From: Asterochloris sp. CNOR1
Lineage: Eukaryota > Chlorophyta > Trebouxiophyceae > Trebouxiales > Trebouxiaceae
Length of the DNA stretch: 64,000 nt
Assembly: GCA_963969365.1 (NCBI GenBank)
Contig: OZ017753.1
Location: forward strand, 2,108,001 to 2,172,000
Direction of reading: 5' to 3'
Shown here: in pieces, positions 1 to 64,000 of the stretch
Position numbering within the stretch: the stretch's first letter is position 1
Layout of the letters: each line of letters starts with the position of its first letter
The notes under the pieces: model-generated
Databases searched by the model: none
Told to the model about the DNA's origin: nothing
The model's input: only the letters and a program-made list of their open reading frames with translations
Program-made: the position numbers and the translations under genes

Positions 1-1731
1 GCATGTGCTGGTGGAGTTTTATGCGCCGGTATGGATCTCAGGCAGCTTATCTGCCTATAACAGTGCTTCCCAGCTGGCAGCTACACATGCAGACATGTGC
101 CTCAATGTCTTGCCTGCAGTGGTGCGGCCACTGCAAGCACCTAGTACCCGTGCTGTCCTCCCTTGGCAAGAGCATCCAAGGCGATCCCAAGTTAAAGAAT
201 CGCGTGGCCATCACAAAGGTAGGTTGCCTTTCTCCAGCATGACCTCTGAGGCTGACCTTGCTAGGCAGACAAGGCCATGTCATGAGCCACTGGGCTTCCC
301 ATCAGCTCTGCTCAGCCAGCAGCTGGCAGCACCAGCACCAGCACTGTGCACAATCACCTGGGGGTGCAGCGCTCCAGCTGGCTGCTGAGCAGCTTGCTGC
401 AGCCCCCAGCAGACATGAACAGCATCCACATTGGTGGCCTTGGTAGCTGCACTGAGCTGTTCTGCATATCTCATTTTGCAAAGCATCTGGCCATACAGGT
501 CAATGCCGATGAGCACCGTGACCTGGGCGGGCGCTTTGGTGTGTCAGGCTTCCCCACTTTGAAATGGTTTGGCCGCGGCAAGCCCACTGATGCACCAGAG
601 GAGTGAGTTGCTCCACGGTACACCTCTTGATGTTTGCTCATTGCTGCCAAGCGCACAGGTGCCACGAAGCAGGTGTCTGTGATGCCTGCTGGAGCTGCCA
701 AGCGCAAGTGGCTATGACAAGTGCGTGCTGTCTCATCAATGTGGGTTGCGCCCCACAGCTGTGCCTGGGGGAGCACCCTGGCTGTGTGGGGTGCCTGCTT
801 TGTTGGTCTGGCCCGCTTTGCTAGTGGCAGGCGCCTCATGGCCAAGCGCTGGCTGTGCTGAGCCCCTGTGCTTCTGCCCTGCAGCTATGCCAGTGGCAGG
901 ACCCTGGACGCCTTTTCATCTTGGATCACGCAGAAGCTGGACTCTGACACAACGTTTGCTCGTGTAGAGTCACTGGACTCCCTTGTCCGTGATTACCTTG
1001 GCGCAGGTATGGCATTCGTGCGGCCATGTCAAGTCTTCCCTTGGCATTGAACTTGCTGCTTCTGAAGCAATTAGATCAACTGCCTGGTCAACCGCCCTTC
1101 TGCAGCAAGCTGCGTGTGGGAATAGCAGTTAAGTGACACTCACCGCTGTGCCAGTCCTATCAGATACATATGCTGCTATGTGCTCCCTCCCACGCTGCAT
1201 TTCAAGCTGCAACCAGCATGCATGTTCTAGTGTTCTCAGTGTTGAGCTAGCCAGTCCACCAATCTGCAGGCTGCAGGCTCAGATGTCGGTGTGCTAGCGA
1301 CACCTGTGCTGCTTCTACAGGCTCAGACGTTGCTTCCTCAGCTGCCACCAAGCTGGAGGAGGCTGCCAGCGCGCTTACTGGAGAGGCCAAGGGCTACGGC
1401 GAGCTCTATGTCAAGGTCCTCAAGCGCGGGCTGGAGAAGGTGGGTGGGAGGGCTCTGCAGGTCTCAATGACAAGTCTACTGGCAGCTCAAGCGTGTGCTT
1501 CCAAGAAAGGCCTGGCATACAGCCGCCTTACCTGCAGCGCCCGCCAGTCTGGCTCTGTGCCTGAAAGCTGGGCTCATTGTGCAGGGCAAGGACTACTACC
1601 ACACAGAGGCTGAAAGGCTTGAGCGCCTGGTCAGTGGCGGCAAGGCCAGCCCCTCCAAGATGAATGAGATCCTTTCCAAGCTCAGTGTGCTCAGCGCCTT
1701 CAAGAGTGACGATACCTCTGCTGAAGAGTAG
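1..1731 (+). CDS. Protein disulfide isomerase with ERp29 C-terminal domain (5' partial)
   Basis: ER-lumen thiol oxidoreductase that forms and shuffles disulfides in secretory proteins. Six exons are visible: before 29, 120-218, 499-602, 885-1006, 1321-1439 and 1585-1731 (stop TAG 1729-1731). They join in phase. The first intron splits the active site: exon 1 ends in FYAP and exon 2 opens with WCGHCK, giving the classic APWCGHCK thioredoxin motif. The next exons supply the rest of the thioredoxin fold (VNADEH, then GVSGFPTLKWF with the cis-Pro). Exons 4-6 give a helical tail (GYGELYVKVLKRGLEK, then DYYHTEAERLERL), as in the ERp29-type domain of plant PDI-D proteins. The protein ends in acidic SAEE rather than KDEL. 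The start lies upstream of the window, so a second thioredoxin domain and the signal peptide cannot be seen. Family assignment is firm; subclass is inferred. Confidence 0.9.
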
Positions 1732-2166
1732 ACTATCTGCCATCGCTGCAGTTGCTCATGGCCCAATTTGTTTCCGACTTGATTTGCTCTGTGTATTGCA
1801 TTTCCTCAGCACCTGGAAACTTCCTCTGCTGGCTACGATGCTGTCGGGGCTGAGCACAGGGAAAGATTGTCATGGTGCCCTCGTCCATGCTGCGGCCCAC
1901 TGCCTGTGATTGAGAATGCTGAAACACAGATGTTCGGGCACCGTCAGGCATAATGACCAACACGGCAGTGGGCTTGACAGGCGACGGCGCATAGATTGCG
2001 AATGGCCATTCAGATCTTGTCATGCAAACCTAATCTGGGCCGGAGCGGCTATTGTTTATCCGCAGCTTGATCCCTTTCAGGCCTCACGAAAGTCCAGTTG
2101 GTGTTTCACGAGTCTCATTGGCAGTGAGTCAGAAAAGCCCTGACCTCCATCATCAGGAGGAGCAGC

Positions 2167-5100
2167 ATGGTGCACAGAATTGCCCTGATTAGGTGAGGCC
2201 TGGCAGACCCCATCACATCAAACGCATCTGCCATCCTGACTGCCAAGGTTGATGCACCGCAATTGCCCTGGCTTAGAACACGCAAGGTCATTCCTCCTGC
2301 AGGCATGGTGAGAGTGTATGGAACCTGGAGAACTTATTCACAGGTGGGGCCATGCTCATGATCGATGTTCTTGGATGCTGTCGGCGCATGGGATTGCATT
2401 GAATCCCTGTCCAGCAACAAATCAGCAATGATCCCGACGTGTGCTGTGACCTCAGGCTGGACAGATGTGGACCTCTCAGACACAGGGCGGACTGAGGCGC
2501 GGTGGGCAGGCAAGCTGCTGCGCACAGAGGGCTTCAAGGTGAGTCATGGTCCACTGCATTTAGAGGGATGCTTGATGCCTTGCGACCTGGTTCCACGCTT
2601 TGGCTGCTTCTGGCGGTGCAGCCATCTCATGCACTGCCTCCACCCACAGGCTTCACCGAGGGGCAGTGGGCTGACCAGCCGCTGCACACAGAGGGCTTGA
2701 ATGTGTGTTAGGCATACAGGTTCAATGTCTTTGTCCACCGCCTTGATGCTGTCAGGGCTTTCAAACACATCAGCAGGCCCACACGTCCTGCAAAGCCAGC
2801 ATCTGGTCATGGTGAGCACATCATCTGGTATGTCGCATGTCGGCCCTGATGCTGGCAGGGCCAAGTTTCAGGACAACCTGCAGGCCCAGGTCACAAGAGG
2901 CAAAGAACAGGGGCAGCCTCTTCCAGAGATTGTTAGTACACTTCCTGCTGAGCTGCGGTCTGCCTTGCCTGCTGCAGTTTGACCAGGCGTACACGTCTGT
3001 GCTGAAGCGGGCCATCAACACGCTGCAAGTGGTGCTGGAGAACTCGGACCAACTGTGGATCCCCGTGGAGAAGACCTGGAGGCTCAATGAGCGCCACTAT
3101 GGAGACCTGCAGGTGGGGCAGACACCTGTCTCATAGTTTCTGGCTGCTGTGAGGCAGGAGGTCTCATTGCATCTGGGGGCCTGTGGATTCAACCGCCAGG
3201 CAGCTGGTGGCGCCCCATTCCCATTTAGAGAGCAAGCAATGCTGGGGTGCCTGCTGACTTGCCACTTCACCTGCACGTCTGCAGGGGAAGAACAAGGCTG
3301 AGACGGCCAAGAAGTACGGTGATGAGCAGGTGCACATCTGGCGCCGGTCCTACGACATACCTCCAGCACGTGAGCTGCTGCCCTGCAGTTTTGCGGCGCG
3401 TTAACTCGAGTGTTTGGGGCAGCCTCATCTGCACCACTGCGTGCAGCAACTGCAGGGGCTGGGGCATCTGACCCAGGGGGTCCAATGCTTAGCTTGGGAC
3501 GATGCCTCTGCTCTCACGATCACTCAGCTGGAGCTGGTGTGTCTGCTGCCTGATGGAGGGCTGGTCGCTTCCAAACCATCCTCCCCTGGCACAACAACCA
3601 TGCCTGCACCTGCACCCCTGACCAAGGACTGTAAAAGCTTGTGCTCCAGCTCCCTGGCCGGCTCCATGCGCCTGCCTCCGGCAGCAGCAGGGCCACAACC
3701 AGCAAGTCGAGGCTTGAACTCATCTGCTTTTGACTCTTGCAACGTCACCAGCGCCTCGTGCCTGCAGCCCTGACGAAGGACGATGAGCGGTGGCCTGGCA
3801 AGGACAGGCGGTATGCACACCTGGACCCCAGCCAGATCCCCCTGCAGGAGTCCCTGAAGGAGACTGTGGAGCGCTTCCTGCCTGTGAGTGCACGCCTGTG
3901 CAGTGGCTGAAGGGGAGTGGGCGCACTCTGCAGGGAGGACCCAGGCTATGCATAGAGCGCACGGCCTAGCACGCCTTTTCAGGTACATGGGCGGCCTGTG
4001 TGCACAGTGGTGGTGGTGGTATGCAGCCCTTCTGCACTGCGGCGCGGCCGCACACAGGGAAACCAGCGCTGCAAAGAGCGCTGCACCAGGTGGATCACGG
4101 CCCCTGTGTGCAAATGGGCGGTGGCTGTGATACAGTTCACTGCCCAAGAGCATGTGCTTAGATGGCGAGGGGGCTGTGCACTGCTCAGTAGAGCTGAGAC
4201 GCAGGATTGCACCCATCAGGCTGCTGAGTATGTAGGTCACCGATGTGCCAGCAGCACTTGGGACAGCCTGAAGCAGGCACCAGGTATGGCTGGCCACAGC
4301 AGCCCAAGACGGCGCTGCTGCAGGGCTCGTTTTGCACCCGGCAAACACTGTGCAGGAGGACCCTTGCTCGTGTGCACTCGGCAGACTGGTGTCCCCTCTG
4401 CTGCCTGCAGTACTGGCATGAGACAATTGCCCCCGTGGTCAAGAGCGGCAAGAATGTCATTATTGCCGCCCACGGCAACAGCTTGCGAGCCCTGGTGAGC
4501 ACAGCACACTCTCAGCACTCTTCAGACACACCCTGCGTAACGCACGGCTGCTTGTCATGTTGTGGAATTTCAGGCAGAACCCACTGCTGCACGCTGCAAC
4601 AGCTTCTGCGCCTGTTGAGCAAAAACGCAAGACAACAGAGCTGGGAGGCCCCTGATTCAGACAGACAAGGCCTACCGCAAACACACTTCCTGCTGAAAGT
4701 TGCAGTACTGCAAGCACTCATTTGCTCAACAACCCCACTGCCTAGGGAAGCATCGAGTCTACCTACTTTGTATCGCGTCAGACTTGCCGAACATTGCTTT
4801 GCACCGGACTCCAGCTGAAGCAGACCTCTGCCTGCCGCAGTGCTTGGCGTCCCCTTTGACGGGCAGTCTCCTGTGACACCTCCCTGGCACCACTCCCCTG
4901 CTCACAGAGCCTGCTGTGTGCCCGCCGTGATGCGTCAAGCGTTCAGGTTCCCTTCAGCATACAGCCAGGCCGCAACCGCGAGAAGTCAGCACCAAGCTCC
5001 AATTTAACACAACAAGCATCTGGCCTCGGCTGACCCTGCTCCTGTTGGCCCCCTGCAGGTGAAGTACCTTGACAACATCTCTGACCAGGACATCCCCAGC

Positions 5101-5684
5101 CTGGAGATCCCCACTGGTGTGCCTCTGATCTATGAGCTGGACGACAACCTGAAGCCCATCAGGCACTACTATGTCGGGTGAGCGCCAGGGAGGCCTTGAC
5201 ATCGGAGAGCCAGGCAAAGCTGCCTGGCAGCCTGCCTACTCACCTGGTGCATTCCTGCCTCCGCAGCACCATGACCCTCTAAAGAGGTGGTAGGCGCCAG
5301 CACGGCAGCTGCGCCTAAGCAGAAGCCCTTCCCAAAGTGTGGAACCTGTGCCTCTATAGCCCCCAGGAGGGCTTGAGGGAAAGAGAGAGCCTTGTGAAGC
5401 TGCTGCCTCGCAGCCTGCCCAACATTACATGGTGACAGGCTGTGTTCCCTCATGCTTACACGGTGCACTGCTGCCCCTGCAGCACCAAGGACGCTTTCAA
5501 GAAGCGTCTGGGCGTGATTGGGACCAGCAAGGCAGCCGAGCGCCTGACCCACGCCCTGATTGAGAATGGGGTGGCCACTGCAGAGGCGATCCAGTTCCAC
5601 GTGAAGGGTGGAGGCCAGGCCCTGGCAGGCATGCACATGAAGCATACGGACAATGACACAGAGGTCGGTGTAGCTGTCATCTGA
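2167..5684 (+). CDS. Cofactor-dependent phosphoglycerate mutase (dPGM), alternative last exons
   Basis: Interconverts 3- and 2-phosphoglycerate in glycolysis. Exons: 2167-2192, 2303-2343, 2456-2538, 2978-3112, 3285-3369, 3768-3883, 4411-4494, 5059-5177, then either 5267-5282 or 5483-5684. The first two exons join to give [16 protein letters not shown], which carries the phospho-accepting His of the RHGE motif. Later exons give [13 protein letters not shown], the [12 protein letters not shown] block, the WHETIAP block and [12 protein letters not shown] with the second catalytic His. Exon 8 ends IRHYYVG, where bacterial enzymes (about 250 aa) are close to finishing. ATG 2167 is chosen because it sits directly before the RHGE block; no transit peptide is visible, so location (cytosol or plastid) is open. 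Both candidate last exons follow good acceptors and start in the same phase: 5267 adds only TMTL and stops, while 5483 adds about 66 residues that I do not recognise. Introns contain exon-edge copies. Confidence 0.9.
2494..2705 (+). repeat. Exon-end copy inside dPGM intron 3
   Basis: The last 45 bases of exon 3 plus the donor (from 2494) recur ungapped at 2658-2705, offset 164 bp, with roughly three quarters of bases identical. The shared core is CACAGAGGGCTT. The copy carries TGTGTG where the true donor has GTGAGT. Confidence 0.75.
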
Positions 5685-6418
5685 GGTCGTGCAGGTCCTG
5701 CCATCTGCTCCTGGCCTGGTCCCTTCACCGTCAGCCATTGCCGCCTCATGAGGCCACGCCCTGGCTGACAGGTAGGGGTCCAAGGCCTGTCCAACCTCCT
5801 CTGACGCACACAGATGATGCCTCAGAGGTCCTGGCTTTCACTGGGGGTCTAGGCTGTTTTTGCTTACATCTAGAATAAACAAACCCATCCTTGCAGCAGA
5901 GCCACTCTTGCAAGGCGCATGCGCTGTCAAGCTTGGTGTTATCAAAGCAGGAGCAGATCCTGGCTTCCTGCACCTGAAATGCTCTTGTGGGGCCAGGTCA
6001 AGAGGTCTGCGGGTTTGAACGTGAAGTCTGGCCTGGGTTCTGATGTGCCTGTGCATGTGCATATTCAGTGGCCGCCTCGACAGCAGCTGCCTGCAACCTG
6101 CTGGCTGGCTGCCTGCCCCTGCAGGAGGTCCCCTGCGCAGTGTGGGCGGTGATGGCCTCTGCAATGTGGTTCTGCGCTGATGTGCTCTGCGGCAGCCACC
6201 TTGCCTGCCTGCACCTGCAGGTGGCAGGAATCTGTGGTCAGCGGTATGCTTCAGCATCTGGCTCCTGCCTGCTGAGATTCACGGATGCTGGACACCTCTG
6301 CAGACATACTCTGCTTTCATCACTGCATGATATTGCAGATATATCCTCTGCAGACCTTTGCATGTCATGCCATGTGTTTGCTCGTCTTTCAGCCTGCAGA
6401 CTGCCTGCCTGCCTGCAG

Positions 6419-7731
6419 GTGGTGGCCACTGCAGACCTCATCTTTGTGTTTGGCAGCGCGGCAGAGATCCGAGACCACCTGAAGAACGTGAAGGACAGCA
6501 TCAAGGACCGCCTGATTGTGCCTGTCACACAGGAAGGGCAAATCGACACATTCCAGGTGAACAGCGACATTGGTGACCCTGGGGCCTTCCTTGTGAGCAT
6601 TGTGGGGCCTGTCGCGGACGGGGAGAAGCCCGCAGGTTGCCATGTGCTCCACTGCCGTGCTGAAGCTGTCCAATTCCCAGGTGGGCACAAGGGACTGGCT
6701 TAGGGCCGCTTGTGTTTTCAACGTGGAGAGCATGCAGGTTACTGCTCTGCTGCCCTGCTTCAGCTGCGGTGGTGGTGCAGCCTCCTTGAAGACTAGCTGT
6801 GGAGGCAAGCAGCCCAGGGTGGTTTTGCTCACCGGCGCATTGGACCAGAGCATCCTGTCGGACATTCATGTGTGTTCAACGGAAAGTGAGCAGCAATACT
6901 CCTGCAAGAGGCTGTTATGGCCTCAGCCCACATTGTGTGCTGATTGGGTGAATGCACCTGACCGCAGGTAGCTGCTGGCAGCCCTGGGCCACGACCTTGC
7001 TTGGGCCACTCTGCACTCCATCAGCATCACCTGCTGGGGTCTTAGCCACTGTCGTGCTGGCATTGTCTTGAGCAGCACACGTGCTTTGGCAAGTGAGCAC
7101 CTTCATGCAGCCAAGGGCTCCTCTGCAGCTATTGGGCTGGTCCTGTCAAATTTTCTCCCTCTGTTGACAGAACTTGATGGAACACACTACTGCAGCAAGC
7201 TGCTGGCGGCTCAGCCAAGATCGTGCTGGCGCTCTCTGAGAAGGACCTGGAGCCTCCCCACCCCACCCTGGATGTCCACGAGATTGGAGCGCCAGTCAAG
7301 CTGATCAAGGGGGCCAGCGCCAGTGACAAGGACGTCGAGATTGTAAAAACCCTGATCGAGGTAGGTCTGACAGGGACCGCCATTGTGTGATGTTGGCTTC
7401 AGGGGCAGGTCTCAGGGTGGGGGGGTTGATGTTACCAAGAGTGCCACCCATCTTCATCAGACAGGAGTGGGTCTGACATCTTGGTGGACGTCCTCTTAAG
7501 GACCCTGCCAGGAATGCCATCAAGCCCCGCTTGCTGTACGGGGCCTGCAGCTTGGATTGCTGCAGGTTGAGCTAATGGTGGCGCATGGGACTTGAGAGGT
7601 GCTGCTGATTGGCGGCACCATGTGCAGGCTGCTGGCTACCCAGTGCCCCATGAGTAATGACATCCCATGCAGGCTGCTGGCTACCCGGTGCCTGAACAGG
7701 AGTCGCGCCAGGCAGCAACTGCAGGCGGCTG
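6419..7731 (+). CDS. Unrecognised multi-exon protein, N-terminus unresolved
   Basis: I do not recognise this protein. An exon opens after a strong acceptor (TGCCTGCAG, ends 6418). It reads VVATADLIFVFGSAAEIRDH, a basic helix (LKNVKDSIKDRL), then IVPVTQEGQIDTF and GAFLVSIVGPVADGEK, to about 6635. The frame used between 6635 and the donor near 6681 is uncertain. A second exon, about 7200-7361, reads GGSAKIVLALSEKDLE then DVHEIGAPVKLIKG, ending KTLIE at a GTAGGT donor. The last exon, 7675-7731, reads AAGYPVPEQESRQAATAGG and stops. A TGTAA motif follows at 7851. The N-terminus may lie among smaller exons in 5690-6400, where I could not settle one. The peptide at 5483-5684, assigned here to dPGM, could instead belong to this gene. 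Confidence 0.45.
7620..7697 (+). repeat. Duplicated acceptor and exon start
   Basis: The acceptor and start of the last exon of the orphan gene (GCAGGCTGCTGGCTACCC near 7671) occurs a second time about 47 bp upstream near 7624, followed by AGTGCC instead of GGTGCC. Both copies have a usable AG. Confidence 0.7.
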
Positions 7732-7850
7732 ATACCCTTCGCGTGCAGTTTCTTCTGTGCTCGTGACATTGACCAGTCTGAAAACAACCTGTTTGGTCAT
7801 GAGACCTGCTGCCAGCCCCATTGGGCTATGTGTGAGCATGCAGCAACAAA

Positions 7851-7855
7851 TGTAA
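7851..7855 (+). terminator. Probable polyadenylation signal TGTAA
   Basis: TGTAA lies 120 nt past the stop codon at 7731. UGUAA is the established nuclear polyadenylation signal of chlorophytes such as Chlamydomonas. It also sits between two convergent genes, as expected. Confidence 0.5.
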
Positions 7856-7949
7856 AGAAAGCTGGAGTGTTCAAAATTGTACATTCTGCGCTTTGGGCTG
7901 CAACTCTCATGAGGGTGACCATGGGCAAGATGGCTGCTCACAGTACCTG

Positions 7950-10900
7950 TCAGAAGTCTACATCTCTCTGGGGATCATTCTTGTCTATCTCAGCAAATTG
8001 TGGAGGGTTTTCTAGCGCTTCTATTATCGTTCCTAGTCTTTCCCTGGTCAGGCCCTTCCCTGTCACAGAGACCTCTTGGACGTCCATGCCTCTACGCACT
8101 ACCAGGGTGAAGCGGCCCTCAGCAGCAACTGACAGGAAGCTGGCATTATTGAAAGTGCTGCTGTCCAGAACCTCTGAGGCATCCTTGACCAGGTAGATCT
8201 GCACAGCAGGCACGCAGAGCCCGTCAGCACATGTATGCGGATCGGGATTCAGCACAGCAACTAGGCACGAGCTGGGCACTGCCTGTCAGGATCAGGGCTG
8301 CCACCCGTGGCTGTGCGCTGGCTGTTCAGATAGACCATGGCAGGAATGGATGAGACATGAGGGTCATCCAGAAGCAAGCAAGCACCCGCAGAACTGGCCA
8401 GCTCAGTGTGTCATACTTGGACCCACCACCAGTGTGTCATGATACTCCCTGGAGATCTTGTGGCGCCCAAATCTGATCTCTGTGATCTCAGGGTGAGCAC
8501 TGAGGCTATCAAACACCTCCTTGGCAGCAGGAAAAGCTGCCTGCAACACAGGGAAGCTTTTGTGACAACATCTCTGTGGGTGACTGCCGTCTCGCCAGAG
8601 CATGCATGCTGTGAAAAACAGGCCTCGTGGTGCCCTCATGGTGCCAAGTATGCCCCTGTCGGATCAAGTATGTGCTTCATAGGCCTGCCTGAGCAGTATC
8701 TGGTCCGCCTGATCTTTGCCTTTAATCAGACATGGGCCCACGATAGGGATTGCTTGTGTGTGGTCTGGCAGATTGGCACTTTGTTGAGCAAACCCAACCA
8801 GCATTAGGCAGCCCAGCAGGCAACCTACCCCTGATCTGCTGGAGCTCCCCTGACGCAGAGACCTGCCCCTCTTGTGCACGCTCAGCGATGCATCCCTACT
8901 CACGTGCTGCAGCTCCTCAGACCCTGGCCCCTCCCCTTCCAGAAAGTCGACGCTGCCAGTGCTGAGAGGTCTGCTCATCAGTTCATCAACCTTGCTGGCG
9001 TCAAACAACTCATCCACTTTGTTGGTCTCCTGCACCTTCATGGACAGCGCCACATGGCCCCGCTCAGGCTGCACAGCTACAATCATGGCGTTCAGCGTGT
9101 CGCCGACCTGCAGGGCAGGGGCTGGCAGTCATCAGCACAAGGTGGGGAATGCAAGTCAAGATCCACCCTGTGGTTGAATCCTGGCCACCAGCCTTGTTCC
9201 CAATGACACCCAATGACCCACAATCTGAGCAGAGCGCACCCTCCTGTCCTGGCGTCCCCCATGCCACCCCAGGCAAGCTCTGATCTGTGCATGAACAGTG
9301 GCTGCTGGCAGGCCTTGCTACGTACAGCGCGAGTTGAGAAGCAGGTGCAGCCTCTCCTGGGCCACCTCTTCAGTGACCAGGCAAGTCTGGTCATGTCAAG
9401 TAGCAAGGCACAGCCTCACCTTGACCACCCTCCTGGCGTCCCCCACAAAGCCCCAGGCGAGCTCAGACCTATGTATGAACCCCCTGACCGTCTCTACCTC
9501 CCCCGTTCTCAACTCCACATCGAACGCGGCGAAGGCCGCCAGCTCATACACATTGAGCACAGTGGCCTCCACCAGCGCAAAGCGGGACTCCTGCAGGCGC
9601 TGAGGGATGAGCAGGGGATGGCCGGAGTGACTGCCATCATTGCCTCAAGCAGCTTGCACATTCTGAAGCAAAACTGGTCCAAAACAGCAAGCCATGGTGC
9701 CCCAACATCAAAAACGATCATCAGCCAGTACATGGGAAGGGCAGCTGCATGCTCTGCCTTACGCAGCTGGAGGCCGTACAGAGGCAATGCGTCTGCCCCA
9801 GGCAAGCACCCTGACAAGACCATTACCTGCAGGATTTCTGCAGCCTCTGCAGTGATGACCTGGTAGGGTAAGTGAGGCTGCTTCATGCCGGCTGCCATGA
9901 GCTTCCTGTCTGCCAGCCGCTGGCTCATGATGATGGCTGGCCTGGGCTCCCAGAAAATCTGCAGGTGCAGCACATGATGATTCGTGAGTGTTTGTGGGTG
10001 CAGACGGGCCTCTGGGGTCGCCAGTGCGCTGCAGATGCAGGCCAGTGGTGGTAAGTGGGCGCCCATGGGGGTGCACAAGCCTGCATGCTCCCTGATAAGC
10101 TGCAGGTGCAGCATTTGTTGATGCTTACAGATCTCCTGGGTGTACAGAAGCCTGCAGGTGCGACAGGCATTAATACGTGAGGCCTCATGCCTGTGCACAC
10201 GCCTCTTGCTCCTCATGCAGCGCATATTTGATATGGGTGTGCAAAGCCTCCGTGCACCCTGATGAGCTGCGATTCAAGGCGCAGCAGATGAAGGCGCAGA
10301 ACCTCCACTGATGTAATGAGCTTGGGGGTCCCTGAACACTTGCAGCTGCAGCAGGCCTCAAAATGAACTGACTCCATTCATGTAGACCCATGTGCAACAG
10401 TCACAGAAGGGGGGTGGTTGTCAGTGCAGCACCTTGCTGCGTGTGCTGCTTGTCCTGGTGGCTGTCAACATTTAGCGTGGGCAGCAGCGCAGGCTAAGCT
10501 TTGCAGCACTGCAGACTGCGTCACACTAGTGAAGGCATGAGCTGGTGTAGTATGATCATGCCAGCGCCTGAAGGTAACGGTGCAATATGAAACCTGAGAT
10601 GAGGTCTGCTGATAGCTCTGCCCATGCACAACTTACAATAGAGACATGGCTACGCAGCCTCACCCGCAGCTGGCAACTGGATGGGCTGTTCCTGCGACTC
10701 ACAGCATGCAGGGGCACTCTCAGCTGTTGGCTCGCCTGCTACTTTGGCAACCACTTCACAGTGCACTCTCAGCACATCCGAAGGCTTGCATGGCTGGCCC
10801 TTCTGCATGCAGCCCTTGGGACTTCAGCATTACAGCACCTCTCAGCAGGCAAGCAACTCACCTGAGACACGCAGCACGTCAGGGCCACATCTTTTAGGGC

Positions 10901-13900
10901 GATCTTGAAGGCTTCATTTTTGAATGCGGCGTCACGCTGTTTGTCCAGAGGGTCCCCTTTAGGATCATGTATGTCTCTCAATGCCTTGGTGAAGCCTGCA
11001 GGCAGGATGATTCCTCAGAGCTGGAGACACCTTCAGCACAAGGTGCACGGCAGAAGCAGGGCTCATGCAGGCTTTCCAGCTTGCCAACTATGCTGACAAA
11101 GTGGTGTACATACACAGCCGCCAGCATAAGACAGCAGCTTGTGCAAGCAACATGCAGGCACATACAGTCCAGGTTTCTGCCAACAATGATGGTGTCAGCC
11201 TGAGCAGCAGATTGCAGGAACAAATACACTGTAGAGAGATGCTGACATGCACCTGGCCACCCAGGCAAGCACGCTGTATTCTAGCCCTCAGCAGGTAAGC
11301 AAGCCAGCAGCTCCTGTGCCGCCTTCACTGCCATCCAGAGACCTTCAAGTCTGCAGCACTGCAGCCCTTGCAATGCAGGGGGTGGCCAGTGTGTGCATCA
11401 CTGCGCCCGATGTGCACTTCTGCGGTCAACCTCTGGTGAGCAGGCAGCAGCTCCAACAGGCTGCAGCCAACCACAACCGCCTGCATCTGCAGCACTGCAG
11501 TCCTTGTTGTGCAGGCTGCAGCCTGTAAGCCTACCTGCTGCCTGTTTCAGTTTCTCCTCCACATTGTTCACCAGGCTGAGCACAGCCGGCGAGAGGTGCT
11601 TTGCTGGAAGGAAGCCTGTAGGCATGGGGAAAGCACAGTCAGTGCCCAGGCTGGCGCAATAAGTGGAGAACATACCAGTCAGGCACAACAGGAAATGATC
11701 TGCTTAATTGCTCTAACATGGCCTGGAGGCATGGGGCCCACTGCACTCAGCGCCGGAGCCACTCTTGCAATCTGCCCGCCTCATCGCGGCAGGCACTGCA
11801 GACCCAGACTGGCACCACCCCTTCCAACACACATGTTAGCTGGAGGTGAACGGCTGCATACGTGAGCCTGCACAGCCTCTAATGATTTCAGCCCCCCTTT
11901 CCTGAGCAGCCCAGAGTTGCCACTAGCAGAGAGTGTCGACTTCAACTTCACCATGTACCCCACCATGTACTCCACCGAGTACTGGTGCAGCCAGGTCAAA
12001 ATGTTGGCGTGATCTGCTGCCTTCAGCCAAACAGCAGCATGAGGCTCAAGAGAGGTAACCAGTTCGGCAATAAACAACAGACCTATGACACCATGCTCCA
12101 GAGTGATGACTCTGATGCCGCCAGAGGCCCCGCCCAGGTGGAGGCGCACTGTCAGGAGGGTCTCCTTGCCTCTCCAGACCTCTGCCAGCTCCATTATGGT
12201 CTTTTTCCGTCCCTTTTCTGCAGCCAGAAGACAGATGGCTCAGGCCTGATTCAGCTGTGACTCAGCTCCACTTACTGGTTTGCTCTAGCTGGCAGCGCTC
12301 AGGACCTCTGCCAGCCATACACAGCTTTAGTTTGCCTTGCTACAGGCATCGGAATGCTCATGTCACGGCTGGCACAGGCGCCAGCAAGCTGCAGCAAGCC
12401 ACCTGCGCCGCTGTATGAGCCACAAGCATGAGTCCCAGTCGTGTCACTGGTCCAGCAGGCAGCCTGCTGTCTCAGCCGATGTCCAGCAGCTGTGCCAAAA
12501 GGCCAGATCTGACTTGACATGACACATCGCGCCCCTGCCTCCAGGGCCTGGACACACCAAGGAAGACAGGAGGCTGTCTGCCTGCCTGCGAACCCATCTT
12601 GATGCTCACCCTGAGGAAGCATCGCCTTCAGTCTTGCCTCCAGCTCGGCTTGTGCCGGCTCCCCAGGCTGTGCAGCCGCAAGCCCATCAATCTGGGGCTG
12701 AGATTGCTCTGCCTGCTGCTGAGGTCCTGGCTGTGGCCACCGTCTGGGGTCTGCCCCTGCTTCAGCCGCCTGTCGTATGAGGGATGCCTCAATCTGAGTG
12801 CCAGCCTCTGCCGCACGTGTAGAGCTCAGCACGCCTCCCAGGTTGCTGCCTTTAGCAGGCGGCAAAACCCGCCCTGCAATGCCGCGGGCTGCTTCCTCTA
12901 CGGCAGCTAGCCTTGCCTGCCTCTTGGCAGCAAGCTCAGCATCCACAGTATCTAGCAGCAGCATGGCTTGCTCCTGCTTCCTCTGCGCCCGTCTTAGGGG
13001 CCCCTCAAACCCGAGCTGTGGCGTGAGACGACTGGAGGAGGCTGCCCCAGATGATGGCGGGCGCGCAGGCTTGGCCAAGAGCTGCGGGGGCCTGTCTCTG
13101 GGCGGCAGCCAGGAGCCAGCAGGCGGCCGCTTGGGGACAACAGCATCACCTGCCCAGCCGGATGCCCCAGCCTGGCCTGCACCATGTGTCGAATCCAAAC
13201 CCTGGGTGGCGCTGGACGCAGGCGCCTGCGGGGAAGCCACCGGCCGCACAGGCTTGGGCAGCAGCGCTGGCGACTGCTGCTCCTCAGCAGTGGCAGCACC
13301 AGCGCCGCTGCCTGTGTCATCAGCATCCTGTGCCAGGCGCTTAGCTGACCCTGCCGCAGGCTGCTGCTCCAGCTCCGCACTGGCCCCCCGCAGGCCCTGT
13401 GCTGCCAGCTGCAGTGCAGGCGCATCCGCCGGCCCAGGCTGTGGCACCTCTGCAGGTGCCTGCTGTCTGGAGGCTGCAGCAGCACCGGCACTGCCCAAGT
13501 ACCCTTGCGGGGCAGCGCCAGCACCATCGCGCTGCAGGCCGGCAGGAGCCTGCGACACAGGCACTGGCTCAGGCTCTGGAGGCGGCCGCACCGGCTTTGG
13601 GAGCAGCGCGGGCGGCTGCTCTGCGGGCTGTGGCGGCCTGAGGGGCTTTGGTGCCTCTGCTGGCACCTCCGCCTCTGGCTCCCCCTGGGCCGCCTCAGAC
13701 ACTGGCACCTGCTGCCCGCTTTGCAAGCGACCGGCGACTGCAGCCTGCTCCACCTGCCTGTCCATGTCTGGACCCACACCAGGGACTACTGGCGACTGCT
13801 GCTCAGCCTGCTGCGCGCGCTTGTATGCTGCAGCCAGCTCCATCTGGCTGTCCACATCTTGGAGCCCCGGCAGGCTCACAGGCCGCCCTGCAGGCGACCT

Positions 13901-14930
13901 TGGCAGCTGAGGCTGAGGCTCAGTGGCCGGCGCAGCCTGCTCTGCCCCGGGGGCGCCGGGTTGCAGGGCAGGAACAGGTCCCTCAGCAGGCCGCGGCTGC
14001 TTCCCCTCAGGGGCAGAGGGTCGCCATGCCGGCTTGGCAGCCAGCACTGGCAGAGACTCTTGCATAGGAAACGCGTTGTCCAGCACAGGTGGCTCAGGGG
14101 CAGCTGGCACCTGTGGCTCCGCCAGCTCTGCAGCCTTGGGCTGTGCCTGTGCTGGCACAGCTTGCGGCTCACCAGATGCGTCTGGCGGTGCGGGCGCTTC
14201 TGAGACTGGTGTTGGCTCCAGCTGTTCTGGCTTTGCAACCAGCATGGGCTCTGGCGCAGCAGGTGCAGCAGCAGGCTGGGCTGGCGCCTCTGGGGCAGGC
14301 GGCGGCTGTGGCCTGGCAGGCCTTGCAGCCAGAGTCGGCAGAGGTCTGGCCTCACGTGCAGCTGGCTGTGGGGGCAGCTGCGGGGCAGGCGGGGGCTGCG
14401 GCCGGGCAGGCTTTGCAGCCAGCTTTGGCAGCGGCTCGACCCTGGCAGGCTTGGCTGGCGCCGCTGCCTCTGAACGGATGTAGCTCCTGAAGCCACCAGG
14501 GGGCTCCAGCAGCGACGGCATGTCACTCTTCATTGCTTGAGGCCGGGGCGGTGCTGTCGCCACTGGCTTCGGCGGCGGGGGCTTGACCTGTGGCGGTGCC
14601 TCCTGAACGGCTGGCTGTGTAGGGTCTGTGTCTGATAGCAGGCGAGCCAGGATGCCAAAGCCACCACGAGAGGGACCTGCATCCAGAGGGAACATGTGAT
14701 CATGATGCATAACAGGCACACAGTGACTGCAAACAGTTTCACCACCAGGGCACAGCTGCTCACCAGATGGTCTGGCAGCGCGACGAGGCCTTTCAGCTTG
14801 ACTAGGGGCAACCCCCGCCGTGTCACCACCAGAGTCTTCCACCTGATCCCAGTTGGCCTCATCTGCCTTGCGCACCTGCACCGCAGTGGCAGCCCAGCTG
14901 TCAAAGTTGATCCAGAACAGCTCCTATGGC
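7950..14930 (-). CDS. Multi-S1-domain RNA-binding protein with long Pro/Ala-rich linker, probably plastid
   Basis: Minus-strand gene. A short first part (FWINFDSWAATAVQVRK, acceptor near 14930) is followed by a huge exon, 12610-14676, encoding about 690 residues. These are mostly Pro, Ala, Gln and Glu, with imperfect repeats built on LAAKPARPQPPPAP and LLPKPVRP. Then come a basic link (GRKKTIMELAEVW), a piece of S1-like fold ending in GFLPAKHLSP (11535-11615), exon 10862-10995 (FKIALKDVALTC), exon about 9832-9961 and exon about 9421-9600 (ETVRGFIHRSELAWGFVGD). Exon 8904-9107 (GDTLNAMIVAVQPERGHVAL) completes a clear S1 OB-fold. The tail exons end at stop 7950-7952. Most junctions are in phase; the join across 11535-11862 is not resolved. 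The start is not located: the reading frame is closed just upstream of 14925, so the first exon must lie further up, overlapping the neighbour. Plastid location is inferred from S1 proteins of plants. Confidence 0.65.
9237..9480 (-). repeat. Exon-end pseudo-copy in S1-gene intron
   Basis: The 3' end of the S1 exon (about 9421-9480; protein FIHRSELAWGFVGDAR) is repeated about 190 bp away at 9237-9296, where the same frame reads FMHRSELAWGGMGDAR. The copy lies within the intron downstream of that exon. Confidence 0.8.
10079..10300 (-). repeat. Degenerate exon-like copies in S1-gene intron
   Basis: Two segments (about 10079-10130 and 10236-10290) share a pattern on the minus strand: a Leu-rich CAGCTCATCAGGG-type core followed by GCACxxAGGCTTTGCACACCCAT-like sequence. 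Both lie upstream of the exon starting near 9961, whose acceptor region (TGCTGCACCTGCAG) also recurs near 10110. Confidence 0.5.
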
Positions 14931-14999
14931 CCTGCATGGTACAACAATACAAACCCTAATTGCTACACAAGACCCCGGTTTGGCTGAGGATGCCCGAGC

Positions 15000-16614
15000 A
15001 TGAGTGCCGGGTTCCAGAAGTTTGATCAGCCCAGCCAGCCGACTGGGGGTCCTCCCAACAGCAAGCGGGGCGGCTTCCTGGGCAAGTGCTTCGGGTGCTG
15101 CATCGGCAGGCATGATGCCAGTGCAGACACCCAACCCCTTAACATCCTGCAGCCACGAACTCAGAACAGCTTTGATGAGCTCCTTGAGAAATCCTCAAGG
15201 GCCAGGGAGGACATGTGGCAGGAGTTGGGAACTCTGGAACCCCTTGTTCTTAGCCATTTGGTGAGTCAGCAGGGCAGCCAGGCACCAATGTCGTTATGCA
15301 CAGCGAGGCGCTGACACGCTGATGTGCGGATCACTTCCTGCCTGCATTGAGTAAGAGCAGAGCTTCATGCACCCAGCAGGTCAACCCGGCATTGTTAGGA
15401 GGACCCAAATGGCCGGCCCTGCGGCAGGCCTTCCGCGTTGTCAAGCGCAGCAATGGAAACGTCATCATGGCCAGCGATGGCCTGTCAGACCCGTTTGACG
15501 ACATGTCTCTGGGTGAGGGCTTGGTGTGTGCCTCACGGCCTGCAAACATCTGGGCAAATGCCAAGCACACAGTGGTTTCGGCTGGTGCATCCTCCTTAGC
15601 CTCCGCCCTCATGTGTCTCAGAGGGCCAGGCGCCTAGATGTGCCAAATGCAACGCTGGCAGCCTGCATAGACGGGATGGGCATGGCGAGCGGGGAGCAGC
15701 GCTTGTAAGCACACAGAACATGCAGGGTGGCTTGCTATTTGCAGTCAGTCTGACTGTCACCTGCATCCTGCAGGCGAAGGCAATGTGAATGGGTTTGGGC
15801 TAGAGTTCTACATTGAGACGCCTGGCTCAGAGCTGGCAGATAGCGGGCAGGACATCAAGAGCAGCTGGCAGTTTCAGCTACTTTACACAGTCAGCCAGCT
15901 TGCTGCAGGCAAGTCAGTGCAGAGTGTCCTGTGGCAGCTTGCCCACAAGCTGCAGCCCTCCATGCACCAGATGACTGCCTGTGCCCTGTCCATCCATGTA
16001 TAGCAGCCCACCATGTGCCTGCTCACCCTGCACTTAGTGATGGGCAGCAGCCCAACATGAGCCTGCATCCTCTGCATTTGCAGCAATGAGCAGCAGCTCA
16101 TCATGCACCTGCTGCCTAGCCTCATCCGCTTGCTGCCTCACAGGACATGGCAGCATTCGGTCCATTCTGGACGACATGAAGCTGCTGTCGACGGAGGCTG
16201 AGGGTGTCAATGACGCCATTCCAGACGCCTTCAAGACAGATCATGTGAATGCGGCTGGCAGAGTGGGGGCCCTGCTGGGACTGAAACCCCAAGGAACAGG
16301 TGAGGCTGCCCCAAGCAGGCAGCTGGCACAGGGCCTGGCACTGCAGCCAGTGTGCATCCCCGGCCTGACAGCTGCATGCTTGTGACCTTCGCCACCCACA
16401 TGGCCACCTGATGCCCCTCTGTGCTGCAGACATGCCGCAGCAAATAGAGGAGATGCCCTTGACAGATGTCAACCTGGTCAACATAAAGCTCTTGACTCTG
16501 AGGGAGCTGCAGCTCATAACAGAGAAGGGCCCAGGGGGCAGGCAGCAACTGAATGAGGTGTTCGATGGCCCCGAACGACTTCTGTCCTCCCTCAAGAGAC
16601 AGAGTGCAATCTAA
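15000..16614 (+). CDS. SUFU-like domain protein
   Basis: Five exons: 15000-15260, 15380-15512, 15774-15908, 16144-16299 and 16430-16614 (TAA). They join in phase. The intron after 15908 is GC-AG (CAG/GCAAGT), supported by continuity of the protein (QLAAG then HGSIRSI). The N-terminal 40 residues are Gly/Pro/Lys-rich with a CFGCC cluster. The core reads PKWPALRQAFRVVKRSNG, VIMASDGLSDPFDD, GFGLEFYIETPG and SILDDMKLLSTEAEGVNDAI. This resembles the suppressor-of-fused-like domain known from bacteria and scattered protists, but I assign it from memory of the motif style only. The C-terminus (LTLRELQLITEKGPGGR) is well formed. About 290 residues; no signal peptide or membrane segment. Function unknown: SUFU in animals binds GLI factors, which should not be assumed here. 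Confidence 0.75.
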
Positions 16615-16764
16615 GACAGTGTTCAGCTTGCTGACTGACATATGACCGAGTGCAAGTGCTGTGCGTGAATCTGGCCTTGGCCCCAATGTGAAGTGCCAGG
16701 AGGGTGCTCAGCTTAGCAGCTGCCTACCCCTGCAGCCTGAAATACCCTGACTGATAGCCAGATA

Positions 16765-18118
16765 CTAGACGCATGACCAGGTCAACCTTTCAACTTGTAC
16801 TGGCTCCTGAGCCTCCAGTCCAGCATACATGAAGCTGACCTCACTCAATTTGGGACTCCCTGGCGGCTGCTCCACCTCCAGTCCTGCTCCTAGCTCCTCT
16901 GCTGACTGCTTGCTGGCATCATTGATACTGTTGGCCCCTTTGTCCGAGTCAAATTCGCTGGCAACTTTCCCTGCAGCCAGCAAGGTGCACTCTGCATGGG
17001 GGGTGACTGCGGAGGGAGCCACCTATTCCTTCAAAGCCGCAGACATGTTGCGCGGAAACCACGCCTCAGCCAATAGGTGTGAACGCCAGCACCTGCATTG
17101 TTTGCTGTGTGAGCTCACTCGCTGGCAACAGCGGATGCAGCTACAGCAGCAGCAGATGACCATCCGCAGGGACACTGTCCCTGCCTGTTTGCACTGCGAC
17201 TGTAGTATCCATCCCCTGTTACAGGCAACAGCCTGTATAGCAAAGCAACAACCACCACTGTCTGCATGACAGCCTTCCCTTTGCTGTGCCTCCCACCATG
17301 ATGCTCACCATGCACGGGCCCAGTCAGACACCTGCAGAGCAAACTGGCTGGGCCAGCTCGATGATCAGAAGACCAATGGTTGATTGCAGGCTGACCTGAG
17401 GTGGCAGCAGGGGATGGGGTGAATCTCCTCTTTGCCTTCTCAACAGCATCTGCGCTAAACTTGAGGGGCCTGCGCTTGCGTCCTCCAGCTGATACGCCCT
17501 GAGAGAAGCCCTCTGAGACATCTGAGGCATCATATTCGATGCCCATTGGGTTCAGATCCTCCTCTTGCCACCTGCAGTGCCACAGTGGCTGCATTAAGCT
17601 TTCAGTCTTGACGACATCTTGTCAGCGATTCAGGCTGTGGCTGTCTGCATGCCGCACATGCATCTGGAGTTGTGCCTCCCCAGCGGCCCCGCCTGGCAGC
17701 CTGCCTGCCCCGGGTTCAGTGTTGGAGGTGCTCCAGTGTGGCATCGGCAGGCAGTTGCTGGCATACTGGCATGGCAGCTGAGCAACATGCGCGCAAGCTT
17801 CAAGCAGCCCAGCATCCTGTCAACTGCCTGTGGTCACTCACTCTTGCATATATTGCAGTGTGGCTTCATCAGGCTCCACCTCTGTGGCCTGCATCAGGCC
17901 TTCCACCTCCTCCCGTGTCTCTCCAATCAGCTTGGCAAAGTGGACATAGTCCCGCATCTGAGACCCAGCCTTATTCTCTGTGAAGGCTTTGCTCTGCAGG
18001 CAGCCATCACTCATGGCTGCTGTGCATAGACAGGGTGACCAGAGCTTGCCAGGCTCTGTGCAGGAGGCTGCAGAAGCTCCTGCAAGCGAAAGGCAACTCT
18101 CACCGCCTTCTTCTTGGC
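16765..18118 (-). CDS. Unrecognised nuclear-looking protein, 5' end unresolved
   Basis: Minus-strand exons in order: a possible 15-nt exon 18104-18118 (AKKKA), 17842-17993 (SQMRDYVHFAKLIGETREE then EPDEATLQYMQ), 17396-17571 (GIEYDASDVSEGFSQG, then GGRKRRPLKFSADAVEKAKR) and 16765-17006 (acidic and Ser-rich, ending VQVERLTWSCV, stop 16765-16767). Phases agree across all three junctions. The basic GRKRRPLKF patch suggests a nuclear signal. I do not recognise a domain. Upstream, the interval 18119-18730 has open frames (e.g. LTADQKSFKCSALMVL) that may contain further exons, but I could not pick one. Transcription is divergent from the ATAD2-like gene. Confidence 0.5.
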
Positions 18119-19207
18119 CTGAACTACAAGGTGATGGCCACGTGGGCAGCCGCCCTGGTGCCGGGAGACTGCCTCCAGGCACGAAGTGAGGTGCTGCCTG
18201 CCGTGCAGTGACAAGTGGGCATGGCAAGTGCATTGAGCAATGTCGGTCCAGCCTCTGACTGTGCTGCCAATTATACTCCTTGACATGATGCAGTCCTTGT
18301 GCTGCTATGGACCAGGAGTGATCACTTCTGCTACCGATATGCACGTAGCGTTAATTTCAGTCCTGGTGTCTTCAAGTAAGCGGCGGACATACCAGTGCAG
18401 GCCAAGATGGCACCTGCAGAATTTTGCAGCAGCCAATCGGTCAAAAAGGGGGCATATGCATTGACTTGGTTGAGGCTGACCTGTGCGGCCCTGTACTGCT
18501 CCCGGGCTCCGTCTGACCCGCCTTACACATGCCAACCTGCAATTGCTGATGTGCTTTCGTTGACAGGCACAGTAAAGAGCCACAGGAATTGCAGCCCCCG
18601 GCTTCACCCAAAACTGGAGTAAGACCATCAGGGCAGAGCACTTGAAACTTTTTTGATCTGCAGTCAGGTGAGCCATGGGCTTCGTGAAGGCATCCTGATT
18701 GCTGCTGGTCTTGCGTCTGGGACTCACTTGTCAGGATGGCATGCCAGGCAGGCAGTGCAGGTGTGGCCGGGGCAGCTCTGCAGCTGCTGCAGGCGCATGG
18801 TGACTGGCAGGCGGAAGGCTCGTGCCCAGGAGCCAGGGTTTTACAAGGTGCGCTGCGATGCATTCCTGATGGTCTGAACGTATGGGCAAATAAAGACACA
18901 GCCTGCCCCATATCATCTGTGACATTGGCAGCACCATATCCACTGGCCCCATCACAATTAGATCAAGGCCTGCTGCAGCCCCAACATGGCTGCCTTGTGG
19001 TGCACAGTCTCAACAGTTAGTGCGAGCCACATCACAGGCTGCTGCAGGGCAAAGGGGCCGCCCCCCCACGCCGTCCTATCAGCAGCATGGCTGCTCCCTC
19101 CCAAACGTGCACATGACAAGCATGGTGCTCCCAGCAGGCACAGCCAAAAGGCTCCTGGGAAACCCCCCACTGCTGTGCCGCCACTCTGTTGTCATGCTGC
19201 CTGCAGG

Positions 19208-22200
19208 AGGAGTCCTTGTCTAGTGGAGACAGCGATGATGGGCAAGTTCCCCGCTCAGCACCGCAGAGGCGTAATGTGCGAGCAATAAAGGGCTCCAGAC
19301 ACTCGATTGGGGAGTTTGAGGTCACCAGCAGCAGCGAAGAGGAACATGTGCGTCTTGCCGTGTGCCAGTCACCATGTGTCATCTGCATGGCTCGTCTGAG
19401 GCATCTGCTGTTTGATTCCAGTGGGGCAGAGATGGATTGCATCTGCCATGCAAATGTGACTCATATCAGGGTTAGTCATCCCTACTCTTGCAGTCCGAGA
19501 TCTCAGTCCTCTACGTCATGGTGTGTGCCTAGTGTTTGCATTGACGGCAGCAAAGCTGCCCAAAATGGCAGCCTGTTCACACCTTACGCTTGTCACTGCA
19601 GGAGTTTGAAGAGCTGGGGCCCAGTGGGATTGCAGGGCGTTATCCAAAGCGGCAGAAGGGCCAGCGCCCCAACAGGAGCCTGGGGTCTCACCCAGTGAAG
19701 ATTGAAGACAGCCCCTCACCCGTCGGCAGCCCGGGAGCTGCAAGCCGGGAGCTGCGCAGGTGTGGCACCCATCGGGGCAGGCTTGCCTCCACGCTCTGTG
19801 CTGCTGGACGGTGTGACCAAGATCAGACTCACGCGTTGGTGGTCATCGTGCCTCATGATTGCGCCGCTGCTGCCGCCATTCCTATGGCCTGGCACTCAAG
19901 CATGCTGTAGTGACAGCTTGGTGCTTACCACTACGTGCAGAGCAACTGGATGCCTGGAAGTACTGACTGGGTGTTCTGATGAAGATCCTCCCTCTATCTT
20001 CCGGGGTCTGTTCCCACCACTCATGACTCTGAGTTTGGACTATGCAGGCAGCCCCGCCAAACAGACCGCTTCACCTTTGACCGGCACGCGGCTGCTTCCA
20101 AGCCCAAGAAGCAGCTGGACCGCGCCGAGCGCCTGGCACAGCGCGCGGCCAGGAGTGGTGGGCCTGTGTGCATGTCCCTGCTGCCGTCAGCCTGCACATA
20201 GCTGGCGTCTGTTGTGGATCTGGCATTTGCTGTGGTGTGTTGAGTCAAAGATCAGTCCTGCATGGCGCTGACCTGCCACCTGTCTGTGTCAGACAATATT
20301 CTCTGGCCTGCCTGTACAGGGTGCCAGTAAGGAGGGTGCGACCAAGTCAGGCTGTGGCATACTTTGCTTGCGGCCAACCAGCTGCAAGGTACTGCTTGTT
20401 TGCACGTGCAGGGTATGGGGAAGATTTGGGGGTTGACGGTGGCAAGCCAGGCAGCAGTGGTGGCAGCGGTGTGCAGCGCAAGCGCTACCAGCCCTGCAGG
20501 GGAGAGCAGAGCACTGCTGTCGTTGGCAGGAAGGCTGCTGATGGAGAAGGAGAGGACTCTCCTGCAGAGGCAGCTAGGGGGGATGATGAGGTGCGTCTGC
20601 ACGATTGCATTCGCGGATTTGTCTTGGCTTTGCCAAATAAATCCATGAATGCCTGCCTGCAGTGTCGTAGGTGCCAACTAAAGAGCGTCCAATGAGCATC
20701 TGCACACATCTGGATTGTCGGGTGACTTGCTTGACCAATGCTCTGCTGGTGCAGAGACAGGTTTGGCAAAGCCAGATCATGCCGGGAATACAATTTTGCA
20801 GCAGGCATAGCAGTGCTGGCCATTTTATTGCCAGTGATTTTTCCTGCTGCACGTGATGCAACATTGGGCGCGGCTCTAATGACGCCAGCGCAGGGGCATC
20901 AGAGCCTGCACCATGCACTCACATAGCGTGCTCCCTGCTGCAGGGACCTTCTCTGAATGACAGTGGACATAGCCCCAACAAGGAGGCAGATTTTGGTGAT
21001 AACAGCTTTGGCAGCCCTACAATTCATGCTGAGTTTGCTGTCTGCTGCCTGCAGTATGACAGTTCCATGGCAAAGGGCAGCGGCGCCTGCAAGTCTGAGC
21101 TGGTAGGCTGCATGCAGCTTAGTTGCATCCTCTTTGCTGCAGGGCTTCTGCCTGATGGACAGTGTGCATGGCTCCAAGGAGGCAACTGAGGAACAGTCTG
21201 CTGGAATGCATGCACTCTGCTGTCTACCTCCTGCTGCAGGAACTCCACCTGAATGGTAGGGGTTGTGGCAATTGTGGCTGCTCCACTAACAAGGCCCCTG
21301 AATGCGACCAGAAGAGCATGCCAGACTCCACAGGTTTGACACTGAGTTGGGCCTCAGCTGCGTGCGGCAGGACAACCCCTGCAGGCTGCATGAAGCTAGT
21401 CTGGAGTTCCAGTGATGCAGACTGTCTCCAGTGAGCGCAGTTCTGACAAAGCAGTAAGACCCGTCAGCAATGCTGCATGAGACTGAGCAAGGCATGCCCC
21501 TGACTGCAGGACTTCTCTCTGGGAGGCGGTTGGGGACAAAACAAAAGTTGTGTTGCATTTTGCATGCCAAGCAACCACGAAGAGTACAAGTGTTAAAGTA
21601 CATTTTCGTCACCTGAGCCAGACTAAGTTTGTTGCATGCTCGTGCTGCAGGACTTCTCTCTCAGCAGCAGTGGGTCTGAGGAGGATATTGAGTCAGACGA
21701 GGAGAACTCTCCAGAGGTCTTGGAAGAGGAGGGTTTGGAGCCCCAGCGGCGTAGTGTGCGCAGCCTGCCTGTTGCGGGGGCAGCCCAGCGCCCTACACGC
21801 AAGCGCCCGCCAGCTGGGGCTTTCCGGGACGTGCAGCGCGTCATTGCAAAGCCGCCTGAGGAGGGCAGGTGGGGCCCTAAAGGACTGCCCTGAAGGCAGG
21901 CGCAGGACGACTAGCATGTTTGTGGTTGTGTTGTCTTGTGAAGAAGAAGTTGAGGCCTTGGAGACATGCTGAGGGGAGGCTAGCTCTGCACCGTACCATT
22001 GCAAAGCCTAGCTGTGGAGGCAGGTGAGGGCGCCTCGAGGGTTAGAAATGCAATTTGTCTAAAGCGAAGTCAGTACCTACACAGCCGTTGCTTCCATACT
22101 GGTGCAATGCCGCTTGGTGAATCACAAAAGCACCTGCAGAAAGGCAAACAGCAATGCAAGCTACAGAAAGGCGCAGCTTACTCACTGAAACCCTCCCCAA

Positions 22201-25200
22201 AATCATGTTACTAAGCTGTTACCTGCAGTGCGAGGCATGTTGCAATGGCACTGTCAAAGCGATTTGAAACAGCCAATTAGGGCCCCGTCCCTGCACGCTT
22301 CACAGGCTGGCAAGTTATTTTGCACCTACATTGCACCACACCATGGCACATGACCATATGAATATCACTTGCCAGCTGACAGCTTGAGAGTCAAGTTGCA
22401 CTGGAATGCTGCACTGGAATGTCTGAAGTTCACAAGTGCAGCAGTGTATTATGAACAGCTCTTGGCATGAGGGCGTGAGTTGCGGGCTTGGTGCAGCCTC
22501 AGCTGTGAAGGCCCTGTGTTGCCTGCAGGGGCTTGAAGAGGGGCCAGCCTAAGCTGTTCAAAGGGGGCATCGGCAATGGGGCCCTGGGCTCCTTCCGCAA
22601 CAGCAACCTGCGCCTGACGTCTGGGGCTGATGCTGCATTCAAGGCAAGCTGCGGCATTGTCATGTGGCTGCCTGGCCTCTGACGCAGACATATTGTACCT
22701 GTGGCAAGCTGCAACAGCCCTTGCATGGCATATCCCACAGGCTGCTGCCTGGTAGCAGGCCTGGTGGTCTGCTACCGCAGATCAGTGGTGAAAGAGAGAC
22801 ACTGCACCAAGGTCTCCTGCTGGCCTCCCTGCAGGGCACTGGCACCATCCAGCCATGGGTGCCGGGCCTGATCTCACTGAAGGATGGTGATGACAGCGCC
22901 AAGCAGCAGAAAAATGCTGAAATCACCCCAGTGCAGGTAAGGCCCAGCCGGGCCACTTAAGGAGCAGCCTGTGCCCTGCAGGGCTGCTCCTTGTGTTGGC
23001 CCTAAAGCAAGGCATCTCTTGTCAGTTCCACAGAACGTAAAAGAAACAAAGAAGAATGATAAGATCACCATCGTGCATGTGGAGTTACTGAAACTGCCAG
23101 CTGTAGTTAGTGCGCTGCAGCGCCGCTCCTTGCACCCCCATGGCATTGCGCAGGGCGCACTGCGCGCCGCAGAGCACGGCTTGACCTGGCAGACGTCTGT
23201 CATTGTCCAACACTGACCCTGGACAGCACTGCTAAGCAGCAAAGCGTCCAACACTGATCACCACCTGCACAGTTGGACAGGCAGCACTGAGGTCACGTGG
23301 ACTAACCCGCAGGTGGACACCTCGGTCAACTTTGACCAGGTTGGCGGGCTGGACCACTACCTGAAGCAGCTAAATGAGATGGTATTCCTGCCCTTGGTAT
23401 ACCCCGAGCTGTTCGAGTCCTTCCACCTCACGCCGCCTCGGGGGGTGCTCTTCCATGGGCCGCCTGGCACAGGGAAGACTCTGGTGGCCCGAGCGCTGGC
23501 AGCAACCGCGAGCAAGGCTGGCAGAAAGGTGAGCTGAGGAGGACTGCTCATGCTGATGTGAGCTGACGGGCAGCATCACGAACCCAGACCATCACCGCGT
23601 CCAGCTTGTTGACTGCCGCACCCCGCAGACCTGCCACCACAGGCAGGGTCACAGCAGCATGCATGGCTGCAGGGCCACCCTGCTGCTCTGCTGCTGGGTG
23701 GTCCGTCCACCCAGCACTGTGTAACAGCAGCCTTGCATGATCAAGGGGCAGCTGGTGCGTGAAGGGGGTGCAGCCCCCTGCCTGCCTGCTGCTGTGAGGG
23801 CAGATGTATTGAGTGCAGGTTTCCTTTTTCATGCGGAAGGGGGCGGACATTCTATCCAAGTGGGTGGGCGAGGCCGAGCGCCAGCTGAGGCTGCTGTTTG
23901 AGGAAGCTCAGAAGGCCCAGCCCGCCATCATCTTCTTTGATGAAATTGATGGCCTGTGCCCAGTAAGCAGGGCCACTCATGGAACAAAGATGCGTTTGCT
24001 GTGGCTGATTGATGGGATCCGCTGCCATGCCCATGGTGGGGACTGATGGCCTGCCCCCCATGAGTCGGGTTCTGCTCCACCCTCAGGCGCTGTGTGCGTT
24101 GAGGCTGCCCAGTCTGCTGAACGCATGGCTGCAGCGGAGCAGGTTGGTGCCTCACCCATGGGGAAGCGCAGAGGGTGCACAGGTGCCAGACTGCCCAATG
24201 CTGAAGTTCTGTCACTGGCGCCTTCCATCTCTCCCTCCTCCCTGCTTGGGTGGCTACCTTGTCCTCTGAGGTGCACATACCGGGACGGTTGATGCTTAGT
24301 GCTGCAGCTCTGCAGTTTTGGCACACCCAGGTCCATCTGGTCCTTCAGCCTGCTGTGCCTCTGTGTGTGCAGGCACGCAATAGCCGGCAGGACCAGATCC
24401 ACAACAGTATTGTGTCCACACTGCTGGCGCTGATGGACGGGCTGGACTCGCGGGGGCAGGTGGTCATCATTGGAGCCACCAACAGGATCGACTCCCTGGA
24501 CAGCGCTCTGCGGCGGCCTGGCAGGTCCGTGACAGTTGGCTGCAGGTTCTTGATGCCTCATTGCAGAGCTATCAGCGAGCAAAGCGCTCTCAGATGCTGC
24601 ACAGATACTGTGCAACAGCCTGACAGGTAGCTGCGGTTGCTGCTGGTGCATCTGCCCGCAGCCTTGGGATGCAGCTCGACGTCCTGCTGTCTGGACCCCC
24701 GCTTGCAGCCACAGAGTCCCTCAACTGTGCACTGCCGCTGCCTGGCAGGTCGTTGCCCCTCATGGTCAGGGCCACTGTATCTGCATCTGCTGCTTCTTTC
24801 AAACGCAGTTGTAATGCGCCCCCAGACCATTCATGGTGCAGCCAGGACTCTTTCTTCTTGAACAGCTGCAAGTTCAGCCAAGCTTGCAGCCCCCCAAAGT
24901 CAGCAGCTTACGCCGCCGCTGCCTGAGCAAGAGTGCTTGCCCTCCAGCGTGACAGAGCCAGCTGCTGCAAGCAGGAGCATGGGCATGATCAACACAGTCA
25001 AGCTGCAGCTGGTCTTTGCATGACCGCTCTGCTCTCGAGATGCAGGTTTGACCGCGAGCTAGTGTTCCCCCTGCCCAGCGTGGCAGCTCGCTCCTCGATC
25101 CTGGGCATTCACACCACCAAGTGGCGTGAGCCCCCCAGCAAGAAGCTGCGGCAGGACCTGGCTAACCTGTGCGTGGGCTACTGCGGGGCAGACCTCAAGG

Positions 25201-28200
25201 CAAGGCTAGGCACTGCACAGGACGCTCTGCTGGACACAAAAGCCTGGGGCCTGGCACGCACGCCTTCTGCACCCCTCCCTTGGCAAGCCCTATTGTCTGG
25301 GTCCCAAACCCAGCAAGCAGACTTCAGATGATGGCCGGAGAAGGCACAGGACAGGGGTGGGCAGCATGCTGCTGCTTGCCTCCTGTCCCCATCATGCCTG
25401 CTGCCTCCTGGTCTGAGCAGCGATGTCAGCCTAGCCGCCTGACCTAATCTTCACTGTGAAACTAGCAAGGCTGAGTTCTTGGGTGGCCAATAAGCGGCAA
25501 TGCCGTCAGCAACCTCATTGTCATGTGAAGGATGCTGTGCTGAGTTTGGGACCTGGCAATGTCTACAGGCCCTGTGCACGGAGGCATCACTGCATGCCCT
25601 GCGGCGCCAGTATCCCCAGATCTATGAGACCAGCCAGCGCCTGGTGATCGACCCCTCCAGCATCCATGTCGAACGCCGCGATTTCATGTCCGCCTTCAGG
25701 GCCATCACACCCTCCTCCCACCGGGCAGCTGCCACCCATGCCAGGTCAGTCACAGCCTGATGTGGGGTCGGGCCCCCCACCCAGGTGCCATACATGCAGC
25801 CAGGAGATGTCAGCGGCATGCAGCAGCCACATGCAGACCCCATGCATGCCAGAAAAGCGAAGCTGGGTGGCTGGTGCGCCTGCGGGGTTGTTCAGCGTGC
25901 AGGAGCAGTGCTGGCTAGGAATAAGACTTCTGCAGAGGCAGTCAGGGAGCAGTTTGCTGCAGTCCCCTGCTCAATCCAGTGCCCTTTCATTCCATTCCCC
26001 ATCGATGTCATCTAGTGCTGCTTCTGCCTGCCTGCCCGACTGCAATGCATCAAGCAGGCGTCGTGCTCTGCTGCAGCCCTCGTTGCGTGCCCCTTCATGT
26101 GTCTCGCAGCCCTCGCAGCCGGTGCTGAGTCCCCCTGCTGAGCAAGCCACCGCCCAGCACCATGTGTATGTTGTCGGACGCCAGCTGTCAGGCAGTGCTG
26201 TCTCCTCTACTTTCAGGCAGCCCCGTTTTGTGCTGCAGCCCCCTGCCGCCAGCGCTGGCGCCCCTGCTGACCCAGCCCCTGGCGCACGTGCTGGAGAAGC
26301 TGCAGCGCATCTTCCACCCAGCAGCCGCCTGTCTGCGGGCTGCTGTGGAGAGTGGGTCAGGCCCAGGACCGGGGCCGGAGGGGATGGCCACCCAGATAGG
26401 GTCGGGCTCTGGGTTTGGAGGTGATTGGGGACTGGGCGCACCCCTTGAGGCGGATTATGTCGATGAGGACTCTGGTGAGCAGGGCAGGCAGAACCCACTA
26501 GCCACCTGGTTCCTGCGCCTCTCAAGGCATCCTCAGTAACGAGCCCAGCAGTCACACAGTGATGCCACTTCTGGGCCGTGGCCTCATATCAGTGCCAGTG
26601 CAGGGCGGCGAGTTATGTGGTCTGTGACAAGCCCAAGGGCAGCTCAAGAGAGGCTTTTCGCGGTGCAAACATGTGACATGGGCGTGACATGTTGCTGACA
26701 TCACCTGACCCCTGTCTGCAGACGCTGACCTGGACTGGCCCCCGGCCAGCCGCCACAGCGCCGCATTCAGCACCCTGCAGCAGCCCCGCCTGCTGATCTG
26801 CGGGGCAGAGGGCTCCGGCCAGGCTCACCTGGCGCCGGCAGTGCTCTACGCGCTGGAAGGCCTCCCTGTGCACGCCATTGACCTGCCCAAGCTGTTGTCA
26901 GACTCAAGGTGGGTGATTGTTTGCCTGCACCTGGCAGGATCTCCCTTTCTCAAGGCCAGCAGTGGTCGAGCTGTGCAAAGGGGACTATGCTCCTGCAGGT
27001 GGAGGTCTTTGCTATTTATCTCATAATTTTGTAGCACAGAGCTTCTGGTACCTGACAGCTGTGCTGTGACCCAGAAAAACAGCAATGCAACAGCCGTGAA
27101 ACATCCCATGCGGAACTAAAGCAACCCTGTGCAGACCAGACCCCAACTCTGTGCAGGTGTGCAGAGGAGGCCCTCCTGCAGGCAGTGGTAGAGGCACGGC
27201 GTGCAGCACCTGCCATCTTGTTCCTGCCCCACCTGCAGCTGTGGTGGGAGACAGCGCCTCACTCCCTCAGAGCCAGCCTGTGGATGATGCTGGTGAGCTG
27301 GGGGCAGTGCGTTTCTGGCAGCTGAACTCGGCATGTTGTGCTCCTGGGGGCGCCTTGCTCGGAACCCAGGGGCGGCTGCATCATACAGGTTTCACACCAC
27401 TTGCGAAGGCCTGCTTGTGGACGTGCTGGTGCGCCATGTCATGTCCCTGGTGTCCCCATAGGCTTTGAGGCCTCTATGGGGCTGTTAGCAGGCAGGGACT
27501 TGGTGCACTGGGGGCTGGCTGCCCTGCGCCCAGAACCTTGTGCCATTACGCTTGCACTTGGCTGCACAGCGTCTGCACCCTGGTGCAGGTAGATATGCCA
27601 CCAGACCTGCCCCTGTTACTGCTGGCCACGGCAGACGTGCCTGTCACAGAGCTGGAGCCCAGCGTGCAGGAGCTCTTCCATGGCGAGGGTGGGTGGAAAG
27701 ACGGAACTGCCCACCTGGCAGCCCTGCTGACTGGGGCATACCACATCTGCAATGGCTGCTCAGCAGGAGTTGTGCACCTGCACCTGCTGCCAGTTCTTGC
27801 AGCACCCAGCTGACAGGGGCTGCCCCTGGCGACAGCCCCCAGCACAAGGTGGCTGCCTCTGTTAGCTGAGCAGCTGTGGGACCTTGCCACTTGAGGCTGC
27901 TGCAAGGCTATGATGCAGCCTGCTGAGTGCATTGTGGCAACTCATAACAGGCAGATACTGCCTGCTGAGCCTGCATGTCTGCATTCTGCTGGTGCCAGCT
28001 GACTACAAGCTCCTCTTGGTGGCTTGGTGAGTGGCAGCATCGCCTGCTGAGCTTCTGTTTGCACCCCACTCCCTTCCCTCTCTCCCCTGCAGGTGCTGTT
28101 CAAGAGCTGACCCCACCAGCAGCTGAGCAGAGGGCTGCGTTTCTGCGCCTTGTCGTCGAGAGGCTGCCCCAGCCGCCAGCCCCTGTCGGGGTCCGGAAGC

Positions 28201-31200
28201 GCAAGGCGCCGCCAGCACAGGTACACCCCTGGTATGCCAGATGTCCCTGCATGCAGCTGCAGCTGCTTGCCGGGGGGCTGTAAGAGGATCTGCAGCTGAC
28301 TGGGCGCGTCACACCAGCTGTGGCTGGCTGAAAGCGCAAGGCGCTGCACATGACTGGATGTGCTGGACATCCTTGTCATGCAGCTTTTGTATGCCCTTAC
28401 ATCCAGAGGTCATCCTTTTTGCTACATTGGGTCGAGATGTTTGTGTCTGGCCTTTTCTGCACCGAGTCGGGCTGCCCACCCTTGCAGCTGCATGTGGCCC
28501 TGAGTCTGTGAAGGCCAGCAGCGGCCCCACACAAATATGCCTGCTGGCAGGCAAAGCACTGAGACAGGCTTCCCACGCCGGCAGCTGCCTGTGGTGCTTG
28601 AGGGCTTTGGAAGCCCAGCAGCGCTCCAAGGATGGTGTGTCCCCTGCGCCTGAGGCCTTCCCACGCCTGTAGCTGCCTGTGACCCCTGAGGGTGTGGAGG
28701 CAGGGCAGCAACAGAACTTCAACAGGATGATGGCGTGTAGCATGAAAGGAGCTGCCCAATGCTGCAGCTGCCCATCGACCCTGAGGCTGTGGAGGCACAG
28801 CAGCGCACAGAGCGGGAGGCTGCAGCTCGGCAGCAGCGTGAGGCCCACCATGCCGACCATGCTGCCCTGCGGGATCTGCGCGAACACTTCCGTCTGGTCA
28901 TGGACCGGGCCTTCCGCCAGCACAGCGCTGGCCAGCTGTGGCGGCCCCAGCTGCTGGGGGCTGAAGTGCAGGTGGGTTGCTGCTTCGGCTTGAGGAGGGT
29001 GATGGACATGACAATGGTAGGTCTGCTGCAACCCAGCTCCTGTATGCCAGCCTGCTGTTGCGGCCTCAGCTGCTGGGGGTTGAATGCAGCTGGGGTGCTG
29101 GGTCTGCTCCAGAGGAGGTGTGGTAGTGCAGATGGGTCCGGGGGCATAAGTGCTGCCGCCCAGCTGCTGGGGGCTGCAGTGCAGGTGGGGCGCTGCTGCT
29201 GGTTGAGGGAAGGGGGGAGCTGCACTGTATTAAGGGAACTGATGCCCAGCTGATGGTACAGGGCGCCAGCCAGCTGTGGCGGCCCTGAGCTGCGGTGCTG
29301 CAGGTGGGCTGCTGCTTGAGCTCAAGGGGAAGGCAGATGTTGCACTGCTACCAGGAGTACTGCCACTCAGCTGCTGATGCCTGTGGGGACCTCAGCTGGT
29401 AGGAGCGGTTCAGCGGGTGGGGTGCTCTTGGTGCGGCAGTGTTGTTGCATCCTGCCTGCATTTGCATGCCAGTGATGGCGGGAATGAGCTTGCAAGAGCA
29501 CTTAAGCATGTTTTTGCAGCTCATACAGGGTAATGTGCACATACGAAACCCATCACGAGAGTGGATCCGTGACGCCTCTTCATGGATTCCAGCACCTTCA
29601 AAGCACCCACCAGCAACTAGAGCAGCAAGCTGCAAGAGCTGTGCCTGTACACCTTGTGGTGCCTGCAGGCGCAGCCCATGGACTTTGGCACCATCGCGGG
29701 GCGAGTGAATGCGCATGCCTACCCAACCTACGAAGGCTTTGTCACAGATGTGGGCCTCATGCGCTACTTCTGGGAGCAGGTCAGCTGTCCTGCACTTCAA
29801 CCCTGCTTGCCTTGACTGCAACAGGCAGGGTCCCCAGAGGCCGCTTCTGCACAGATGTGCCTGTGACCAGGCGTGCCTGTGACCAGGCGTGCCTGTGACC
29901 TCTTATGAAAGACATGGGGCCCAAGGCACTACATGTGGACAAACATGCGCCATGTCGCTGTGCGGCTCTGCTCGGCTGGGCACCTCCAGATCTACTCAGC
30001 TGGCACCAGCCCTCTCCAGGCCAGGGCTGGTGCTGGCTGTGCAGCTCTGCAAAACGCTCCAAATTTGTAGCCTTACATCATCTGCCATTAGCTGCCGCTC
30101 TGGCGGCAGGCGTCCAAGGGCAGTGTGCCTGCAAGCGCTGATGTTGTGCTCACGGCTAGCACCAAGCAGCATCCCGCTAGCAGCTAGGCAATTTCCTTCT
30201 GTATGCGGCAGTTGCTCACCCTGGGAGCCAGCATCAACAGCACTCCACTGACCAGCTCGGCAATTCCCTGCTGCAGGTGGCAGTAGCCAACCCGGGGAGG
30301 CCAGACTACGCGCACCTGGCGCTGGCGGCAGGCAGCCTGGTTGACCGCATGCTTGCCTGGGCAGCCGACATCCCGGTGGAGCTGCGGGAGCGCTGCACAG
30401 CTGTGGCAGCACGCGGCGGCCCAGCTTTCCCCCCTGAAGGTGGGTCAGCAAGTGTGGCAGCTGATGACGCTTGACAATGGCAGCAGGCAAGCGCGCATGT
30501 GTGGCAGCATGCGGCAGCCCAGCTGCGCCCTCAAGCTGGGCCAATGTGTGTGTCAGCTGCTGGCGCTTGACTACCAGTGCAGGCATACGCATGGCAGCAG
30601 CACTGCCAGGCGGCCTGGCGCCTGTCCAGAGGGTGACTCGACCTCTACACACCTCCAGCTGCTCCAGTGTAGGTCTTTGGCAGCTGCTTGAGTAGCGTGG
30701 CAAAATGTTACTTGGCTTCTTGTCTTGTGGTGGCTCAATCTCAGGCGCTGAAGGGCTGCAAACAGTGCAGCCACCCCAGGTGAGTAGACCCGTGACTCCT
30801 TACCTGTGCAGGGGAGGTGTCTGAGGAGGGGCGCGCCGCTGGGGCTCATCGGGTCTGGCTGGAGCAGAGGAAGGCAGCACAGGAGGCTGCAGCTGCCCAG
30901 GAGGCGGCCGAGGAGGCCGTCAGGTGGGCACCCACCAGGCCTTGCTTCAGGATCTTGTGCTTGCTACGGCAGCAAGTCAGCTCCTTGGTGCCTCGCGTGG
31001 GCTGGCTCTTGCATGCTGTTGCCTGTGCAGCTAGGTGGGCGACTGCTGGGCTGGTTCAGATTCCAAAAGCCTGCGTGTGGCGGCACATGTACCTCACAGC
31101 AGCTCTTGGTCACCTCAAGTGCTCCGCTGTGCGTCACATATTCAAGTAGTGTGATTCTCAAGGTCTCATGCAGGGCTTACAATCTTCCCACTTGCCAAGC

Positions 31201-33135
31201 ATACACCACTTGCTCCGTCATGCATCAGAAACACTGCGCAAGGGGCTGCCCGACAGGGTGCCAACCACGCTGTGCAGGCAGGAGTCGCGCAGAGCCACGC
31301 GCAAGCATCACCGGGACAGCCCCATAGACGCTGATGTGCACAGCGACCCCGAGGCACTGCTGCGGGCAGGCAGGGCAGCCCTTGCAACAGCTGCTGCAGC
31401 AGAGGCCCAGGCAGCAAAGCGCCACAAGGCTGGCCCCGGACATGCTGTTCGCTTTGCACAGGCTGTCGAAGTCATCGTCAATGACGACCAGACTGAACAG
31501 CAGGGGTTCACTGCAGACAGGACTGCAGGTGAGGTCAAGCGCCCTGAAGCTTTCTCGAGCAACAGGGTCTGTCGCTCACCTGCTCAAGGCAGTGGCAGAC
31601 ATGTGGAATCTACTGCCGTTGTCACGAATCACGGCTTCGGTATGACGGGCCATGGGCTCTCTCGACTGAGCGTACCTGTGCAACTTCTGCGCTTTCAATG
31701 AAATGTGCAGAGGCAGCAGACGTGCATCTTTGCTCACGGCAAAGATTTTGCTGACTGAGCACCTTACCCCATGCAGAGGCTGCTGCAGCTGCCGCCAATG
31801 AGGATGCTGACATGGAAGAGGTGCTGAACGGCAGTCACGCTGGAGCCTCAGCCATGGATCTGAATGTTCCTGGCCACGCTGCTCCCAGCCTAGCCCAACT
31901 GTCGCCCACCCCAGCTGCCAGGCAGGGCAGCAGTGCCCTGCAGGGGCACCTGCAGGGCGCCGCGCTGGCGGGTCAGCAGGGACTGCCTGAGCAGACAGCG
32001 GCGGTGCTGGCCAGCAGGGACTCTCTTGAGCTTGCCAAGCAGCAGGCTGAGGCGCTTGGGCGCATGCGCGGGGCTGATGCTACCACCCCTGGCGCAGCCC
32101 TCAGCCCTCGCAGCAGGAGCCAGACAAGTGAGCATCAATTTCATCTGTACAAAGGCCTTCCGCCTGAAGTTGCTTGTGTCTAGGGGCGCTGCCGGTGATC
32201 CACAGACCCCGCAGCAGGAGCCAGACAAGCGAGCCTCAATATGCACTGCGGTGCCTTCCAGCGTTAGGCTGTTACATCTGGGATGGCTTGCTCAGACTTG
32301 CATGTGTACTGCTTTTTGGTGAGGTGTGACAAATCGCCAGGCCAGCGCAAAGGGAACTTTCCTTGCTGTGCAGGTGCGAGACATTCAAGGGGCGTAGGGG
32401 GGCAGCAGCCGAATGGGCTGACCCCAATGTCAGCGGGTGCAGGCAGCGGGCTGCTGCACGCCACATGCTCAGGCCTGTTGCCTGCCCAGCCGGCTGTGCC
32501 AAACAGTAATGTGCTGGCAGCCACAACGCGCTCCAACAGGCTGTCTCCTGATGGGCTGCCAAGTCCCAGCCTAGGCAAGGCTGCAGCAGGGGCTGGAAGC
32601 GCAGCGCTGGCAGGGCCAGTCGACTCCCCTGCACCCTCTCTGTCGGCACTCTGTGCTGCACACGCAGGTCACACACCCTTTCCAGGCAAGGGGTTGCAGG
32701 CAGCAGCTGCAACAGGTACTTCTGCGGCTGCTGGTCTCAATGAGGTTCTGGAACCCGTGCCTAAGCCTCAGAGGCCAACGCCAGAGCCCCATCTTGTCAC
32801 GCAGGCAGAGCAGCTGCTGGTGAGTAGCCATCCATGAAACAGCAATGGGCCGGCAGTGACTGCTAGCCAGATGTCTTCCAGGCAGTTCTTGAGAGACAAG
32901 GCAAGATCTGTGTTTCCAGCATGCCCTCACGTGCTGATGTGAGGCTGCACATCTGCAGGACGCCTTAAAGGACAGCACTGAGGGGTCCTTGCTGGAAGGT
33001 TTAGTTGAGGTTCATGCACGCCTGGCAAGGGTGCTGCAAGACAATGTGCGCACTGTGGACAGGGCATCTGTGCTGGCAGCGGCAAGAGCAGCAGTGCAGT
33101 ACCTTGTGTCTCAGCAGTGCAATTCGCTTATGTGA
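19208..33135 (+). CDS. ATAD2/Yta7-type AAA+ ATPase with bromodomain
   Basis: Chromatin-bound AAA+ ATPase family that handles histone H3-H4. Main exons: 19208-19349, 19602-19759, 20049-20157, 20412-20590, 21651-21868, 22529-22643, 22835-22936, 23313-23528, 23819-23962, 24373-24534, 25046-25199, 25569-25744, 26239-26474, 26722-26908, 27157-27292, 27589-27688, 28093-28220, 28768-28971, 29669-29779, 30277-30439, 30812-30923, 31278-31528, 31777-32127, 32374-32819 and 32959-33135. The N-terminus is acidic and Ser-rich. AAA1 is intact: Walker A GPPGTGKT, Walker [14 protein letters not shown] sensor, RRPGRFDRE, and [13 protein letters not shown] across a GC-AG intron. AAA2 is degenerate ([10 protein letters not shown] instead of GxxGxGKT), as in Yta7. 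A bromodomain follows ([46 protein letters not shown]). The tail is low-complexity and ends in a helix and QCNSLM. The true start lies upstream of 19208 and was not found. Confidence 0.9.
21504..21661 (+). repeat. Duplicated acceptor and exon start (ATAD2-like gene)
   Basis: CTGCAGGACTTCTCTCT at 21645-21661 is the acceptor and start of an exon (DFSLSS). The identical 17 bases occur at 21504-21520, 141 bp upstream, with partly similar flanks. Confidence 0.75.
24490..24775 (+). repeat. Exon-end copies after AAA1 sensor exon
   Basis: The exon end at 24490-24540 (ACTCCCTGG..., CGGCCTGGCAG then GTCCGT) has degenerate copies ending near 24624 (GCCTGACAG then GTAGCT) and 24752 (GCTGCCTGGCAG then GTCGTT). 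Each copy keeps a potential GT donor. Confidence 0.6.
28431..28815 (+). repeat. Acceptor-bearing tandem array, 4 copies
   Basis: Four degenerate copies of a unit of 88-97 bp, with GCAGCTGC-type cores at 28484, 28581, 28669 and 28764. Each core is followed by a CCTGAGxxTGTGGAGGC-like stretch and CAGCAGCG. The last copy is the real acceptor and start of exon 28768-28971 ([13 protein letters not shown]). The earlier three are in the intron, two of them with an intact CAG. Confidence 0.85.
28931..29420 (+). repeat. Donor-bearing tandem array, 4-5 copies
   Basis: Copies of the exon 3' end and donor. The CAGCTGCTGGGGG core lies at 28948 (real exon end), 29067, 29161 and, weaker, 29287 and about 29368. 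The CAGGTGGG donor stretch is kept in copies three and four. Spacing is irregular, about 80-126 bp. Together with the preceding array, exon 28768-28971 is flanked on both sides by copies of its own edges. Confidence 0.8.
29858..29900 (+). repeat. 16-bp tandem repeat, 2.7 copies
   Basis: TGCCTGTGACCAGGCG repeats at 29858, 29874 and partly 29890, without mismatch, inside an intron of the ATAD2-like gene. Confidence 0.9.
30182..30600 (+). repeat. Copies flanking both sides of a bromodomain exon
   Basis: Exon 30277-30439 has an upstream copy of its acceptor region: AGCTAGGCAATTTCC at 30182 against AGCTCGGCAATTCCC at 30254, period 72. It also has a downstream copy of its 3' end: TGTGGCAGCACGCGG at 30402 against TGTGGCAGCATGCGG at 30500, period 98, continuing past the donor. 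Confidence 0.85.
32105..32241 (+). repeat. Very similar exon-end plus donor duplication
   Basis: GCAGCAGGAGCCAGACAAG and the following donor bases at 32110-32139 recur at 32211-32240, offset 101 bp, with about 28 of 30 bases equal. The real donor is GTGAGC; the copy has GCGAGC. This is the least decayed copy seen. Confidence 0.9.
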
Positions 33136-33326
33136 CTTTGGACTGCCAGCAATGCCCTGCCTGGCCGCTGAGTTGGCAGCCACCAGCTTATGTTGTATCA
33201 ACTAGATAGGCAAGCCCTCCTCAACGATTCTTATGCAGGACATTCAGTGCCAGTTGAAAGCTGACATTGTCGCCCTTCCCACTACTGTCATGCGCAGCGC
33301 CACCTTTCATGAACATTTCATGATCA
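33136..33326. other. Convergent intergenic spacer
   Basis: Spacer between the ends of the ATAD2-like gene (+) and the HORMA gene (-), AT-richer than its surroundings. I see no gene here. Confidence 0.6.
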
Positions 33327-33355
33327 TTACATTGCAAAGTGTTGAAGTGTTTACA
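33327..33355 (-). terminator. Probable polyadenylation signals TGTAA (x2)
   Basis: On the minus strand TGTAA occurs at 33351-33355 and 33327-33331, just past the HORMA-gene stop codon (33360-33362), in a locally AT-rich stretch. The second is at a sensible distance for a short 3' UTR. Confidence 0.5.
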
Positions 33356-33359
33356 ATGT

Positions 33360-36300
33360 TTACTCCAGCATCTTGTGGAGCCTGCTGGACCTGCGAAGGA
33401 TGGCATTGCTGATGGTGGAGGGCATGGGAGCGCCGCTTGTGGCTCTGCATGTTACCTTCCTTTTCTTGGTGACCTTCTGGTGAATGGGGTTGTGCACCAT
33501 AGAGGCCTTGCGCATGGCACGCTTGGCCTTTCCTGCGCCGTGCTGGCTGTGCTGGCTAGCTGGGAACACAAAGGGGTCCTGTGATGCAGGCATGGCCTCT
33601 GGCCTGCCTCGCGCCTGCCGGCCTGCTGCATTGGAAGCTCCCGCGCCAAACGAGACTGTGCCCTCTGAGCCTGCATGGAAAAGCGCAGGACACCTCAAAG
33701 TCAGAATTGCGCAGGCAACATTGGTGCAAGTGGCCCAATGCTGTGCGACACCAAGTGCGAATCAGCAGCAGCAAGTCCCCTCTGCTGTGTGAGACCAAGG
33801 GCGAATCAGTGGCAGAGACCAAGCGTCACAAAAATATATCTCTATCTCAAAGCAAAGGCTGATGAAGTGGGTGTCTCTGACATCTCAAGGGCAGGCAGCT
33901 GATGATGACAGTCAGCAGAGCATCAGAGCAGAACCCACCTGGCTGGGTGACTCTGCCGTCCAGGCTGGCGTCCGCCTCATGCCTCATGGGATCCGTTGGC
34001 TGGGCTGGCAGCGCTGCGTGGCTCACCCCCTCAGCAGCAGCTGCACAGCCCCACTGGAAGGCATTGCCCACTGACATGCTGCCGAGCTGCTCAGCCACCT
34101 CCAGCGCTCTCTGGGAGCTGCCTTGGGCGGTCCAGGCCTGCTGCTCAGCGATGCGCTGCGGTGCTGGGGCCGCTGCCAGCTGCAGGTTGAGGGCTTGCAG
34201 TGGGGTCCTCATGGCTGCAGACCCTGCCACCTGCGGTGCACACTAAGGCTGTCCAGCTGTAAGCCCCGTCTTGGCTGGCTTGGCAAGCAGCTGGGGCTGC
34301 GGAGCCCAGCTTGCATGGGGAGGCCTGGCGGTTGCAGGGCAGGGGAAGTAATGCAGAGGCTATGTCAGTGGGTGTGTTACGTCTTGCTGCACGCATGGGG
34401 GTGTTGCATATGTGCTCCAGTGCAGGGGTAGCAGGTTGTGCCCCGCTGTGCATACACTGTTGCTCGGTGTGTGGAGCGCTAGGCGAGGTTTCACCGTGTA
34501 CTTATCCTTGATCCGTCGGTCTGGCACCAGAATCTGGTGTTCCACCAGCTGGTCAATTAGCCTGTAGCGTCAGCATGTGTGCTTGAGACAGAATAAATGC
34601 TTTTGAATTGGGGGCTGCAGCGGTCGAGACCAATGCTACGAATATTTGGCTCTGATGCAAGGCCTGGCTGAAGGGCAGGTCTGAGGACTGTACGTTTGAG
34701 CCAGCAGGGAGAGAGAGACAAGGGTGTGCCTGGCTGCGTGTCTATGCTGCAGGGTAGCTGAAGGCTGGGCATCCCAGTCGGGATTTAGCAGCAGCACCTG
34801 TGCTTTTGCTTGAATTTCCTTTTGGCAAGGCAGCTAGCAGCTGTGCACTGACTGAGACAAGTAGCAAAGCCAGCAATGTCTCAAATTGACTCTCATGATG
34901 GACCATGCTAAATAGTATCTTTGTCGGGTGTGCGTCTGAGCCACGGCAGAGACGAGCACAATGGTCTTGCACCTCAGTGGAGACATGGGCACCCACCTCT
35001 CAAGGTCAGGAATGACAATGTCCACGAAGGTGTATACAAAGGTATCGAAAGTCACCTGTAGGCACAAGCCGCGTCAGGCCTGGGCTGGGCCATGACAATA
35101 GCTAGCATCTGTCCCCTTGAAGTGCAAGCCAGACGGCTGCCTGAGCATGCCAAGGGTGAAACGCAGCACACTCCAGCCCCTTCTGGTGAAGGCTGCACAC
35201 AGTTGGCAAGAGCTAGCCCCACACAAAGGAGCCAAATGCCTGTGATGGGCAGAAAGACTGCAAAGGCTTAATCCCTCAGTGGTGTTCACAGGTGGCAGCT
35301 GAGTGTTGCCAGCGGCTCACCGTCTGGCTGGTTCTCTGCAGGCAGAAGTCCTGTAGTTGCCTGTACTGCTTGCTCTGCAGCTCATCTGCCTGGCCCTGGA
35401 CGCTCTCTGCTCCACCAGTCTCTGGCAAGGGGTCTGCTTCGAGCTCAGCAATGTCAGCTGCACAGCACGGTCAGATGGCAATGCCAGACTGAATTATTGC
35501 AGCAACAGACACCCTGCTGGTGTTGCTGGGGCAAAGCTCAGGTAAAGCAGTATGACTCAGGGGCATGGGAGCATATGGTGTACTGCAAGAACCCCCATCG
35601 ACACAGGCATCTCAGCCTGGGGCCAGGCTTGATGCTGCAGGAGCACAAGTCAGCAGGTTGGTCAGAGATCATGGAATTCACGCAGAAGTTCAGGGCCTCA
35701 TGACAACACCAGACCTAGCTCCGTGCCAAAGATTTGGAGTGCATCACCTGCAATGCGCTCGTGGGGCTTCTGGAGCCTGTCTGACACTGCAGAGCTCTGG
35801 GCTGGCTGGCAGGCTGGCCTAGGGGGGCGCAGTGATGGCTCCGGATCAGGATGGGGCTGGGAGTTGATCTCCATGTCTTCAGGATTGTCCTGCAGGCCAT
35901 GCAGCGCTTGACAGTTGTGTTTCATGCAGGGGACCTGGGAGATGACCAGGCTGGAATGATGTTCACTGGTGGTGCAGCTCCCCAAGTGCTGAGCTGGATT
36001 TTGCCAGCTGCAGCAGACCATGCAGTGCTTGGCTGTGCTTGCTGCAGGGGACCTGGACGGACAGAAGGTGTGTCAAGCGGTCGATAGCATGTGACCTGCA
36101 CTTGAGCTATGCTTTCTGAAGCACAGAAGGCGCAGCAGCGGCTAGCGCTAAGCACTGTCAAGTGAATGGCCTGCCTTCGCTGTGCTTGCTGCTGGGAGCC
36201 TGAGCGGCGCTGCCAGTTCTGTGGTAACTGCTGACAAGGTGGCCACTGGGGCAACAGCTGGGCATTTACCAAGCAGCTGCATGCAGGCCTACCATCTCTG

Positions 36301-39138
36301 ATGGCTTGGTGGTGTCTGGCATGGTGGACAGACCAGCATTCTCGTCCATCACTCCTGCATCCATGCTTTGATCACCTGCAGGCCAAGGCATGCAGCAATG
36401 ATGCCAGTGGTTGGCCCTGCCCACACTCCCTGCTGTCCAGCCAACAGAGCATGACGTGAAAGCTGAAGACTGTGCTGGCCTGTATTGGCGATAGGCTTGC
36501 ACAAGACACCCTGGGCCGACTCACCATCTTTGCAGGGGTCCAAGGCGCTCTTGATGCTTAGAACCACCTCATGATGCTGTGAGTTGACGTTGCCCACAAC
36601 CCTGCAGCACCAGTGGGTCAAGTGTTGCAGTGTTGGGAGCTGAAAACCAGCCCCTGGTGCTGATACGAGAAAGCATGGCTCCAGCTGTGCAGCGTTGTGG
36701 TCGCAGCTCCAGGCAGCAGCCTGGGGCCTTTGGACTTGTGGCTGGAGGCAAGGAGCTGCGCTGCCCCGCCGGCTGCTTGTGGATGTTCCAAAGCATCAGC
36801 CCTTGGTTTCAAGTGGTAGCATTTTCCCAAGAGATGCAGCAAGAGCTTGCATAGAGAAGGGCTGCTGTGTGAAGTGGCTCAGGGGCCCATCCTGTGCAGG
36901 CTCAAAGCAGGGTGGCTCATAGGCATCTGGGGTGTTGTCCAGGTAGCGCAGCTTCATGAAGAGGAAGCGCTGCAGCAACAGCAAAAAAGTGTCCGTGCTC
37001 AGCAAGGTGATTGTTGAATAGAAGGATGCACAATAAATAGTGTATAAGCAAGAGCGAAGGCTGTGTCGATGCTCAAAGCCGCAAATGTGGAACGATCATG
37101 CAGGCAAGCGCTGCATCATGGGCAAGGGCAGGAGCAGAGGTGGTGCCACGGCTGGTACTGTGCACTGCTTGCAGGGATGAGAGCTGTGCAGACCAGTGCT
37201 GCAGCAAGGGCACCGGCAATAGCCTGCAGTTGCCTCCAGGTCAGACAGACATGCTGCAACCTTGAGCGTGCATTGGAGCAGCAGCCCACCTCTGCAGGAA
37301 CCTCATCCAGCGTGGTGCAGATCTGTACCAGCATCCTCAGCAGCTTGCACACCTGCATCAGAGGCATTGCCAGCAGCTGAATTGCTGCAGGGTAGAGGAC
37401 AGCACCGACTGAGCATACCTGGTACTTGACGTTGCTGCTTGAACCCTGCAGGCATAGAACAAGATGCTGGCAGGAGGCTCAGGGCAGGCAGGTCATTCCT
37501 TGGAGCTGATTGGTCCTGTGCTGAGGATGACCATGCCCCACCTGGTCTACATCACCCTTGCTGCTGCCTCTTCCATTGAGACTGATGCCCAACCCCACCT
37601 GCCCATCCTTGGCATAGCAAAATCTGAAGGTGTATTCCTGCAGGTTCAGCAGGCATATCTTGAGCTATCTTGATAATGTGTGCCCTGAAATGAAATGTTG
37701 CCTGACAGGAGCTGACAGCTGCCCTCCGGTCAATGCACAAGATATCTTAAGTCAGATATTCCCCATATTCTGGTGCGCCTGGTCTGTGAGTCGAGCCTCA
37801 CAATTGATCTGAAGACTCGCCTCAAGGAGCTGACTGCCCTCTGGGTCACGCGAGATGCCAAATTGCAGGCTCTCAAGAAACTTCTTCTCCAAGGCATCTG
37901 CCACACCTGCATGGGCCACAACAGCACACGCTACAAATGTTCTCAAGACAGCTGAAGCCTGCTGTGTGCCAGATTGGGGGGAGCATAGGTGTGCTTGACA
38001 GCCACCGCAGTGGATCGGATGCCTGCATAGTCACTGCATTGTGCTGCTGCGCACCGAGGTTGCTGTTAGGAGGTCAACAGGACAGCCCCGCAGTAGTGCT
38101 TGTTTGTGATTTGGAAGCCACAGCAGTGCAGGCATGAATGCAAGCACTGCAAGTTGGAGGTGCGCTGCCCAACACATGATGATTCTCATTTGTTGCCATC
38201 CATCAAATGCAAAACAACATGAATTGCTTTGTCCTTCGTCTGGCAGCACCTTCTTGGACCCAGCTCAAGACTGTCAGTGCCTCCTCAGAAGCCTTGCTCA
38301 GGCTCGCATCCTGCCTGCTGGCCTCCCCCAGCTCTGCTGTAGTGCGTGGAAGCTTCACCTTCATGCCTGCATCCATGTTTGCAAGGATTGTTGCTTGCGC
38401 AACGCTTGTGAGACAGAAACCTGATTGCTGCCTGTCCTTGCAGGCATGAGCTGCCATCCATGAGCAGGGCCATGGTGCAGGTACAAAGTTTGTGGTGTCG
38501 ACAGTATAATGCCTGCCTGCAGGCATGAGCTGCCACCTGATCTGGTGCAGGTACAGGACTTGCGTGGCACACACTTGCCTCCTGTTGCTGCAGGCATGAG
38601 CTGCCGTCATCAAACTCACCGTTTAGGTTTGGAAGTGCAGTGGACTTGAAGAGCTCATCAGGAAATAAATTTCTGCAGAGCTGAGACCGGCTTAGTGATA
38701 GCTTGGCAGGATGTGCTGGTGCCATTGGGTAAACTTGCTGAACATGAACCAGTGCAGATACAGCTTAGCGGGCGCAGCTTACCTCAGAAAGGCCACCTGA
38801 AAGATGGACTGCAGACAACAAGCCAGGTATGGAACGAGTTCAGGGAGGCATTGTAGGTGCAGCAAGCTAGACCATGAGTCCTCACCACATGCAATAGACA
38901 CTGCACCACAGCAAGGGATTCCTTGGGGGTGACTTCGGTGCGCACGGCCTGTGCCTGTGCTGCAGCATTCCTGTGCGCCTGCAGCAGGTGGATCAGCACC
39001 TGGGGTGCGCTCTCCGCCCTGACAGCTGCACTCAAGCTATGCAACTGCACTCGTGTTGCAGATGCTGGGCAGCTGTAGTGTTCAGCAGGGACTGCAAAGT
39101 TGACCAGCTGTAAGGCCAGATCTGCAGTTGCCTACCAT
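33360..39138 (-). CDS. HORMA-domain meiotic chromosome axis protein (HOP1/ASY1/HORMAD type)
   Basis: HORMA proteins of this class load on meiotic chromosome axes and promote inter-homologue recombination. Proposed start ATG 39136-39138, followed at once by an intron. Exons then give VTPKESLAVVQCLLHV (ends 38886), a 14-nt microexon 38783-38796 (VAFLR), 38620-38672 (NLFPDELFKSTALPNLNG) and 38250-38366 (MKVKLP to TVLSWVQEG). Next are 37821-37906 (VADALEKKFLESLQFGIS, GC donor) and 37290-37352 (RMLVQICTTLDEVPAE), then an exon from 36969 (RFLFMKLRYLDNTPDAYEPP) and about 36526-36602 (VGNVNSQHHEVVLSIKSALD). These blocks follow the order of the ASY1/HORMAD1 HORMA domain (TPPDYEPP, VGNVNS...SVLDPC). 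The C-terminal half is acidic and Pro-rich, with a possible winged-helix piece (RLIDQLVEHQILVPDRR, about 34510-34560), a KKRK patch and RRSSRLHKMLE. Several small exons (e.g. 37415-37760) are unresolved. Confidence 0.8.
35890..36060 (-). repeat. 122-bp spaced duplicate in HORMA-gene intron
   Basis: CCATGCAGTGCTTG followed by GCAGGGGACCTGG occurs near 35897-35940 and again near 36018-36055, offset about 120 bp. Confidence 0.65.
38441..38610 (-). repeat. Three-copy tandem repeat in HORMA-gene intron
   Basis: CAGGCATGAGCTGCC begins at 38441, 38520 and 38591 (spacings 79 and 71 bp), between exons 38620-38672 and 38250-38366. On the sense strand each reads GGCAGCTCATGCCTGCA, close in style to the real acceptor region near 38366. 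Confidence 0.8.
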
Positions 39139-39278
39139 GATGATTTGGTCCTCTGTCAGACTAGTGCCAGCGATCCTGCCGCTGTGACTCGATTTTCTCA
39201 ATCACAATGCACAGCCAGTGCCGTCCCCACGCCGCGACAAGGATGTTCCCTCTCAAATGTGACCTATCAATATAGGAC

Positions 39279-41906
39279 TCAAATCTTTGAGGCTTTTGGT
39301 GCAAACACTTTGAGCCATTGAACTTTGCCAGATGAGTCTTTGATGCTATGGCCCCCCACAGCCAGCACCAAGTGCTCTGGATGCATTGCAACAGCGTCTG
39401 CATTTGTGCATCCTGTATTCTCAAATTCCCCTGCTGCCTCGCCTGCAGCGCAGCACATCAGAGTGTCAAACTCTTTGAGCTTGCAACAGCACCAAGCAGT
39501 AAGAGTCATGATCAGCCCTGCTTCGGCTCAAGGCGTCCACTGCAGGCATGCTGGCCCTGGCCACTTCTATTGTGTGCAGGGCCCACCTGTCCTTGTGTAA
39601 TTGAGTTTCACAGTGGGCTCGTCACCCCCAATGGCCAGAATCTTGAGGTCAGGGCTGAATGCCAGGCCAAAAGGGCAGAAGTCGAAATTGACGTGACTGG
39701 CCACATTGAGCATGCTATCGCACTCCCAGACTGCGGCCGTTGAATCAGAGCTGCTGGTGGCAAAGTACCTGCACACCAGCAGCTGCTTCTACGGAAGATT
39801 TCTGAGGAAGCAGCCTGCCACACCACACAAACGCTGGTTGCTGGGAGTAGCCTGGCAGGCGCTGTGCCAGCCAACAGCAAGACACAACCCACCACATGCA
39901 GCAGACGCAGCAGCAACAAGCAGCCTGCTGCAAGCTGCCTTCTGCAGAATGAAATGACGGCGCAGCTCTGTTGATAAGGTGCACCAGTGCCTGCAATCTG
40001 CCACAATCACCACTCTGTGGCGCCTGGTTCATGCTCCAAGGCTAAGTGCCACAGGTATCAAAGGCAAGAACCAGAGCGCAGGTCCTGAGCAAAGCGACAC
40101 GTCAGCTTTTTGGCAGCCAGCAAGGGGATGACTGCTCATAGCTGCTGTCACTTATAGCAGTGGCTGACCTGCCACTCCTGTCCATGATGAGGGTCAGCAC
40201 CCTGTTGTTGTGAGCCTTGATGGGCATCATAACATCAAGATCTGGCCATGACAGTTGCTGCATTCCAGGTACAGGTGTCTGGCTCATGGGCTTGCCAAGG
40301 GCAGTATGGATTGATGCTGCAATCCTAGACTGCACAAGATATGCAAGCAAATTCAACGCTGAAAGGCCCACCTTGATCCAGCCCCCCTGTGCAGCCTGAA
40401 TTACGTATTGGCCACTGGGATGTATGGCAGGCTGATTCAACTGCACATGGGCGAAGCAGACACTGTTGCTAGGTGGACAGGGCCCCAAGCATTGCTGGAA
40501 CTGCGGCCCCATCACAGCTTGAGGTCAAATGCTGACCTATGCAGCAATCAGCCACAGCTCATGCATACCGTAGCCGCATGAGAACGCGAGTTGGATGTGG
40601 GGTGCACTTTGGACAAAATGCTGAGGCGTGCAGTACACGGGGTCTCAGGCCACACACACACAGACCCTGCACATTTCCATGAAAGCAGAGCACCCTGGCC
40701 TACCTCCTCCTGTGATGTCTTCTGCTTCAAAATCTTCTGAGTGCGCATGTCCACAACACTGTTGCAATTATTTTTGCTGGTGACCAGCAGTTGGGTGCCA
40801 TCTGGCATCAGCAGAGAGGCACATTTTGAGGGGAGGCAGTGGAGGCTGCAGGGAACAGCCTGAATTAGTTCGGCTGCCCAGCCCAGAGAGTGCTCTCATC
40901 CCAGCATTGTGAGTGCCCATTGAGGCGTAGCAGGACTGCCTTCCAGACAGGAAGCGCCAAAAATCCACCCATGTCACAGGATTGTTGCTGACATTTGCAT
41001 CTTAGTGCAGCATGTGTGTCACAGGGAGGCACCCATGCTCACCTGGTCCCCAAGACACATAGAAGTTGTTAGAGGTGACGGACACCTTGGCAGATGGCTG
41101 GGGCTGCCGGGTGTCCCACAGCCTGCAGACAGCAGAGCCTTGATGGTCTGCATTGCCCAGAAAGACCCATCGCCTGGAGTCTTCAGCTGCCGGGAACAAG
41201 CTGAACTTCCACGCGCTCTCGGCAATGACAACCACTTGGCATGCTGTGTAGCATGCAGGGTGCACGTGACGTCGTGTTTTGCTCTCTGGTGACAGGTGAG
41301 AAGCGGCTGGCACTGCTGTATGGGGGAACTTGCCTCACAATCTTGTCAGCTGAGGCTGCTGCAAGCTGCTGGGGGACCTTGGGGTGCCAAGACAGGTGGG
41401 CAATCTCGCTGCTGCGGTCATTGAGGGTTGCCTTGGGCTCCTCAGGGGGCACATCGCCGGTGGGGTTGACATGCCACAGCTTGATCTCCCCCTTGGAGTC
41501 GCCTAAAGCCCAGGGCATGGAAGATCAGGGAACAGCTGCCTGCTGGGCATGAAGCAGTGGGCCATTCTCCGGCATTTGGCAGCAAGCAGAGTGCAAGCAT
41601 TGCTTTGCATGTACGTACGGCCCTTGGGCCAGCATGGAACCAGCAGAGACCAGCCAGAGACGCCTGCCATGCTGGGCAGACCTGATGCGAGAATGCTGCC
41701 ATCACGATTCCAGTCTAGGAATGTAACCTGCAGGCAGTACAATGGGAGACTGTCTGCGTAAGTACCGATGTTAACATGAGATCTCTGATCACCCAGCTCA
41801 CCTTGTCTGGCCTGCTGCTGTCTGTCCTGCTTGGCTTCTCCCCATGCTCATGGAGACTTCGGGTCACATGACGTGCAAAGATGTCACTGCTGCCAGTCTG
41901 CACCAT
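39279..41906 (-). CDS. THO complex subunit 3 (THOC3/TEX1), WD40 protein
   Basis: WD40 subunit of the THO/TREX complex, which couples transcription to mRNP assembly and export. Start ATG 41904-41906. Exon 1 (41802-41906) is 35 codons. Then come 41682-41727 (VTFLDWNRDGSILAS), 41334-41502 (DSKGEIKLWHVNP to AAASADKIVR), and an exon opening LWDTRQPQPSAKVSV across a GC-AG intron. Later exons give PDGTQLLVTSKNNCNSVVD, QPAIHPSGQYVIQAAQGGW, KAHNNRVLTLIMDRSG, then RYFATSSSDSTAAVWECDS and GLAFSPDLKILAIGGDEP. The last exon ends HPEHLVLAVGGHSIKDSSG then KVQWLKVFAPKASKI (stop 39279). The order of blades and the closing HPxxxxLAxxxxDxxG...VKLFG-like motif match animal and plant THOC3. All junctions read are in phase and the gene appears complete. 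It shares its upstream region with the divergent rhodanese gene. Confidence 0.85.
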
Positions 41907-42137
41907 ACGCAAGGTTGTGCTGTCTGTCAGACGGTCAACTTGAACAAGTTGACCTGGGCCTCTTGAATGCTGTGCTTGCTTTCCAGCACTGCAAACCTCC
42001 ACAGATCTCCTGAGCTTGTCAACAAAAGTGTAACACATCACTTCTGCTTCAGGCAGGGGCAGAGGACTGTGACAAAGACAGGCGCACACCAGCATTCCAG
42101 ACAAGGGCAGCTACCCCCTGGTAGTGTGCTTATACCA
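41907..42137. promoter_or_regulatory. Shared bidirectional promoter region
   Basis: About 230 bp separate the divergent start codons of the THOC3-like gene (-) and the rhodanese-like gene (+). Any core promoters and both 5' UTRs must lie here. No TATA-like element stands out; the assignment is from gene arrangement. Confidence 0.5.
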
Positions 42138-43057
42138 ATGCAGGCTCATCAAGCTGAGGCATGCTCGGATAAGGTCAAGCTGCTCCAGATGTATGATGAC
42201 TTCAAGGCCAAAGGCTTTCCTGAGGTGACTCATGAGCTTGGATTGTGCAGAAAGCATGGACAAGGCTGCACTCGCTGCCAACACTATGCTCCTCTGGGTG
42301 CAGGTTCAAGACATTGATGTTGAGGGGCTTCAAAAGCGCTTGCAGCAGCCTGGCAGGGTTCTGTTACTGGATGTCCGCACACCAGATGAGCAGGCAGTCT
42401 CTGTGATTGATGGACCTGTGGTTCTCAAGTCAGACTTTGAGGAGAACAGGGAGCAGTATCGGGATGCACAGCTTGTCTCCTACTGGTCAGCAATGTATCA
42501 AATAAGCAAAGCAACGCTCAGTAGTGGCTCTGGGTTGCTGGCTGGTCAAGGAGTGGCTATCTGCTGCAGCACAGTGGGCGCTAGGAGTGGCAAGTATGCC
42601 AAGATGCTAACGTCAGAAGGCTTCAAGGTCCTCAACCTCAAGGGCAGCATTGTTGCCTGGGTAGGGCCAGCCTGCTGCGCTGCAGTGCAGATAGCATCTC
42701 CTTACTGCAGACAGTGGCAATGACTAGCTGGTTGCAGCTGCATTGTCTGCTGCTGCATTTGACAAAGTGACTGCATTGCAAGCAATGGCAGTGACTGCCA
42801 TGGCTGCTCTGCAGACCCAAGCTGGTCTCCCCTTGGTGACCTTGGACAGGAAGGCTACCAAGCAGGTCCATGTTTTTGGCAACACATGGGCACTACAGGG
42901 GAATGAATACACGGCAGTGGCATTCAAGCCTGCCAAGGCAACTTTAGAGGGGATTCGCAGCATCCTTCCTCCCTGGTTGGCCAACAACCTCTTGTCGCTC
43001 CTGGCAGTTGTTGCCGTTATGTTTTCAGTTCTGATCTACAAAGCCGTCCGTCAGTGA
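42138..43057 (+). CDS. Rhodanese-like domain protein with C-terminal membrane anchor
   Basis: Three exons: 42138-42224, 42304-42660 and 42815-43057, all phase 0, about 228 residues. The N-terminal part (LLQMYDDFKAKGFPE) leads to a rhodanese fold: RVLLLDVRTPDEQAVSV, then AICCSTVGARSGKYAKMLT and GFKVLNLKGSIVAW. The third exon continues TQAGLPLVTLDRKATKQVHV, FGNTWALQGNEYTAVAF, and ends in a hydrophobic helix (LLSLLAVVAVMFSVLIY) with a short basic tail, so it is tail-anchored or plastid/ER membrane bound. In related proteins the active loop is CTVGYRSG; here the aligned residue appears to be Ser (STVGARSG, with CC just before), so sulfurtransferase activity is doubtful. Start ATG 42138 gives no obvious transit peptide. 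A TGTAA motif follows at 43106. Confidence 0.8.
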
Positions 43058-43105
43058 CTGCAAGTCTGAACCTGTACCACTGCCGCCTGTCAGTATAAAA
43101 GATGG

Positions 43106-43110
43106 TGTAA
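43106..43110 (+). terminator. Probable polyadenylation signal TGTAA
   Basis: TGTAA 49 nt after the rhodanese stop codon. A TTACA (TGTAA on the minus strand) at 43161-43165 sits about 90 nt past the stop of the convergent CFAP45 gene. Confidence 0.5.
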
Positions 43111-43252
43111 GTTGAGATGCCCCCGCGATGCCTTGCAACAGCCTGCCTTATCAAAAGGCATTACATCGATTTTGAGTCCAGCCCTGCACCTGGCTGCATC
43201 AGGCTGTGCAGAGCTGTTCACAGCCTCTGACTCTGAGCTGCAATGCTGTTGG

Positions 43253-46200
43253 CTACCAGTTGCTGAGCTTCTTTCTGGCCAGCTCGGCCCTATACTTTGC
43301 AGGGACGCCCTGAACCTCCATTTCATGCAGCTTGCGCTGCCTGATAGCCTGCAGGCAGAAAACATTACAGATTCAGTCAAGAGGCAAAGTAAGTCTCTGC
43401 TGGTGTTGGCAGGGACAGAAGAGCATAAATCTCTTTGATTGAAGGCATTGTTGACTTCCCACATTGTGAATACTGTCAAGGCCAGCCATGCACTGCGGCT
43501 CCTCCGTCATGCCCTTCAAGTGCCAGTGACATATGCATCCCACCTCGATGAGGCCCTTCTCTTCCTCCAGCTTGCTGCGCGTCTTCTCCCCTTCCAGCAG
43601 GTACTCAGCGTGCTCCCGCTTGTGGCGCTCCTGATTGGCTGCAATCTGGGCCCGCAGCTCCTCCTTGTGGCGCTTTCGCAGCTCCAGCAACATGCGTTCC
43701 TGCAAGGGGGGCAAGGGCCAACCTGCAGGGCTGCCCCACCCAGCAAAGATCATGCAGGGCACAGCGACTGTTTGTGGTGCTTGCGCAGCTGAGCAACAGG
43801 CGCTCCTGCAGGGGCAGGGCAGGCGCAGAATACATGATTGGGGAGCAGGCTTGCAGGTTTGCATGCTGTGACAGCACCCACAGGGGTCTCCAGTGCTGGG
43901 TGACCACGTACCACAGGGGTTGACACATGCATCATAGTATGCCTGCAGAGGCTCCCTGCCAGCAGGCGTCGCAGGCACGTGGCTGCCATGAAGAAGAACT
44001 GGAGCAGCTCACATTGGTTTCACATGCTCGGCTTGAGCCCCTGCAAGAAGCTGCCACATGGCTTTTGCCGCAGTGTGTACTTCACTTTCTCAAGTAGTGG
44101 TAGGAAACTCAGGCATGGCTGTGTCCAGGGAGAACTGCCTGACTAGGACGCCCGCAATGTCAAGCCGAGAGGGAGTGGCTGTGCAGGCCTGCGCTGGCGC
44201 TCTGCAACGGCTGGCCCCTGGCCCACCCTGTGTTGGCTATCACAATAGGGCTTGTACTCCAGAAATATCGATTATGCCAGCTGGGTCCTCTGCCGCGGGG
44301 TGGCATCTACAATGCCACAACACCTGGTCCACACACCAGCTCTGTCTGGTGCCACAGGTCAGTGTCTGCAGCGCCACAACGCCCACAGCAGCATTGGTGC
44401 CATGCCCCCAGTTCAACCCCGCACACTGCAGACCTTTGAAACCCCACCTGCTGCAACTTGGCCTCCTCAATTCGCCTGTTCTCCTCAAGAACACGCTGGA
44501 ACTCCTCAGCTTCCACGCGAGCCATCTCAGCCTGGGCCAGCACCTGTACAGATGGGTACACTGGGTCCTAGCGCCAGGGTGTGGGGCACTGGGTTGTGGG
44601 ATACCTACTGACTACGGGGTGAGCACAGGCATCACCACCTCAGTCTGGGCCAGGGGGGCAGGGGCACAGGTTGCGAGTCAGTGCTGCTATTTGGCGGTGC
44701 ATACCAAGGGGCCCTGTAGCATGGCAGATGCTTGTAAAAGACACAAGCACCTCGAGTACAATGCAACAGCACATCAGCAGGAGCCCCCTGGAGCCTTCCA
44801 GTAAATCCCAGTGCCAACCTGCTGGCTCAGGCACCAGGGCTTCTCTCGCTTCACAGGCTTGGCACAAGCGCCATCTGTGCAGGGCCCCAGGCAACAGATT
44901 CAATGCCGACGAGAACGCTTACAGTGGCAGCTCTCTGGGCCTCACGAGCCTCGGCCAAGTCACTGTTGATAGCCGCAGCGCGTTCGCGTGCCTGCTTCTC
45001 CTTCTGGCGCCAGTCGCGCTCATAGGCCTCCTGGTACCTGCAGGGCGAATGCACAACTTTCCAAAGAAGTGCGGGTGCTGCAGGTGGCAGCAGAGGCTCT
45101 GCATGTCTGGTGCTGCACTGTGCAAGGCACAGCACAACATGAACCCCACACCACACCAGGCTTTGGCCCCAGCACAAGCGTTTCTGGTCTGAAGCACAGG
45201 CTGCACACTCTTGACTCACCTGCGTGCTCGCAGCTCATCTATCTCAGCCTGGCGGTCAGCTGCGCGCTCCTGCTTGGCCCTCAGCCGCGCTGTCTCCAGC
45301 TCCTTCTCCTTGGCTGCGCGCACCTTCTCCTCCTGCTGGGCCTGTAGCAGTGGTGCAGCAATGTAGGTCAGCAAGACAGGTCAGAAACATTTAGGTGCAA
45401 GGTGTTCCCTGACCTCTAAGTAAACAGACTGCATCTGATTCGCTGCATGTGGAGTGCACGTCCTGGGATGCAGCTTGCTCCTGCAAGCAACAAATGATCC
45501 TGCATGAATGCTCACTTGCTTGGGAGGCTGCCGGGGCAGTGCCTGCTGGACGCCGCCTCTCAACACGGCCATGCTGCTTCGACTGTGGCGACCTGACCGG
45601 GCGCACTTGCTTGTGCAGAGGGGTCTACAGCTGCAATAGGCAGGACCCCCTTGATTAAGACGCAGAATATCAAGCAACCCCAAAAAGCACCTGCTCGCGT
45701 AGGTCTCGCTGGCGCAGGTACTCTGTGATGAGGGCGTCCTCCTCCAGCTCGGCGGTCTTGATCAGGGCCTTGCGCTTGACCTGCAGGCGTGCAGCCATGC
45801 CGTCGGTACACGAAATGCATGCTAGGTGTGGGCTGCCACACCAGCCACCTCAATGACGGCCTTGCACTTGATTGGCAGGTACAGCATTATGCACACTGTG
45901 GGAGGCACATAGGCGACCTACAGGGCACAGCTTTGCCAGCTTCCAGGGCAACTGGGGGCAGCGCCTGAGATGCATGCCTTCATGCAAAGAGCTGCAGCAC
46001 TTGCTGGCGTGTGCAATGCGCCAAGTTGGCCCCTGAACAGATCACGCCACATGTGTCCCTGCTGCAGCCCGCTGATGCTATGCATGCCTCATCTGGCATG
46101 GCATTGCAGACCTAGCCTGCAGAGCTTGCCTGCTGCACAACTAATGCTCAACATTGTGATGCACCCTAGATTACTGCAGCAGCGAGCCTTACACACACCC

Positions 46201-49200
46201 ATGCGCAGCGCACAATCTTCACTGCCGTCAGGGCCTCGCCTGAACCCATTGCTGCTCTACACCTTAAAGTCGTATTTGACTGAGCTGACCCAGCAGCCCA
46301 TCAGGGGATGAAAACAGCACATAGCATGAGGGTCTCACCTGCTCCCCATTGCTGCGCTGCACCTCCAGCATGAGCTGCTCAGCGGCTTTTTTCTTCTCCA
46401 GCGCAGCAGCCTGCTCATCTGCCTTGAGCCTCTCTATCTCGCGTGTCATCTGGTCCCGCTCCTGCAGAAATGGCTGGGATCTCAGCATGCGGTAGGCCGC
46501 AACAGCTGTGCGCCCTTCCCAAATGAGATGCTCTGAGTTGCTGCAAGCAGTTTCTCCCTGCGTTTTGTGCCCAGTGCACAGTCACCCGTTGCCTGCAGGT
46601 TGACATGGGGGCCAGCTGCACATCACAGCTAAGCAGCAAAGTGCCCTCACCTGACCTGCTTTTGACCTGCAGTCAAGCTGGGACCCAACTTGTGCCCAGT
46701 GCAGGGCCCCAGGCTGGCGCAGCTCTCCCCTGCAAACGCCTTGCTGCTGCACAGGTCCACAGCAGACAGCAACCCCGACACTCTCACTGCTTACATGGGG
46801 GTTGGATCAGCTGGTGCAGCTTCTTTTGCCAGAGCAACTCCTGTTTAGAGCAGCCCTGCCAACACCTGCCGGTGAGGTGCTGCAAACTGTCTACCCCAGT
46901 CAGTGCTGGTCAATAAGCCGATGCAGCTCTTTCCTGCTTGATTCAGCACTTTGAGGACCTCTTGGAGTAGCTGTGAAGGCTCCCTCATGCTGCAGCCATA
47001 CCCGCTGGAGTCAGCACACAATGAAGGTAACTTACCAGCTGGCGCAGCTCCTCCTGCTTGATGCGTTCACGTTCACGCTCAGCCAGCTGCTCGTCTAGGA
47101 TTTCTGCGCCGCGGCGGCGGTCTGCTGCGCGCTGGCGCTCACGCTGCTCATAGGCCTGCAGGAAAGGGAGATGGGTTGGGCAGACGGGGTGCTCGCCTTG
47201 GCAGAACGTGAGCGCTGCAGTGGGCATTGCTGTGGCTTTGGTGCTTGTGCTGCTTGCAGGCCTGCAGGCTAAGAGCTGCAGTTCTTGCTTTGGGGTGGGA
47301 CTTACTTTCTGGCAGTGCACTGCAAAATGAAACAAGAAGGTGGCTCTCAGGGCTGCCGGCAGGACAATGTGGCATTCTGCAAAGGGCAACAGGGCTAAGC
47401 TCTTCACAGACACAGGCAGATCTGGAGGGATGTGATGCAGCTTGTCAAAGCGTGTGCTGCTGTGCGCCACAGCACTGCTCGACCACCTGGCAGGTCCAGG
47501 GCCAACAAGACGCCTTGAGCATTATGCTTTACCCCAGCACACTATAGCTGGCAACAGCAGGGGGCCAAGGGGACATGTATGCATGCACCAAGCACAACTC
47601 TTTATAACCTGGGCCACTCCAGTGCACTAATAGCATTGACATCCAGGAGCCCCCCCCCAGCAGCCTCTCCCAACCAGTTACACGTCCAGGAAGCATCCTG
47701 TGATACCCTTACAGAGCATGTCCCTGGCCTGCCAGTCCCCTGCCAAGCAGCATTTGCCAGGTGCCAGCTGAGGAGGCCCATGACGGCGCCAGCTGCCGAC
47801 ACATTTACCTCCAGCGCGCACATGCGGTCATCATCCATTGCCACACCCAGGACATGCAGCAAGGTTCGAGCCCAGACACTACCCTGTGTTGCCTGTAGCA
47901 TGCACCCGGCTTGCCAGGTCCCCAGCCACCCCAGCACATGCCAAGTGCCGGCTCAGGAGGCGGTCGGCACATGCCGGGGTGGCTAGGTCTGAGGCTCATG
48001 CCCACAGGCGCTAGCTGCCCAGAGAGTCACAGCCCACAGCAGAAGGTGGCAGCTGTCCACGCCCTCACCTCCAGCGCGCGGATGCGATCAATCTCCATTG
48101 CCACATCCAGGGCGCGCTCCTCCGCCTCTTCCTCCTCCAGCATGTGCTTCTTCTCCTCGATCTGGGCATCCCTGTGCGCCAGCACACAACGTCAGCACAG
48201 TACGCAACATGCAGGCATGCGCCCTTGCAATTTCATGATGCAGACTGGGGGGGCCACATTCGGACCCCAACTACAGTCACCCAAGGCCTGTTATGGTTGC
48301 ACTGAGATTGCTTGGCGGCTCAGCATGTGCCTCTCTGGGGGGGAGGCTGGGCTCACGCAGCTGCTGATCAACCTGGCCAATGCAGTGCTGAACACACCTC
48401 CTGGACCACCAGATGGACGCTGTGTGCCGAATTGACCAAGATGTGCCTGATCACCTGACGGCCAAGCACCGATGTGCACACCTTGTTTCTCAGGTTTGCC
48501 TGATCAACCCTGCCCACCTGATGATCATGCGCTCGCTATGCCTAACACAAGACGCTGTCTCAGGTGTGCCTGGCCGCCCCTGTTCACCTGCTGGTCACGC
48601 CTATGCCATGCTAAGTACCTCTCGTTCTGAGAGATGCCTTGCTACCCCTGCCCACTGTTTTGTCAAGCGTTTCATGTACAGCTCTACCTAGTACTCTCGG
48701 GTGCCCAGCCACCACTATCCACCGAACAATCACGCAGTGGCTATGCACAACACCAATTTAGTTTCTCTGGTTTGCCTGGCTGATGTCACCATGCCTGCCC
48801 ACCTGATAGTCACACATTTGCTGTATAGCACCATCTGGTTCATGTGCTTGACCTCATCCCGTTGCTCGTCCAGCAGGCCCTCGGCCCTGTTGCGCGTGTG
48901 CTGGTTAGCACGTGCCTGCAGCCGTTCCGTCTCCGTCTGCACACCCTTGTTGCGGGAGTCCTCCTCCATCTGCAGTTGTGAGCATGTCTGGTCAGTTACT
49001 GTCAGTGGCGGAGGGCATGTCCGTCTAGACACCCTGCTTGCCAATCCTCCTCCACCTGCAGTTGCCAAAGGGTCTGTCAGGCTTTAGCAGTGGCTGAGAG
49101 TTTGCCTGGCAAATTTGGCGCACCAGTCTGCACACCCTTCTTGCAGGATGGCACCATGATCTGCAATTTATAGAGCGCCTGGTCAGGCCAGTACAAGTAG

Positions 49201-50477
49201 CCAAACAACCACGACAAGCTCATGGATTGATAGGGCTCTGTCCAGGAGGATCACCAGCACAGCAAGGGCTGCCGCACCTTGAGCATGTGCTCCTTATGTG
49301 CCTTGCACACTGCCTGCAGTCCCAGACCAGGGTGCCTGTCTGCGCAGCGAGGGCTGCCTCACCTTGAGCATGTGTTCCTTGCGCGCCTTGGACACTGCCT
49401 GCTGCTCCTCGATTCGCCTCTCGGCGTCTTTGCGCAGCTGAGCGATCTCCTCCGCGGTGAGCACATCAGCAGGCTTCCGCATCCGCTGCAGGTCTTCCCT
49501 GCAGGGCAGGCAACAGTTGGGCATGTGCTTGGCTCTGAGGTGCAGGTAGGCCCATGCAAGGCAGGCAGCAGCAGGCCTGGTGTTTGTGGCTGCTGCACAG
49601 GGCAGGCAGCAGTAGGGCTTAGGGTTCTTCTTCTTGATGTGCAGGTTCTTGCACGCATGCCTAGCACCAAAACAAGCTTCTGCTTGTGCTGGCTATGCAC
49701 AGACGTCTGAGTGTGCAGTGTGCATCAGCCCATGTCGTACTCATGATGCGTATAGGGTCTAACTTGCAGCAGTCCAGCTGCTGCACTGTGCCTACACGAC
49801 CTGCAGGTCAGGAGGCAGCTGCGGGACTGGTGCTTGTCTTTGCTGTGCTCTACTGCAGGGCAAGCAGCAGCAGGACTGCTGCTTGCAATGGTGCTTGTGC
49901 TATACGGGCAGCAATGAAACACTGCACCTGCTTTGCTTATTTGATGCAATACAGCTGTGGGTTTCATCCCTTTGCCTGCTGTCGAAACCATGCAGGCATG
50001 AGGCTCCGAACATGTGCGGAGCTTCCCTTAAGCCTCAGCAACACGCAGTCCTGAGGCAGCAGCGCGGGCCTGACACTCCATGTGTCTCGACTGCCAAGTC
50101 CGCTTGCTGCTGTACAAGCAACTGTGTTGTGCAGCATTGAGGCCTCCAGCTGTACCTGTGCAGAAGCACCACCTCTGCGGCAGGGGGCTTTGGCCCCTTG
50201 GCACCCCCTCGCTTGGGGCTCACAGAGGACGCCTTTCTGTTGGGAGTGGCCAGTGTCTTGGCACTGCCTGACTTCACGGGGGACTTGCTGCCAAACAAGG
50301 ATTCATCCACATGGCTTTCCTTCCCCACTGTGCGGTATCTGCAGAAGCAGTGCGACGTCAGAGGGAGCAGAGGGAGGTTATTGTGGCAGTGGCATTTCCC
50401 TGTGAGTGCACTCACCCTGAACGTTTGGAGGAGACACTTCCCTGGCTGCCAGGGGAACTCAGCCGGGAGCCTGGCAT
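43253..50477 (-). CDS. CFAP45: Cilia and flagella associated protein 45 (CFAP45), doublet microtubule inner protein
   Basis: CFAP45 lines the lumen of axonemal A-tubules. Exons (minus order): 50416-50477, 50156-50338, 49363-49498, 48803-48969, 48069-48171, 47036-47155, 46339-46461, 45691-45780, 45220-45341, 44923-45037, 44448-44543, 43544-43699 and 43253-43348. The start MPGSRLSSPGSQGSV is followed by YRTVGKESHVDESLFGSKSP, matching the YRT...SEVDESLFG signature of animal CFAP45. Then come VLTAEEIAQLRKDAERR, the block ARANQHTRNRAEGLL, and the junction CVTIR/DAQIEEKKHML (animal CHAIRDAQILEK). A long series of charged coiled-coil exons follows, and the end AIRQRKLHEMEVQGVPAKYR matches the animal EIKRKKLEELRATGLPEKY tail. 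Phases fit throughout. One region of the family, between residues about 80 and 110, was not found in 49499-50155; it may be lost or lie in an unread small exon. Confidence 0.9.
47807..48115 (-). repeat. Exon-end pseudo-copy in CFAP45 intron
   Basis: The 3' end of exon 48069-48171 (protein DVAMEIDRIRALE) is repeated 260 bp away at 47807-47856, where the same frame reads GVAMDDDRMCALE. The true donor is GTGAGG; the copy has GTAAAT. Confidence 0.85.
48420..48840 (-). repeat. Tandem array (period about 70 bp) spanning an exon end in CFAP45
   Basis: About six degenerate copies, with GTTTGCCTG-like starts at about 48424, 48494, 48564, 48633, 48711 and 48770. The last copy spans the end of exon 48803-48969 and its donor. 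Copy 48494 keeps TGCCCACCTGATxxTCA, the sense-strand exon end plus GTGGGC donor. Confidence 0.85.
48933..49165 (-). repeat. Acceptor-side copies of the same CFAP45 exon
   Basis: The start of exon 48803-48969 (plus-strand CCGTCTGCACACCC at 48933, ending CATCTGCAG at the acceptor) recurs at 49021 (CCGTCTAGACACCC ... CACCTGCAG) and 49123 (CCAGTCTGCACACCC ... GATCTGCA), spacings 88 and 102 bp. With the preceding array, this exon is flanked on both sides. Confidence 0.85.
49265..49405 (-). repeat. Exon-end copy after CFAP45 exon 3
   Basis: ACCTTGAGCATGTGTTCCTT at 49361 (end of exon 49363-49498 on the minus strand) recurs as ACCTTGAGCATGTGCTCCTT at 49276, 85 bp away. The match extends through CACTGCCTGC. 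Donor GTGAGG becomes GTGCGG in the copy. Confidence 0.9.
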
Positions 50478-51136
50478 GCTGAGAGTGCCTCAGCAAAGCA
50501 ACAGCAGCGCAAAATTGCAGCGAAAAGGCTGGTGGCAGGGCAGGTCTTCTAGCTTATGCCGGGCAGGATAGTTCCTGGACCTCCGCAGTGCAGGATAGTT
50601 TGATGCAGAGCTGATGGTTGACCTAGCTTATAGTGTCTCTTTCTTGGCAGTTGTATAATGCAAATTCTCAAAATTCAATCATCAGCAACACTGTTGCAGG
50701 GTTCAGAGTCTCCCAGAAGCTGTCTCAGATTGCCAATGCTACAACGGACATAAACACCACCAACAAGGCAGCAGCAACACTGAATTGAAGTCATAGACAT
50801 ATGCCTTTCTCGACCAGACTACCCAGCTACCCGTCAAAGGAACAGGAGATATTGAGCTTGGTGCATTCACACACCTTCCTCCTTGGTAGGTCCTGAGCTG
50901 ACAGTCTGGTCTGCTTGAACAAGAGGGAAGGAAAGAGGTGCATCACAGTACCCCTGAGGAGCAAAAGGATGGTTGATACTGATGCTACTTGCTCTGCAGC
51001 AGGGGCACAACGTGTCAGCTCAACAGCCTGCACCAGAATAATAGCAAGAGGTGCATCAGCCCTATGCCGCAATTGATGTGATTTTCCACATGCTCACCTC
51101 TGATATCACAGCTGTCTGCGACAGAAGCAGGACTTC
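50478..51136. other. Intergenic region
   Basis: Between the CFAP45 start and the end of the kinase gene, both on the minus strand. It should hold the CFAP45 promoter and the kinase 3' UTR. I see no supported exon. Confidence 0.5.
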
Positions 51137-54100
51137 TTAGTACTCGCTGGGACTGTCTGGGCTGACTTTGATTCTGTGGTATGCCTGGTTGGCAGTTGGA
51201 CGTTCTGCTGGAGGCCTCTCGGTGCAGTCCTCAATCAGATCCCTAATTTCTGCAGGGCACTCCTCTGGGACCTGCACTGGGAGGGCTAATGGTGTGGACG
51301 AAGAGTGTTTGCACCTGGGGTGGCAGTGACCCTACAAGCTGCCAGCAAGACTGGAGCGCTCACAACCCCCTCTTGGAGCTGAGCTTGTAGCCCTCCGTGA
51401 CAGACCAGGACAGCCAGCAGCTGACACCAGGATAGTTCAGAGCGCTGAGCTTCTCAGGCAGCAATCAAAGGCGCAAAACGCGTCTCAACATCTCGTTGAG
51501 ATCAGCACACGCATGCTCACCCTGAGGGGTCGCAGCTGGCCCCTTAGGGGCACCTCACTGCAGGCAAGAAGGGCACAGTCAGCCCTGAGGAGCCTTGACA
51601 TGTTGAGCAATGCTGGCAGGCAAGTCTCCATGCACAGCAGCAGCAGCAGGCTGCTGTCCTGACACTGGTGTTGTGCGCCTTTCCCGCACCTCAAGGAGCG
51701 GAGCCTTGCCAGAGACAGATTTGAATTAGGGAGTCAGCAAGTTTTGTTGCACACACAGGCATGCCTCTCACGTTGTCACCAGCTCCCACAGCAGCACCCC
51801 AAAGCTGTACATGTCTGCTGACTCCCTGACGTTGGTGCCCAGAAGAAACTCGGGGGCAGCGTAGGCCATGGTGCCAATGGGCCTGGTCCTACTGGCCGAC
51901 ACACCCGTGTTGTCGAGGACCCGTGCCAAGCCGCAGTCCGCAATCTTGGCCAGATTGCGGCTGCCATTCAGCAGCACATTCCGAGACTTGATGTCGCCTG
52001 CAAGCAGGCAAAAGCTGCATTGAGGCCCCATCGAAAGTCAGCAAGTATGTGGCCCAGCAACACAGGACACTCTTGTGTTGCCCAAGGCGGGCGTAGCTTC
52101 AGACCAATTGCGTCGCTATCAAACACTATTCTGGCAGACCTCCCCACACTGCTTAGCTTGACTGGCAGATGCTTACCATGCATGACCCTCTGGCTGTGCA
52201 GATAGGCAAGGCCCCGAGCAATGTCCATGGCAATCCTCTTGCCCTTGAGCCACCACCTCAGCTCTGCCGAATGTTCAGTCAGGGCGTTGCGCAGGTCACC
52301 GCCCTGCAGCCAGCACGCCACATGCTTTCTGCTGTCGCAGGAGGGCTGCACTATTGTCGCAGGTTGTGACGGGCTTATCTGAGCAGGACAATGATGCCGC
52401 AGCTGCAGGTCATGCTGCCTCTGGAAGAGCAGGGTGCTGAGCCAGAGCATGAGCTAACAATATTAGGGCCTGCCCAGCAGACGCATTGCACCAGCACAGG
52501 AACCAACCTCCATGTACTCCAAAACCAGCATTGGTGTACCCCCCATGTCGGTGCTGTTCTGTTTCCAGCAGCAGGCTCCATAAAACTGTACAATGTTGCC
52601 GTGGAAGCTCAGATTCATCATGATGCTGGTCTCCTGCAGGGCAGCTCAAGCAGCATTGCTTCAGTTGCGTCTCACAGCCACGCATTGGGAGGAACGTGCC
52701 CGTCCATATGCGTCGCAGCAGGTGGACCTTTGGGGCGCACACAGATCCAGCGCAGGCCATGCTCCACAGCTTGCTTTACAGGTATGCAGCAACACAGCTC
52801 AGGCAGGTCGCCTGACAGACCTAAAATGAGCCAGCAAGCTCACCCTCTTGAAGGTGTCCAACTGGGTCACATCCCCAGAAGATGAGGCAAACACGATCTT
52901 GACGGCCACATCCTGGACGCCCTGGCGCACACATTTGTACACCTGCATCACACATGTTGTCCTGCAAGCACAGACTCCGTACAGAGACAGTCATGCTTCC
53001 GTAAGTCTCACAACAGGGAGGGTGTCGCATCTGGCAGCATGCCGCAGCCCAAGGACCTGAAGCATGAGGACATGTCCAGGCTGGCTTCAGGCTGACGCAG
53101 CAAAAAGACCCAAAGTGAAAGCGCTGCCCTAGACGTGCTGGCAAACAGGTGTTTGTGGGCGGACTGTAAACCCAGACCCCTCATGGTGAAGTTTTGTGCG
53201 AGGGCCGGTGAGCTACACGCTGTAGCTTGGCAGCAGAACGCCAGCCTGTCCCTTGCATGCAGTCTCGCTGCCCCCTGGCCGCTGCAGCGCAGCCTGATGG
53301 GCCTGTGAGCTGCAAACACTGGTGGCCTGATGGGCAGTGAGCAGCCTGCCAAGTGGCCCGCAGGCGGTCTCACCGCGCCATAACCGCCGTGGCCCAGTCT
53401 GATGGGCCCACGCTCATCGCGGCAGACCTCAATCTCACGCGGGTCAATGGACCAGGGCTCCAAGCGCTGGGTGGATGCATGAGTCACCAGGTGCTTCTGA
53501 GAAACACGAGCTGTTGTGGACAAATGGGAGGAGTCTGAAGAAGCACCTGCATCACGAAGGTCAGGGCTGTTGAGAATTGTAACCAGGCCGTAGACTCTTC
53601 AAGAGTACTGGACAGCAAGCCCCACGCCAATGAGAAGGCGGAGCCAGGCAGCATGCATGCAGAGCCAGATGGCAGGCAGTAGGTCCTGAGCAAGCACTTG
53701 TTATCATCTTAAACAGCAAACAGGACACCAGATTCAGCTGAGAGCTAAGGTGACTCCGCAGACTAACCTTCATGTGACTGGCTGCTGTCTGCGCCCGTGG
53801 TGGCTCCAGAAGTTTCCCAGACCATGTCCCTGTTGTCGGTCTTGAATGAGGTGTCAGACTGTGTCAGCACAAATGCCAGGTCCTGCAATGAGCATCAGAC
53901 AAGCACTGCAGCCCTGGACCAGCAGGTGAACACAAGTGCTCAGTGGCTTCCTTCAGACCTCACATGATGCCACTTGTGGCCTGAGCTGACTGGCTTGCAT
54001 GCTCAAGGCCTACGCAAGCCCTCTTGGAGGCTGCCTTATGTCACAGGTGCAGCGGCACCGCTTGCATCTTGGAGGTTGCATCAGCTCCCAGTTGCGAGGC

Positions 54101-57100
54101 TGTGGGCAGCCCTGCTCACCTGTAGCTTCATGTTGTGCACACCACTGGATGGTGGATCTGAGTCCGAATCCTTGTCTGATTGCGTGGCAGGAGCGCTCGG
54201 ATTTTGAGCCAGCTTTGGGTCAGGGGCCTGGTCAGAAGCCTGGTCTGAATCGATGGATTTTGCTACAGCAAGCTCAGCTGTGCGCCTCTGCCATTGCCTG
54301 TGCCGCCGCCACCGCAAAATAAGGTAGGCTGCAGTCATGATGAGAATTATCAGGCGGGGTGATCAGCTGTGTTCCTGGAGCTTGTAAACCGCCCTGAGCA
54401 GGGCTGGAACGGTCTGCAAACATCCTCTTTGAGCATGCCAGCTAAGCAGCATGCAACTCTGCACTCAAGCACAGCAACAGCAACAACAACAGTGGCGCCA
54501 GAAGGGGTGGTTTGAAGTAGGGGCTGGGAAGCTCTCCTCAAGTCGGAGTCCCCCTCAGCCGCCAAGCAACATTCAGCGCTGTGCAGGGGTGCTGTGACTT
54601 GAGGGCACAGCACCTTACCAATGATTGCTATAGGCACAGAGATGGCCACAAGGCCACCAATGACGATGCCGGCAATCGCACCCCCTCCCAGACCGGCACT
54701 CCTGCAGACAGGACAACGCATTGAGCTCTCAGGCACCAGAGGCAGGAGCTGCAAGCAAAGGTACAGCACGGCAGGATCTGCTCTCAGGCGGCAAGTTCAG
54801 CTGCAGGAGCTACTCATGCACCAAGGCTGACTTATGAATGCATAGCAACTGTGCAGGCAAATTTGCGCTGCAGCAAAAGCAGTCGGTGGCACTTACTTGA
54901 CTGTTGCCAGTACAGATCTTTCAGCTGCATATGTGGCATACTGCAGGGGCACACAGGGAGGTGAGGCAGGGCGAAAGAGGCAGAAGGCAGCTGACCTCTT
55001 AGACACCCAGAGCAAGGCTTTGCACTAATCCTCTGCTGAGATCTGTCAACGGAACAGCAGGTCAAGATACCCAGCATGTTTTGGGACCTTCACATCTGAG
55101 CGAAGGCGGCAGCAACGAGGTGCTTGGAGCTCGCTGAGGGTGGCCATCTGACAGCTATGTGATGTTGCAACAGTCAGCCCTTCAAACGCAGCTCAGTATG
55201 CTGCCTGTGCAGTCAGCCGCAAGGGCAGGCAGGAGAGGCAGGTCTGGGAGCCTGCCTTCCATGAGCTCGAGTGAACCTCATTGATAGTGCCGACCATGCC
55301 CACCTGATCGATGACTGTGTAGTTGGGCACATTGTCTTGGAAGGATGTCAGGTTGATTGAAGTGACAGGGACGCCAGCCGACACCAGCTTGGAGAGAAGC
55401 AGCGGGAGCTCATTGGGCGCAGCTGCAGTGATGGTGAAGTCCAGTGTCTGCAGACAAGTGCATCGCAGGTCACAAGCATGCCCGCAGACAGCGGCATGCA
55501 AGTCAGCTGCGGCCACTGCTTAGGTGCAACAACAATGATGGTGACTTCCAGCATCTGCAGCCAAGGACCATGTGGGTCACCAGAACACCGTTAGGCAGCA
55601 CCTGAGAGGGGCCGGTGGCAACTCTTTGGGTACGGAGTCTGTCAAGGTCTACGATGGAAGGCGCACTTGTGCTGCACGCTGTACCTATCTGGTGCCAGAG
55701 CCAGATGCCAAGCTGCAGACAGCAAAAGGGCGTGTGCAGGTTGCTGCACACCTCACGCTGACAGGCTGATCTCAGCAGCACTTCTGCCCCATGCCGATGC
55801 AGCAAAGCCGACGCAGCAAACTGGGCAGTGCGAACTTGGAGCCTTGCTCTGTGCCCCCCCACAAGACAGCTAACCGCATCCCATAGATAGGTCCAGCTGC
55901 CATGGGCTGCTGTCACATTGCTCAGGCAGCTAGGATGCGGTCCTGACCGCACCTGAGCCATGTCAACTGACTTGGTGTCGTGCTGTGCCACCATTGTAAC
56001 TGTCACATTGCCAGCGCCAGCAGGGAAGGCTGCAGCCTGCTCAGTCACTCCTGTGATGTTGAGGTAGGCTGCCCCTCCTTGAGCCGTGATGAGGGTGCTG
56101 AGCTCCAGCAGCAAGGCATCCTGCTTGCCAATGCCAAAAGGCAGCAGTCCTGGGCCAGTGTGCTGAATCTGCACCAGCCAGCATCACAGTCAGCAGCCTG
56201 ACCAGTGCATGCAGAAGATTGGCAGGCAGCAGCCTTGAGCTGCCACGCAGCATCAGTTCAATCTTTCTGGTACTTACACTTTCAACAGCTGCAGCAATAG
56301 GAGCAGCTGTCAGCTTCAACCTGCCTGCCTACCTCAATGGAGAACAAGGTTGCCTGGAAAGGTGGGTGATTCAGCTGGCTGACAATAGGGAAGGACTCTG
56401 GTGCCGGCACCTGACCGAGGGTGACCACTTGCACATCGAACCCAAAGCTGGCCATCTGGGCTGAGAAGACCTGATGGTAAGTTGCTTCTGAGCCGCCTGC
56501 AGGTCATGCAGCTCAGAGCTGAGCACAGCAAAGGTCAGGAGGCGGCTGACTGTTGGGAGCTGGCGAGCACCAGCATGCCAAGTCCCTGAGCTGCCTGGCA
56601 AGGGGCGCCAGCTGCTGGCCCGGTGCAGGCGTGCAAGAGGCGCAGTGCGTCGGGTGCACGCAGGGCGTGGCGTCTGCCCACTTGCCTGCCCAGTGCAAAG
56701 AGCCAGCAGGCCTGCTGCACGAAGCGACAGGTACAGTGCGAGGAGAGAGCGGCCCAACGTGGGGTGTCTGTTGCAAACCCCAGGTGCTTGGCACAGGGGG
56801 CATGCACCGTACTGCCTGGCCCCATCCTGCCAGGCTTTCCTCCACAGTCAAGTCCTCACCAAGGTCGGGGTACGCTGATCCATAGCTGAAGCGTGCGGCT
56901 GCCACCACATCAACCCCGTCATAGTTCACTTCCCCTTGCGTGACTGCCTGGCCCTCCGGCGACAGAGCTGCCAAGTCTGGGATTGGCAGCGGCCCTGGGG
57001 CCCCCACAGGGCCCCACAGCAGTGTCGACGGCGTTGTGAAGTCCGGCTCGGGAGCCATGCTGGAACTCAGGCTGCCGCTGGGTGCCGACAGTAGCTTCCG

Positions 57101-57919
57101 GTTGCCTGACCCAGGCAAAGCATGAGCCGCAGTCAGCAGCATCCTGCGACCTGTGCAGCACAGGGGGAGAGCGTGAATATCTGCCTGCGGGGAACCTCAA
57201 CATGCTGTTGCTTCCATTGAAGCCAGTTGCTCCATTGGCCGCCTGGGCAAAACTCGTTATGCAATTGTGGCTCCTGCTAGTTGGCAGTTTGAGGCCTCCA
57301 CCAGCAGTGTAGCCTTATCTGCTAACTTACTTGAAGGGGAGGAGGAAGAAGGGCCCACACTAGGGGATGGGTAAATAGCTGCAGCTGAGACCTGCAAGTC
57401 GTGAACAATGAAAAATCAATTGGTGAAGTTGATGAGCCAGGAGGCATCATGCAGTGATTCTGGCAGACAAGAGAAGGCTCACGGTGAGATTGATGACCCC
57501 ATAGAGCCTGCCCAGTGATGTCTGAACGGCGTAGCTGAAGTTTGAAGTGATTGGAAGCAGGCCGGGTCCTATGAATCTGCAAAAGGGGCGGTGAAGGGTC
57601 TCACACACGGCAAGTCACAGTCATGCACATGGTGTGCCAGTACCTGCAACACACCTGTATGTGGCATTGCAGAGGGGAATGGTGACATTTGGGGGCAGCT
57701 CGTTGGGCTGCATGACAGACGAAAATGGCAGATTTGCACTAGCTGCTGAGCCTGCAGAGGTGAGCCACTAGATCAGCACCCCATTCCTGCTGTTGGCAGA
57801 GCAGAAGCAGTAAGGGCAAGCAGACTGCACATACTGGGAGGACTCTGGCCAACCACCATGTGCACCAGGAATTGCAAAAGCACAAGACTAGCTAAGGCTG
57901 CCATCCTGGTTGACGTCAT
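51137..57919 (-). CDS. Receptor-like protein kinase, TKL type, with signal peptide and one membrane segment
   Basis: Exon 1 (57835-57919) encodes a signal peptide (MTSTRMAALASLVLLQFLVH...). The ectodomain is spread over 57655-57751, 57483-57576, exons in 56280-57190, 55953-56168, 55304-55447 and about 54897-54943. It has several N-glycosylation sequons (NVT, NFS, NLT, NIT) and no domain I can name. The membrane helix is exon 54619-54701 (AIAGIVIGGLVAISVPIAII). A basic then Asp/Ser-rich juxtamembrane exon follows (54119-54328), then 53768-53882. Kinase exons: 53374-53534 (LGHGGYGA), 52844-52942 (VYKCVRQ...DVAVKIVFA), 52508-52633, 52177-52303, 51772-51997, 51521-51557 and 51137-51271. Motifs: GHGGYGAVY loop, VAVK lysine, HGD in place of HRD, DCG in place of DFG, GTMAYAAPE, and the TKL-style PLRGQLRPLRVPEECP. 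Catalytic Asp residues are kept, so activity is plausible. Ligand unknown. Confidence 0.8.
55430..55560 (-). repeat. Exon-start pseudo-copy in kinase gene
   Basis: The start of exon 55304-55447 with its acceptor (LQ/TLDFTITAAAPNELPLL) has a copy about 107 bp upstream, ending near 55555, that reads LQMLEVTIIVVAPKQWPQL in the same frame. Confidence 0.75.
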
Positions 57920-58381
57920 GCTGATGGCTACACTGCCGTCCTGAGGAGGGTTAACCCCTCGCCGGTCACAGCGTTGCGCTCATCAGTGCTCATAAGAGTC
58001 CGTACTTGCAGGAGGAAGATGCAAACATGAACCCCGCGGTGACGCAGAACAACATCGAGTCCCGACGCAGCGGTGGGGCCGGCTGTGGCAGATTACCAAT
58101 TTTGGGTACACGTGATTGGCAGTAGTACTCTGTAGCTCAGGCATTTGAGCCGTAGGTCATTCTATTCTGCTTTGTTAAGAAGCCCTTGAGTTCTTGACTG
58201 CAGGGAGATCAACTTAATAACTTGGTGGACCTCATTGATCACCAAAGCTTCTTTCAGCTTCTCAGACCCATTGCATTCTCCGCTGCAGTTGCAGTGTTCC
58301 TGACCTGTGCAAAGAAATGCATGTGCAACAGGGTGGTGTGCTCAACAACACATGTGATGTAAGCAGGGGTCACTGAGGAGG
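57920..58381. other. Intergenic region upstream of the kinase gene
   Basis: Holds the kinase promoter and the 3' flank of the esterase gene. Part (58140-58330) is AT-richer. No gene seen. Confidence 0.5.
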
Positions 58382-60280
58382 CTACTGAGTGGTGGCAGGC
58401 GCATTTGCAGCAGCAAGCTGGCTCTCCATTGCATTGAGCTGTGCAGCAAGGTGTTTGCAGACAGCCTCCCCAACCCAGTTCATCCAGTGCCTTGTGTTCT
58501 GCAGGTGATTGTGACTGAACCAGAAGAGGGGTGTGTCGCGAAAACACACATCTATCCGCCGCCAGCGAAGCTGCTGCAAATTCTCCAGGATGTCATATGC
58601 CAGCGGATCACTCAGCTGCTCCTGATGCTGGGCAACACCAGCCATCTGGGCCTCATTCTGCAGACTGTCCTGAGCACCATTGGTGCTTATCTGGCCGGCA
58701 GCTGTGTTTTCGGCGTGATGATGGCCAGAACTGCTGTTGCACTGGTTGTGGAGTTGCTCATATGGTGCTGCCTGTTGACCTGGCAGGCTCTGGGTGCCGC
58801 CATTCCCTGTGCCTTCACTGCCCACTGTCACTGCCTGCCCAGCATTGCTGTGCAGCTGCCCAGGACTGAAAGCTGCCTCCACTGGGTCCTCCCGCATCAC
58901 ACCCCTTGCCTCTGCCTTGGGATCAATGGCTGGCAATTCTGCTGGGTGCCTGCAGAGGCGGAACCATCATCAGCACATTCAGTACTAGGCGTGTATGTAC
59001 AGCCTGCAGTGATGAGCATCAGGAGTCAGGCCGACTGCTTGCCTGAGAGAGGCATTGGCCCAGCCCACCAGGTGGTCACAGGCAGTGTTGGCATAGCACG
59101 TCCTGGTGGCAAAGCTTGCCAGGGCAGACCAGAATGGACCCTCTGGCCCATCCTTGGACATGCGCACCTGCACCCCAGTGGTAAAGTCCACAAGGGGTGG
59201 TGCAGGCGCCAACGACTGTACACAGAGACTGCAGCAGTCATGGCAGCTGGTGAGCAGCTTATCTCACCAGAAGTGGCTCCTGACCAGAGTCTGTGGCATC
59301 CTCCAGGAAGAACTGTTTGCCTGAGTTCAACAGGAAGGTGGAGGCAACAGGCTTGGCAATGCTCTGCAGCGCCCAATTTATGGTGCTGCCAACCACAGGC
59401 ACAGCTGCTGTCCAGCCAATGAAGGGCACCTGCAGAGTGCAGAGGCAACCCTGTGCAGGCAGGGCCACTCACTGCTGCCATACAAAGTGTCGCTCAAGTC
59501 AGGCCCAGACAGATGGATCACACCTGTGCTGGTCCCTGGACTGCCTCACAGCCCAGATGAGGCGTTGCCATTGTGATGAAATGTGTGGGCCTCAAGCCAG
59601 CCACCAAGCCAGTTTCCTCATCGTAAAGCTTTCCTGTGGTCGGGCAAAAAACTTCCTGGCATGATTGCGCCCCATGAGACCGCAGGGGCTGCTTGCAGCG
59701 CAGCAAGTAACACAGAAAGGACGTGCCCAGGGGACACACACTGCAGCCCAACAGACCTTCAGTACAGCTAGAGCTTGGCCGGCAGTGCTTAAGCTCACCA
59801 ACTGCGTATCGGCAGAGCAGGCCTCCCATGCTGTGCCCGATGAAGCTGATGCGCTCCAGGTGTGGATATCTGGCAACCTCCTGCCGTATCTCATCACACA
59901 GACGCTGGCCACAGGTGTCAATCCCGTCAAAAGTCTGAAAGCACAGGCAGGCCAGATGCCAATTTGAACAGCAGACAGCAGCTATGACATAAGGTATGGA
60001 TGCAGATCAAGTGTGGGCCATGGGCTCACTTGACGAAGGCTGTTGGCATGTGACACCACCAGCAGCGTCTGCTGCATGTCTACCACCTTCTCCAGGGCCT
60101 CTTTGATTGCGTCCCAGTTTGCAGGATTCCCAAACAGGCCGTTCACCTGCAGTCAGTGTGAAAGAGTCCATGTTCACCACTTGACATGCATGGCAAGGGC
60201 TGTGACCACACCATGATGATGATGTGACGCTTGAGTGGCCTCTCTGCTTGCAGGTCCTGCTCAGGCTGGAGCTCCTCCAT
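58382..60280 (-). CDS. DUF676-type serine esterase/lipase
   Basis: Alpha/beta hydrolase family found in plants and fungi. Start ATG 60278-60280. Exons: 60212-60280 (MEELQPEQ...RHIIIM), 60030-60146 (VNGLFGNPANWDAIKEALE), 59799-59934 (ERISFIGHSMGGLLCRYAVG), 59524-59633 (LYDEETGLVAGLRPTHFITM, ATPHLG), 59268-59429 (VPFIGWTAAVPVVGSTINW), 59043-59167 (ending ACDHLVGWANASLR) and 58382-58949. The nucleophile elbow is GHSMGG, and DH in ACDHLVGW is a candidate for the catalytic His region. The intron between the last two exons is GC-AG (CAG/GCAAGC on the sense strand), supported by in-phase joining. The last exon adds a long Gln/Ser/Gly-rich region, then a conserved-looking end (LAYDILENLQQLRWRRIDV, TPLFWFSHNHLQNTRHWMNW) typical of the family C-terminus. 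No transit peptide is visible from this start. Substrate unknown. Confidence 0.85.
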
Positions 60281-60593
60281 GCTGTATGGCAGGGGAGGTA
60301 CCACCGCTGCCCCTGCAGACCTGCCAGGCTCACGATGTGAGGCCCGGAGCCTCTGCAGGTGAGGGCAGCGTCTAGTATGATTCCAAGGGGCTGTCAGGTG
60401 CAGCCTTTGCACCGGTCCAGATCCGAGGGGGCAGTTCACAAGGCTAACGCCGGTGCACATGGGTTCGCCAGAGCTTTGACCTCTCGTGCCATGGCTGGTC
60501 AAAGCAGCAACCGGCAGAAAGCTTTGTTTGTACTGAGCACACAGTAATGAATGGCATCAATTCACAAGGGAGGGGAAGCACAAATACCACTCT
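60281..60593. other. Intergenic spacer
   Basis: 313 bp between the esterase start and the GTPase stop, both genes on the minus strand. Nothing else recognised. Confidence 0.6.
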
Positions 60594-62398
60594 TTACAGG
60601 CTGCTGGGCAGCTCAAGCGCAACTGGTCCCAGTCTGCCCTGCCTGAAGGTCCCAAGCAGGCGCTGGCCAGCCTTCTCAGCATTGCCCTGAAACGTCAGGT
60701 TGGCCAGGGCAGCAATGTAGTCTTCCCCTGACATGCCAGGCTCATATTGGACGTGCAACCTCTCGCGCAGCGTCTCCAGGTGTGCCTCCCTGGCTGGCAG
60801 ATGTAATAGCCTCTCAACAAGCGCTGCCGCAATCAGGGAGTCTACATAAGAGGCCTCGCCAATGTCATTGCACATGGCCAGGCGCTGAGCAGCAACCTGG
60901 TCTGTGAACGCAGCTGGCAACACACCTGCAGCCGAGGGGAGGTCTGCCAGCATGCTGTGGCGTCAAGAATAACGCACAGATGTCCCATAGCCTAATTGGG
61001 CCTGCCACATGGCATCAGCAGGACCGTCCCAGATCTCCCAGGCAGTCATTGTCTGGGTTCCTACTTGGGGCGCACCAAGCTGAGACAAGTCAAGCAGGTA
61101 CGCGCCTTAGCTGGCATGGCCCAGCATGCAATCCCAGGACTGCATCCAGCGGCAAGACTGCACACCCAAGACCTGGCATGTGACCCTGTCATGCACCTTC
61201 CATGCAGACCAGCAGGCTTGACTGTCCGAGTCCAGGGCTGCACACAGCACCAGGACTGGCAAGGCCGCCACACCTGGTGCATCTAGCATATCCAAGTCTG
61301 CCCCAATCCTGAGCCAGCGCAGGTGCTTGGTCACCCCCGGCTTGGGAGCGCTGTCGCAGAGGCGCTTCCCCAGAAAGCGGTTGATCAGGGCTGACTTGCC
61401 CACATTGGGGAATCCTATGACCACAGCTCGCACTGCACGCGCCTTGAGGCCTCGACGCTGGCGCTTGCTGTTGATCTCCATGCTGAGCGCCTGAGCAGCT
61501 TTTGAAGCCTGCACATGGCACACAGGCAGAGCTGTTGCTGCAGCACTTGGGCACCTTTGACCACCTGCACACAGGGCCACAGGTGGGCATCAATCACCAC
61601 CTGCACACAGGGCCACAGGCGGGCAGCCCTGGCTCAGGGACAGAAGGTGCCTCTGCGGGCAGAGACACCTCTGGAACATCCAGCAAAGGCGTCATCTGGC
61701 CCTGCCGAGGCTGGTCTTGTGCCTGCCAGGTTTTGCACAAGAGCCTGAAGCCTGTGGCACCGGCCTGTTCACCTTGAAGACCCTTGTTGGCCTAGGCTGC
61801 ACCACATCTGTCTCCGCACGGGCGGCTGGCTGCTGTCACCTAGCAGAGCACTGCGCCGAGGGCATGAAGTCTAAACAAACTTTTGCACAGCCTGGAGGCC
61901 CTCACCTTCAGGACGCCTGTGCCCTCTGCAGCGTTGGTCCAGAAGACTGGCTGCTGTTGCCTGGCAAAATGGTGGCCCCATGCTTTCTGGTCGTCAGCGC
62001 TGATTGCATCCATGCGATTCAGCAGCACCAGTATGGGCTTGCTGACTGCCCAGGCCTGGATCTGGGGGTGGCAGGTGGACATGGGGATTCTGTAGAGCAG
62101 TGCAGCTGTGTAACAAGCATGTGTCCACGTGCAGCTGGGCTGCAGCAGTAGATAAGGCTTTCCCATCAGCAGACGCCAGTACTCAGCGGCATGAGGTGCC
62201 GACTGTTGCAGCACAAACTGGCTGGTGGTCCAGGGAACTTAGGCGGGCCGACAATACCCACTGCAGTACGGGGATGCCTGAATGAACGCCTCACCTGGCA
62301 TCACGCACTTCCAATATGACATCGACATTTTTCAGCTGCTCCCGCAGCTGCCTCTCTGCCTTGGCAATGTGGCCAGGGTACCAGTGAACCATGCGATG
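60594..62398 (-). CDS. RbgA/YlqF-type circularly permuted GTPase (organellar ribosome assembly), N-terminus unresolved
   Basis: Family members help mature the large ribosomal subunit. In plants they act in plastids or mitochondria. Exons: 62295-62398 ([20 protein letters not shown], then [10 protein letters not shown]), 61906-62099 ([23 protein letters not shown]), 61274-61508 ([20 protein letters not shown], then [19 protein letters not shown]) and 60594-60925 ([18 protein letters not shown]; stop 60594-60596). The order of motifs is the permuted one: G4 (NRMD, usually NKxD) comes before G1 (GFPNVGKS) and G3 (DAPG, usually DTPG). The C-terminal helical domain ([36 protein letters not shown]) fits the family. 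The WYPGHIAKA motif is normally near residue 10-20 in bacteria. An upstream targeting exon should lie in 62400-62870 (a frame there reads MLNLSLKTTSATSTHLDSRC), but I could not confirm the junction. Confidence 0.85.
61561..61625. repeat. 36-bp tandem repeat, two copies
   Basis: CCACCTGCACACAGGGCCAC begins at 61561 and again at 61597. Over 29 bp of each unit only one base differs. It lies inside the GTPase intron between exons 61274-61508 and 61906-62099. Confidence 0.9.
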
Positions 62399-63072
62399 CT
62401 GCAGGCGACAGCGAGCTGCTTGCAGTGTGCACGGAAATACCAAACATAATGCTCAAGGCAGGCAGTTGTTGCGCCTTCCAATGCTGAAGAACGTGTGCGT
62501 GCTCTGTGGGCACCTACATGCAGGGCAGCCTTCTCATCTGCAAGGCCATCCCAGGCCTGAGGAGCAGCCTCGACTGTGTCCTGGACGGCAGAACATGCGG
62601 CTGCTTTGTGTTTGCATGCTTGTGGTGGTCTGGTCTGCTGCACCAGCGCCTGTTGACGTGGCTGTGCTTGTTGCAGGCTGCTGTGCCTGCCTGGCATCCG
62701 TGATGCAGGCATAGGGCAACCACTTGACAGCAGCATGTTTGTTCCAGCTGGGTTCTCAGCTGTGCCACCCCTCCACAGCAGGGACGGCGTGAGCCCACAG
62801 CGGCTGTCCAAGTGAGTGGAGGTTGCTGACGTTGTTTTCAATGACAGATTAAGCAATTGCAGAAAATGCTGCCTTAAGGGCTCCTTGGGGGTGGGCAGGT
62901 GTAGTCATGGCACTGCTTTATAATATTTCTGTGTTTTCAGGACGAGTCGCGAGCTGTTGTCCGGGCCAACAACTAGTCAGAGGCCACAGGCCAGGGGCTA
63001 GATGTCAGGGCCACAGTTGCATTGCCCAGGTCCGCAGTGACCATCTGACTAGTGGGTCTACCACTTGGGAGC

Positions 63073-64000
63073 ATGGCTGGCAACTCGGACCCTGTAGCCT
63101 CAGAACCCAGGCTCTTTGTTGGGCAGGCGAGTTCCCTGCATAGGCTCTCACCTGCGGCGCTGGGTCTCGGCTGTGCCCCTCATTTTGACCGTGGTGCCTT
63201 CAGGTGCCCACAGACAAGTCGGCCGAGGACTTGCTGCCCCTGTTCGCCGATTTCGGCAACATCAGGAATTTGCACCTGGTCAAGGGCCCCGACGGCAAGA
63301 GCCGAGGCTGCGCGATGGTGCTTTTTGAGAGGTGGAGTCAGGCTGAGGCGGCCATGGAGGCCCATGACGGGAAGACAGTGCTACCAGGCGGCAAAGGCAG
63401 GGCCCTAGTGGTCCACTTTGCCAATCCCCGGCGCAGCAGTGCCACAGGCATGCCCCCAGAGCAGGGAGTGGCTCCAAAGAAGCTCTTCATTGGTCAGGTG
63501 AAAGTGCTGCTGCACTCCCGTGTGGCCCATGAGACAGCCACAAACATGCTCTGCTGAGCTCCCTGCCCTGACATGGCGCGGGCTGACCCAAATGATGGCA
63601 AGGGCCTCATCGGGCCTTGTGTGACTATGCGTCCTGGCAAACAGCAGGGCAGTGGCTTCTGCTCGCAAGCAGCGGTCCTTGTGCTGCCATGTGTGCGCCT
63701 TACCCCATACAGCATGATGAAGCAGCAGCATCGGTCCTTCTCAGCATCTGCAAGGGCTTTGTCAGTCTGTCCCCTTATGCTATCCCACATGGCTCATGTT
63801 CTCCATGCTGAGGCGTGCCGTCGCGGTGTGGCCCGTCGGAGGGCAAGAAGTACAGACCATCTGTTCATTGTGGGTGTTGGGCTGCACATCCTCAGGCTGC
63901 CCTACAGCCAAGTGTCCCAGTACAGTGCTTTGCATCCTTGAATTGGGTTTGTTCACTTTCAGGCCTGCACAGGCCAAGCTGCGTCTCCCAATCCCCAAAG
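63073..64000 (+). CDS. RRM RNA-binding protein, CELF/FCA-like (3' partial)
   Basis: Start ATG 63073. Exon 1 (63073-63126) reads MAGNSDPVASEPRLFVGQ, ending at a GC donor (CAG/GCGAGT). Exon 2 (63204-63497) continues VPTDKSAEDLLPLFADFGNI, then GPDGKSRGCAMVLFER. Together these give a full RRM with RNP2 (LFVGQV) and RNP1 (KSRGCAMVLF), then KTVLPGGKGRALVVHFANP, which resembles the LPGG...VQVRYAD stretch of CELF and plant FCA first RRMs. Exon 2 ends PKKLFIGQ, the RNP2 of a second RRM, at a GTGAAA donor. An acceptor at 63962 may open the next exon. The rest lies beyond the window. Likely roles are splicing or 3'-end control; this is family inference. Confidence 0.8.

What the first reader, a model, noticed from the sequence alone, without database searches (positions are those of the whole stretch)
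2494..55560. Recurrent tandem duplication of exon edges with their splice sites
In at least eight genes (dPGM, orphan 7731, S1 protein, ATAD2-like, HORMA, CFAP45, receptor kinase and, more weakly, others), an intron contains one or more decayed copies of the neighbouring exon edge. The copies span the splice junction and often still carry a usable AG or GT. Copies lie downstream of donors and upstream of acceptors, at 47-260 bp spacing, and some still translate to a similar peptide. This is not a dispersed element: each family is private to its intron. It suggests that introns here grow by local tandem duplication across exon boundaries, or that splice-site-bearing minisatellites are tolerated. 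Such arrays would create decoy splice sites and a supply of alternative exon ends.
Basis: seen in the sequence. Interest (0 to 1): 0.8.

Follow-up and report, generated by a model that had tools for sequence, protein, structure and literature searches.

The report
Introns copying their own exon edges
In this probable green-alga genome many introns hold decayed tandem copies of the end of the neighbouring exon, splice site included, most likely because short stretches of DNA are often duplicated in place and such copies do little harm inside an intron.

Summary
In the window 22 of 120 splice junctions match their own intron strongly; the same edges against introns of other contigs gave 0 of 360. 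Of 228 confident introns, 31 carry a junction-spanning copy; swapped or shuffled introns gave 0-1 such pairs against 33. Five of 32 held-out introns do too. The cause is general: 220 close direct repeats within 500 bp in 264 kb, against 2 in an equal band of distant offsets. Four families searched are private to their intron.

Best explanation: frequent small tandem duplications fall anywhere; those crossing one junction survive because the exon-proximal splice site still gives the original protein, so the intron grows. Simulations without targeting give junction shares of .20-.34 against .32-.33 observed, so a mild preference for junctions is not excluded. Copies are more frequent in long introns. 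I found no sign that copies are kept as alternative splice sites and no convincing newly born intron. The process is known; its density across splice junctions, and a role in intron growth, may be new.

The parts
603..884 (+). Intron of PDI-like gene with a copy of its acceptor edge 126 bp upstream of the acceptor at 885
   Evidence: score 18, 0 of 200 foreign draws
2481..2708 (+). dPGM: exon end plus donor (junction 2538/2539) and decayed copy 164 bp downstream, 77% over 64 bp
   Evidence: single place in the genome
7031..7237 (+). Gene after dPGM: copy of the acceptor edge (acceptor 7200) 169 bp upstream
7623..7692 (+). Young acceptor copy: 25 bp at 96%, offset 45, both copies readable as AAGYPVP
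9247..9480 (-). S1-domain gene: donor-side exon edge copied 184 bp into the intron
9946..10122 (-). S1-domain gene: acceptor edge copied 141 bp upstream in the intron
24490..24751 (+). ATAD2-like gene: donor edge copy, offset 224
28657..28804 (+). ATAD2-like gene: acceptor edge copy, offset 95, among further repeats from about 28459
28925..29426 (+). ATAD2-like gene: donor edge (28971) with several decayed copies at offsets 119, 213, 332-338 and 445
   Evidence: private to this intron
30181..30299 (+). ATAD2-like gene: acceptor edge (30277) tandem copy, offset 72, gap -1
30402..30590 (+). ATAD2-like gene: donor edge (30439) in a 96-bp tandem array, also seen by Tandem Repeats Finder
32099..32240 (+). 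Exon end plus donor copied at offset 101, 88% over 41 bp (intron not in the confident set)
47600..48111 (-). CFAP45-like gene: donor edge (48069) with a copy at offset 260; a third, weaker copy near 47620-47650 and homology over the rest of the unit were seen by eye only
   Evidence: private to this intron
49257..49402 (-). CFAP45-like gene: donor edge (49363) and copy at offset 85, 87% over 61 bp, GGTG kept; my gene finder called the copy an exon
   Evidence: private
53255..53408 (-). Receptor kinase: donor edge (53374) copy, offset 105
55362..55599 (-). Receptor kinase gene: acceptor edge (55447) copy over 131 bp, offset 107, TGCAGA kept

Best explanation
The copies are the visible part of a genome-wide process of small tandem duplication (offsets mostly 25-225 bp). 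Shown: an excess of local direct repeats; tandem contiguity in some young pairs and flank homology in many more; partner in the same intron; about 14-16% of introns carrying a junction copy; more copies in longer introns. Inferred: duplications fall without much regard to gene structure and selection filters them. Units inside an intron are neutral. Units crossing one junction are also neutral if the exon-proximal site (first donor or last acceptor) keeps being used, because the spliced message is unchanged. This leaves the exon edge and splice site as a decaying copy inside the intron, downstream of donors and upstream of acceptors. Units inside an exon or across two junctions should mostly be removed. 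Repeated rounds lengthen introns. The likely molecular source (from the literature, not tested here) is fill-in and end joining of staggered breaks, or replication slippage.
For: Local direct repeats (score 18 or more) at 20-499 bp: 220 in 264 kb, against 2 and 2 in two equally large far-offset bands; 7 inverted ones over about twice as many position pairs. 184 of the 220 have offsets under 225 bp. Within exon-intron-exon units of 228 introns: 46 intron-intron, 33 intron-junction, 24 exon-intron and 8 exon-exon pairs. Five shuffles gave no junction pair and one exon-intron pair in all; three intron swaps gave 1, 0 and 0 junction pairs. Hold-out of 32 introns on the same contig: 6 junction, 9 exon-intron, 1 intron-intron pairs, 5 introns with a junction copy; three swaps gave no junction pair. 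Partner in the same intron for 33 of 35 junction copies; the other 2 lie in spurious introns of a proline-rich open frame. Three perfect contiguous tandems of 22, 28 and 40 bp exist, the 28-bp one across an acceptor (offset 31, L011:2195-2253), and an 87% one crosses a donor. Flank homology: 57 of 194 flank tests at p<=0.05, against 9.7 expected. Simulated random tandem duplication plus selection gives intron-intron .49-.57, intron-junction .20-.34, exon-intron .12-.26; observed .45.32.23 of 103 pairs. Pairs per kb rise from 0.52 (introns of 150-250 bp) to 1.81 (500 bp or more). Literature: small tandem duplications are called the commonest short (<100 bp) insertions in the human genome and form at breaks with 3' overhangs (PMC8355091, passages); about 80-90% of short insertions in flies and primates are attributed to simple or complex tandem duplication (PMC2374710, passages).
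Against: The junction share (.32-.33) is inside the first simulations (.28-.34) but above the second, more careful set (.20-.27). Exon-derived copies (junction plus exon-intron) are 57 of 103 in the main set and 72 of 119 with the hold-out, against .43-.51 in the simulations: a modest excess I do not explain. Exon parts are shorter than simulated (median 35 and 90th percentile 57 bp, against 38-45 and 81-98). My gene finder may have called long exon-like copies as exons, as at 49278-49313, which would remove them from the count. If the annotation is merely slid along the sequence, junction pairs are twice expectation (63 against 30.8, 0 of 200). Removal of purely exonic duplications is not clearly seen: exon-exon pairs are 12 against 15.1 expected, and only exon-junction pairs are clearly short (4 against 13.1); at least 7 window pairs lie in one proline-rich open frame. 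Some young copies have unrelated spacers (60 bp at 92% with a 63-bp gap), so not every event is simply tandem, and 50 of 119 pairs show no tandem evidence beyond the match itself. Short introns leave less room for two copies, which inflates the length trend. No RNA, no population data and no second alga were available.
Confidence: 0.78

Rival explanations
1. Duplication is targeted to exon-intron junctions, for example by breaks at co-transcriptional structures near splice sites, so exon edges are hot spots.
For: Junction pairs twice the annotation-slide expectation (63 against 30.8). Exon coverage by repeats is about 7-11% within 40 bp of the junction and about 1-4% at 70-100 bp. Junction share above the second simulation set, exon parts shorter and exon-derived share higher than simulated.
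Against: Random tandem duplication with selection gives junction shares of .28-.34 in the first simulation set. A copy whose partner is a conserved exon stays detectable longer. The gene finder may hide long exon copies. Donors and acceptors are hit alike (17 and 16).
Confidence: 0.15
2. The copies are kept by selection as alternative exon ends or regulatory decoy splice sites.
For: GT or AG intact in 25 of 33 copies against 19.6 expected from flank identity. 14 of 17 donor and 13 of 16 acceptor copies score above the weakest 5% of real sites, a lenient cut-off.
Against: Offsets mod 3 show no preference for whole codons (12, 8, 13). Of 25 intact copies 20 would shift the frame or bring a stop. 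Copies are weaker than real sites (median 5.8 against 9.9 bits for donors, 6.8 against 12.7 for acceptors; equal or stronger in 6 of 33). Comparable sites are common in introns anyway.
Confidence: 0.05
3. The copies are footprints of introns newly born by tandem duplication of an AGGT-bearing exon segment.
For: The mechanism is established elsewhere (review PMC3443670, passages; potato case PMC4974935, passages). One of 257 introns scores above null for donor-to-acceptor similarity.
Against: That one intron lies in low-complexity GCT-rich sequence and may be a false intron. Mean donor-to-acceptor similarity is close to the permuted mean (3.70 against 3.58).
Confidence: 0.03
4. A dispersed element (introner or transposon) or motif coincidence produces the similarity.
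For: Introns share strong consensus ends (CTGCAG|G), so some similarity is expected by chance.
Against: Four searches of the whole genome found only the same locus, apart from the neighbouring exon edge (the tool skips very common words and gives lower bounds). Swapped introns, which keep all shared motifs, give 0-1 junction pairs. 0 of 360 foreign matches.
Confidence: 0.01

Closest known systems
Small tandem duplications from staggered-break fill-in and end joining (PMC8355091) and tandem duplication as the main class of short insertion (PMC2374710; passages read of both)
   Same: Direct, local, tandem copies
   Different: Here they are mostly old, decayed copies at offsets up to a few hundred bases; the repair pathway is unknown; many cross splice junctions
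Potato RdRp intron gained by a tandem duplication crossing an intron-exon boundary (PMC4974935; passages read)
   Same: The duplication carries intron end, acceptor and exon start
   Different: There it created a new intron; here it appears to lengthen an existing intron, in many genes
Tandem genomic duplication model of intron gain, Rogers 1989 (through PMC3443670 and PMC4974935, passages read)
   Same: Tandem duplication supplies extra splice sites
   Different: Units here cross an existing junction; the offset is not the intron length
Intron sliding and novel intron positions in Drosophila (PMC2891723; passages read)
   Same: Nearby duplicate or cryptic splice sites could let a junction move
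   Different: No shift of use is shown here; most intact copies would break the frame
Dual-specific splice sites in tandem-repeat genes, UBC (PMC10809524; passages read)
   Same: Introns with repeated AGGT-like sites in tandem repeats
   Different: No excess of repeats at an offset equal to the intron length here (multiples not tested)

Membership tests
Small tandem duplications | Direct, local, head-to-tail copies | tested here: met
   220 local direct pairs against 2 at far offsets; 7 inverted. 22 of 119 contiguous, 47 of the other 97 with flank homology; 50 of 119 without such evidence
Small tandem duplications | Arise by break fill-in and end joining or replication slippage | not testable with these tools
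   Needs new mutations or repair mutants
Tandem-duplication intron gain (AGGT model) | Repeat offset equals intron length, donor region resembling acceptor region | tested here: not met
   1 of 257 introns above null, in low-complexity sequence; means close
Introner elements or transposons | Similar copies in many introns | tested here: not met
   (four families): only the own locus and its exon edge in 56.4 Mb
Minisatellite | Multi-copy arrays of similar units with length polymorphism | tested here: inconclusive
   Most introns show a single pair, a few several (28925-29426 has four or more copies); Tandem Repeats Finder lists one long-period array at an exon edge, 30402-30585; polymorphism not testable
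Alternative or mutually exclusive exon ends | Copies preserve frame and are used in mRNA | tested here: inconclusive
   Frame test negative: 5 of 25 intact copies keep an open frame; use in mRNA not testable

The most novel reading that the evidence does not exclude
Exon-intron junctions in this alga are hot spots for tandem duplication, and repeated duplication of exon edges is a main force behind long introns in compact green-algal genomes, with a position rule (exon-proximal site wins) keeping splicing accurate next to near-identical decoys.
Probability: 0.15. Interest if true: 0.78.

Novelty: new variant of a known kind. Interest (0 to 1): 0.5.

Why it matters
Chlamydomonas and its relatives have conspicuously long introns for compact genomes; the comparative paper says that the advantage is unknown and that whatever drives intron length is likely ancient (PMC8226300, passages). 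Whether this alga belongs near them is not known. Local tandem duplication tolerated across splice junctions is a simple and testable driver. The copies also form a natural experiment on splicing: two similar splice sites tens to hundreds of bases apart, of which only one gives the correct protein in most cases.

Tried and rejected
Chance or low complexity: rejected by far-offset, shuffle, swap and foreign-intron controls. Dispersed element: rejected for four families. Intron birth by AGGT duplication: one weak candidate, discounted. Selection on frame: none seen. The first extension of repeats used lenient gap costs and drifted into random sequence (its extension ratios discarded, the partner-side count kept); redone with stricter costs. 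The first gene-finder training split exons too finely; retrained on long, well-scored exons only. Three spurious introns in the proline-rich open frame 12299-14923 were dropped before the 228-intron counts (the slide test was made before they were dropped, and the profile used the same undropped list, introns of 120 bp or more only); eight exon-exon pairs in the main set, and three exon-exon and one junction-junction pair in the hold-out, are left out of the three-class fractions. Rfam search of the window: no match at the gathering scores. Literature: 10 searches, of which aimed most closely at splice-junction copies or intron growth; none listed a genome-wide survey of exon-edge copies, but most subscription papers are not held. 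Thomas 2004, Messer and Arndt 2007, Hellsten 2011 and Gao and Lynch 2009 were seen only as cited in the papers read. On rechecking, the second simulation set fits the junction share less well than I first wrote, so I lowered the main explanation from 0.82 to 0.78 and raised junction targeting and the novel case to 0.15.
Full report
Setting. The window is C8:2108001-2172000 of a 56.4-Mb, 21-contig genome. The genome has 31 exon-level matches to the chlorophyll a/b binding family and the window encodes a TPH-domain (CFAP45-like, recalled name) protein, so it is most likely a green alga with flagellar genes; the species is not known to me.

Is the pattern there? Ungapped self-comparison of the window found 53 direct repeat pairs of score 18 or more (match +1, mismatch -1) at offsets 15-499, against 1 and 0 in equally large far-offset bands. 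Over the window and four arbitrarily chosen 50-kb blocks there were 220 at offsets 20-499, against 2 and 2 far and 7 inverted; 184 of 220 offsets were under 225 bp. Offsets 500-980 gave 9 and 1000-1480 gave 6. So local direct duplication pervades the sampled genome, about one detectable pair per 1.2 kb.

Gene structure. A self-trained hidden Markov gene finder gave 231 introns with confident exons on both sides, median about 320 bp in training, with donors CAG|GTGAG and acceptors CTGCAG|G. Predicted window proteins match the expected Pfam families. After dropping three spurious introns, 228 exon-intron-exon units hold 46 intron-intron, 33 intron-junction, 24 exon-intron and 8 exon-exon pairs; 31 introns have a junction-spanning copy and 70 have any pair. 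Dinucleotide shuffles of the intron interior (5) gave no junction pair; swaps with introns next in length (3) gave 1, 0 and 0. A held-out 50 kb on the same contig as the window gave 32 introns, 5 with a junction copy. In the window alone 22 of 120 junction edges match their own intron at score 15 or more, against 0 of 360 foreign comparisons; of 15 junctions picked afterwards, 14 exceed all 200 foreign draws, the exception being HORMA.

What makes it. Pairs are private as far as searched: four searches of the whole genome returned only the same locus, with the neighbouring exon edge as the one extra match in three of them. The copy of a donor edge lies in the intron that follows, and of an acceptor edge in the intron that precedes: 33 of 35, the two others in spurious introns. 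Young pairs include three perfect contiguous tandems of 22, 28 and 40 bp, one across an acceptor, and an 87% tandem across a donor. Of 119 pairs (main set plus hold-out) 22 are contiguous, and 47 of the other 97 have significant homology in at least one flank (57 of 194 flank tests at p<=0.05; 9.7 expected); 50 of 119 show no such evidence. Some young copies sit across an unrelated spacer, so a minority may be templated insertions or have suffered later rearrangement.

Why at exon edges? Sliding the annotation along the sequence, junction pairs are twice expectation (63 against 30.8 at score 18; 0 of 200), exon-junction pairs are short (4 against 13.1), and exon-exon pairs are not clearly depleted (12 against 15.1). 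But a tandem duplication that reaches from exon into intron must carry the junction, and it is the exon-touching duplication that can leave the message intact. Simulating random tandem units, rejecting those inside exons or across both junctions, and letting copies decay gives junction shares of .28-.34 in one set of settings and .20-.27 in a second, more careful one, with exon-intron shares of .12-.26. The main set shows .32 and .23 (n=103), and .33 and .28 with the hold-out (n=119). So the observed junction share lies at the top of, or somewhat above, what the neutral model gives, and exon-derived copies as a whole are in modest excess (.55-.61 observed against .43-.51). Exon parts are also shorter than simulated. 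I attribute part of this to my gene finder calling long exon copies as exons, as it did at 49278-49313, but that is inference, and a mild junction preference is not excluded.

Consequences. GT or AG is intact in 25 of 33 junction copies, 19.6 being expected from flank identity; offsets are spread over the three frames (12, 8, 13). Copies are weaker than real sites, equal or stronger in 6 of 33; of the 25 intact ones 5 would keep an open frame if used. Decoy-quality sites are common in these introns anyway. Nothing points to selection for alternative ends. No convincing intron birth by the AGGT route was found (1 of 257, low complexity). Introns with copies are longer (median 499 against 276 bp); 33 of 53 introns of 500 bp or more carry one against 7 of 73 under 250 bp. 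Pairs per kb are 0.52 in introns of 150-250 bp and 1.81 in those of 500 bp or more, although introns under 150 bp gave 1.33 on only 3 pairs. This is what growth by duplication predicts, with the caveat that short introns have less room to show pairs.

Comparison with what is known. Small tandem duplications are a main class of short insertions in animals and form at staggered breaks (PMC8355091, PMC2374710; passages). Tandem duplication is an accepted route to new introns (PMC3443670, passages), including one potato case whose duplicated unit crosses an intron-exon boundary (PMC4974935, passages). What I did not find in the searches made is a survey showing that a large share of introns carries decayed copies of their own splice junctions, or its use to explain long introns in compact algal genomes; for Chlamydomonas relatives the cause of intron length is left open (PMC8226300, passages). 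I therefore rate it a new variant of a known kind: ordinary in mechanism, apparently unusual in density (no second genome was compared) and in its link to splicing.

Noticed in passing
L011:2195-2253: Perfect 28-bp repeat (offset 31) across a predicted acceptor: two identical TGCAG|GGCTCC sites 31 bp apart, one of which would shift the frame. A ready test of acceptor choice.
   Followed up: partly
whole genome sample: Acceptors are unusually strict: TGC before AG is about 89/89/97%, with C favoured before it (61%) and G as the first exon base (74%); donors favour GTG over GTA.
   Followed up: no
12299-14923 (-): 874-codon proline- and alanine-rich open frame with internal units of about 90 bp repeated; the gene finder cuts spurious introns into it.
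   Followed up: partly
L020:2008-2190: 59 bp of an exon start copied upstream at 92% identity with homology ending 1 bp past the acceptor and an unrelated 63-bp spacer; not a plain tandem duplication.
   Followed up: partly
L010:9749 to L011:43: About 91 bp at an exon start (88% identity) duplicated 204 bp upstream, still coding-like; looks like a prolyl-oligopeptidase-type gene (recalled resemblance).
   Followed up: no
38439-38605: Three copies of CTGCAGGCATGAGCTGCC near a 13-bp predicted exon of the HORMA gene; which acceptor is real is unclear.
   Followed up: partly
29857-29900: Perfect 16-bp tandem repeat (2.8 copies) in an intron of the ATAD2-like gene.
   Followed up: no
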